A stretch of 38,192 bases of DNA from an uncultured Merdimonas sp. (GTDB lineage Bacteria > Bacillota > Clostridia > Lachnospirales > Lachnospiraceae). The position numbers were made by a program, and so were the translations under genes. The notes below the pieces were generated by a model. That model ran no database searches. It had not been told where the DNA came from and saw only the letters and a list, made by a program, of their open reading frames with translations. Below, piece after piece: positions 1 through 38,192 of the stretch; the stretch's first letter is position 1; the number at the start of each line of letters is the position of its first letter. The stretch is taken from contig CALWAZ010000116.1 in NCBI GenBank assembly GCA_944375725.1, positions 1-38,192 on the forward strand, written 5' to 3'.

Positions 1-210
1 CGGACGTTAAGTCCTAGGGGGTGAAGGCCAGACCTATTGCCACACTCATTCTAACAGCTTAAGCAACAAGATGGATAATTCCTTACTGGCTGTAAGGGGT
101 ATTAACCATAAATATATTGTAGTAGAATGGTGAGATTATTGCTATGAAAAAATCTTTTCATGGCAGATCTATGGGAGCATTATCCATAACGGGACAAAGG
201 AGAGAGCAAT
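1..210. other. Left-edge region before uppP, no gene recognised
   Basis: I see no convincing coding sequence here. A small inverted repeat (CCTTAC, five bases, GTAAGG) lies at 81-97. The ribosome binding site AAAGGAGAG for uppP is at about 195-203. The first 110 bases differ in style from the genes that follow and could be the tail of something outside the window, such as an element end or a structured RNA, but nothing identifies it. I found no clear -35/-10 pair for uppP. Confidence 0.3.
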
Positions 211-1047
211 ATGGAGCTGTTAAAGGCGTTATTATTTGGAATTGTGGAAGGACTTACGGAGTGGCTGCCCATCAGCAGCACCGGACATATGATCCTTCTG
301 AATGAATTTGTCAGCCTGAATGAGTCTGCGGATTTCGTCAGTGTGTTTCTGGTGGCTGTCCAGCTGGGGGCTGTCCTGGCGGTCGCAGTGCTGTACTGGA
401 AAAAGCTTTTTCCCTTACGGACCGGAGCGGGCGGAAAGCCTGTGCTGGAAAAGAAGATATTGATTCTGTGGGGAAAAATCTGCCTGGCCTGTATTCCGGC
501 AGCCATAGTCGGAGTCCTGTTTGACAGTGTCTTTGAAGCGCTGTTTTATCATCCGGTTCCGGTGGCCGCCGCGTTGATCGTGTTCGGAATCGCCATGATT
601 GTGATTGAGAGGTGGAACAGAGGAAGAGAACCGGTGATGAAGACCATCGATGATCTGACGGTTCCGGCTGTGCTGATTATCGGCTGTTTTCAGCTTCTGG
701 CAGCGGTATTTCCCGGGACCTCCCGCTCCGGCGCCACGATCGTGGGAGCTCTGCTTCTTGGAGTCTCCCGGAAGGCGGCTTCGGAGTTTACCTTCTATCT
801 GGCGGTGCCGGTTATGTTTGGCGCAAGTTTCTTGAGGATGCTGCAGTATGGATTTCAGTTTACGCAGATGGAGCTTCTGATTCTGCTGGCCGGAATGGCG
901 GCGGCTTTTCTGGTGTCTCTGGCAGTCATCCATGCTCTGCTGGGGTATATCCGGAAGCATGATTTTCAGGTGTTCGGCTGGTACCGGATTGTTCTGGGAG
1001 GCCTCATTCTGCTTCTGAACGGAGCCGGTTTGATAAGCAGCCTGTAA
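211..1047 (+). CDS. uppP: Undecaprenyl-diphosphatase UppP/BacA
   Basis: Integral membrane phosphatase that removes one phosphate from undecaprenyl diphosphate, regenerating the lipid carrier for peptidoglycan and other wall polymers; overproduction gives bacitracin tolerance in this family. The 278 residues match the usual family length. The N-terminal signature is visible: E13 and E17 of the ExxxE motif, then SSTGH ending in H26. The second signature PGTSRSG occupies residues 168-174, with R172 the catalytic arginine. Several hydrophobic segments alternate with short loops throughout. The start is supported by AAAGGAGAG eight bases upstream. It appears to be a single-gene unit; the next gene begins 142 bases later with its own ribosome binding site. 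Confidence 0.95.
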   Translation: MELLKALLFGIVEGLTEWLPISSTGHMILLNEFVSLNESADFVSVFLVAVQLGAVLAVAVLYWKKLFPLRTGAGGKPVLEKKILILWGKICLACIPAAIVGVLFDSVFEALFYHPVPVAAALIVFGIAMIVIERWNRGREPVMKTIDDLTVPAVLIIGCFQLLAAVFPGTSRSGATIVGALLLGVSRKAASEFTFYLAVPVMFGASFLRMLQYGFQFTQMELLILLAGMAAAFLVSLAVIHALLGYIRKHDFQVFGWYRIVLGGLILLLNGAGLISSL

Positions 1048-1189
1048 GAAGCTGTTTTACGGCTTTTATCGCTTCATTTCTGTGCGAATTAATATTTCAG
1101 AAACAAAACAAAAACGATTTGTCAACACAGGGGGCCTATACTGGCATCGTCAAGTGAAAGAAAAACAGCATCGTATTAAGGAGGAAAAA

Positions 1190-1456
1190 ATGTCAGCTTC
1201 AAAAATTGTGGAGACAAATGAGAAAATCGCAGAGAAAGTCGTAGACGGCTATAAGAAAATAGAAGAAGGCGTCGTGGGCGGCTACAAGAAAATTGAGGAT
1301 GGAGCGGTAAACGGCTATAAAAAGATCGAGAAAGGAGCTGTGGACAGCTTCACAAAGGTATCAGATACTTTTATAGACAAATTTTTTACAAAGGAAGGGG
1401 AATCCGTAGAGGAAGCCAAAGCCAGGCTGGCCAAGTCAAAGGAAGAGAATAAATAA
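1190..1456 (+). CDS. Small 11-residue-repeat helical protein, conserved hypothetical
   Basis: An 88-residue protein of unknown function. The start at 1190 is chosen over an upstream in-frame ATG at 1082 because a perfect AAGGAGG (1178-1184) precedes it by five bases and the upstream extension is not protein-like. Residues 17-60 are tandem 11-residue units resembling VVDGYKKIEEG, VVGGYKKIEDG, AVNGYKKIEKG and a decayed AVDSFTKVSDT; residues 6-16 fit the same register weakly. The tail (about 66-88) is charged, ending in a EEAKARL-like helix. Eleven-residue periodicity with V/I/Y on one face and K/E on the other predicts a long amphipathic helix, as in synuclein- or apolipoprotein-type lipid-binding helices; that role is inference. 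Similar small proteins are common in Lachnospiraceae, as I recall, without assigned function. It lies directly upstream of a TetR gene. Confidence 0.8.
   Translation: MSASKIVETNEKIAEKVVDGYKKIEEGVVGGYKKIEDGAVNGYKKIEKGAVDSFTKVSDTFIDKFFTKEGESVEEAKARLAKSKEENK
1205..1384 (+). repeat. Tandem 33-bp coding repeats (11-residue units)
   Basis: Coding-level tandem repeats of 33 bp within the small protein at 1190. The clearest units are the three GYKKIE-containing ones, residues 17-49. The flanking units (residues 6-16 and 50-65) are diverged but keep the register of hydrophobic positions 1, 2, 5 and 8. Confidence 0.75.
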
Positions 1457-1553
1457 AGAAGAACGGCGGAAAGCTGGAAAGACACCAGGAAGCGCCTGAT
1501 AAGACGGTGTCTCCTGCTGTCTTGGCGTCAGGGTGGCGGCATGGAAAAAGCTC

Positions 1554-1582
1554 TTGACAGGACGGCGGGGCTTCATTATAAT
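1554..1582 (+). promoter_or_regulatory. Promoter of the TetR-family gene
   Basis: TTGACA at 1554-1559 and TATAAT at 1577-1582 with a 17-bp spacer form a consensus vegetative promoter. The -10 box overlaps the palindrome at 1581-1595. Confidence 0.88.
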
Positions 1583-1595
1583 GAACAATGTTCAT
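1581..1595. promoter_or_regulatory. Probable TetR operator, autoregulatory copy
   Basis: The palindrome ATGAAC-AAT-GTTCAT overlaps the -10 box and the expected transcription start of the TetR gene, the classic position for autorepression. The same core (TGAACA-N-TGTTCA) recurs at 2207-2219 downstream of the gene. Confidence 0.8.
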
Positions 1596-1609
1596 ATTGA
1601 GGTGATGAG

Positions 1610-2167
1610 ATGAATACCGTTGTGACATCAAAGGAAGAAATTCTGAAAACCAGCCGGGAGCTGATCCGGCAGCAGGGGTGGTCCGCAGTCAGTATCCGCT
1701 CTGTGGCGGCGGCCTGTGGAGTATCGGTAGGTTCGATATACAATTATTTTGAATCCAAAGCAGATCTGATGGGAGCCGCAGTGGAAAGTGTCTGGTTTGA
1801 GATCTTTCACCGGCCGGAGGACAGGGCTGTATTTCAGGATACCCAGGCCTGCATGGCATGGATGTATGAGAGAATGGCATATGGCTGCAGGCAGTATCCG
1901 GGTTTTTTCACTCTGCACTCTCTGGGATTTCTGCAGGGAGATAAGGCTGCAGGAAAGCAGCGGATGCAGTGGGCCTGGCGGCATATTCAGGAAGAACTCT
2001 GCGCTGTCTTAAGGCAGGACGCCAGGATTCGGCCGGATGCCTTCAGGGAGCAGTTTACAGTGGAGGCGTTTGCGGACGTGCTGTTTTCCCTGATGCTTTC
2101 TGCTCTGCTGAAAGAGGATTATGACCCTGCACCTGTGCTGGAGATTATCCGCAGGACTCTTTATTAA
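1610..2167 (+). CDS. TetR/AcrR-family transcriptional regulator
   Basis: A 185-residue regulator of normal TetR length. The N-terminal helix-turn-helix spans roughly residues 8-55 and includes the typical ACGVSVGSIYNYFESKADL pattern. The C-terminal ligand-binding half is divergent, so the inducer cannot be guessed. A GAGGTG ribosome binding site precedes the ATG. Probable operators lie on its own promoter (1581-1595) and in front of the following membrane protein gene (2207-2219), suggesting it represses itself and that gene. A strong terminator directly after the stop separates the two transcription units, so the downstream gene is likely a target and not a co-transcribed partner. Confidence 0.92.
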   Translation: MNTVVTSKEEILKTSRELIRQQGWSAVSIRSVAAACGVSVGSIYNYFESKADLMGAAVESVWFEIFHRPEDRAVFQDTQACMAWMYERMAYGCRQYPGFFTLHSLGFLQGDKAAGKQRMQWAWRHIQEELCAVLRQDARIRPDAFREQFTVEAFADVLFSLMLSALLKEDYDPAPVLEIIRRTLY

Positions 2168-2197
2168 AATTTCCATGGATGCGTGGAAATTTTTTTC
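2166..2197 (+). terminator. Rho-independent terminator after the TetR gene
   Basis: The arms AAAATTTCCA and TGGAAATTTT flank an 8-base loop and are followed by a T run. It begins within the stop codon region of the TetR gene. Confidence 0.85.
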
Positions 2198-2206
2198 GCC
2201 GAAAAA

Positions 2207-2219
2207 TGAACATTGTTCA
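2207..2219. promoter_or_regulatory. Second probable TetR operator, upstream of the 7-TM protein
   Basis: TGAACATTGTTCA is a perfect 13-bp palindrome apart from its centre and matches the core of the palindrome on the tetR promoter. It lies 78 bases before the ATG of the next gene, right after the terminator. I could not identify an equally clear -35/-10 pair around it. Confidence 0.75.
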
Positions 2220-2297
2220 GAAAGGGCAGATTTCTGAGAACAGACTCTGCCTTTGTTGAGATTTGCCTTGAAAACAGAAATAAAGGAGAGATAACAT

Positions 2298-2972
2298 ATG
2301 CAGGCAGTAATGGAAACACTTTTTGATACCGTTTATCTGATTTCAGTCATTACGATTGGAATTGTAATGATTCGAAGATGCAAAGGAGAGCGCCAGTTCC
2401 GGCTGTTCGGCTGTATGGCGGTGGTGCTGGGAGCAGGAGACGCCTTCCATCTGGTTCCGCGTGCGCTGGCGCTCTGCACGACCGGGCTGGAACATTATAC
2501 GGCGGCCCTGGGAATCGGAAAGCTGATTACTTCGGTTACCATGACGATTTTCTACGTGCTGCTGTATTATGTGTGGCGGCTGCGCTATCAGGTACAGGGA
2601 CGGAAAGGCCTTACGGCAGCCGTGTACGGACTGGCGGGTCTGCGCATCCTGCTGTGTCTGCTGCCCCAGAATCAGTGGCTCAGCGCGGAAGCGCCCCTTT
2701 CCTGGGGCATTTACCGCAATATCCCCTTTGCGCTCCTGGGGCTTTTGGTGATTCTCCTGTTTTACCGCAGCGCAAAGGAACAGAAGGACAGGGCTTTCCG
2801 GTGGATGTGGCTGACTATCGTGCTGAGTTTTGGCTTCTACATCCCGGTGGTGCTGTGGGCGGATGCCGTTCCCATGATTGGAATGCTGATGATTCCCAAG
2901 ACCTGCGCTTATGTGTGGACAGTGCTGATCGGATATTCTGCCATGAAACGGGAATGCGGACAGGAGAAGTAA
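2298..2972 (+). CDS. Seven-transmembrane protein, probable TetR target, function unknown
   Basis: A 224-residue integral membrane protein with about seven hydrophobic segments (near residues 8-25, 34-58, 68-94, 104-124, 138-157, 167-188 and 192-215). I do not recognise an enzymatic or transporter signature; a GDAFHLVPR stretch in the second segment carries the only obvious polar residues inside the membrane and would be a place to look for function. The start follows AAGGAGAG (2283-2290). The operator palindrome at 2207-2219 puts it under likely control of the neighbouring TetR protein, so it may be an inducible stress or efflux-associated membrane protein, although its size and topology do not match SMR, MFS or MATE transporters. 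Confidence 0.75.
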   Translation: MQAVMETLFDTVYLISVITIGIVMIRRCKGERQFRLFGCMAVVLGAGDAFHLVPRALALCTTGLEHYTAALGIGKLITSVTMTIFYVLLYYVWRLRYQVQGRKGLTAAVYGLAGLRILLCLLPQNQWLSAEAPLSWGIYRNIPFALLGLLVILLFYRSAKEQKDRAFRWMWLTIVLSFGFYIPVVLWADAVPMIGMLMIPKTCAYVWTVLIGYSAMKRECGQEK

Positions 2973-3028
2973 GCCAGAAATATTTTTTGAAAAGGTGCTT
3001 CCGGCACAAAATAGAAAGTAACGGCATG

Positions 3029-3064
3029 GAGCCTGTTCCTTGGGTATAAGGGACAGGCTCTTTT
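3029..3064 (+). terminator. Rho-independent terminator after the 7-TM gene
   Basis: An 11-bp stem (GAGCCTGTTCC with GGGACAGGCTC, one G-T wobble) encloses an 11-base loop and ends in TTTT. Confidence 0.85.
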
Positions 3065-3162
3065 GGCGCCGTTCTGCTGTCTTTGCGCCGGGGGGCGATT
3101 CAGTGTTCTGCATCCGGCTCTTTTGGCTGGGCAGAGTAAAAGGTAGAAAATAAAAAAATAAA

Positions 3163-3181
3163 TGTAACTATTGACATTACA
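3163..3181. promoter_or_regulatory. Rrf2-type operator copy A (YwnB-like gene)
   Basis: TGTAACTATTGACATTACA has the form TGTAAY-N7-ATTACA and contains the -35 hexamer of the promoter. It is identical at 17 of 19 positions to the site on the Rrf2 gene promoter at 17800-17818 and overlies the -35 at the same offset. Confidence 0.8.
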
Positions 3182-3199
3182 ACTGAAATGTGATATTTT
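3171..3199 (+). promoter_or_regulatory. Promoter of the YwnB-like gene
   Basis: TTGACA at 3171-3176 and TATTTT at 3194-3199 are separated by 17 bp. The promoter is bracketed by two 19-bp palindromes, one over the -35 and one starting 11 bases after the -10. Confidence 0.8.
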
Positions 3200-3210
3200 A
3201 CGGTGTAAGA

Positions 3211-3229
3211 TGTAATAAAAGAAATTACA
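3211..3229. promoter_or_regulatory. Rrf2-type operator copy B (YwnB-like gene)
   Basis: TGTAATAAAAGAAATTACA repeats the TGTAAT-N7-ATTACA architecture. It lies in the early transcribed region, so binding here together with copy A would block the promoter from both sides. Confidence 0.75.
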
Positions 3230-3251
3230 ACAAAAAAGAGGAGGAACTATC

Positions 3252-3881
3252 ATGAAAACAGCAGTTGTTTGTGCAAACGGAAAAGCAGGGAAGCTGATTG
3301 TAAAGGAAGCAGTGGAAAGAGGTCTGGATGTGACCGCCATAGTAAGAGGGGAGAACCAGAGCGCGGCTCAGAAGGTGATCCGCAAAGATTTGTTTGATCT
3401 GACAGCGGAAGACCTGGAACAGTTCGATGTGGTTGTAGATGCCTTCGGCGCATGGACGAAGGAGACGATCCCGCAGCACTGCACTTCTCTGAAGCATCTC
3501 TGTGATATTCTTTCCGGGACAGAGACGAGACTTCTGGTAGTCGGCGGAGCAGGAAGCCTCTATTTGAATCCGGAGCATACAAGCTATTTGATGGACGGGG
3601 CAGATTTTCCGGAAGCCTTCAAACCTCTTGCTGCGTCCCAGGCAAAATCCCTGGAGGAGCTCCGGGAGAGAAAGGATGTGCGCTGGACCTACATCAGCCC
3701 GGCCGGTGATTTCCAGGCAGAAGGAGAAAGAACCGGCGCCTATATTCTCGGCGGTGAGGAACTGACACTGAATGAGAAGGGCGAGAGCGTCATCAGCTAT
3801 GCGGACTACGCCATTGCAGTAGTAGATGAGATGACCAGCGGAAACCACATTCAGGAAAGAATCAGCGTGGTAAGAAAATAA
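3252..3881 (+). CDS. NAD(P)H-binding SDR/NmrA-like protein (YwnB type)
   Basis: A 209-residue Rossmann-fold protein. The dinucleotide-binding loop is near the N-terminus (VVCANGKAGKL, residues 5-15), followed by a beta-alpha pattern, an LVVGGAGSLY segment near residues 95-105, and a YISPAGDF-like segment around 155. This matches atypical short-chain dehydrogenases of the NAD(P)H-binding/YwnB group, whose substrates are mostly unknown. A GAGGAG ribosome binding site precedes the ATG. In Bacillus subtilis, as I recall, ywnB sits beside ywnA, an Rrf2 regulator; here the Rrf2 gene is 14.6 kb away, but both carry the same operator, so control by it is a strong inference. A redox- or thiol-stress role is plausible but unproven. 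Confidence 0.85.
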   Translation: MKTAVVCANGKAGKLIVKEAVERGLDVTAIVRGENQSAAQKVIRKDLFDLTAEDLEQFDVVVDAFGAWTKETIPQHCTSLKHLCDILSGTETRLLVVGGAGSLYLNPEHTSYLMDGADFPEAFKPLAASQAKSLEELRERKDVRWTYISPAGDFQAEGERTGAYILGGEELTLNEKGESVISYADYAIAVVDEMTSGNHIQERISVVRK

Positions 3882-3960
3882 AGCTGGCTTGTAAGACAGA
3901 CCCAAAAGGATGTAAAATAAACAGAAAATAGAAGTAAATCAGAAAACATAAAAGAACAGA

Positions 3961-3990
3961 AGAAACAGAAAAGAAACAGAAAAGAAACAG
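3961..3990 (+). repeat. Purine-rich 11-bp period repeat
   Basis: AGAAACAG recurs at 3961, 3972 and 3983 with an exact 11-bp period, inside a longer tract (about 3910-3990) almost free of T. It ends where the coding remnant of the next gene becomes recognisable. Confidence 0.7.
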
Positions 3991-4071
3991 GGCGGGGCGG
4001 TTTCCATCCGGAGAAAGGCAGTCTGCATCGGCTCTGAGAAGCTGGAGGAGGTCTTCCGGGAGAATCCCTAC

Positions 4072-4401
4072 ATGGCAGAAATCTATCCGCAGGAGGAGAG
4101 CCGGACGGCTCTGGAGGTGTTCCGCGTGGCAGAGGGAAGCGGTGAATACTTTGACTTGTCGGTAAAACCCATTTACCGGGACACCTTCATCCTGGGCAGA
4201 GGGCAGAAGAAGGAAGAACCGGGCGGATACTTTATTACGAAAAAGTGCAGAGGCTGCGGGCTCTGCGAGGCAAAATGTCCGCAGAAATGTATTGATACCA
4301 CAGGGGAGCCCTGGGTGATTCACCAGGAAAACTGCCTGCACTGCGGAAACTGTATGGAGGCCTGCCCTTATGGCGCAGTGGAAAGAAGAGCAGCGCAGTA
4401 A
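4072..4401 (+). CDS. 4Fe-4S ferredoxin-domain protein, N-terminally truncated PNPOx fusion
   Basis: The C-terminal half carries two clear 4Fe-4S motifs, CRGCGLCEAKCP and CLHCGNCMEACP, each CxxCxxCxxxCP, so it should bind two clusters. The first 50 residues, and about 25 more codons readable in frame upstream of 4072 without any start codon, resemble the C-terminal part of pyridoxamine-phosphate-oxidase-like flavin proteins (FRENP..AEIYP, then ALEVFRVAEGSGEYFDLS). Full-length PNPOx-ferredoxin fusions of about 200 residues are known in Clostridia, so the flavin-binding N-terminus appears to be missing, replaced by the purine-rich repeat tract. Only a weak GGGAG lies before the ATG. It could be a working ferredoxin or a 5'-deleted pseudogene. 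It lies 50 bases upstream of the sirtuin gene on the same strand. Confidence 0.6.
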   Translation: MAEIYPQEESRTALEVFRVAEGSGEYFDLSVKPIYRDTFILGRGQKKEEPGGYFITKKCRGCGLCEAKCPQKCIDTTGEPWVIHQENCLHCGNCMEACPYGAVERRAAQ

Positions 4402-4451
4402 AACAGGACAGTGAGACAGGAGAGCAGGGCAGAAGAAGGAAGGAAAAGACC

Positions 4452-5489
4452 ATGGCAATCCAGATATTAAGCAGAGAAAAGAAGAGTGAAAAAGTGGATT
4501 TTTCGCAGTTTTTGAGCGGTGTGCCTGCGGGAGATTATGTATTTCAGAGCACATCCTATGAGCAGCAGATCCGGGAAGCGGCACAGCTTCTGGAGAGGGC
4601 GGACGCGGTCCTGATCGGAGCCGGAGCAGGGCTTTCGACGGCAGCAGGGCTGAACTACGGAGGAAAGCGGTTTACGGACAATTTCCGTGAATTTATTGAG
4701 AAATACGGTTCCGCCTATATGACAGATATGTACAGCGCAGGCTTCTATCCGTTCCCCTCTGAGGAGGCAAAGTGGGGATACTGGTCAAAGCATGCCTGGC
4801 TGAACCGGGTGGAGCCTCCTGCCATGCCCCTTTATCAGACAGTTTATGAGCTTGTGAAGGAAAAGCCGCACTTTGTCCTGACGACCAACGTGGACCATCA
4901 GTTCTGGAAAGCAGGGTTTGCGGATGAGAATATCTTTGCGACCCAGGGAGATTACGGGGAGATCCAGTGCGCAAGGGGCTGTCACGATAAGGTCTACGAC
5001 GGAATCGGACTGTTTCACCAGATGAATCTGGCGCGGAAAGACTGTCTGGTTCCCACGGAGCTTGTTCCCCGCTGTCCGGTCTGCGGAGGAAAGATGGCGA
5101 TGCACCTGCGCTGTGACCAGTATTTTGTGGAGGATGAGCACTGGAATGAAGCGGCGGCCCGCTATGGCGTGTTCTTAAAAGAGCACAAGGCAGACAAAGT
5201 AGTTCTCCTGGAGCTGGGTGTGGGCTTCAACACGCCGACAATTATCCGCTTCCCGTTTGAACAGATGGTCCGGGAGAACCGGGACTGGACGCTGGTCCGC
5301 CTGAATCTGAACGAGGCGGTCGTGCCGGAGAGCTTTGGCAGCCGTGCCGTGGGCATCAACGACGATATTGCCAGAAGCCTGGAGGATATTCGAAGAGAAA
5401 CAGGCGTGGCAGAAGAAAAGGAAAAGAAAGAGAACGCAGGCGCGGAAAGCTTAAGCATAGAAAAGGCAGGCGAAAAAGATGAAGAATAA
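4452..5489 (+). CDS. Class M sirtuin (SirTM), probable protein ADP-ribosyltransferase
   Basis: A 345-residue Sir2-fold NAD-dependent enzyme. The nucleotide loop is GAGAGLSTAAGLNYGG (from G56), unlike the GAGIS..GIPDFRG of deacylases. The core NID-like motif is TTNVDHQF with N146, and the residue normally the catalytic histidine is Q165 (ATQGD), 19 residues later. As I recall, this Asn/Gln pair with this spacing defines SirTM enzymes of Streptococcus pyogenes and Staphylococcus aureus, which ADP-ribosylate a lipoylated GcvH-like protein. Four cysteines (C173, C177, C208, C211) form the structural zinc site. The last 25 residues are a charged low-complexity tail. It overlaps the macrodomain gene by 11 bases, which fits a writer/eraser pair. 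No gcvH-like or lipoate ligase gene is nearby, so the target is unknown. Confidence 0.88.
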   Translation: MAIQILSREKKSEKVDFSQFLSGVPAGDYVFQSTSYEQQIREAAQLLERADAVLIGAGAGLSTAAGLNYGGKRFTDNFREFIEKYGSAYMTDMYSAGFYPFPSEEAKWGYWSKHAWLNRVEPPAMPLYQTVYELVKEKPHFVLTTNVDHQFWKAGFADENIFATQGDYGEIQCARGCHDKVYDGIGLFHQMNLARKDCLVPTELVPRCPVCGGKMAMHLRCDQYFVEDEHWNEAAARYGVFLKEHKADKVVLLELGVGFNTPTIIRFPFEQMVRENRDWTLVRLNLNEAVVPESFGSRAVGINDDIARSLEDIRRETGVAEEKEKKENAGAESLSIEKAGEKDEE

Positions 5490-6270
5490 AACCCAGGAAG
5501 AAAGAAGAATCTGGCTGATCCGGCAGCTTCAGAAGGAAATGCCCCAGTATCAGGAGCTTGCAGTTCCGAAAGGGGAGGAAGAGCAGTGGAGACTCTTGCG
5601 TTCCCTGTTCAATGTACGGCCGCCCTATCCGGCGTCGGAGGAATTTCTGAAGGTCCAGGACGCATATCTCACAGAAATGGTCCGGGAGAGAGGCATCGTG
5701 GACGGAGAAGCGCTGCCTGCGGTCCAAAAGAACGACAGACTCTCTCTCTGGCAGGGAGATATCACAAGACTTCGCTGCGACGCCATCGTAAATGCGGCCA
5801 ACAGCGCCCTGCTCGGGTGCTGGCAGCCCTGCCATTCCTGCATCGATAACATCATTCACTCACTTTCCGGCGTCCAGCTTCGGATCAAGTGCAATGAGAT
5901 TATGCAGGCCCAGGGGCATGAGGAAGAGACCGGAAAGGCAAAGATTACGCCTGCTTATAATCTGCCCTGCAGATATGTCCTGCATACGGTGGGGCCGATC
6001 ATCTCAGGACCTCTGCGGAAGAAGGACTGTGAGCTTCTGGCAGACTGCTATCGGTCCTGTCTGGAACTTGCGGCGCAAAACGGACTGAAATCCGTGGCCT
6101 TCTGCTGCATTTCCACGGGAGTCTTCCATTTTCCGCAGGAGAAGGCGGCAGAGATTGCAGTGGAGACGGTGGAACATTTTTTGAAAAAAGAGAACTCTGT
6201 GCAGAAGGTGATTTTCAATGTGTTTACGGACAGAGACCTTGAGATTTACCGTGGTCTGCTGGAAGGCTGA
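5479..6270 (+). CDS. Zinc-dependent macrodomain ADP-ribosyl hydrolase
   Basis: A 263-residue protein with a helical N-terminal extension (about 1-85) and a macrodomain (about 86-260). The ADP-ribose pocket signatures are visible: WQGDITRLRCDAIVNAANS (residues 91-109) and the glycine-rich loop CISTGVFHFP (210-219). Between them, LLGCWQPCHSCIDN supplies the Cys-His-Cys cluster (probably C114, H119, C121) typical of zinc-containing macrodomains, which as I recall are found with SirTM sirtuins and reverse their modification. The start overlaps the sirtuin stop by 11 bases, implying translational coupling. The likely reaction is removal of ADP-ribose from the protein modified by the upstream sirtuin. 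A terminator follows 38 bases after the stop. Confidence 0.9.
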   Translation: MKNKTQEERRIWLIRQLQKEMPQYQELAVPKGEEEQWRLLRSLFNVRPPYPASEEFLKVQDAYLTEMVRERGIVDGEALPAVQKNDRLSLWQGDITRLRCDAIVNAANSALLGCWQPCHSCIDNIIHSLSGVQLRIKCNEIMQAQGHEEETGKAKITPAYNLPCRYVLHTVGPIISGPLRKKDCELLADCYRSCLELAAQNGLKSVAFCCISTGVFHFPQEKAAEIAVETVEHFLKKENSVQKVIFNVFTDRDLEIYRGLLEG

Positions 6271-6307
6271 TACCGGCTCCTGATATGTGGGAGCTTGGTG
6301 GAAAAAG

Positions 6308-6354
6308 AAGGGTATATAGAAGCTGTAGAAAGCTTCTGTATACCCTTTTATTTT
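6308..6354. terminator. Bidirectional terminator between macrodomain and LacI genes
   Basis: A long stem (AAGGGTATA.AGAAGCT with AGCTTCT.TATACCCTT) with a short GTAGAA loop is followed by TTTTATTTT on the plus strand and by CTTTTTC on the minus strand. It sits between convergent genes. Confidence 0.85.
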
Positions 6355-6429
6355 GGGCGTTGTACAACATATGTTATTTGCTTAGCGGTCTGCAAAGAAT
6401 ATAACAAAATGTTTCCGAAAACAGCATAT

Positions 6430-7487
6430 CTACCACTCTGCCGGAATGTAATCTGAACGGCTGGATTTATCGGTTGACTGGCGGATAACAAGATGATTTT
6501 CTAGTTCCAGTCTTTTTATGGAGCCAATACGGCGGCTTTCCAGCTGTTCCAGAAGGGCAGTCATAGCCTCCTGACCCAGCAGATTTTTGCGGATATGGAC
6601 TGTGGAAAGGGGAGGTTCCACAATGGTGTCGATGAAGACGTCATCGCAGCCGATAACTTTTACATCCTTCGGAATTCGTTTGTTTGCCTGCTTCAGAGCC
6701 ATGCAGGCTCCGATAGCCATCTGATCATTGGCGGCAAATACCCCATCGATATCCGGATTCCAGTTCAGAAGATCATTCATAGCCTTATACCCGCTCACAT
6801 GGCTGTAATCCCCGTAGGCAATCAGATGTTCCCGGATAGAAATTTCTGCTTTTGTAAGAGCGTCTTTATAGCCGTTCATTCGATCCTGAACGATTTCGGC
6901 TTCAATAGGCCCTGTAATATGGCCAATAACTCTGCAGCCCATATCAAGAAGATGCTGGGTTGCTTTTTGCCCGACGCTGCGCATATTGGTGTAGACCGAA
7001 TCGATCCCATAGCTGCTCAGATCGCGTTCTATACTGACAAGGCAGATCTGACGGTGGGAGGAACGGATTAACTCAAATAAATGATTTACAAAATATGGAA
7101 TTTCGGGGGGGGGGTGGAGGTACTGAAGATAATGCCGTCGATTTGAGAACAAATCAGACTTTCAAAAATTCCCCATTCTTTTTCCGAATTGCTGTTTGTA
7201 TCATACAATACAAGCTCGTAGCCCTGTTCTTCGGCTATCTGCCGTATGGGCTTGATGACATAAGGATAAAAAAGTCCGCAGAGATCATCTACGATCATAC
7301 CGATTCTTTTTGGCTGGCGGTTCTTTATCACTTTTGAGACATAGTTCGTCTTATAATCCAGTTCTTTTATCGCGTCATTTACTTTCTGCACAGTGGCGGG
7401 AGCCACATTCCCTTTATTATTGATAACGTTTGAGACAGTAGAAATTGCGACACCGGCCCGTTTTGCCACATCTTTGATGGTTGACAT
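6430..7487 (-). pseudogene. LacI-family sugar-operon regulator, frameshifted at a C10 run
   Basis: Read from 7487 leftwards, the first about 128 residues are a typical LacI start (TIKDVAKRAGVAISTVSNVINN helix-turn-helix) and the first strands of the sugar-binding domain, ending soon after STSTPPP with a premature stop. The remainder of the domain continues in another frame to 6430 (EIPYFVNHLF..., then GCDDVFIDTIVEPPLSTVHI near the end). The break coincides with a run of ten C on the coding strand (plus-strand G7105-7114); eleven (or eight) would restore one continuous reading frame of about 352 residues. This may be a sequencing or assembly error, a true mutation, or a phase-variable switch. 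It is divergent from the sugar operon at 7767 and is the obvious candidate regulator, probably a repressor released by the imported sugar or a phosphorylated intermediate. Confidence 0.85.
7105..7114. repeat. Mononucleotide G10/C10 tract in the LacI-type gene
   Basis: Ten consecutive G on the plus strand, encoding a Pro-Pro-Pro stretch in the minus-strand gene. It is the exact point where the reading frame is lost. Confidence 0.9.
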
Positions 7488-7578
7488 ATCGTATTTCCCG
7501 CTTTCTGAAACATGGAGAATAAAAATTAATAAAAATTTTTATAAAAACTCAGACTCTGTTTTTCGTTGGACAGCTTCA

Positions 7579-7607
7579 ATTTTAGATAAAATGCACAAAA
7601 AAGTCAA
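7579..7607 (-). promoter_or_regulatory. Promoter of the LacI-type gene
   Basis: On the minus strand TTGACT (7602-7607) and TAAAAT (7579-7584) have a 17-bp spacer. The leader to the ATG at 7487 is about 85 bases and very A/T-rich. The rest of 7488-7766 should hold the promoter of the sugar operon, but I found no convincing -35/-10 pair or LacI operator for it; a palindromic ATTCGAAT at 7613-7620 is the only CG-centred candidate. Confidence 0.65.
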
Positions 7608-7766
7608 GGCTAATTCGAATACACTTGTGATCTGCGTGTCAAAACTGCTGAAAAACAAGAAAAGAAACGGAAATATTGTATAAAAACTTTTTTTTACCTA
7701 CAATTTTTTTATCAAAAGAGAGAACGTACCATGATATGCAGAATATTTCACGAAAGGAGATGTATT

Positions 7767-8498
7767 ATGAAACGTTCGGAACTGAATGCCATTATCGAAA
7801 AAACAATTCGATTTATGGAAGAAGAGAAGAAGCTGCCAATGCCGGATTTCGCTCATTGGGGGCCAAAAGAATGGAAAGAGGCTGGTGAAGACTGTCAGGA
7901 AATCGTAGACAATATGCTGGGCTGGGATATTACGGATTTTGGAAGCGGAGATTTTTCCAAAATCGGCCTGACAATTTTTACATACAGGAACGGAAATTTC
8001 CATAACAAGGAAAAGTATCCGAAGCCATACGCGGAAAAGCTTCTTCTGGTGGATGATGGTCAGATTCTTCCCTATCATTATCACTGGAGCAAGATGGAAG
8101 ATATCATCAATAAGGGAGGCGGAGATCTGGTCATAACCCTCTATAATGCCACGAAAACGGATTTTGAAGATGTAGAAGGAGGAAGAGCAGGAAAGACAGG
8201 AGAATTTGACACGACGCCGGTAACTGTCAGTATGGATGGACGGAGTGTAACCGTACCAGCGGGAGGACAGATTACTTTGAAACCTGGTCAGAGCGTAACC
8301 CTGAAGCCAGGCCAGTACCATACCTGGCAGGGAGTTCCGGGGACCGGACCGGTCATGCTGTTTGAGGTTTCGTCCACGAATGATGATACGATAGACAACA
8401 GATTCCATACGGCGGGTGGGCGCATTCCTGATGTGGAAGAAGATGAGGAAGCAAAGTATCTGATTTTTGCAGACTATAAAAATTATTACCAGGTGTAG
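7767..8498 (+). CDS. D-lyxose/D-mannose-type sugar isomerase
   Basis: A 243-residue cupin-fold enzyme of the D-lyxose ketol-isomerase family, which interconverts D-lyxose with D-xylulose and often D-mannose with D-fructose. The metal site is visible: H104 and H106 in YHYHW, E111, and H185 in GQYHTW, the H-x-H-x4-E...H arrangement of the family. The start at 7767 is chosen over an in-frame ATG at 7731 because AAAGGAGA precedes it by eight bases. It is the first gene of the sugar operon and is divergent from the LacI-type gene. It should act in the cytoplasm on the free sugar brought in by the ABC importer. The exact aldose cannot be read from the sequence. Confidence 0.85.
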   Translation: MKRSELNAIIEKTIRFMEEEKKLPMPDFAHWGPKEWKEAGEDCQEIVDNMLGWDITDFGSGDFSKIGLTIFTYRNGNFHNKEKYPKPYAEKLLLVDDGQILPYHYHWSKMEDIINKGGGDLVITLYNATKTDFEDVEGGRAGKTGEFDTTPVTVSMDGRSVTVPAGGQITLKPGQSVTLKPGQYHTWQGVPGTGPVMLFEVSSTNDDTIDNRFHTAGGRIPDVEEDEEAKYLIFADYKNYYQV

Positions 8499-8559
8499 AA
8501 AAATTTTGTATTTAATCGTGCGGCGCACATTAAATAAATAAAAAATGGAGGTAGAGAAC

Positions 8560-9687
8560 ATGAAAAAGTTACTGGCAATGCTGTTAATCGTTGGAGTCCT
8601 CGGTGCAGCAGTAGCGGGCTGTGGTTCATCTTCAAGTGACACACAGGATACTACAGCAGCCGAAGAGACAACGGAAACAACAGACGACACGACTGAGGCA
8701 GATGATGCGGCGGCAGAAGAGGCAGCTCCTGCTGAGGAAGACACAATGACCATGGATGAAGTAATTGCGGCTGTTCAGGCATCGGAGGTTCCCAGTGATC
8801 TGAAACTCGGCTATGTATGTATGAACCTGGCAAATCCCTGGTTTGTACAGGTGGTAGAAGGATTCGAAGATGCGTGTGCTGAAATGGGACTGTCTACACC
8901 GCTTACCATTGACTCTCAGTACGATGTAAACAAGCAGGTTTCCGATATCGAGACGCTTGTAAATGATAACTATGACGCAATTATGATCTCCCCGATTGAT
9001 CAGAATGCTCTGGAGAGCGTAGTAACTGCGGCAAATGAGGCAGGCATCGTTACAAGCTGTGCAGCTCAGAGTGTAGATATTGCTGATTTCCGTTATATCT
9101 GTGAGGAGTATTCCTACGGACAGGCGATTGGAGAGAATGCAGCAAACTGGATTAATGAGAATCTGGCAGATCAGGAAACTGTTCAGGTGTGCCTGATTAC
9201 ACAGGATAATGTAGAGGATACCATTGCACGTGCAGACGGCATTCAGGATACATTGGAAGAGATGTGCCCGAACGTAGAGATCGTTGCACGCCAGGCAGGT
9301 GACACTCCGGAGCTTGGTCTTCAGATTGTTGAGAGTACTCTCGCAGCTTATCCGGATCTGCAGGTTGTTGTAGCTTCTAATGATTCTGGTGGAATCGGCG
9401 GATACCAGGCAATGGTAAACGCTGGTTATACAGGCGATGATCCGGTAGCAGTCTTCTCTGGAGACGCTACAGATGAAGCTCTGAACGATATGCTTGAGCC
9501 GAACACAATCTATAGAGGAACCGTTGACCTGTTCCCGTACAGATGCGGCTATGAGTCAGCTTATCAGCTGGTTTACTACATCATGAACGGCAAGCCTGCT
9601 GCAACCAAGACAATTGTCTTTGAGCCGGTACTTGTTCCGCTGGCAGACTTACTGGATGGTACATATGAGTACGATCCGGAGTCATAA
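8560..9687 (+). CDS. Sugar ABC transporter substrate-binding lipoprotein
   Basis: A 375-residue lipoprotein. The signal peptide ends in a lipobox, VAGC, with C21 the lipidated cysteine; a T/E/D/A-rich flexible linker follows to about residue 60. The rest is a periplasmic-binding-protein type 1 fold of the ribose/galactose-binding group (LKLGYVCMNLANPWFVQV, then NDNYDAIMISPIDQNAL and ASNDSGGIGGYQAM). A GGAGG ribosome binding site supports the start at 8560; an ATG at 8545 overlaps that site. It binds the unknown sugar outside the membrane and delivers it to the permease encoded downstream. The 112-base gap to the ATPase gene contains a strong hairpin. Confidence 0.92.
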   Translation: MKKLLAMLLIVGVLGAAVAGCGSSSSDTQDTTAAEETTETTDDTTEADDAAAEEAAPAEEDTMTMDEVIAAVQASEVPSDLKLGYVCMNLANPWFVQVVEGFEDACAEMGLSTPLTIDSQYDVNKQVSDIETLVNDNYDAIMISPIDQNALESVVTAANEAGIVTSCAAQSVDIADFRYICEEYSYGQAIGENAANWINENLADQETVQVCLITQDNVEDTIARADGIQDTLEEMCPNVEIVARQAGDTPELGLQIVESTLAAYPDLQVVVASNDSGGIGGYQAMVNAGYTGDDPVAVFSGDATDEALNDMLEPNTIYRGTVDLFPYRCGYESAYQLVYYIMNGKPAATKTIVFEPVLVPLADLLDGTYEYDPES

Positions 9688-9727
9688 AAAATAAAATTGC
9701 GGATTATGAATTGAATCATCAGTCAAA

Positions 9728-9757
9728 AGAGGGCTGTTTCTCAGGAAATGGCCCTCT
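9728..9757 (+). promoter_or_regulatory. Intercistronic hairpin between binding-protein and ATPase genes
   Basis: AGAGGGC TG TTTC TCAG GAAA TG GCCCTCT folds into an 11-bp interrupted stem with no T run after it. Such hairpins after binding-protein genes typically stabilise the upstream transcript and let the binding protein be made in excess of the ATPase and permease. Confidence 0.7.
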
Positions 9758-9799
9758 GTGTGTAAAAGCAGGAAAAGAGCCGTGAACGGAGGAATGAGA

Positions 9800-11278
9800 A
9801 TGGAAGATATAATCTTAAGGGTCCGGAACATAAGCAAGCATTATCCGGGCGTCCGGGCTTTGGACAATGTTTCCTTTGAAGTCAGGCGCGGCGAGGTACA
9901 TGCAATCTGCGGCGAGAATGGAGCTGGAAAATCTACATTGATCAAGATCCTGACAGGAGCGATTCAGCCAACGTCAGGAAGCATTGAGTTTAACGGAAAA
10001 ACATATGAAAAACTGACCCCCCGGCAGGCTATGGAGCTGGGAATCAGTGTTATCTATCAGGAGTTCAGTCTGGTTCCTTATCTGACAATAGCTGAAAATA
10101 TTTTCTATGGCCGGGAGATTAAAAAAGGCATAATACGGGATCTCAAGGGGATGGAAGAAAAGGCAAAAGCACTTTGCCAGGATATGGGGATTGAGCTGGA
10201 CGTAAATAAGAGAGTCTGCGATCTGGGTGTCGCCTATCAGCAGATTGTGGAAATTCTGAAGGCCGTTTCCAGAAACACAGAATTTATTATCATGGACGAA
10301 CCGACAGCACCTCTGACAATTAAGGAGACGGAGGTATTCTTCAGAATTATTGAAAAACTGAAAAAGGAAAATGTAACGATCATCTTTATTTCACACCGGC
10401 TGGAAGAAGTGTTTGAGCTTTGTGACAGAGCAACTGTATTCTGCGACGGCAAATATATCGTCACAAAGGATGTGAAAGATCTGAACCGCAGACAGCTGAT
10501 TTCCTATATGGTAGGACGTGAGCTTTCTGACGATTATCCGGTACCGCACCGGGAATTGGGCGAAACGGTTATGGAGGTCCGAAATCTGACCAATAAGAAT
10601 GTAAAAGATGTAAGTTTTGAAATAAAAAGAGGTGAAATACTGGGATTTGGAGGGCTGGTAGGTGCTGGACGAACGGAACTTGCGAGAGCTCTGTACGGGG
10701 CAGATCCCATTCAGAAAGGAAAAATTACTTTTCACGGACAGGCATATCATCCTAAAACGCCGAGAACGGGATTGAATGCAGGAATCGGCCTGATTCCAGA
10801 AGACAGAAAGGCCCAGGGAGTAGTACTCTCACGACCGATTCGTGAAAATATTGTCTACAGTATTCTGAAACGTATAACCCGGCTGTCCTTTATTAATAAG
10901 AAGAAAGAACAGCAGTATGTAGATAAGTACATAAAAGAGATGAATATCAAAACGCCGAGTCCGGAGCAGCTGGTACAGAATCTGTCGGGAGGAAACCAGC
11001 AGAAGGTGGTTCTGGCAAAGGCTATGGCTACAGACTGTGACATCCTGATTTTTGATGAGCCTACCAGAGGAATTGATGTGGGCGCCAAGCAGGAGATTTA
11101 TGGACTGATGTGCAGACTGGTAGAAGAGGGAAAAAGCATTATCATGATCAGCTCGGAAATGTCAGAGCTTCTCGGAATGTCAGATCGTATTATTGTAATG
11201 AGCAACGGACATATTGCCGGTGAATTGAGCAAAGACGAGTACAGCCAGGCCAGAGTACTGGAGATGGCATCCAGCTAG
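9800..11278 (+). CDS. Sugar ABC transporter ATP-binding protein (RbsA/MglA type)
   Basis: A 492-residue double ATPase, the normal size for RbsA/MglA/XylG proteins. Domain 1 has a full Walker A (GENGAGKST, residues 38-46) and Walker B (FIIMDEPTA) but a relaxed signature (LGVAYQQIVEIL). Domain 2 has a degenerate Walker A (GGLVGAGRTEL), a canonical LSGGNQQK signature near residue 395, and Walker B (ILIFDEPTRGID). This asymmetry is the rule in the family. The start at 9800 gives seven bases to GGAGG (9788-9792); the ATG at 9794 would be too close. It powers the permease encoded next. Confidence 0.93.
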   Translation: MEDIILRVRNISKHYPGVRALDNVSFEVRRGEVHAICGENGAGKSTLIKILTGAIQPTSGSIEFNGKTYEKLTPRQAMELGISVIYQEFSLVPYLTIAENIFYGREIKKGIIRDLKGMEEKAKALCQDMGIELDVNKRVCDLGVAYQQIVEILKAVSRNTEFIIMDEPTAPLTIKETEVFFRIIEKLKKENVTIIFISHRLEEVFELCDRATVFCDGKYIVTKDVKDLNRRQLISYMVGRELSDDYPVPHRELGETVMEVRNLTNKNVKDVSFEIKRGEILGFGGLVGAGRTELARALYGADPIQKGKITFHGQAYHPKTPRTGLNAGIGLIPEDRKAQGVVLSRPIRENIVYSILKRITRLSFINKKKEQQYVDKYIKEMNIKTPSPEQLVQNLSGGNQQKVVLAKAMATDCDILIFDEPTRGIDVGAKQEIYGLMCRLVEEGKSIIMISSEMSELLGMSDRIIVMSNGHIAGELSKDEYSQARVLEMASS

Positions 11279-11308
11279 TTGATATCTTATCTGAAGGAGG
11301 AAAGTAAG

Positions 11309-12277
11309 ATGAAAAATAATAAGAAAGCGGTCATGGTATTGTTGAATTATGGAATTATCGTTGCTTTTCTGGTAATGATTATCATATTTGCGATAGCGTC
11401 GCCAAACTTCCTGACGACAAATACCATGTTTACAATTCTGAGACAGGTGGCCATTACCGGAATTATTTCGATTGGAATGACACTGGTGCTTCTGACAGGA
11501 GGAATCGATCTGTCCGTTGGCTCTATCGCTGGAGTTACCGCGGTTACAGCAGCTATCTGTCTGAAAAATTACAATCTGCCGATTCCTGTAACCTGTATCA
11601 TTGGACTGGTGCTGGCTGTTATTTACGGAGGAATCAGCGGTATCTGCGTAACAAAACTGAATATGCCGCCGTTTATTGCAACACTGGGTGTACAGACATC
11701 TCTCCGCGGCCTGGCCTATATCGTAACAGGCGGTCTGCCGGTATATGGCTTTACAAAGGCGTTCAGCAGTTTTGCGCAAGGGTCTGTCCTGGGAATCCCG
11801 AATCAGGTTATTCTTGCGGTTGTGCTTTTTATCATCTTTATTATTGCGCTGTCAAGAACGACGCTTGGACGGTACCTGTACGGTGTAGGCGGCAATGAGG
11901 AGGCTTCGCGGCTGTCTGGTATCAATGTAACAGCTATCAAAATTATGGCTTACAGTGTCAGTGGATTTCTGGCAGGCGTTGCTGGTTTGGTGCTTCTTTC
12001 CAGAACAGCTTCCGGACAGCCGTCTGCCGGTGATGGATATGAAATGGATGCTATCACAGCAGCTGTTATCGGCGGTGTGTCCTTAAGCGGAGGCGAGGGA
12101 CGGCTTCCTATGGTTATCATCGGAGTTCTGCTGATGGGAACACTTTCCACAGGTATGATCATGTGCGGAATTAATGATTATGTACAGCAGCTTGTAAAAG
12201 GAATCGTGCTGATAGTTGCAGTTGCATATTCTCAGTTCTCTCAGAAAATACGAAACCGGATGGCAGCATCTTCATAG
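11309..12277 (+). CDS. Sugar ABC transporter permease (RbsC type)
   Basis: A 322-residue membrane protein with about nine to ten hydrophobic segments. The LLTGGIDLSVGSIAG motif near residue 65 and the GGVSLSGGEGRLPM motif near residue 255 are characteristic of RbsC/XylH-type permeases (BPD_transp_2). The start at 11309 follows GAAGGAGG (11293-11300). As with many RbsC proteins it should act as a homodimer with the double ATPase encoded immediately upstream. Confidence 0.93.
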   Translation: MKNNKKAVMVLLNYGIIVAFLVMIIIFAIASPNFLTTNTMFTILRQVAITGIISIGMTLVLLTGGIDLSVGSIAGVTAVTAAICLKNYNLPIPVTCIIGLVLAVIYGGISGICVTKLNMPPFIATLGVQTSLRGLAYIVTGGLPVYGFTKAFSSFAQGSVLGIPNQVILAVVLFIIFIIALSRTTLGRYLYGVGGNEEASRLSGINVTAIKIMAYSVSGFLAGVAGLVLLSRTASGQPSAGDGYEMDAITAAVIGGVSLSGGEGRLPMVIIGVLLMGTLSTGMIMCGINDYVQQLVKGIVLIVAVAYSQFSQKIRNRMAASS

Positions 12278-12312
12278 AAAGATCATAAAAATAATATTCG
12301 GAGGAATTTCGG

Positions 12313-13800
12313 ATGGCGGTAGCGGGAATTGATGTTGGAACAACGGGAAGCAAATGCTGTGTGTATGATGAAAACGGAGTATTTCTGACAGAAGTTTTTG
12401 TTCCATATCAGGGGAGAGCTGATGCTGGTACCTATGAACTGGATGCGGAACAGATCTGGGAAGGGACCAGAAAGGCGGTCTGCCAGGTGGCGGCCAGGAT
12501 TTCCGACATCCGCGCCATCGCTGTCACCTCCTTTGGAGAGTCCTTTGTGCTTCTGGATGAAAAAGACGGTCCTCTGACTTCATTGATGCTGTATTCAGAC
12601 TATAGAGGCTATGAACAGAGCCTGGAGCTTCAGCGGGAGTTTGGGGCCAGAGAATTTGGAAGGGTAGAAGGGGTCAAGCCAAGCCAGATGATGAGTGCGT
12701 CCAAGCTGTTGTGGGTGAAAAAAAACTGGCCGAAATTGTTTGCCCGCGCAAAGCGGCTGCTTTTTGGCGCGGATTATATTGTGTACAGGCTCTGCGGAGC
12801 TTTTGTGACGGATTACACCCTGGCAGCCAGGACGGCCATGTTTGATGTGCACCGGATGGATTGGAACGATGACATTCTGAGGTTTATAGGAATAGAGAGG
12901 GAAAGGCTGCCGAGGCCTGTGCCCACCGGCAGTGTTGCAGGGATACTTTCTCCATCAGTGGCTGGGGATTTAGGGCTGCAGCCAGGAGTCAAGATTCTGG
13001 CTGGCTGTCATGATCAGACAGCTTCAGCCATAGGGACGGGAATTCTGAAACCAGGCATGGCTGTGGACTGTATGGGAACGCTGGAATGTATTACCAGTTT
13101 TTATGAGGAATGCCCGGGGTATGAGGCGCTTTATAAAGGGAGTTACGCTATCGTTCCTTATGTGATGCCCGGAGCCTATATTACCTATGCGTTTTCTCTG
13201 ACAGGAGGAGCGCTGCTTCACTGGTGCCGGGAACAGCTTGGCAAAAAGGAGAAAGAAGAAGCGAAAGAGCTTGGAAAGAGCTTTTATGAATATATGGATG
13301 GCCTGGCACCTGACAGGCCCACAGGACTTCTGGTGCTTCCCCATTTTACAGGAGCCGGAACTCCATATATGGACAGTGAGTCCAGAGGAGCCATCATCGG
13401 GCTTTCTACAGAAACCACGTTGGCGGAAATATACCGGGCAATGATGGAGGGGAGTACTTTTGAGATGCGGTACAATCTGGAAAACCTGGAGGCGGGCGGA
13501 ATTCGTGTACGGGAGCTTCGAGCTACCGGCGGAGGATCACAGTCGGTTCAGTGGCTGCAGATGAAGGCAGATATTCTTAATATACCGATTACGACACTGA
13601 AGGACTACCGGGCTGCGGCGATTGGCTGCGCAATGCTGGCGGCCGTGGCACTGAAAGATTTTTCGGACCTGCCGGCAGCCGGGAAAATCTTTGTCAGGCC
13701 TTCAGAGAGTTATTATCCGAGAAAGGAGAAATACGAACAGTATAATCAAGTCTATGAGCGTTACCAGCATCTGTATCAGGCAGTAAAAATGGTGCTGTAA
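12313..13800 (+). CDS. FGGY-family carbohydrate kinase 1
   Basis: A 495-residue kinase of the xylulokinase/gluconokinase superfamily. The N-terminal phosphate loop is AGIDVGTTGSK (residues 4-14); the catalytic aspartate lies in GCHDQ near residue 233; the C-terminal ATP-binding loop is LRATGGGSQS near residue 402. Length and architecture are those of ketose kinases, but substrate specificity cannot be inferred. A GGAGG ribosome binding site precedes the start. It is followed after 28 bases by a paralogue with the same key motifs, so the operon encodes two different sugar kinases. Confidence 0.9.
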   Translation: MAVAGIDVGTTGSKCCVYDENGVFLTEVFVPYQGRADAGTYELDAEQIWEGTRKAVCQVAARISDIRAIAVTSFGESFVLLDEKDGPLTSLMLYSDYRGYEQSLELQREFGAREFGRVEGVKPSQMMSASKLLWVKKNWPKLFARAKRLLFGADYIVYRLCGAFVTDYTLAARTAMFDVHRMDWNDDILRFIGIERERLPRPVPTGSVAGILSPSVAGDLGLQPGVKILAGCHDQTASAIGTGILKPGMAVDCMGTLECITSFYEECPGYEALYKGSYAIVPYVMPGAYITYAFSLTGGALLHWCREQLGKKEKEEAKELGKSFYEYMDGLAPDRPTGLLVLPHFTGAGTPYMDSESRGAIIGLSTETTLAEIYRAMMEGSTFEMRYNLENLEAGGIRVRELRATGGGSQSVQWLQMKADILNIPITTLKDYRAAAIGCAMLAAVALKDFSDLPAAGKIFVRPSESYYPRKEKYEQYNQVYERYQHLYQAVKMVL

Positions 13801-13828
13801 TGAAAAATAGAGCAGAGGAGGAAGGAGA

Positions 13829-15328
13829 ATGGCGATTGCGGGCGTTGATATAGGAACAACAGGCTGTAAATGCACAGTATGTGACGCGGACGGCAGGACG
13901 CTTGGGGAAGCCTACCGGGAATACGATATGCCAAAAGACAGCGAGGGAAAAGAACTGGATGCCTGGGAGGTCTGGCTGAAGGTGAAGGAGGTCATTCGTC
14001 AGGCAGCTGCTCAGGGCATAGAAAAAATAGATGCTATTGGCGTGACTTCTTTTGGTGAGACATCTGTTTTCATAGGTGAAGACGGAAGACCTTTGATGAA
14101 TGCGATGCTTTATGTGGATGCGAGAGGGGAAGAGCAGTGTCGGAGACTGACGGAACACTTTGGCGGAGAATATATTTTCCGTGTGACAGGAGTACGTCCA
14201 CAATCCATGTACAGTCTGCCAAAGCTGATGTGGGTAGCACAGTATCGAAAAGATGTTTTTGAGAAAACCAGACATATCTGTCAGTTTGGAGACTATATTG
14301 TTTATCTGTTGAGCGGAAGATTTCAGATAGACTATTCCCTTGCATGCCGCAGTATGGCTTTTAATTATCGGACGCACAGCTGGGCAGAAGATATTTTAGG
14401 GTTTGCGGGAATTGACAAAAACATGATGTCAGAGCCTGCGCCCACGGGAAGCCCGGCAGGCACGATCCGCGGGGAAGTTGCCAGGGAGCTGGGATTGGCC
14501 GAAGATGTTCTGATAGTATCTGGCTGCCATGATCAGGTGGCGGCTGCAATAGGAACAGGCTGTCTGAAAAAAGGAATGGCTGTGGATGGAACAGGGACAG
14601 TGGAATGTATTACACCTGTGTTTGGAGAGCCAGATTTGCCGGAGGCCATGTATCAGAGCAATTTTGTGATGATTCCCTATCTGGATGAGAAGACTTATGT
14701 GACTTATGCATTTTCATTCAACGGCGGCTCCCTGTTGAAATGGTACCGGGATCATATTGCTGCTTTGGAAACCAGACTGTTTCGTGAACAGGGGAAGAAC
14801 CCTTATGACGGCTTCAATGCACAGATGAGGCAGGGAGAGCCTTCAGGACTTCTGGTGCTGCCCTATTTTTCAGGCTCGGCCACACCTTATATGGATGGCA
14901 GTGTCAGAGGAGCGGTTCTGGGACTGCAGGATACTACAAATTCCATAGATATCTATCAGGGGCTGATGGAGGGTGTAACGTATGAAATGCTGCTGAATCT
15001 GGAATGCCTGAAAGCGGCCGGAATTCAGGTGACAGAACTTCGGGCCACTGGCGGCGGAGCACAGGCCGAAGTCTGGCTGCAGATGAAGGCAGACATTCTG
15101 AATAAAAAGATTGTGACATTGGGAAAAGCACAGTCGGGGACTTTAGGCTGCATTATGATGTCCGGAGTAGCCGGCGGTGTCTATAAAAGCCTGGAAGAGG
15201 CTGCGGAGGTCTATGTAAAGACAGGCAGAGAGTATTATCCAGATCCCGTTCGTCATGAGAGATATATGGAATATTATCAGAAATATAAAAAACTGTATCG
15301 AGCAGTTAAAGAGGTGTGGAGTGCATAG
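13829..15328 (+). CDS. FGGY-family carbohydrate kinase 2, tandem paralogue
   Basis: A 499-residue kinase that aligns end to end with the preceding one: AGVDIGTTGCK at the N-terminus, GCHDQVAAAIGTG near residue 233, and LRATGGGAQAEVWLQMKADILN near residue 410. Sequence divergence elsewhere indicates an old duplication and probably different substrates or phosphorylation positions. A very strong GAGGAGGAAGGAG ribosome binding site precedes the start. Likely partners are the aldolase and dehydrogenase encoded downstream. Confidence 0.9.
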   Translation: MAIAGVDIGTTGCKCTVCDADGRTLGEAYREYDMPKDSEGKELDAWEVWLKVKEVIRQAAAQGIEKIDAIGVTSFGETSVFIGEDGRPLMNAMLYVDARGEEQCRRLTEHFGGEYIFRVTGVRPQSMYSLPKLMWVAQYRKDVFEKTRHICQFGDYIVYLLSGRFQIDYSLACRSMAFNYRTHSWAEDILGFAGIDKNMMSEPAPTGSPAGTIRGEVARELGLAEDVLIVSGCHDQVAAAIGTGCLKKGMAVDGTGTVECITPVFGEPDLPEAMYQSNFVMIPYLDEKTYVTYAFSFNGGSLLKWYRDHIAALETRLFREQGKNPYDGFNAQMRQGEPSGLLVLPYFSGSATPYMDGSVRGAVLGLQDTTNSIDIYQGLMEGVTYEMLLNLECLKAAGIQVTELRATGGGAQAEVWLQMKADILNKKIVTLGKAQSGTLGCIMMSGVAGGVYKSLEEAAEVYVKTGREYYPDPVRHERYMEYYQKYKKLYRAVKEVWSA

Positions 15329-15385
15329 CGGAAGAGCACGGCATAACGAAAAACCCAAAAGTACAGAAAGAGAGGATGAGCAAAA

Positions 15386-16393
15386 ATGCCGATTATCAAA
15401 AAAAGAGAAGAGGTAGTGCGGGTTTATGAGGAGGCGGCAGCAAAGGGCTGGGTAATCCCATGTTTGTGTACGGAAAATCTGACGACTACGGAAGCCATTA
15501 TTTCCGCAGCCAGTGAGTTTGCCAGAGACAATGGCCTGAGAAGTGTTCCGGTGACACTGGCTGCTACAGTCCGCTATGAGCATCGGCCTCAGGCTGTGAA
15601 TTACACACACAGTAGGAACTGGAGGACAGGCCTGGAGCTCTTCCGCCAAGACGCGGAAGTGCTGATGCGGGAAGGCGGAGATTATGAGAACGTGGATTTG
15701 ATGTTGCATCTTGACCATGTACAGCACGATCTGGATGAAGAACTCTGTGAAAGTGACCTGAGCGGCTACTCCTCTATTATGTACGATGCCTCTACGCTGC
15801 CTCTGGAAGATAATATTAAGAAGACAAGAGCGTTTGTTGAGAAAAAAGGACAAGAGATTCTTGTTGAAGGAGCGTGCGATGAAATTATAGACGCGGGAGG
15901 AGAGGCTCATAATGATATTACAACGGCAGATAAATGCAAAGAGTATGTGGACAAAACTGGCGTTGATTTGGTGGTGGCCAATCTGGGCACTGAGCATCGT
16001 GCCTCTGGAAAGGAACTACAGTATCATGGAGATGCAGCTAGGGCAATCAAAGCGGTAATCGGCCCAAAGATTGTGCTGCATGGTACCTCATCTGTTTCTA
16101 ATGAGCAGCTGAAGAAGCTGTTTGATGATGGTGTATGCAAGGTGAATATCTGGACAGCCCTGGAGAGAGATTCTTCTCCGAAGCTGTTTGAATTTCTGGT
16201 AAAAAATGCGTCAAAGGCAGCAGGTCCAGAGATGGTGGAAAAACTGAAAGAAGAGAACTGGCTGACAGACAGATGCGTTACCGGAGAAAAGGAATCGCTG
16301 ACAGCGTTTACGACTGTAGCCCGTCAGGATATCGTTTATCAGGAAATGAAGCGCATTGTGAGAGAATACCTGGATATGTGGTATGTATTGTAA
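15386..16393 (+). CDS. Class II (zinc) ketose-phosphate aldolase, divergent
   Basis: A 335-residue member of the class II fructose-bisphosphate/tagatose-bisphosphate aldolase family. Visible catalytic elements are LDHVQHD with D110 and H111, E161 in LVEGACDE, H204 in GTEHR (usually GTxHG), H232 in VLHGTSS (usually HGGSG), and N254 in CKVNIWT. The altered loops around H204 and H232 and the long insertion before LDH suggest a substrate other than fructose-1,6-bisphosphate. The expected reaction is cleavage of a ketose phosphate to dihydroxyacetone phosphate plus an aldehyde. The GAGAGG ribosome binding site is ten bases upstream. It ends 12 bases before the dehydrogenase gene. Confidence 0.85.
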   Translation: MPIIKKREEVVRVYEEAAAKGWVIPCLCTENLTTTEAIISAASEFARDNGLRSVPVTLAATVRYEHRPQAVNYTHSRNWRTGLELFRQDAEVLMREGGDYENVDLMLHLDHVQHDLDEELCESDLSGYSSIMYDASTLPLEDNIKKTRAFVEKKGQEILVEGACDEIIDAGGEAHNDITTADKCKEYVDKTGVDLVVANLGTEHRASGKELQYHGDAARAIKAVIGPKIVLHGTSSVSNEQLKKLFDDGVCKVNIWTALERDSSPKLFEFLVKNASKAAGPEMVEKLKEENWLTDRCVTGEKESLTAFTTVARQDIVYQEMKRIVREYLDMWYVL

Positions 16394-16405
16394 AGGAAGG
16401 CAGAT

Positions 16406-17623
16406 ATGAAAAAGAAAGCGATTATGTATGGCGCCGGCAATATTGGACGCGGCTTTATAGGAATGCTGTTTTCCCAGTCCGGATATGAGGTAACCTTTGT
16501 AGATGTGGCCGAAATCGTGGTGAATACTCTGAACCGGGATCATGTCTACCCGGTGCGAATCGTGTCCAGCGAAGGGTATGAGGATATAGAAGTACAGAAT
16601 GTCAGCGCAGTGAACGGAAATGATATGGAAGCTGTAGCGGATGAAATTGCCTGCTGTGATATTATGGCGACTGCTGTAGGTGTCAACGTTTTAAAGTTTA
16701 TCATTCCCAATCTGACAGCCGGAATTCGGAAGCGGATGCAGAAAGATGGAGGCCCGCTGAATATTATCATCTGTGAGAATCTGATGGACGCCAATAAGGT
16801 GCTGGAGAGTATGCTGAAAGAACAGATGACAGAGGAAGAAATCGGCTGGTTTGATGAGAATGTGGGCCTTGTGGAAGCGTCGATTGGCCGGATGGTGCCT
16901 GTGCAGACAGAGCAGATGAAAGATGGAAATCCGCTCCGAGTATGTGTGGAGAAATATGGATTTCTTCCTGTAGACAGGGCAGGATTTCGGGGAGAAATTC
17001 CGCAGATTCAGAATATGATTCCTTTTGAGCCTTTTGATTTCTACATAAAAAGAAAGCTTTATCTGCATAATATGGGACATGCGGTATGTGCATACCTGGG
17101 CCTGTATACAGGCCGGCAGTACATTTATGAATCCATAGATGACGCGGAAGTACAGCTTATGGTTACGGAGGCTATGACGGAGAGCACTCTGGCCCTTTCG
17201 AAAAAGTACGGGGTGCCGTCGGAAAGGCTTCTTGAGCATGCAGAGGATCTCCGGATGCGCTTTACAAATCAGGCGCTGCAGGATACCTGTGCCCGAGTAG
17301 GCGGCGATCCGAAGCGGAAGCTTTCTCCAGCTGATAGATTGATTGGGGCTTCACGTCTCTGCATGGAAGAGAACATTTATCCTGCTTTTATCAGTGTAGG
17401 AACCGCAGGAGCTGTATGGAAATATCTAGAAGAGCAGGGAAAAGAGCAGACATTGGAAAACGCAAAGGAAGTTTTGAAAAAAATCTCCGGTTTAAAAGAA
17501 GGAGAGCCCTTGATGGAGCCGGTGATACGGCTTTATGAAATGTATGCGCAAGAACAGAGTGAAAGCGATATTCGGAGGTTGGCGCAGAGATTAAAAGCAG
17601 CTCAGATGGAAGGAATTATATAA
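16406..17623 (+). CDS. Mannitol-1-phosphate 5-dehydrogenase family protein
   Basis: A 405-residue NAD-dependent polyol-phosphate dehydrogenase of the MtlD group. The Rossmann loop is GAGNIGRGFIG (residues 9-19). The middle contains the NxxDN-like segment IICENLMDANKVL and the VGLVEASIGRMVP stretch found in this family; the C-terminal half is the all-helical substrate domain with YLHNMGHAVCAYLG. It is slightly longer than E. coli MtlD (about 382). In the operon it would interconvert an alditol phosphate with a ketose phosphate; mannitol itself is not implied because no mannitol PTS is present. An AAGGAAGG ribosome binding site precedes it and a terminator follows 59 bases after the stop. Confidence 0.85.
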   Translation: MKKKAIMYGAGNIGRGFIGMLFSQSGYEVTFVDVAEIVVNTLNRDHVYPVRIVSSEGYEDIEVQNVSAVNGNDMEAVADEIACCDIMATAVGVNVLKFIIPNLTAGIRKRMQKDGGPLNIIICENLMDANKVLESMLKEQMTEEEIGWFDENVGLVEASIGRMVPVQTEQMKDGNPLRVCVEKYGFLPVDRAGFRGEIPQIQNMIPFEPFDFYIKRKLYLHNMGHAVCAYLGLYTGRQYIYESIDDAEVQLMVTEAMTESTLALSKKYGVPSERLLEHAEDLRMRFTNQALQDTCARVGGDPKRKLSPADRLIGASRLCMEENIYPAFISVGTAGAVWKYLEEQGKEQTLENAKEVLKKISGLKEGEPLMEPVIRLYEMYAQEQSESDIRRLAQRLKAAQMEGII

Positions 17624-17682
17624 AATATTTCTGAACTCTCTTTTGATAAGCGGTACAGACTTAAAAATGTTCAAATGGGTGA

Positions 17683-17719
17683 GGCCCGGAACGCAGTAAT
17701 GCATTCCGGGTCCTTTTCT
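17683..17719 (+). terminator. Terminator of the sugar operon
   Basis: GGCCCGGAA pairs with TTCCGGGTCC (one offset) around a CGCAGTAATGCA loop that itself can pair, and is followed by TTTTCT. Confidence 0.85.
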
Positions 17720-17779
17720 CGGTCAAGGGAGAAACTGTCTTTTTCTGTTCGATTATTCTAATACGATTCTGAAACATAC

Positions 17780-17801
17780 CAGGTATCTGAAAAGATACCT
17801 G
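17780..17801. repeat. Perfect inverted repeat next to the Rrf2 operator
   Basis: CAGGTATCT-GAAA-AGATACCTG, a perfect 9-bp stem with a GAAA tetraloop and no T run. Its last two bases are the first two of the Rrf2-type operator. It may be a second regulatory site or an RNA hairpin. Confidence 0.65.
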
Positions 17802-17818
17802 TAATCATTGACATTACA
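17800..17818. promoter_or_regulatory. Rrf2-type operator on the Rrf2 gene itself
   Basis: TGTAATCATTGACATTACA, a TGTAAT-N7-ATTACA palindrome containing the -35 TTGACA. It matches the copies at 3163-3181 (17 of 19 identical) and 3211-3229 (same half sites). Confidence 0.85.
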
Positions 17819-17836
17819 TCAAAAAGCGGTTAAAAT
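17808..17836 (+). promoter_or_regulatory. Promoter of the Rrf2-family gene
   Basis: TTGACA (17808-17813), 17-bp spacer, TAAAAT (17831-17836). The operator palindrome covers the -35. Confidence 0.85.
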
Positions 17837-17866
17837 GAAGAAAAAACGGGAGAGAGGATGGAAGCC

Positions 17867-18295
17867 ATGCAGATTTCAAGCAGATTTACGATTGCCATTC
17901 ATATGCTGACCTGTATGGAGGCATTTAAGGATGAACGCAAGGTGACCAGTGAGTTTCTAGCCGCCAGCATCAATGTGAATCCGGTGGTGATCCGGAGAAT
18001 CCTGTCCCAGCTGAAAGAAGCGGGGCTTATCGAGGTAAAGCGGGGAACCGGGGGAGCCGCTCCTGCAAAGCCGCTGGAGGAAATCACCTTTCTGGATGTG
18101 TACCGGGCCGTGGAATGCATTGGAGACAACACCCTGTTTCATTTTCATGAGAACCCGAATCCTGACTGTCCTGTGGGCCGGAATATCCATAAAATCCTGG
18201 ACGGCAGGCTTCTGAAGGTGCAGCAGGCCATGGAGCGGGAACTGCAGGGAATGACCATGGCTGATGTGATGGCAGATTTGAAGAAAAATATCTGA
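17867..18295 (+). CDS. Rrf2-family transcriptional regulator (YwnA-like)
   Basis: A 142-residue regulator starting [14 protein letters not shown], the usual Rrf2 opening. I prefer the ATG at 17867 over 17858 because the GGGAGAGG ribosome binding site abuts 17858 but is about nine bases from 17867. The winged helix-turn-helix (residues about 22-65: [29 protein letters not shown]) is followed by the wing [11 protein letters not shown]. The IscR/NsrR three-cysteine cluster is absent; only one cysteine-containing segment, [13 protein letters not shown], is seen, as in YwnA/CymR-like members that do not bind Fe-S. Operator copies on its own promoter and on the YwnB-like gene at 3252 indicate autoregulation plus control of that distant gene. 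The signal could be a thiol or electrophile sensed by the cysteine. Confidence 0.9.
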
Positions 18296-18300
18296 GAAGC

Positions 18301-18329
18301 TTGTAAACAGCCGCCCTTTGTTATATAAT
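18301..18329 (+). promoter_or_regulatory. Promoter of gltX
   Basis: TTGTAA (18301-18306), 17-bp spacer, TATAAT (18324-18329). The 50-base leader contains a small GC-rich palindrome but no T-box. Confidence 0.75.
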
Positions 18330-18383
18330 TGCTACGCGGCAGGTGCGGCGCGCGCCTGTGAAAGAACGACAGGAGTGAAAAAA

Positions 18384-19844
18384 ATGGCGGAAGTAAGAAC
18401 AAGATTTGCGCCCAGTCCCACGGGAAGAATGCATGTGGGAAACTTAAGAACGGCGCTGTATGCATATCTGATTGCAAAGCATGCAGGAGGAGATTTTATT
18501 CTCCGTATCGAGGATACTGACCAGGAGCGCTATGTGGAGGGCGCTGTGGATATTATTTACCGCACCCTTCAGGAAGCGGGTCTTCAGCACGACGAGGGTC
18601 CGGACAAGGACGGCGGCGTGGGCCCCTATGTGCAGAGCGAGCGGCAGGCTGCGGGAATCTACCTGAAGTATGCCAAAGAGCTGATTGAAAAAGGGGAGGC
18701 TTATTACTGCTTCTGCGACAAGGAGCGCCTGGAGTCTCTGAAAACCGAGGTGGCTGGCAAGGAGATCGTCATGTACGATAAGCACTGCCTTCATCTGAGC
18801 AAAGAAGAGGTAGAGGCCAAGCTTGCGGCAGGCGTGCCCTATGTCATCCGCCAGAACAATCCTACGACGGGAACGACCACCTTCCATGATGAGATTTACG
18901 GGGATATTACCGTGGACAACGCGGAACTGGACGATATGATCCTGATCAAGTCCGACGGCTATCCTACCTACAATTTTGCCAACGTGGTGGACGACCATCT
19001 GATGGGAATCACCCACGTGGTCCGGGGAAATGAGTATCTTTCCTCTTCCCCCAAGTATAACCGGCTTTACGAGGCCTTTGGCTGGGAGGTTCCGGTTTAT
19101 ATCCACTGTCCGCTGATTACCGATGAGGAGCACAAAAAGCTCTCCAAGCGCTGCGGCCATTCTTCCTTTGAGGATCTGATCGAGCAGGGATTCCTGCCGG
19201 AAGCCATCGTCAATTTTGTGGCCCTTCTGGGCTGGAGCCCCGAGGAGGATCGGGAGATCTACAGTCTGGAGGAGCTGGTAAAAGTCTTTGATTACCATCA
19301 TATCAGCAAGGCACCCTCTGTATTCGATTATACAAAGCTGAAATGGATGAACGGCGAGTATATCAAGGCTATGGATTTCGACCGCTTCTATGAGATGGCC
19401 CTTCCTTATATCAAGAAGGCCGTCACCAGAGACTGCGATCCGAAAAAGCTGGCGGAGATGGTAAAGACCCGAATCGAGGTCTTCCCGGATATCGAGGGCA
19501 TGGTGGACTGCTTCGAGAAGGTTCCGGAATATGACTGCGCTCTTTATACCCATAAGAAAATGAAGACTACGGAGGATTCTTCTCTGGAGGTCTTAAAGGA
19601 ACTGCTTCCGGTGCTGGAGAAGCAGGAGGATTACAGCAATGACGCTCTGTACGCCTGCCTTCTGGAGTATGTGAAGGAGAAGGGCTGCAAGAACGGACAG
19701 GCGCTCTGGCCCATCCGGATCGCCATGTCAGGAAAGCAGACGACGCCTTGCGGCGCCTCCGAGATGATGGAGGTTCTGGGAAAAGAAGAGTCCCTGAAGC
19801 GTCTGCGGGCAGCTATCGAAAAGCTGGAGAACGAAAAGGCATGA
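18384..19844 (+). CDS. gltX: Glutamyl-tRNA synthetase
   Basis: A 486-residue class I aminoacyl-tRNA synthetase that charges tRNA-Glu. The HIGH-type motif is HVGN (residues 17-20) after RFAPSPTG; the KMSKS-type motif is KLSKR (252-256). The helical anticodon-binding domain fills the C-terminal third. The start at 18384 is fixed by AGGAG (18371-18375) and by the canonical opening [16 protein letters not shown]; upstream in-frame codons are not conserved-looking. Many Clostridia use a non-discriminating enzyme that also charges tRNA-Gln for later amidation; whether that holds here cannot be told from what I see. The stop overlaps the next start (ATGA). Confidence 0.95.
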
Positions 19845-20389
19845 ATGATCTGATCATCCGGGAAGCGTCCCCTTTGGACGCCTCCCGGCTTCTTGAAATC
19901 TATCGTCCGTATGTGACGGACACCACGATTACCTTCGAGTATGAGGTCCCTTCCCTGAAAGAATTTACATCCCGCATAGAGAAGATTCAGAAGCGCTATC
20001 CCTATCTGGTCTGTGAGAAAGAAGGCCGCGTCATCGGCTATGCCTACGCGGATACCTATATGATCCGTCCGGCCTACGACTGGTGCGCGGAGGTGTCCAT
20101 CTATGTGGACCGGGACGAGAGAGGAAAGGGAGCGGGGAAGAAGCTGTATGAGGCTCTCTTTGAAAAGCTTCACCGCATGCACGTGCTGAATCTCTATGCG
20201 GTCATTACCTCGGAAAATGAAAAAAGCCGGGAATTCCATGGAAAGCTGGGCTTTGAGACCTTCGCGGTATTCAAAAAAGCGGGTTACAAGCATGGAAAAT
20301 GGCTGGATGTGACCTGGATGCAGAAGTTTCTGGGAGAACATAAGGAATGCCCGGAGCGGGTTGTCTGGGCGGAAGAAAGGAATCTGTAA
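19841..20389 (+). CDS. GNAT N-acetyltransferase (phosphinothricin/methionine-sulfoximine acetyltransferase-like)
   Basis: A 182-residue acetyltransferase. The acetyl-CoA loop R94-GKGAG is preceded by the EVSIYVD strand; [20 protein letters not shown] at the N-terminus and [20 protein letters not shown] match the Pat/YncA (MnaT) branch of GNAT enzymes, which acetylate phosphinothricin, methionine sulfoximine or amino acids. The start overlaps the gltX stop by four bases, so translation is coupled. The physiological substrate is unknown; coupling to gltX may be only organisational. Confidence 0.88.
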
Positions 20390-20395
20390 AAATCT

Positions 20396-22228
20396 ATGAG
20401 TCAGTTGTCTAGGGTGCAGCAGCAGGCCGTCACTCACAGGGACGGTCCCATGCTGGTTCTGGCCGGACCCGGCTCAGGAAAGACTCTGGTTCTGACCTGG
20501 CGGGTCCGGTATCTGACAGAGGTCTGTCATATCAATCCCGGAGAAATTCTGGTTATCACGTTTACAAGGGCGGCAGCCCGGGAAATGAAGGAGCGGTATC
20601 TTGGCATGACGGGGAGCGAAAGCACAAAGGTGTCTTTCGGTACGTTTCACGCGGTCTTTTTTCAGATCCTGAAGCTGGCCTACGGCTACCGCTCGGAAAA
20701 TATTCTCCGGGAGGAAGAAAAATACCGGTTTCTGCGGGAGGCAGTCTTCCGGCAGAAGCTGGAGCCGGACGATGAGGCGGATCTGCTTTCCAGCATCGCC
20801 TCGGAGATCAGCCGTGTGAAAAACGAACGGCCGGATCTTAAGACCTATAAGGCCACGTCCTGTGATTCCAAAAGCTTTCTTGCGATCTTCAATGAATATG
20901 ATAACCGGCTGCGGCGCAGCGGAAAAATTGACTTTGACGATATGCTGGGATACTGCTATGAGCTTTTGAAGGAGCGCCCGGATATTCTGGGAGCCTGGCA
21001 GAGAAAGTTCCGGTATATTCTTGTGGATGAGTTTCAGGATATCAATCAGCTTCAATATGATATTGTACGCATGCTGGCGGCCCCGGAGGATAATTTGTTT
21101 ATCGTGGGAGACGATGACCAGTCCATCTACCGGTTCCGGGGAGCCAAGCCCCAGATCATGCTCCACTTTGAGGAGGATTATCCGGCGGCGAAGCGGGTGC
21201 TGCTTGACATGAATTACCGCTGTACCCGTCCGATTGTGGAAGGCGCGGGCAGGGTGATCGCCCACAACAAGGACCGGTTCCCCAAGGAAATCCGCGCCCA
21301 GAAGACGGAAGGTCCGGCGATCGTCACGCACCTCTTTAAAAATCAGGATGAGGAGTACGAATGTATCCTGGATAAAATCCGGATCTGGCGGGAGCGGGGA
21401 GGCTCTTACGGGGATATCGCGGTGCTGTTCCGGACCAACACCCAGCCCCGGAAGCTGGTGGAGGAGCTGATTTCCGAAGGGATTCCCTTCCGGATGCGGG
21501 ACAGCCTGCCGAATCTGTACGATCACTGGATTGTAAAGGATGTGTTTACCTATCTGCACATGTCCAAGGGAAGCCTGAAACGCAGTGATTTTCTGCAGAT
21601 TATGAACCGCCCCAAGCGTTATCTGGGACGGGAGTGTCTGGAGAGCGAGGAGATTTCCTGGGAGGCACTTCTGACCTGGTATGACGACAAGCCCTGGGTC
21701 TGCGAGCGGATCGAAAAGCTGCAGAAGGATCTGAAGCTGGCGGGACGCCTGTCGCTTTCCGGGGCTCTCCACTATATCCGCCACATCATCGGCTATGAGG
21801 ATTATCTGAAAGAGTACGCCCAGTACCGGGGAAGAAACCCCGAAGAGCTATTGGCGGTGCTGGATGAGCTTGCCGAGCTGGCAAAGGGCTTTTCCACGCT
21901 GGCACAGTGGGAGGAGCATATCGCCCGGGTCCGGGAGGAGATGGCCCGCCAGGCAAAGGAGAGGGAGAAGAATCCGGACAGCATCTCTCTGTCCACCATG
22001 CACAGCAGCAAGGGACTGGAATACCGGATTGTATTCATCATCGATGCCAATGAAGGCGTGACGCCTCACAGGAGGACGGTTTTTGAGGAAGATATGGAAG
22101 AGGAGCGCAGGCTGTTCTATGTGGCTATGACCAGGGCAAAGGAGCTTCTGTATATCTTTTCGGTGAAGAAGCTGTATGGAAAAAAGGCGGAGAGAAGCCG
22201 GTTTGTGGAGGAGCTTCTGGAGGAATAA
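20396..22228 (+). CDS. UvrD/Rep-family SF1 DNA helicase
   Basis: A 610-residue 3'-to-5' superfamily 1A helicase, shorter than PcrA/UvrD (about 720) but with all motifs: Walker A AGPGSGKT (residues 23-30), Ia ITFTRAAAREM, II VDEFQD, III GDDDQSIYRFRGA, IV LDMNYRC, V TMHSSKGLEYRIVFI and VI RRLFYVAMTRAKE. The C-terminal Tudor-like RNA-polymerase-binding tail of PcrA is missing. It begins six bases after the GNAT stop, so gltX, the acetyltransferase and the helicase look like one transcription unit. A repair or replication-fork role is likely; it is probably a paralogue of a full-length PcrA elsewhere. Confidence 0.92.
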   Translation: MSQLSRVQQQAVTHRDGPMLVLAGPGSGKTLVLTWRVRYLTEVCHINPGEILVITFTRAAAREMKERYLGMTGSESTKVSFGTFHAVFFQILKLAYGYRSENILREEEKYRFLREAVFRQKLEPDDEADLLSSIASEISRVKNERPDLKTYKATSCDSKSFLAIFNEYDNRLRRSGKIDFDDMLGYCYELLKERPDILGAWQRKFRYILVDEFQDINQLQYDIVRMLAAPEDNLFIVGDDDQSIYRFRGAKPQIMLHFEEDYPAAKRVLLDMNYRCTRPIVEGAGRVIAHNKDRFPKEIRAQKTEGPAIVTHLFKNQDEEYECILDKIRIWRERGGSYGDIAVLFRTNTQPRKLVEELISEGIPFRMRDSLPNLYDHWIVKDVFTYLHMSKGSLKRSDFLQIMNRPKRYLGRECLESEEISWEALLTWYDDKPWVCERIEKLQKDLKLAGRLSLSGALHYIRHIIGYEDYLKEYAQYRGRNPEELLAVLDELAELAKGFSTLAQWEEHIARVREEMARQAKEREKNPDSISLSTMHSSKGLEYRIVFIIDANEGVTPHRRTVFEEDMEEERRLFYVAMTRAKELLYIFSVKKLYGKKAERSRFVEELLEE

Positions 22229-22252
22229 AAGACTCCGGAGGCTGAAGAGGCT

Positions 22253-23746
22253 TCAGGATTTCAGCCGGTAGGTCCTGTTCCGGTTCGTCCCCTCTTTGAT
22301 GATCAGATCTTCCGCAGCCATGCGGGAAAGCAGTTTTCTGGCGTGTGCGGGGCTGATATCGAGAAGGGAGGCCAGTTCCTTCGTCCCGGCAGAGACATGT
22401 TCTGTCAGATAATTGATCAGGACAGCCTTTTGAATATCCGGCCGGGCGGCGGCAGAAGCCGGGAAAGAGAAACGCTGGCTTACAGCCAGGGAGAGGGTGG
22501 TTCTCTCGGGGGCAAAGTGCTGGAGGATGGCAGGGGCAGGCCACCCCTGCCGTTTCCAGATCTGATAAATATTCGGGATGCCGTTTCCGGTGCGTTCTCC
22601 GATATCGATCAGATGGAACATCCGGCAGAGCATGGAGTTTCTGGGGTCAGAGATCCCGCCGCTTCTGGCGTCCTCCAGCCGGATGCGGAAGCCGCCGGGG
22701 TTGGAAAAGGTGACGCGGTCCTTTTCTTTTCGTATCACGATACCTCCGGTTCCATAGTAATCGGCGTTGATCAGGCAGTTGGTGAGGGCCTCCCGGAAGG
22801 CCTCCTGGACAGCGCTTTTCTCTTCATTTTCCGTTTCCTGTTCACCAGCAGAACTGTCAGGAGACGCGGAAGAAATGCCGGAGGACTGCTGGCTTACGTA
22901 TGCCGGAGCCAGAGCGCGGCATACCCGGAAATAAAAGTCGAACAGATTTCCGCTCCAGTCTCCGGAAGAAGATACGATGCGCCGGACCTGGTTGAACTTT
23001 TTCTGTTCACTTTCGGTGACAGTCATATCCTGATAATCCAGAAAATAGGACGGAAATTCCCGGACAATTTCATATTCATAGCCGAACATGAGAAGGCCGG
23101 CCGCAGTCGGGTGGAGCTTTTCGTCCCGTCCCTTCCCGAGGGCGCCGATTTTATAAAGAAAATCCGGGGTTTCCAGCTCCTGCCAGATGTGCTCGGGATG
23201 GCGCAGAATCAGACGGGACCGGTAGCGGCGGACGCTGTCCCCATCCAGAGCTTCCGGGTCTGTGTCCTCCAGCACAGCCATATCCGGAGACTTTCTGGCA
23301 GCATCCCGGAGCATGGCCTGGACCTCCTCTTTTGTACAGCGGTAGTCCCCTTCGCCGTTTCTTAAATAGGTGCCGGTGAAGGGATTTCCGTCAATATAGA
23401 CAGGACGGTCCCGGCGCTCTGCCCGGGGGACTGTGATGGCGATGATATGGCAGCCCTCCACGAGCTCTACGGAAATATTCTGATCGGACAGAATATTGGC
23501 GCTGGCCTTTTCGGGCCGGTTCAGAAGCTCAAGAAATTCCTCGATGAGCCGTCCGGGGTCCGGCAGATCCACCGGATGCAGGGATTTGTCTTTGTCCTCC
23601 ACAACTCCCAGCAGGATGATGCCGCCCAGGGTGTTCGCAAAGGCGGAATAGGTCTCCCAGATGCTTTTGGGAAGACCGCCCAGGGCCCGTTTTGCTTCAA
23701 TGCGGTTGTTTTCTCTGTATTTTTCCAGATTGGAAAAGTCTATCAT
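22253..23746 (-). CDS. AlbA_2/Schlafen-domain putative DNA-binding protein
   Basis: A 497-residue protein. The N-terminal AlbA_2 domain (about residues 10-135) begins with ENNRIEAKRALGGLP and FANTLGGIILLGV. A central region follows with GRDEKLHPTAAGLLMFG. A GHKL-like segment (REALTNCLINADYYG, then FSNPGGFRI, residues about 310-380) corresponds to the HATPase_c_4 module. A winged helix near the C-terminus (TKELASLLDISPAHARKLLSRM) probably binds DNA. Proteins of this architecture are common in Firmicutes and are annotated as ATP-dependent helicase-like or transcriptional regulators; some relatives act in phage defence, but no partner genes are seen here. It converges on the helicase gene with a 24-base gap that contains CTGAAG-AGG-CTTCAG. 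Confidence 0.85.
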   Translation of the reverse strand: MIDFSNLEKYRENNRIEAKRALGGLPKSIWETYSAFANTLGGIILLGVVEDKDKSLHPVDLPDPGRLIEEFLELLNRPEKASANILSDQNISVELVEGCHIIAITVPRAERRDRPVYIDGNPFTGTYLRNGEGDYRCTKEEVQAMLRDAARKSPDMAVLEDTDPEALDGDSVRRYRSRLILRHPEHIWQELETPDFLYKIGALGKGRDEKLHPTAAGLLMFGYEYEIVREFPSYFLDYQDMTVTESEQKKFNQVRRIVSSSGDWSGNLFDFYFRVCRALAPAYVSQQSSGISSASPDSSAGEQETENEEKSAVQEAFREALTNCLINADYYGTGGIVIRKEKDRVTFSNPGGFRIRLEDARSGGISDPRNSMLCRMFHLIDIGERTGNGIPNIYQIWKRQGWPAPAILQHFAPERTTLSLAVSQRFSFPASAAARPDIQKAVLINYLTEHVSAGTKELASLLDISPAHARKLLSRMAAEDLIIKEGTNRNRTYRLKS

Positions 23747-23785
23747 AATGCAGCCTCCTTTCCGGCCGAAACAGATGGGGAAAGA

Positions 23786-23841
23786 AAAAGAGAGAAGCCG
23801 CTGCCGGACAAAATTCTTTTGTCCGGGCAGCCTTCTCTCTC
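23786..23841 (-). terminator. Terminator after the DUF1292 gene
   Basis: A long near-perfect stem (AGAGAAG.CGCTGCC.GGACAAAA with its complement) closes on a TTC loop. On the minus strand it is followed by a T-rich CTTTTTCTTT tract. It separates the DUF1292 gene from the AlbA_2 gene. Confidence 0.85.
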
Positions 23842-23856
23842 TGAATGCGCTCTTTT

Positions 23857-24219
23857 TCAGCTTTCCTCTTCGATGTCGATTTCTTCTGCGGCCACCATTT
23901 CATCATATTCCGCGGCGTCCAGCATCTGATCAAACATATCCGCTACAGCGTCATATTCGTCATCGTCCTCGATGTTGTCCAGAACGGGCGTGCCGCTGCT
24001 GTTGTCATAGCGGTAAAGGTAAACTTCTCCATCCTGATTTTCTCCGTTTTCATCCAGGGGAAGAAGAGCGATATAATCGCGTCCGTTTACCGGGAAAATG
24101 GTCAGAATGACGCATTCTACGGTTTCATCATTGTCGAGTGTCAGGGTGACGGTAATATTTCCGTCACAGGTGTCGCAGTTGCCGCCGCAGGAAGCGGTAT
24201 CGCATTTATTATCTGCCAT
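23857..24219 (-). CDS. DUF1292 family protein
   Basis: A 120-residue acidic protein. The start at 24219 is chosen because AAGGAGA lies six bases upstream; an in-frame ATG at 24303 would lengthen it without support. The N-terminus has a cysteine-rich segment (CDTASCGGNCDTCDG) that could hold a metal, followed by the DUF1292 beta-rich core (ITVTLTLDNDETVECVIL, then YIALLPLD and VYLYRY) and a very acidic tail ending IDIEEES. DUF1292 proteins are widespread in Firmicutes with no established function; in many genomes they accompany YrzL/RuvX genes, but not here. Most members lack the cysteine cluster, so this one may differ in cofactor. Confidence 0.85.
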   Translation of the reverse strand: MADNKCDTASCGGNCDTCDGNITVTLTLDNDETVECVILTIFPVNGRDYIALLPLDENGENQDGEVYLYRYDNSSGTPVLDNIEDDDEYDAVADMFDQMLDAAEYDEMVAAEEIDIEEES

Positions 24220-24274
24220 AGTGATTCTCCTTTTTGCTGAATTGGTTCCATATCCTTGTAAAAAGGACATCTTT

Positions 24275-24303
24275 ACTCTATCAGAAAAGGTATGGAAAAG
24301 CAA
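24275..24303 (-). promoter_or_regulatory. Promoter of the DUF1292 gene
   Basis: On the minus strand TTGCTT (24298-24303) and TAGAGT (24275-24280) have a 17-bp spacer. Confidence 0.5.
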
Positions 24304-24332
24304 GCATTTCAGCCGCGGAGAAAAAAGAAAGA

Positions 24333-24361
24333 TTGCGTATTAGAAAAATTTGTACTAAAAT
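24333..24361 (+). promoter_or_regulatory. Promoter of the aminotransferase operon
   Basis: TTGCGT (24333-24338), 17-bp spacer, TAAAAT (24356-24361). The GAGCGCGTTCTGCGCTT sequence in the leader can form a small hairpin. Confidence 0.5.
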
Positions 24362-24403
24362 GGGAAAAGAGCGCGTTCTGCGCTTATACAGGAGGAGAAA
24401 AAA

Positions 24404-25573
24404 ATGGAATTTGAGTTTTCAAAAAGGTCGGAAAAGATTCAGGAGGGAATCTTTGCGGCGCTTGACCATAAAAAGACGGAACTTCTGGCAGCGGGCCGGA
24501 AGGTCTACAATTTCTCGGTGGGTACACCGGATTTCAGTCCCCAGCCCCATATTATGAAAGCCATGGCAGAGGCTGCCATGGATCCGGAGAATTACAAGTA
24601 CGCTCTGACAGACAGAGAGGAGCTTCTGTCAGCCATGCAGGGATTTTATCAGAAGCGGTTCGGAGTAGAGCTTGAGCAGGATGAAATCATGTCCCTGTAC
24701 GGTTCCCAGGAGGGCATGGCTCATATTGCCATCGCGCTCTGCGATCCGGGAGATGTGGTGCTTGTTCCCAATCCGGGCTACCCGGTATTTTCTCTGGGGC
24801 CGGAGCTGGTGGGAGCAGAGATAGAGACCTATCCCTTATACGCCGAAAATAATTTTCTGCCGGATTTCGAGGATATTCCGGAAGAAACAGCCCGGAAAGC
24901 CCGTTTTATGATTGTATCCTATCCGGCCAACCCGGTATGCTCTGTGGCAGATGACGCTTTCTATGAGCGGCTGACTGCGTTTGCGCGTAAGTATCAGATT
25001 ATTGTGCTGCATGACAATGCCTATTCCGATATCGTCTATGGAGGAAAAGAAGGAAAGTCCTTCCTTTCCTATCCGGGCGCAAAGGAAGTGGGAATCGAAT
25101 TTTATTCCCTTTCCAAAAGCTATAATATGACTGGCCTCCGGATTTCTTTCGCGGTGGGAAACCGGGAGATTATCCGCCAGTTCCGGAAGGTGCGTTCTCA
25201 GATCGATTACGGTACTTCTCTTCTGGTGCAGAAGGCGGCTGTGGCGGCCCTGACCGGCCCCCAGGAGGCTGTAAAGGAGCAGTGCCGGGAGTATGAGAGA
25301 AGAAATCATGCGCTCTGCGGCGGCCTGCGGAAAATCGGCTGGGAGGTGCCGGACAGCCAGGGAACCATGTTTGTATGGGCGCCGCTGCCAGGAAAATATA
25401 AGGACAGCAGCCGGTTTGTGATGGAACTGATGGAGAAGACGGGAATGATTGTGACTCCGGGCAGCGCGTTCGGTGATCTGGGAGAGGGCTATGTGCGTAT
25501 GGCTTTGGTTCATCCGGTTCCGGTGATTGAAGAGGCCGTGGAGGCTGTCAGACAAAGCGGAATCCTGGGATAG
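24404..25573 (+). CDS. Class I/II PLP aminotransferase (DapL/AspC-like)
   Basis: A 389-residue fold-type I aminotransferase. The pyridoxal-phosphate lysine is K238 in YSLSKSYNMTGLR; upstream are VGTPDFSPQPH, the GSQEGMAHIA cofactor loop and YPANPVCSVAD (family N-P). The MTGLR context and PNPGYPVF resemble LL-diaminopimelate aminotransferase-like enzymes, but the precise amino donor is uncertain. GGAGGAG lies ahead of the ATG. It leads a three-gene unit with a DUF218 protein and an inositol monophosphatase family protein. Confidence 0.88.
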   Translation: MEFEFSKRSEKIQEGIFAALDHKKTELLAAGRKVYNFSVGTPDFSPQPHIMKAMAEAAMDPENYKYALTDREELLSAMQGFYQKRFGVELEQDEIMSLYGSQEGMAHIAIALCDPGDVVLVPNPGYPVFSLGPELVGAEIETYPLYAENNFLPDFEDIPEETARKARFMIVSYPANPVCSVADDAFYERLTAFARKYQIIVLHDNAYSDIVYGGKEGKSFLSYPGAKEVGIEFYSLSKSYNMTGLRISFAVGNREIIRQFRKVRSQIDYGTSLLVQKAAVAALTGPQEAVKEQCREYERRNHALCGGLRKIGWEVPDSQGTMFVWAPLPGKYKDSSRFVMELMEKTGMIVTPGSAFGDLGEGYVRMALVHPVPVIEEAVEAVRQSGILG

Positions 25574-25597
25574 ACAGGAGTTTCAGAGGACAGATGT

Positions 25598-26191
25598 ATG
25601 GGGTTTGCAGAGGATATCACAGAATTTATTTTTGTGGAGGATATTCCGCAGAAGGCGGATATCATCTTTATCCCGGGCGGGGATCAGGGAGGACTGGCTG
25701 TGACAGCCGCAGGACTTTTTCGTGAAGGATACGCGCCTCTGGTACTGCCTTCCGGGCGGTACAGCAAGCCGGTGGGCCGCTGCCTGATTCCGGGCTTTGA
25801 GACAGAGTGGGATTTCCTAAAGAGTATTCTTGTGAAGGAAGGCGTGCCGGAACAGGCGGTTCTGGAAGAAAAGCAGGCCACCTTTACTTATGAAAACGCG
25901 ATTTATTCCCGCAGGGTGACAGACCGGCTGGGATTAAAGATAGACCGGGCTCTGCTTTGTCCTCAGGCCTGCCACGCGAGACGGGCCCTGCTTTATTACA
26001 AGGTGCTTTATCCGGAGACGGAGTTTTTTGTCTGTCCGACTGTGACCCGGGGGATCAGCCGGGACAACTGGTTTCTGGACGGAGAAAAGATAGATGTGGT
26101 TCTCGGCGAGCTGGAGCGCTGCGGCAGCCAGTTTCATGAGATACTGCGGGAATATGCCGGGAAACGGCAGGAGGAGAAAAAATGGATATAA
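25598..26191 (+). CDS. DUF218/YdcF-family protein
   Basis: A 197-residue protein with the DUF218 pattern: ADIIFIPGG near residue 19, LVLPSGRYSK near 48, TFTYENAIYS near 90 (the T..EN motif) and CPQACHARRALLYY near 114. YdcF, SanA and ElyC relatives influence envelope polysaccharide or vancomycin tolerance, and YdcF binds S-adenosylmethionine in vitro; no enzymatic activity is established. This copy has no transmembrane anchor, so it is cytoplasmic. AGAGGA precedes the ATG. Its last ten bases overlap the start of the next gene, indicating coupling. Confidence 0.85.
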   Translation: MGFAEDITEFIFVEDIPQKADIIFIPGGDQGGLAVTAAGLFREGYAPLVLPSGRYSKPVGRCLIPGFETEWDFLKSILVKEGVPEQAVLEEKQATFTYENAIYSRRVTDRLGLKIDRALLCPQACHARRALLYYKVLYPETEFFVCPTVTRGISRDNWFLDGEKIDVVLGELERCGSQFHEILREYAGKRQEEKKWI

Positions 26192-26940
26192 GAGATGTAA
26201 TGGATCTGGTGAGACAGGCAAAGGTTTTTGTGCAGAACCGTGATATGGCAGAGCACATCAAGGTCAAGGGGCCGGCGGATTATGTGACCCAGGTGGATAC
26301 CAACATTCAGAATTTCCTCTCGGAAAAGCTGCATGAGCTCGCTCCCGATATTCAGTTTCTGGGAGAAGAGGAAGGACTGCATGCCATGTCCGGGGACACC
26401 TTCTGGATTCTGGATCCCATTGACGGCACCACAAATCTGATTCACGATTATCAGCACAGTACCATTTCCCTGGGACTTTATGACAAAGGCGAGATTGTAA
26501 TGGGAATTATTTACGATCCCTTCCGGGAGGAGATTTTCCATGCGGAAAAGGGAAAAGGAAGCTTCCGGAATGGAGAGCCGATTCATGTGGCTGCCGCAGA
26601 GACACTGGGTGATACGATTATCTCTATCGGAACAGCTCCTTATCAAAAGGAACTGGCCCATGAGAATTTTCAGAAATTTGAGCGCATCTTTACGAAGTGC
26701 CAGGACATCCGCCGGACAGGTTCCGCTGCCATGGATCTGGCGTATGCAGCCTGCGGGCGGACCGGCGGTTTCTTTGAGGCAAGACTGCAGCCCTGGGATT
26801 TTGCCGCGGGCATGCTGCTGGTAGAAGAAGCAGGAGGAAAGGTGACCCGCTTTGACGGATCCCGGATCAATCCCACGGAGCCGGGAGAAATTCTGGCCAC
26901 CAACGGAAAGCTGCATGAGGAGCTTCAGAGACTGCTGTAA
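26182..26940 (+). CDS. Inositol monophosphatase family protein
   Basis: A 252-residue Mg-dependent phosphomonoesterase. Metal ligands are visible: GEEEG (E62-E64), the signature WILDPIDGTTN with D78 and D81, and PWDFAAG with D206. Family members hydrolyse inositol phosphates, fructose-1,6-bisphosphate or 3'-phosphoadenosine-5'-phosphate (CysQ); the substrate here cannot be chosen by eye. AGGAGG at 26169-26174 supports the start, and it overlaps the DUF218 gene by ten bases. Confidence 0.92.
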   Translation: MDIRDVMDLVRQAKVFVQNRDMAEHIKVKGPADYVTQVDTNIQNFLSEKLHELAPDIQFLGEEEGLHAMSGDTFWILDPIDGTTNLIHDYQHSTISLGLYDKGEIVMGIIYDPFREEIFHAEKGKGSFRNGEPIHVAAAETLGDTIISIGTAPYQKELAHENFQKFERIFTKCQDIRRTGSAAMDLAYAACGRTGGFFEARLQPWDFAAGMLLVEEAGGKVTRFDGSRINPTEPGEILATNGKLHEELQRLL

Positions 26941-26973
26941 CTGGAAGGCTGACAGGGCAGTTAATAAACTGCA

Positions 26974-27017
26974 GCGTCGGTGTACCAAGAGGCGTATTGC
27001 CCCTTGTACATCGACGC
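26974..27017. repeat. 44-base imperfect inverted repeat between the phosphatase gene and luxS
   Basis: GCGTCGGTGTACCAAGAGGC pairs with GCCCCTTGTACATCGACGC (one bulge, one wobble, one mismatch) around a GTATT loop. It has no T run of its own but is immediately followed by a proper terminator. It may be a remnant of a mobile repeat or a 3'-UTR stabilising hairpin. Confidence 0.65.
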
Positions 27018-27038
27018 TAAACAATGTCATGGACAGAG

Positions 27039-27079
27039 AAAGAGACCGGCACCGGAAACCATGGGCCAGTCTCTTTTTG
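27039..27079. terminator. Bidirectional terminator between the phosphatase gene and luxS
   Basis: AAGAGAC.GGC pairs with GCC.GTCTCTT and is followed by TTTTTG on the plus strand; on the minus strand the second arm ends in TTTCTCT. It serves the convergent pair. Confidence 0.85.
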
Positions 27080-27085
27080 TAATTT

Positions 27086-27565
27086 TTATTCCGGATATAC
27101 CAGCCGGTCCCCGGTAATATGGTACAGCACTTCGTTCAGATATCTTTTGGCCAGGTATTTGGCCATCGGCAGATTCATGTCCAGATAATTGCCGCAGTCC
27201 CGGGGGCTGGCTCCGGGAATTTCCCCTTCAAAGTCCCGGATAAACTCCCACATTTCGATCATCAGCGGAATAATATCCTTTGATTCATAGTCGCCGGTGA
27301 GCAGCAGATAAAAGCCGGTCCGGCATCCCATGGGTCCGAAATACAGAATTTTGGAACCGAATTCTTTATGGTTGCGCAGGAAAGTAGCGCCGAGATGTTC
27401 GATGGCGTGGACTTCAGCCGTATTCATGACGGGTTCTTCGTTGGGGCTTGTCATGCGCAGATCGAAGGTAGTTACAACCGTGTCTCCCGCCAGGTCTTTT
27501 CGTGATACATAGACACCGGGCTGGAGCAGAAGATGATTGATAGTAAAACTTGTGATTTTTTCCAT
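27086..27565 (-). CDS. luxS: S-ribosylhomocysteine lyase LuxS
   Basis: A 159-residue iron/zinc enzyme that cleaves S-ribosylhomocysteine to homocysteine and DPD, the precursor of autoinducer-2, as part of the activated methyl cycle. Metal ligands are H53 and H57 in HAIEH plus C124; the catalytic cysteine is C81 in GPMGCRTGFY; E56 is the general base. Length is typical. An AGGAGGAAT sequence precedes the ATG. No pfs (mtnN) gene is beside it, so the preceding step must be encoded elsewhere. Confidence 0.96.
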   Translation of the reverse strand: MEKITSFTINHLLLQPGVYVSRKDLAGDTVVTTFDLRMTSPNEEPVMNTAEVHAIEHLGATFLRNHKEFGSKILYFGPMGCRTGFYLLLTGDYESKDIIPLMIEMWEFIRDFEGEIPGASPRDCGNYLDMNLPMAKYLAKRYLNEVLYHITGDRLVYPE

Positions 27566-27587
27566 AGTGTCATTCCTCCTGCTGTTC

Positions 27588-27615
27588 AGTGTACCATATC
27601 TGCGCAGGAAGTCAA
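27588..27615 (-). promoter_or_regulatory. Promoter of luxS
   Basis: On the minus strand TTGACT (27610-27615), 16-bp spacer, TACACT (27588-27593), just ahead of the ribosome binding site. No SAM or SAH riboswitch is apparent because the leader is too short. Confidence 0.7.
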
Positions 27616-27679
27616 ATGCCTGTTTGAACAGAAAAACACACGGCAGATAAATGAAAAAAGAAAGATTTCAGGGAAAGAG

Positions 27680-27708
27680 TTGACATAACTCTATAAAACT
27701 GCTATGGT
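27680..27708 (+). promoter_or_regulatory. Promoter of the prepilin peptidase gene
   Basis: TTGACA (27680-27685), 17-bp spacer, TATGGT (27703-27708). A 7-bp hairpin, GGCACAG-N12-CTGTGCC (27717-27742), would sit at the very 5' end of the transcript. The leader to the GTG start is about 120 bases; the rest shows nothing recognisable. Confidence 0.65.
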
Positions 27709-27836
27709 ACTGACAGGGCACAGGCGGAGGCGGTTCTGTGCCGGATCGGAGTTCTTGGTGCTTGTCTGCATGAAATTTCAGCAAAAACTATAAAAAGAAA
27801 CAGAAAAACGGAAATGGCAGCATAAGAAGGGAGTGT

Positions 27837-28352
27837 GTGCCGATTACGGAAGCATATATTCTGAACGGGGCCGGAGTTTGCGAGGTCCTGCGGGAGGGAA
27901 TTCTGGCGGCGCTTTTGGGGACAGCGGCCTGGATAGATCTGAAGTCTCGGAAAATCCCCAACTATATCCCGGCAGCGGGCTTTCTTGCGCGTCTGCTGCT
28001 CTGGGCGGCAGAGGTGTATCTGTATGGCCCCGGAAAAGCCGCGGCGGCTTTTCTACGGGAACTGGGCGGCAGCTTTGCCGTGCTCCTTCTGCTGATGCTG
28101 GCAGTCCGGATACGCGGCCGGGGACTGGGAATGGGAGATGTGAAGCTGGCCGGAAGTACCGCTTTGTTTGCGGGATTCCGCGGAACTCTGGGGATTCTGC
28201 TCTGGGGGCTTCTGGCAGCTGCCGCCGCAGGAGTCTGCATGGAACTGGCTCCGGACAGAAAAAGAAAACCGGAAATTCCTCTGGCCCCCTTTTTCCTGGC
28301 AGGCTTTCTGCTGGAGCGGATACTCGCAAAAAGCTTCTCCGGCCGGCCTTGA
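27837..28352 (+). CDS. Prepilin peptidase (A24 family, CpaA/TadV-like)
   Basis: A 171-residue polytopic aspartic peptidase with a GTG start preceded by AAGGGAG. The two catalytic aspartates are in the expected contexts: D34 in WIDLKSRKIPNY and D101 in GLGMGDVKLAG. The N-terminal methyltransferase domain of PilD is absent, as in CpaA/TadV-type and archaeal-like peptidases. It would cleave type IV pilin or competence pseudopilin leaders at the membrane. No pilin, ATPase or platform gene is in the window, so it is an orphan copy. The downstream gene starts 54 bases later. Confidence 0.85.
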   Translation: MPITEAYILNGAGVCEVLREGILAALLGTAAWIDLKSRKIPNYIPAAGFLARLLLWAAEVYLYGPGKAAAAFLRELGGSFAVLLLLMLAVRIRGRGLGMGDVKLAGSTALFAGFRGTLGILLWGLLAAAAAGVCMELAPDRKRKPEIPLAPFFLAGFLLERILAKSFSGRP

Positions 28353-28405
28353 GGCGCTGTGCGGAGTGTGGTAATATGGAAAAAACGGCGGAAAGGAGAG
28401 AAGGA

Positions 28406-29272
28406 ATGAGAAAAAGGCGGCAGTGGTGTCTGCTGTTGGGAATTGCGCTTCTTCTGCAGGTTCTGGCAGGATGCTCCGGGCTTTCGAAGGAATCCCGGGA
28501 GACGGCCCGTCCGGAGAGCCAGGCAGAGCTGAAGGTGACATTTTTTGATGTGGGAAAGGGCGACGCGGTTCTTCTGGAGACAGAGAAGCATGCCATGCTG
28601 ATAGATACCGGGTACGATGATACGGCGGAAGTGATTCTGGATTATCTGGAGGCTGAGAATATAGGGACCCTGGATTATCTGATCATTACCCATTTTGACA
28701 AAGATCATGTGGGAGGGGCAGATAAGGTGCTGGAGGAGGTGCGGGTAGAAAAGGTGCTGCAGCCCGATTACGAATCTGACAGCAGACAGACGGAGGAGTA
28801 TCAGGAAGCGCTGAAGAAGCAGGGAATTACCCCGGTGAGGGTCACAGAGACAGCCGGCTTTTCCTTCCAGGGAGCGGAGTATACGGTTTATCCGCCGAGG
28901 CAGGAGGATTATGAGGAGGAGGACAATGATTTTTCTCTGGTTGTCAGCCTGGTTTTCGGAGAGGAACGTTTTCTGTTTGCCGGAGACTGTGAAAAGGAAC
29001 GGCTTTCAGAGCTGATGGCTGAACCGGATCTGGATCTGAGGCATCAGGTGCTGAAGGTGCCGCATCATGGAAGGGCTGAAAAAAACTCGGACAAGTTTCT
29101 TCTGGCGGTCTCTCCGGAAGCGGCGGTGATCACCTGCTCGGAGGAGAAGGAGCCGGACAGGGAAATCCTCGAGATTTTAAAGCAGCTGGGGACGGAGGTC
29201 TATCTGACCTCTGAGGGGACCGTTGTCTGCGTGACAGACGGGAATACTCTGCATTTTGACCAGCGGAAATAA
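28406..29272 (+). CDS. ComEC-like metallo-beta-lactamase-fold lipoprotein
   Basis: A 288-residue protein. The lipobox VLAGC gives C23 as the lipidated cysteine, so the enzyme is exported and tethered outside the membrane. The mature part is a metallo-beta-lactamase domain: FFDVGKGDAVLLE, LIDTGYDD, the metal motif THFDKDHVGG (H96, D98, D100, H101), FAGDCEKE and VPHHGR. This matches the nuclease-like domain at the C-terminus of ComEC, but without the membrane channel. A large in-frame extension upstream exists but overlaps the peptidase gene out of frame, so I use the ATG at 28406 with its AAGGAGAG. It may be a secreted nuclease or phosphodiesterase. Confidence 0.88.
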   Translation: MRKRRQWCLLLGIALLLQVLAGCSGLSKESRETARPESQAELKVTFFDVGKGDAVLLETEKHAMLIDTGYDDTAEVILDYLEAENIGTLDYLIITHFDKDHVGGADKVLEEVRVEKVLQPDYESDSRQTEEYQEALKKQGITPVRVTETAGFSFQGAEYTVYPPRQEDYEEEDNDFSLVVSLVFGEERFLFAGDCEKERLSELMAEPDLDLRHQVLKVPHHGRAEKNSDKFLLAVSPEAAVITCSEEKEPDREILEILKQLGTEVYLTSEGTVVCVTDGNTLHFDQRK

Positions 29273-29276
29273 AGAC

Positions 29277-29305
29277 TTGAAATCGGCCGGGAATATGATT
29301 ACAAT
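29277..29305 (+). promoter_or_regulatory. Promoter of the yqeY-like gene
   Basis: TTGAAA (29277-29282), 17-bp spacer, TACAAT (29300-29305). Confidence 0.75.
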
Positions 29306-29326
29306 GGTAAATAATGTACAAATAGC

Positions 29327-29388
29327 GGCCTTCGTCCGCAAAAGGAGCGGCGTCGAGACAGGGGACGCTCCGCGGATTTGGAAGGGCC
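29327..29388 (+). promoter_or_regulatory. Structured 5' leader ahead of the yqeY-like gene
   Basis: Three nested stems: GGCCTTC with GAA-GGGCC (one bulge), TCCGC with GCGGA, and GGAGCG with CGCTCC. The fold ends four bases before the GAGGAGG ribosome binding site. It fits no riboswitch class I can name; an autoregulatory leader or a non-coding RNA are options. Confidence 0.5.
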
Positions 29389-29405
29389 TGTGAGGAGGAA
29401 AAGAA

Positions 29406-29852
29406 ATGAGTATGATTGACACAGTCCGCGCTGAAATGGTAGCGGCTATGAAAAACAAGGAAAAGGACAGAAAGGAGTCTCTGTCCATGCTGCTTTCCGC
29501 TTTGAAGAATAAGGCGATCGACAAGCGGGCGGATCTGACGGAAGAGGAAGAATACGCGGTTGTGAAAAAGGAAATGAAACAGACCCAGGAGACACTGGAT
29601 CTGGCGCCTGCTGACCGGACTGACATTATCGAGCAGTGCAGGGCGCGCCTGGCGGTTCTGTCAGAGTTCGCGCCGGAGGAGATGAGTGAGGATGCCATCC
29701 GCGCGGTGATTCAGGAGGTTACCGCCTCTCTGGGTCTTGAACATCCGGGAGCAAAGGATAAGGGCAGAATCATGAAGGAGCTGATGCCAAGGGTCAAGGG
29801 AAAAGCAGACGGCTCCCTGGTAAATAAACTGGTAGGAGAAATCCTTGCTTAG
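29406..29852 (+). CDS. GatB/YqeY domain-containing protein
   Basis: A 148-residue all-helical protein matching YqeY, the domain shared with the C-terminus of the GatB amidotransferase subunit. Features: AMKNKEKDRKESLSMLLSALKN at residues 14-35 and the closing HPGAKDKGRIMKELMPRVKGKADGS region. Its biochemical role is unsettled; it is thought to interact with tRNA. It is preceded by a structured leader and a GAGGAGG ribosome binding site. In many Clostridia, as I recall, yqeY follows rpsU; here it does not. Confidence 0.9.
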   Translation: MSMIDTVRAEMVAAMKNKEKDRKESLSMLLSALKNKAIDKRADLTEEEEYAVVKKEMKQTQETLDLAPADRTDIIEQCRARLAVLSEFAPEEMSEDAIRAVIQEVTASLGLEHPGAKDKGRIMKELMPRVKGKADGSLVNKLVGEILA

Positions 29853-30510
29853 GAGGCTGCCTGCTTCCTTTGCTTTTCTGGCGCTGGTTCTGATCTGCGG
29901 CTGCGGACGGGGGGACGCTGAGGTTGCGGTCCCCCATGTGGAAATAGCGGAACAGCCTCAGGTCAGCCAGACGGAGGAGCAGAAGGAAGCAGAGCTTGGA
30001 CTGGATACAGAGGCAGGAACCGTGCTGGGAGAAGAGGAAGTGACAGTCATGACGCCGGAGGGGGAGCCGCAGACGGCTTCCTATACCAGAGTCCGCGGAA
30101 ATGGGGACTTCTCCATAGCTTATGACCCCTCGCGGTTTACTCTTTCGGCTTCCCAGGAAGAGCTTCGGTTTGAGGCGGAAGACTCTGCGGAAGAAGACGG
30201 CACGCCGGTGTTTTTAAGCATTCGGAGAGAAGATGCCCCGTCAGCGGAGGAACTGGCGGATCAGTATGTGGCTGAAAGCGGAGAAGAGTGTACCGTGGAG
30301 GAGGTTACAGTCGGAGAAGGGGAGTACCCTGCTTTGTGGGTCAGCTACGCGGAGGGTACCTCCGCAGACAGCAGAACCTGCGATCTTTATCTATTCCGGT
30401 ACAATGATAAGCTGTATGTGGCGCAGGCCGACTGTACGGAAGCGGAATATGAGGATCTGGGCGCGGCCCTTCATACAGTGCTGTCGACTCTCAGGTTTGA
30501 TGAGGGGTGA
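29845..30510 (+). CDS. Putative lipoprotein, function unknown
   Basis: A 221-residue secreted protein whose best start is the TTG at 29845, which overlaps the end of the yqeY-like gene by eight bases and has AGGAGA six bases upstream. The N-terminus (LRRLPASFAFLALVLICGCG) is a lipoprotein signal with C at about residue 19. An acidic, low-complexity linker (to about residue 75) leads to a globular domain with an IAYDPSRFTLS segment and a closing LGAALHTVLSTLRF helix, resembling PsbP/DUF-type or lipoprotein beta-sandwich domains, though I cannot assign it. It is followed six bases later by a transporter gene. Confidence 0.75.
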   Translation: MLRRLPASFAFLALVLICGCGRGDAEVAVPHVEIAEQPQVSQTEEQKEAELGLDTEAGTVLGEEEVTVMTPEGEPQTASYTRVRGNGDFSIAYDPSRFTLSASQEELRFEAEDSAEEDGTPVFLSIRREDAPSAEELADQYVAESGEECTVEEVTVGEGEYPALWVSYAEGTSADSRTCDLYLFRYNDKLYVAQADCTEAEYEDLGAALHTVLSTLRFDEG

Positions 30511-30516
30511 CAGAAG

Positions 30517-31464
30517 ATGAACAAGACTCAGATAAGACATTCCCTGATCCTGCTTCTTACGGCTGTGATCTGGGGTGTGGCGTTTGTGGCCCAGAGTGTG
30601 GGCATGGATTATGTGGGGCCTTTTACCTTTACCTGCGTGCGTTCCTTTATCGGGGGCCTGGTGCTGATCCCGTGCATTGCGCTGCTGCAGAGAGGAAACA
30701 GGCGCGCCGGAAATGATGGAACTATTTCGGCGGAGCAAAACAGTCCGGAAAAGGAAAAGAAATCCAGATGGATGCTGGCAGCCGGCGGCGTCTGCTGCGG
30801 ACTGGCCCTCTGCGCGGCGAGCTGCTTTCAGCAGTTTGGCATTCAGTATACCACAGTAGGAAAAGCGGGCTTTATTACAGCCTTTTACATTATCATTGTG
30901 CCGGTCATCAGCCTCTTTTTCGGGAAAAAGTGCGGCATTCTTGTATGGGTGAGCGTGCTGCTGGCTCTGGGCGGCCTTTATTTTCTGTGTATTACAGAGA
31001 GCTTCCGAATCGGGACGGGGGATATTCTGGTGTTTATCTGCGCGTTCCTGTTTGCGGTACATATTCTGGTCATTGACTATTTTACCCGTTATGTGGACGG
31101 CGTGAAAATGTCCTGCATTCAGTTTTTTGTCTGCGGAGCCGTGTCGGGAATTGCCATGCTGCTCTTCGAGACCCCGTCTCTGTCTGCCATCCTGAATGCC
31201 TGGCAGCCGGTATTGTACGCGGGCGTGCTTTCCAGCGGAGCAGGATATACGCTGCAGATCATCGGGCAGAGAGGGATGAATCCTACGGTGGCTTCCCTGA
31301 TTCTCAGCCTGGAATCGGTGGTATCGGTCCTTGCGGGGCTTCTGATTCTGGGACAGACCTTAAGCGGCCGGGAGGTTCTTGGCTGTGTTCTGATGTCGGC
31401 GGCGATTGTGCTGGCTCAGCTTCCCCAGAAGCTGCCTGGAAAAGGAAAAGAGGGCGGAATGTAA
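30517..31464 (+). CDS. DMT-superfamily (EamA) transporter
   Basis: A 315-residue permease with ten predicted membrane segments in two homologous five-helix EamA repeats. Features are the opening LILLLTAVIWGVAFVAQSVG, the FTCVRSFIGGLVLIP second helix, and the SLILSLESVVSVLAGLLILGQ motif near residue 265 typical of the C-terminal repeat. The loop around residues 65-85 is longer than usual. Substrates in this superfamily range from amino acids to purines and cannot be predicted. It starts six bases after the lipoprotein gene. Confidence 0.9.
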   Translation: MNKTQIRHSLILLLTAVIWGVAFVAQSVGMDYVGPFTFTCVRSFIGGLVLIPCIALLQRGNRRAGNDGTISAEQNSPEKEKKSRWMLAAGGVCCGLALCAASCFQQFGIQYTTVGKAGFITAFYIIIVPVISLFFGKKCGILVWVSVLLALGGLYFLCITESFRIGTGDILVFICAFLFAVHILVIDYFTRYVDGVKMSCIQFFVCGAVSGIAMLLFETPSLSAILNAWQPVLYAGVLSSGAGYTLQIIGQRGMNPTVASLILSLESVVSVLAGLLILGQTLSGREVLGCVLMSAAIVLAQLPQKLPGKGKEGGM

Positions 31465-31490
31465 AGTTCCTGTAAAGTTGGCCGATTCTG

Positions 31491-31519
31491 TTGAAGCGGC
31501 CGGGAAAATCAACTATAAT
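31491..31519 (+). promoter_or_regulatory. Promoter of the rimO operon
   Basis: TTGAAG (31491-31496), 17-bp spacer, TATAAT (31514-31519). Two direct copies of GTAAAGTT lie just upstream (31461-31468 and 31472-31479, 11-bp period). The 85-base leader includes GTCCGCGGAC, a palindrome close to the ribosome binding site. Confidence 0.75.
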
Positions 31520-31609
31520 ATTTTAGATAAGAAGGAGACTGTTCCATGGCCGGAACCGCGCGGCGCATGGCATACAGGGCACTGTCCGCGGACGGTGAGG
31601 ATGGATAGC

Positions 31610-32935
31610 ATGAAAATTTTATTTATATCCCTTGGCTGTGATAAGAATCTTGTGGATTCAGAAGTCATGCTGAAGCTCCTGGAGGAAAAGGGGTATCAGT
31701 TTACAGAGGATGAGACAGAGGCAGATATTATTATCATCAATACCTGCTGCTTTATCAATGATGCCAAGGAAGAGAGTGTCAATACAATTCTGGAGATGGC
31801 AGAATACCGCAAATGCGGAAGCTGCAAGGCTCTGATTGTCACGGGTTGTCTGGCCCAGAGGTATCAGAAGGAAATTCTGGATGAAATCGAAGAGGTAGAC
31901 GCGGTAATCGGTACCGCCACATACGATGCCATTACAGAGACAGTAGAGAAAGTTCTGGGCGGGCAGAAAGAACTGCGCTTTGAAAATATAGACCGTCTGG
32001 TGCCGGATCAGGGCGGCCGCATTCTGACCACAGGAGGCCATTATGCCTATCTGAAGATAGCGGAAGGCTGCGATAAGCACTGTACCTACTGCATTATCCC
32101 GAAGCTGCGGGGGCATTTCCGCAGCGTTCCGGAGGAACGGCTTGTGGCGGAAGCGGAAACTCTGGCCGGCCAGGGGGTGAAGGAGCTGATTCTGGTGGCG
32201 CAGGAGACTACCCTGTACGGTGTGGATCTGTATGGGGAAAAACGGCTTCCGGAGCTGCTGAGAAAGCTTGCCGCCATTCCGGGGATCCGCTGGATCCGCG
32301 TGCAGTACTGTTATCCGGAAGAGATTACGGAAGAGCTGATTCAGACCATAAAAACGGAACCCAAGATCTGCCATTATCTCGACCTTCCGATACAGCATGC
32401 CTCAGACAGAATTCTGAAGCGCATGGGAAGGCGTACGACCCAGGCGGATCTGCGGCGTATCATAGGCCGGCTCCGGGAGGAGATCCCGGACATCTGCCTG
32501 CGCACCACGCTGATTTCCGGGTTCCCGGGAGAGACGCAGGAGGATCATGAGGAGCTGATGCGCTTTGTGGATGACTGCGAGTTTGACAGACTGGGAGTTT
32601 TCACCTATTCTCCCGAGGAGGATACGCCGGCGGCTGTCATGCCGGATCAGATCCCGGAAGAGCTCAAGGAAGAGCGGCGCGCTGAGCTGATGGAGCTTCA
32701 GCAGGAGATCGCCTTTGAGAAGGCGGAAGACATGACGGGCCGTGAGCTGGAGGTCATGATAGAGGGCAAGGTGGCGGATGAGAACGCTTATGTGGGACGC
32801 ACCTATAAGGACGCCCCGGGCGTGGACGGCTATCTGTTCCTGAATACGGACGAGACGCTGATGAGCGGCGATTTCGCGAGGGTGCGCGTGACTGGCGCAG
32901 CAGAATATGATCTGATAGGAGAATTGATGGAATGA
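31610..32935 (+). CDS. rimO: Ribosomal protein S12 methylthiotransferase RimO
   Basis: A 441-residue radical-SAM enzyme that adds a methylthio group to the conserved aspartate of ribosomal protein S12. The N-terminal MTTase cluster cysteines include C10 and the NTCCF and GCLAQ segments; the radical-SAM cluster is C154, C158 and C161 in CDKHCTYC; a C-terminal TRAM-like domain starts near residue 375. The start at 31610 (opening MKILFISLGCDKN) is nine bases from GGTGAGG and better than the ATG at 31601, which abuts that site. The stop overlaps pgsA by four bases. Confidence 0.95.
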   Translation: MKILFISLGCDKNLVDSEVMLKLLEEKGYQFTEDETEADIIIINTCCFINDAKEESVNTILEMAEYRKCGSCKALIVTGCLAQRYQKEILDEIEEVDAVIGTATYDAITETVEKVLGGQKELRFENIDRLVPDQGGRILTTGGHYAYLKIAEGCDKHCTYCIIPKLRGHFRSVPEERLVAEAETLAGQGVKELILVAQETTLYGVDLYGEKRLPELLRKLAAIPGIRWIRVQYCYPEEITEELIQTIKTEPKICHYLDLPIQHASDRILKRMGRRTTQADLRRIIGRLREEIPDICLRTTLISGFPGETQEDHEELMRFVDDCEFDRLGVFTYSPEEDTPAAVMPDQIPEELKEERRAELMELQQEIAFEKAEDMTGRELEVMIEGKVADENAYVGRTYKDAPGVDGYLFLNTDETLMSGDFARVRVTGAAEYDLIGELME

Positions 32936-33474
32936 ATCTGCCAAATAAACTGACTGTGTTGAGAGTACTGATGATCCCGTTTTTCGTGGTGTTTATGCTG
33001 ACGGATCTGGGCGGGGAATATGGAAAATACATTGCGCTGGCCATTTTTGTCATCGCCAGCCTGACGGATCTTCTGGACGGGAAAATAGCCAGAAAACGAA
33101 ATCTGGTGACGAATTTCGGAAAGTTCATGGATCCTCTGGCGGATAAGCTGCTGGTATGCTCCGCGCTGATCTGTCTGGTGGAAATGAGGCGTCTGGCGGC
33201 CTGGATTGTAATAGTGATTATTGCCCGGGAATTTATTATCAGCGGATTCCGGCTGATTGCCTCGGATAATGGAGTGGTAATTGCGGCAAGCTATTGGGGG
33301 AAATTTAAAACGACCTTCCAGATGATCATGATTATTCTTCTGATTCTTGATCTGGGAGAAAGCTTCGCCGCAGTCGAGACGGCAGTGATCTGGATTGCGC
33401 TGATCCTGACCGTGGTTTCCTTGGTTGATTATCTTGTGAAAAACAAAGGCATACTGCTGGAAGGAGATATCTGA
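32932..33474 (+). CDS. pgsA: CDP-diacylglycerol-glycerol-3-phosphate phosphatidyltransferase
   Basis: A 180-residue membrane enzyme that makes phosphatidylglycerophosphate, the committed step to phosphatidylglycerol. The CDP-alcohol phosphotransferase signature DG-x2-AR-x8-G-x3-D-x3-D is complete: D49-G50, A53-R54, G63, D67 and D71. Four to six hydrophobic segments and normal length. The ATGA overlap with rimO implies coupling; the rimO-pgsA-cinA order is common in Firmicutes. Confidence 0.95.
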   Translation: MNLPNKLTVLRVLMIPFFVVFMLTDLGGEYGKYIALAIFVIASLTDLLDGKIARKRNLVTNFGKFMDPLADKLLVCSALICLVEMRRLAAWIVIVIIAREFIISGFRLIASDNGVVIAASYWGKFKTTFQMIMIILLILDLGESFAAVETAVIWIALILTVVSLVDYLVKNKGILLEGDI

Positions 33475-33477
33475 GGT

Positions 33478-34734
33478 ATGAGCATGACGGCGGAACTGAT
33501 TTCTGTGGGAACAGAGCTTCTGCTTGGAAATATTGTCAATACAAACGCGGCTTTTCTGGCGCAGGAATGCGCGAAGCTCGGCCTTTCGGTTTACTATCAG
33601 ACGACGGTGGGGGATAATCCGGGACGTCTGAAAGCGGCTGTGGAGCAGGCGCTGGAGCGTTCGGATGTGGTGATTTTAAGCGGAGGACTGGGACCTACCC
33701 AGGATGATTTGACGAAAGAAATTACGGCGGAAGCTTTCGGAATGAAGCTTGTGGAGGATGACCATACGCGGGAGCGCATCCAGGCGTATTTCGATGCCCG
33801 GGGCACGAAGAAAATCGCGGAAAATAACTGGAAGCAGGCCATGGTGCCGGAAGGGGCTGTGGTGGTGGACAATGACAATGGCACGGCTCCCGGACTGATC
33901 CTGGAGAAGGACGGGAAGACAGCTATTCTGCTGCCTGGACCTCCGGGGGAACTGATTCCCATGTTTCAGAAGGATATTTTCCCCTGGCTGCACCAGAGAC
34001 AGCCGGAGACGATTGTGTCAGAAATGGTAAAGCTGTGCGGCATCGGGGAGAGCAGCGCGGAGATGATGATTGCGGACCTGATTGCGGCCCAGTCCAATCC
34101 CACGATTGCCACCTACGCAAAGACGGGAGAGGTACATCTGCGCGTGACGGCACGGGCAGAGGATGAGGAGTCTGCGAAGCGTATGATGGCGCCGGTTTTA
34201 AAAGAGTTGAAGGTGAGATTTGGAAACCATATCTATACGATGGATGAGCATGTGTCGCTGGAGGATGCTGTGGTGGGGCTGCTGCAGGAGCAGGGGCTTA
34301 CGGTGACCACGGTGGAATCCTGTACGGGCGGGCTGATCGCGGGCCGTCTGGTCAATGTTCCGGGCGTGTCCGAGGTGTTCAAGCAGGGCTTTGTGACGTA
34401 TTCCAATAAGGCAAAGCGGAAGCTGGTAGGCGTAAAGAAGACCACGCTCCGGGAGTTCGGCGCGGTCAGTGATAAGACGGCAAGAGAGATGGCCAGAGGA
34501 GCTGTGCTCGTGACAGGCGCGGACGCGGCGGTAGCTGTCACGGGAATCGCGGGACCGGACGGAGGAACCGAGGAAAAGCCGGTGGGCCTGGTGTATATCG
34601 CGGCGGCCGTCCGCGGGCAGACCTATGTGCAGGAATGCCATTTTACAGGCAATAGAGCAAAAATCCGGGAAAGCACGGTGGCCGCGGCTCTGACGCTTCT
34701 GCGCAGGGCGGTTTTGGAGACGGCCGGTAATTGA
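33478..34734 (+). CDS. cinA: CinA family nicotinamide-nucleotide amidase / competence-damage protein
   Basis: A 418-residue two-domain protein. The N-terminal molybdopterin-binding-like (COG1058) domain has AELISVGTELLLGN and LSGGLGPTQDDLTKE (around residue 65). The C-terminal PncC amidase domain has TTVESCTGGLIAGRL near residue 280 and AVAVTGIAGPDGGTEEKPVGLVY around 350. CinA enzymes hydrolyse ADP-ribose and deamidate nicotinamide mononucleotide, recycling pyridine nucleotides; in some Gram-positives the gene is competence-induced. GGAAGGAG lies ten bases before the ATG. It follows pgsA by three bases. Confidence 0.95.
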   Translation: MSMTAELISVGTELLLGNIVNTNAAFLAQECAKLGLSVYYQTTVGDNPGRLKAAVEQALERSDVVILSGGLGPTQDDLTKEITAEAFGMKLVEDDHTRERIQAYFDARGTKKIAENNWKQAMVPEGAVVVDNDNGTAPGLILEKDGKTAILLPGPPGELIPMFQKDIFPWLHQRQPETIVSEMVKLCGIGESSAEMMIADLIAAQSNPTIATYAKTGEVHLRVTARAEDEESAKRMMAPVLKELKVRFGNHIYTMDEHVSLEDAVVGLLQEQGLTVTTVESCTGGLIAGRLVNVPGVSEVFKQGFVTYSNKAKRKLVGVKKTTLREFGAVSDKTAREMARGAVLVTGADAAVAVTGIAGPDGGTEEKPVGLVYIAAAVRGQTYVQECHFTGNRAKIRESTVAAALTLLRRAVLETAGN

Positions 34735-34755
34735 GCAGTACAGACGGAGGATGAG

Positions 34756-35199
34756 ATGGAAGAGACAAAGACAATACGGATCAAGTATTTCACGGACAAG
34801 ATTGACAGACTGGCATATATCGGAGGAAAATCGGACTGGATTGATCTGCGGTGCGCGGAGGAAATTCAGATGAAGGCGGGAGAGTTCCGTCTGATTCCTC
34901 TGGGCGTGGCCATGCAGCTGCCAAAGGGATATGAGGCCCATGTCGTCCCCCGGAGCAGTACTTATAAGAATTTCGGAATCATCCAGACAAACCATACGGG
35001 CATTATTGATGAAAGCTACTGCGGGGACAACGATCAGTGGTTCATGGCTGCCTATGCTCTGCGGGATACGCAGATTCATGTCAACGACCGAATCTGCCAG
35101 TTCCGGATTTTTGAGCACCAGCCGGAGCTGGTATTTGAGGAAACGGAAGAATTGGGAAATGAAGACAGGGGCGGCTGCGGCAGCACCGGAAAGGCGTGA
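34756..35199 (+). CDS. dut: dUTP diphosphatase
   Basis: A 147-residue trimeric-type dUTPase that hydrolyses dUTP to dUMP and pyrophosphate. All motifs are seen: I (DLRCAEEI), II ([12 protein letters not shown]), III ([11 protein letters not shown]), IV (RICQFRIF) and V ([11 protein letters not shown]). The motif V cysteine is unusual but conservative. GGAGG lies five bases upstream of the ATG. It sits between cinA and ppx with short spacers, probably in one operon. Confidence 0.93.
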
Positions 35200-35203
35200 G
35201 AAC

Positions 35204-36742
35204 ATGCAGATAATTACATTTGCGGCCATTGAGATCAGCTCTTATGAAGTGGGTATGAAAATTCTGGAGCTGTCCTCGAAAAATGGAATGAAGGAAATCG
35301 ATTATATCCGCCATGGACTGGAGCTTGGAAAGGATGCCTATGTCTATGGAGAGATCGGAAATGAAATGCTGGAGGAGCTCTGCGAGATTCTGGAGGATTT
35401 CACCCGGATTATGAAGGAGTACCAGGTGGACGATTACCGGGCCTGCGCCACCAGCGCCATCCGGGATTCCAGAAACTGCCTTTTGATTTTGGACAAGATC
35501 CGGGTGCGCACCGGTCTCGAGGTGGAAATCTTAAGCAATTCCGAGCAGCGTTTTCTGGGGTACAAATCCATCGCCTCCAACGATGAGTCCTTCCAGAAGA
35601 TCATTCAGAAGGGAACAGCCATTGTGGATGTGGGCGGCGGCAGCATCCAGATTTCTCTGTTTGACAAGGATGCCCTGGTATCTACCCAGAATCTCCGGCT
35701 GGGAATCGTGCGTATCCGGGAGCGTCTGGCGAAGGTAGAGCAGCGCACCACGCATTTTGATGAGATCGTGGAAGAGATGATCAACAATGAGCTGAACAGC
35801 TACAAGCGCCTGTATCTGAAGGACAGGGAGATCAAGCACATGATTCTGGTGGGCGATTACATCAATCAGCTGGTTACCCGCAGGAAAGGAGAAAAGAGCG
35901 CTTCCTTTACCCGGGAAGAATACCAGAAGCTCTATCAGGAAATTTTATCCCGTTCTCCCCAGGAGATGGTGGGAAGACTGGGAGAGATCTCGGAAAACAT
36001 GTCTCTTGTCATGCCGGCGCTGATCATTTACCGGAGGCTGATTGAGGAGACCGGCGCGGAAAGACTCTGGATTCCGGGCCTGAATCTCTGTGACGGTCTT
36101 GCCTATGATTACGCGGAGCACAAGAAGATTTTCAAGTCCAGCCACAATTTCGAGAACGACATTATTGAGGCGGCCAAGAATATCGCCAAACGGTATCAGA
36201 GCAACAAGACCCATCTGGCCGGGACGGAATATCTGGCTCTTACGATCTTTGATAAAATGAAGCGGATTCACGGTATGGGGAAAAGAGAGAGGCTGCTGCT
36301 TCAGATCGCCGTGCTCCTTCATGACTGTGGAAAATATATCAGCATGAACCGGACAGCCCAGTGTTCCTATGAGATTGTCATGTCCACGGAGATCATCGGA
36401 CTTTCCCACAGAGAGCGGGAGATTATCGCGAACGCGATTCGGTTCAACACAGAAGAATTTGTCTCCTTTGAGGAATTCTCCATGGGCTGCAGCCTGGATC
36501 GGAACGATTATCTGCTGACCTCCAAGATCAGCGCGATTCTGCGGGTAGCCAATTCCATGGATCGCAGCCACAAGCAGAAGTTTAAAAATGTCAAGGTGAC
36601 ACTGAAGGACAGAGAGCTGATTGTGGTGGTGGATACCGTAGAGGACATTACGCTGGAGCAGGGACTTTTCTCCCACAAAGCAGATTTCTTTGAGACGATT
36701 TTCAGTATCAGGCCCGTAATCCGGCAGAAAAGGCAGGTATAA
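35204..36742 (+). CDS. ppx: Ppx/GppA exopolyphosphatase with HD domain
   Basis: A 512-residue protein. The N-terminal ASKHA fold (to about residue 300) has a degenerate phosphate loop FAAIEISSYEVGMKI, CATSAIRD, SNSEQRFLG and VDVGGGSIQISLF. The C-terminal HD domain has LLHDCGKYIS near residue 370. Enzymes of this type cleave polyphosphate from the end or hydrolyse pppGpp. The start at 35204 is four bases after the dut stop; a longer in-frame stretch overlaps dut in another frame and is not real. The following gene makes polyphosphate, so the two form a turnover pair. Confidence 0.92.
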   Translation: MQIITFAAIEISSYEVGMKILELSSKNGMKEIDYIRHGLELGKDAYVYGEIGNEMLEELCEILEDFTRIMKEYQVDDYRACATSAIRDSRNCLLILDKIRVRTGLEVEILSNSEQRFLGYKSIASNDESFQKIIQKGTAIVDVGGGSIQISLFDKDALVSTQNLRLGIVRIRERLAKVEQRTTHFDEIVEEMINNELNSYKRLYLKDREIKHMILVGDYINQLVTRRKGEKSASFTREEYQKLYQEILSRSPQEMVGRLGEISENMSLVMPALIIYRRLIEETGAERLWIPGLNLCDGLAYDYAEHKKIFKSSHNFENDIIEAAKNIAKRYQSNKTHLAGTEYLALTIFDKMKRIHGMGKRERLLLQIAVLLHDCGKYISMNRTAQCSYEIVMSTEIIGLSHREREIIANAIRFNTEEFVSFEEFSMGCSLDRNDYLLTSKISAILRVANSMDRSHKQKFKNVKVTLKDRELIVVVDTVEDITLEQGLFSHKADFFETIFSIRPVIRQKRQV

Positions 36743-36745
36743 GAG

Positions 36746-38192
36746 ATGGAAAAAACTGATTTTACGAAAACAGAGTATTTCAGAAACAGAGAGCTTTCCT
36801 GGCTGGCTTTCAATGAGAGGGTTTTAAGCGAGGCGAGAGATAAGACGATTCCTCTGTTTGAACGGCTGAAATTCCTGAGCATTACCGCTTCCAACCTGGA
36901 TGAATTCTTCATGATTCGTGTGGCGTCTCTGAAGGATATGGTAAATGCCAATTACACCAAAAAGGATATCGCGGGACTGACTGCCCAGGAGCAGCTGGCT
37001 CGGATCGGGGAAGAGACCCAGAAGCTGGTCAGCCTTCAGTATTCCACCTATTCACGCTCCCTGCTTCCCATGCTGCGCCAGCACGGGCTGAATGTGATTC
37101 AGGAGCATGAGGATCTGACAGATGAGCAGGCGGAGTACGTGGACCGGTATTTCAGGGATAATGTATATCCGGTGCTTACGCCCATGGCAGTAGACTCCTC
37201 GAGGCCTTTTCCGCTGATCCGCAATAAGACGCTGAACATCGGCGCTCTTCTCTCAAAGAAAAACCAGGAAGGAAAAGAAAAAGAGCTGGATTTTGCCACG
37301 GTTCAGGTTCCCTCCGTGCTTCCGCGCATCGTGCCTCTTCCCCATGGAAAAGACGGCAGCCGGACTGTGATCCTGCTGGAGGAGATTATAGAGCGCAACA
37401 TGCAGCAGCTGTTCCTGAGTTATGACATCATCTGCGCGTCCCCCTATCGTGTTATGAGAAACGCGGATCTGACCATAGAAGAGGATGAGGCGGCAGATCT
37501 GCTGAAGGAGATCCAGAAGCAGCTGAAAAAGCGCCAGTGGGGCGAAGTGATCCGGCTGGAAGTGGAAGAGAAGATAGACAAGCGTCTTTTAAAGCTTCTG
37601 CGGCGGGAATTTGATATTAAGGATGAAGCCATTTATAAAATTAACGGACCTCTCGATCTGACCTTCCTGATGAAAATGTACGGCCTGGAGGGCTTTGACG
37701 ATTTGAAGAATCCCAGATTTGTGCCGGCTCCTGTCAAGGAGCTGCCGCCGGACTGCGATATTTTCGAGCAGATCCGGAAAGGGGATATTCTGCTCCACCA
37801 TCCCTATCAGACCTTTGATCCGGTGGTGAAGTTTGTGAAGGACGCGGCTTCCGATCCGAAGGTGCTGGCGATCAAGCAGACCCTGTACCGTGTCAGCGGC
37901 AATTCTCCGATTATTGCCGCGCTGGCCCAGGCGGCTGAAAACGGAAAGCAGGTTTCGGTTCTGGTGGAGCTGAAGGCACGGTTTGATGAGGAAAACAATA
38001 TTATCTGGGCCAAAATGCTGGAGAAAGCCGGCTGCCATGTAATCTACGGCCTGGTGGGCTTAAAGACCCACAGCAAGATTACCCTGGTGGTGCGCAGAGA
38101 GGAAGACGGCATTCGCCGCTATGTCCATCTGGGAACCGGAAACTATAATGATTCCACTGCGAAGCAGTACACAGATGTGGGTCTTCTGACCT
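36746..38192 (+). CDS. ppk1: Polyphosphate kinase 1, 3' end beyond the window
   Basis: The first 482 codons of a protein normally near 700 residues, cut by the window edge. It polymerises the terminal phosphate of ATP into inorganic polyphosphate. Signs are NRELSWLAFNERVL at residues 11-24, then FLSITASNLDEFFMIRV, LTPMAVDSSRPFP, LLHHPYQTFDPV, LKARFDEENNI.W, and the phosphorylated histidine H442 in LKTHSK. The ATG follows AAGAG and is three bases after the ppx stop, so the pair is coupled. Confidence 0.95.
   Translation, partial: MEKTDFTKTEYFRNRELSWLAFNERVLSEARDKTIPLFERLKFLSITASNLDEFFMIRVASLKDMVNANYTKKDIAGLTAQEQLARIGEETQKLVSLQYSTYSRSLLPMLRQHGLNVIQEHEDLTDEQAEYVDRYFRDNVYPVLTPMAVDSSRPFPLIRNKTLNIGALLSKKNQEGKEKELDFATVQVPSVLPRIVPLPHGKDGSRTVILLEEIIERNMQQLFLSYDIICASPYRVMRNADLTIEEDEAADLLKEIQKQLKKRQWGEVIRLEVEEKIDKRLLKLLRREFDIKDEAIYKINGPLDLTFLMKMYGLEGFDDLKNPRFVPAPVKELPPDCDIFEQIRKGDILLHHPYQTFDPVVKFVKDAASDPKVLAIKQTLYRVSGNSPIIAALAQAAENGKQVSVLVELKARFDEENNIIWAKMLEKAGCHVIYGLVGLKTHSKITLVVRREEDGIRRYVHLGTGNYNDSTAKQYTDVGLLT

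Follow-up and report, generated by a model that had tools for sequence, protein, structure and literature searches.

Predicted SifR operators upstream of ywnB, sirtuin and macrodomain genes in a Merdimonas contig and its Lachnospiraceae relatives

The window analysed here, a contig of 38,192 nucleotides from an uncultured Merdimonas sp., carries three palindromes that, with good probability, are operators of the Rrf2 repressor SifR encoded in the same window. In this reading, a ywnB promoter with two of these sites drives an operon that runs from ywnB to a zinc macrodomain gene, repression is relieved by quinones, and an inserted sugar-use cluster has moved the operon away from sifR. The operator itself is already known; what is new is that it tracks sifR, that a second operator accompanies it, that SirTM and macrodomain genes appear in the regulon, that an HxlR regulator occurs as an alternative and that a sugar cluster accounts for the separation.

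Sites, promoters and genes in the window

3163..3181, + strand: predicted SifR operator 1 of the ywnB promoter, TGTAACTATTGACATTACA, taking in the -35 TTGACA at 3171-3176
3194..3199, + strand: TATTTT, the -10 of the ywnB promoter, spaced 17 nt from the -35
3211..3229, + strand: predicted SifR operator 2 of the ywnB promoter, TGTAATAAAAGAAATTACA, over the predicted transcription start region
3252..3881, + strand: ywnB-like gene for an NAD(P)H-binding protein (PF13460; full-length match to 4R01)
4072..4401, + strand: PNPOx-ferredoxin fusion remnant that keeps the C-terminal part (4Fe-4S motifs, Fer4 matches) and lacks the N-terminal one
4452..5489, + strand: SirTM-type (class M) sirtuin, a predicted protein ADP-ribosyltransferase (5A3A, E 1.3e-54)
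5479..6270, + strand: zinc-type macrodomain, a predicted protein-ADP-ribose hydrolase (NF003163, 370.7 bits, cut-off 272)
6271..17780: sugar-use cluster of 11.5 kb between the macrodomain gene and sifR, missing here in An138
17800..17818, + strand: predicted SifR operator, the sole one at the sifR promoter, TGTAATCATTGACATTACA, taking in the -35 TTGACA at 17808-17813
17831..17836, + strand: -10 hexamer TAAAAT of the sifR promoter, 17-nt spacer to the -35
17867..18295, + strand: sifR, a repressor of the YwnA/SifR group of Rrf2 proteins, 142 amino acids from a conserved MQISS start (the open reading frame opens at 17858)

All three palindromes lie where the preliminary description of this DNA had placed them. 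As it reported, 17 of 19 positions agree between the sites at 3163-3181 and 17800-17818. In each, TTGACA begins at base 9, and the shared internal -35 box explains part of this likeness. Operator 2 starts 48 bp downstream of operator 1 (start to start) and 12 bases past the last base of the ywnB -10. In the promoter scans, promoter-like matches as a class occurred at about chance frequency.

The window regulator has an Rrf2 domain (PF02082, 118 bits against a cut-off of 30) and matches the structures 1YLF (E 1.2e-40) and 1XD7, which is YwnA (E 1.6e-29). It contains HENPNPDC, an instance of the SifR signature HxxPNPxC with its conserved cysteine; across 10 aligned proteins the Cys-Pro pair is invariant and the complete signature is not. 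Its predicted target promoters carry TGTAA-N9-TTACA, the operator of the SifR/YwnA group. We rejected an identity as HypR, as the protein scores 61.5 with NF041852, for which the cut-off is 180. A SifR-like paralogue with 37% identity is encoded elsewhere in the same genome (contig C28, 21490-21903).

Downstream of operators 1 and 2, residues 1-209 of the ywnB product align to 4R01, the YwnB of S. pneumoniae (E 1.4e-75). The PNPOx-ferredoxin remnant has 64% identity to residues 79-209 of a 210-residue relative, and the likeness begins near 3997. In the alignment of the sirtuin with 5A3A (a SIR2 family protein, which we take to be the S. pyogenes SirTM structure), QG replaces the catalytic histidine. 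The SirTM open reading frame overlaps by 11 bp that of the macrodomain, which matches 5KIV with E 9.3e-84, and the two proteins are predicted to form a writer and eraser pair for ADP-ribosylation. No terminator-like site was found on the + strand between 3881 and 6270, and the target unit probably runs beyond ywnB into the SirTM and macrodomain genes.

Distribution of the motif and of the second operator

In the window, 10 matches to the motif were found at up to two mismatches, against 2.03 expected, a count that none of 100 shuffles reached. The draft genome (3,021,715 bases in 214 contigs, 85% complete) holds three exact matches to TGTAAY-N7-RTTACA, all on the contig of the window, and none to the reversed-pattern control; the genome scan that the preliminary description proposed thus restricts the exact motif to these promoters. 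With the looser core TGTAA-N9-TTACA come three further exact matches, on contigs C103, C111 and C112, every one within a long open frame. Because matches with up to one mismatch show no excess (92, against 101 in the control), weaker sites elsewhere in this genome are indistinguishable from chance, and additional operators there were rejected.

Across the family, the exact pattern without the -35 is too frequent to be useful (it occurs in 226 of 299 genomes, and the control also matched often), and we therefore chose the form of the motif that contains the -35. Among 397 genomes, sifR is present in 54 of 62 with this motif and in 33 of 335 without it (Fisher p 7e-35, relatedness ignored). The corresponding counts for ywnB are 8 of 62 and 21 of 335 (p 0.10, same test, relatedness again ignored), so a motif belonging to ywnB rather than to sifR is not supported. 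The reversed control gave one match over the 397 genomes among the matches listed (G377). The strict motif is absent from 33 of the 87 genomes that bear sifR; a SifR match is absent from 8 of the 62 motif genomes, in two of which (G335 and G380) a sifR start runs off a contig end.

These relatives change the status of the palindrome at 3211-3229, which had been described as a third copy: it is a conserved, predicted second operator, and most predicted target promoters have two sites around the -10, whereas sifR promoters mostly have one. Where the gene after the promoter is sifR, a second site at 36-54 bp occurs in 2 of 38 promoters; where it is any other gene, in 102 of 113. In this count, loci fetched for sifR, the motif or SirTM are pooled, only promoters identical over 100 bp were dropped, and the next gene was called sifR by a short peptide pattern. 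The -10 was searched for with spacers of 15-19, ties being resolved to 17. The 80 exact second sites fall largely into two spacing classes, at 42-43 bp (43 sites) and 48-49 bp (29 sites).

Two sites lie upstream of ywnB in 14 of 15 linked loci; a protein counted as a YwnB relative if it shared at least 40% identity over 120 residues, a rule that excludes a shorter match in L070. The comparison of orthologous upstream regions that had been suggested gave a divided answer. Among nine close YwnB loci, both sites are present in five and absent in three, and the upstream sequence is too short in one; at 44 of the 80 named sifR loci the 250 bp before the gene include a site with up to one mismatch, and at 36 they do not. 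One close YwnB locus lacks the sites although its genome has SifR (G031), and another genome has both sites yet a SifR-like protein of just 39% identity, in a draft that is 82% complete (G014).

SirTM loci and the origin of the separation

The SifR regulon in Lachnospiraceae often appears, from gene order downstream of the motif, to take in the SirTM sirtuin and the zinc macrodomain. In relatives, the two-site promoter is often directly 5' of either gene. Because earlier gene clusters had merged SirTM with PNPOx-ferredoxin, gene counts were taken from motif-only loci, at which the first gene is the first recognised module gene. Of the 49 two-site promoters there that are followed by over 2.4 kb of sequence, 32 lead into SirTM, the macrodomain or both; the 2.4-kb cut is our choice and keeps 49 of 58 such promoters.

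Viewed from the sirtuin, 24 of 53 SirTM loci from genomes with a SifR match have a dual operator upstream, as does 1 of 47 from genomes without one; the 47 are the first such genomes listed, and SirTM matches beyond those listed are missing from both sets. Of the 53 loci, 17 lack an exact core in the 4 kb or so before SirTM. One genome (G387) entered by its second SirTM locus, already known to carry the operator, its best locus being at a contig end; with it excluded, the dual operator is found in 23 of 52 loci and an exact core in 35 of 52. A divergent HxlR gene is present at 19 of 46 SirTM loci of genomes without a SifR match. The table of 95 loci comprises 100 minus five at contig ends, and its gene-chain rule misses operators further upstream (as at L281).

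The preliminary description saw a regulator and target that had separated while keeping their operator. They are indeed separated, with promoters 14.6 kb apart because the 11.5-kb sugar cluster sits between the macrodomain gene and sifR. The event looks like an insertion between those two genes rather than a split ywnAB pair, since the macrodomain gene adjoins sifR in a locus of the same genus (L023) and in 11 of 80 named sifR loci, and since ywnB and sifR are about 2.6 kb apart in the near relative Lachnoclostridium sp. An138, a cultured commensal in which the sugar cluster is absent at this place. The cluster is probably an insertion in this lineage.

Proposed mechanism, alternatives and comparison with known systems

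We propose that the reduced SifR dimer would bind TGTAA-N9-TTACA. At its own promoter it would cover the -35 only, so that autorepression would be loose. On the ywnB promoter it would occupy two sites, one across the -35 and the other at the start region directly after the -10, and this could tightly repress an operon of ywnB, the PNPOx-ferredoxin remnant, SirTM and the zinc macrodomain gene. Electrophiles such as quinones would modify the conserved cysteine of HxxPNPxC, SifR would leave the DNA, and the quinone reductase would be made together with the ADP-ribosylation writer and eraser. The sugar cluster would have entered between the macrodomain gene and sifR in this lineage, leaving the promoters 14.6 kb apart. 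The sequences, conservation, spacing and gene association are observed directly; we infer that in this species SifR binds the sites and induction follows, that SirTM and the macrodomain share a transcript with ywnB, and that two operators repress more tightly.

SifR might instead control ywnB alone here, with the nearby SirTM and macrodomain genes transcribed separately, which we think unlikely. SirTM might have its own promoter because a 570-bp gap with the gene remnant separates it from ywnB and contains a weak promoter-like match (3889-3918, 9/12); this match is at chance level, however, and both the lack of a + strand terminator-like site and the frequent position of the two-site promoter immediately before macrodomain or SirTM genes in relatives argue for a longer unit. 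Still less probable is that another Rrf2 protein, such as the C28 paralogue, is the main binder, or that both bind. That paralogue retains the Cys-Pro-Val-Gly motif in a similar context (HEDPSPYC), and in G013 the gene for a relative of 39% identity is preceded by two exact cores. Yet within 300 bp the paralogue's promoter shows no core even with two mismatches allowed, whereas that of sifR has an exact one, and the motif tracks close SifR orthologues. We give almost no credence to the idea that the likeness reflects a common -35 box in A/T-rich promoters without a shared regulator: although TTGACA lies within both best-matching sites, their outer halves are exact, the motif is unique genome-wide with a clean control, the second site recurs at fixed spacing without TTGACA, and the motif co-occurs with sifR.

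TGTAA-N9-TTACA is the reported operator of the Rrf2 quinone sensor SifR of S. pneumoniae and of HypR (PMC9218516), so the idea that the recognition site might not be described, and with it an undescribed operator, has to be given up; the proposal that a YwnA-like regulator and a ywnB-like target share an operator is strengthened, as the sites match the one given there. For S. pneumoniae, the literature reports operator binding, release through the reaction of cysteine with quinone, and YwnB activity as a quinone reductase; ywnB is a direct target and, with catE, has the tightest-bound operators. The regulon of strain D39 (Zhang et al. 2022, PMC9218516) resembles the one predicted here in its HxxPNPxC repressor, its operator and its ywnB target, and in that sifR and ywnB are not adjacent. 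It differs in that the text of PMC9218516 describes one operator per target, whereas most predicted target promoters in Lachnospiraceae have two, and the predicted targets here are SirTM/zinc-macrodomain, PNPOx, SnoaL-like and cupin genes (catE, yhdA, fre and piu lie outside the comparison). In Bacillus, ywnA and ywnB are neighbours, as the preliminary description noted, and PMC9218516 gives ywnAB as an operon there; B. subtilis likewise combines a YwnA-type regulator (1XD7) with a YwnB-type enzyme, but from an operon rather than two promoters 14.6 kb apart. S. aureus HypR has the same core operator but, unlike the window protein, which falls under the HypR cut-off, senses hypochlorite through two cysteines.

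As in known SirTM operons (Rack et al. 2015, PMC4518038; PMC11490716, 2024), SirTM here adjoins a zinc macrodomain. A difference is that GcvH-L, the SirTM substrate known from them, lacks a PF01597 (GCV_H) relative in this 85%-complete draft, although control genomes do match; the SirTM target must therefore differ or have been missed, and the known substrate is an unlikely answer here. One match to the LplA/LipB/BPL family lies on a separate contig (C133), so that within this draft an extended SirTM operon, with GcvH-L and LplA2 inside it, was rejected. According to PMC11490716, it is open what SirTM/zinc-macrodomain pairs target and what physiological role they have where they stand outside the extended operon. 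Neither paper uses 'repressor' or 'Rrf2' in its main text; the pair is tied here to a repressor class.

We lean slightly towards a broader view, in which gut Lachnospiraceae wire electrophile sensing to protein ADP-ribosylation through a redox module under interchangeable thiol-type repressors, with a target other than GcvH-L. The module would begin with YwnB, a PNPOx or a SnoaL-like protein and continue with PNPOx-ferredoxin, SirTM and the zinc macrodomain; in some lineages it would be governed by SifR at a two-operator promoter and in others by an HxlR/DUF24 regulator that has a conserved upstream sequence of its own, and its natural trigger would be quinones or similar electrophiles. The finding hints at a role for SifR in gut anaerobes, and it suggests that SifR and HxlR, two unrelated sensors, have replaced one another in control of a single effector module. 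As a repressor class whose chemistry is known, SifR offers a direct inducer (quinones) and a genetic handle (sifR) on the role of the SirTM/macrodomain pair.

The predicted SifR operators and their likely regulator

The three palindromes of the preliminary description are present in the window where the description placed them, among these features:

3163-3181 and 3211-3229, predicted SifR operators, ywnB promoter
3252-3881, ywnB
4072-4401, PNPOx-ferredoxin remnant
4452-5489, SirTM
5479-6270, macrodomain
17800-17818, predicted SifR operator, sifR promoter
17867-18295, sifR

Their recognition site had been thought perhaps undescribed; it is in fact published as the SifR operator, TGTAA-N9-TTACA, which Zhang et al. 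(2022) built from the HypR core TGTAA-x9-TTACA (PMC9218516). That study reports SifR binding measured on the catE, ywnB, yhdA, fre and trxB operators, cysteine-dependent release of SifR by quinones, and YwnB as a quinone reductase in S. pneumoniae (PMC9218516); allicin strongly raises ywnA and ywnB RNA in B. subtilis (PMC6943732). The proposed motif also held up in the organism's own draft genome (3.02 Mb, 85% complete, the window being one entire contig, C116), where exact TGTAAY-N7-RTTACA has no match beyond the window's three sites; the looser core has three more exact matches, each within an open frame. TTGACA lies inside the two best palindromes, with a 17-nt spacer in the ywnB and sifR promoters alike, and is likely the -35 of both genes. 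A perfect 9-bp hairpin, CAGGTATCTGAAAAGATACCTG, at 17780-17801 adjoins and slightly overlaps the sifR operator.

The protein encoded at 17867-18295 belongs to the Rrf2 repressor family by domain search, near 1YLF and B. subtilis YwnA (1XD7), and its HENPNPDC fits HxxPNPxC, the motif given for the YwnA/SifR group (PMC9218516). The NCBIfam cut-off ruled out an identity with HypR. The closest relative found, Lachnoclostridium sp. An138 (G010), has a 96% identical SifR and a 100% identical YwnB. The start is predicted at 17867 rather than 17858, since the earlier ATG is missing from An138 and the majority of close relatives begin at MQISS. A SifR-like paralogue in the same genome (G000:C28:21490-21903, L018; 37% identity) retains CPVGRN, and its promoter is without the TGTAA-N9-TTACA core. 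SifR proteins 65-66% identical to that of the window occur in records labelled as other phyla, Fibrobacter intestinalis ATCC 43854 (L096) and a Muribaculaceae MAG (L138), which may reflect either gene transfer or contamination.

Single and paired operators across Lachnospiraceae

Of 397 Lachnospiraceae genomes, 62 contain the strict, -35-containing motif TGTAAYNNTTGACATTACA; one match to the reversed-pattern control was seen among the 397 (G377). SifR relatives (E <= 1e-35) were found in 87 of the 397 and YwnB relatives (E <= 1e-60) in 29. Motif and sifR occur together in 54 genomes, with motif only in 8, sifR only in 33 and neither in 302 (P = 7e-35, kinship ignored); in two of the motif-only genomes (G335 and G380) the start of sifR runs off a contig end. 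Motif and ywnB coincide in 8 genomes (P = 0.10, kinship ignored).

Within 250 bp upstream of sifR, 35 of 80 named loci have an exact core, 9 a one-mismatch core and 36 neither, and at some loci without a nearby core sifR comes after a macrodomain gene; predicted autoregulation is thus not universal. The fetched stretch includes ywnB at 15 of the 80 loci, 14 with two upstream sites (up to one mismatch) and one, L110, with a single site. Conservation of the sites upstream of ywnB, a check proposed in the preliminary description, holds in part: among nine close YwnB loci of the sampled genomes, both sites are present in five (G000, G010, G014, G022 and G011) and none in three (G002, G007 and G031), the ninth having too little upstream sequence. 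One genome (G053) has four ywnB-like genes (L060, L063, L064 and L065), three of them on one contig, and no SifR site within 300 bp upstream of any.

Among 151 distinct promoters bearing a strict first site, 102 of the 113 that lead into a gene other than sifR carry a second site (up to one mismatch, 36-54 bp downstream), as do 2 of the 38 that lead into sifR. The window follows suit, with a pair 48 bp apart before ywnB and a single site before sifR. Exact second sites number 80, against 0.04 expected in all from base shuffling; 43 of them are spaced 42-43 bp from the first site and 29 are spaced 48-49 bp from it. The -35 to -10 spacer is 17 nt in 144 of the 151 promoters. We infer that targets would be under tight control and autoregulation loose.

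SirTM and macrodomain genes behind the operator

After ywnB, the window's predicted operon continues with a PNPOx-ferredoxin gene that is truncated (64% identical to residues 79-209 of a relative 210 aa long), SirTM and a zinc macrodomain gene; the last two overlap by 11 bp, and no plus-strand terminator-like site was found between 3881 and 6270. The SirTM protein, without a Pfam family at E 0.001, has the QG motif and matches the S. pyogenes SirTM structure 5A3A (E = 1.3e-54). The macrodomain matches 5KIV (E = 9.3e-84) and scores above the NF003163 cut-off. In S. aureus and S. pyogenes such pairs act on lipoylated GcvH-L, attaching ADP-ribose and taking it off again, with a link to oxidative stress (PMC4518038, PMC11490716). 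Despite the pair, a search of the 85%-complete draft for a GcvH relative (PF01597) gave no match, so the ADP-ribosylation target here is likely to differ from GcvH-L. The genome has one LplA/LipB/BPL-family match, on contig C133.

Motif-fetched regions contain 83 strict sites, 58 with a second site and 25 without. With genes assigned by tblastn and families named by profile searches, the first recognised gene after the 58 two-site promoters is:

SnoaL-like, 14
cupin, 10
macrodomain, 8
PNPOx, 7
ywnB, 6
PNPOx-ferredoxin, 5
SirTM, 4
sifR, 2
other, 2

Where more than 2.4 kb lies downstream (n = 49), 32 two-site promoters reach SirTM and/or a macrodomain gene (22 both) and 17 reach neither. The 25 single sites are followed by sifR at 17, a gene of the redox module around SirTM at 5 and something else at 3, with SirTM or a macrodomain further on after 12 of the 25. 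At L098, L101 and L112 a 263-aa protein follows a two-site promoter; in L112 this protein matches no Pfam family at E 0.001.

Of 373 genomes, 175 have a SirTM relative (E <= 1e-40). With one SirTM locus taken per genome, the roughly 4 kb upstream include a dual operator with a -35 at 24 of 53 loci from genomes with a SifR match versus 1 of 47 without (P = 2.5e-7), and an exact core of any kind at 36 of 53 versus 3 of 47 (P = 1.1e-10); the 47 are the first such genomes in listing order, and unlisted SirTM rows are missing from both sets. For G387, whose best locus lies at a contig end, a second locus known beforehand to carry the operator was used; leaving it out gives 23 of 52 and 35 of 52. 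Because ywnB, PNPOx, PNPOx-ferredoxin, SnoaL-like and macrodomain genes flank SirTM in both groups, the operator tracks the regulator rather than the genes.

With contig-end loci left out, 19 of 46 loci from genomes without a SifR match have a divergently oriented HxlR gene (PF01638) no more than 520 bp from the module's first gene, versus 5 of 49 from genomes with one. Across these 95 loci, operator and HxlR coincide at 1, with operator only at 31, HxlR only at 23 and neither at 40 (P = 3e-4), under a gene-chain rule that misses operators further upstream (L281). In Bacillus, HxlR proteins of the YodB/CatR type sense quinones. The distribution suggests replacement of one sensor by another, though 40 of the 95 loci have neither. 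By eye, an upstream block like GGTAACTAYRGCACAATAAAGTGCTTACTTTAC is common to many HxlR loci; in genomes without a SifR match, the ywnB, macrodomain or SirTM genes of L341, L343, L344, L346, L347, L351, L355, L364, L368 and others are preceded by a conserved block together with an HxlR gene in divergent orientation.

As far as searched, a link between SifR-class regulators and SirTM/macrodomain genes is not in print. Full-text searches, which leave most subscription papers outside, gave no paper for HxlR with macrodomain, and PMC12710355 alone for SirTM with Rrf2 or Rrf2 with macrodomain and sirtuin; in the relevant parts of that paper, S. aureus HypR and the sirTM operon share one ClpX paragraph without a regulatory link, and Rrf2 is in a reference title. 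A 2026 preprint names a Lachnospiraceae Rrf2 protein resembling SifR; the portion cited describes no regulon (PMC13404960).

Separation of sifR from its predicted target

The preliminary description took regulator and target to have parted. They are separated, but comparison with An138 and L023 suggests an insertion between the macrodomain gene and sifR rather than a split ywnAB pair. Window positions 192-4217, 4424-6171 and 17780-22243 align inside about 11 kb of An138. In L023, of the same genus, 47 bp separate the macrodomain gene from sifR downstream of it, and 11 of 80 named sifR loci have a macrodomain gene no more than 200 bp upstream. Because of this compact alignment and adjacency, an 11.5-kb sugar cluster most likely entered this lineage, as judged from the sequence comparison; the neighbourhood is not kept in all relatives. 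GC content is 46.5% in the cluster and 49-53% in the flanks, except the ywnB promoter region (41%). The cluster (6271-17780) encodes a LacI-type regulator, a sugar-isomerase-like protein, a sugar ABC transporter, two sugar kinases, a class II aldolase and a mannitol-type dehydrogenase, names read by eye from open reading frames, with a database search for the dehydrogenase only. The LacI-type gene is split across two frames on the minus strand (6430-7152 and 7086-7487).
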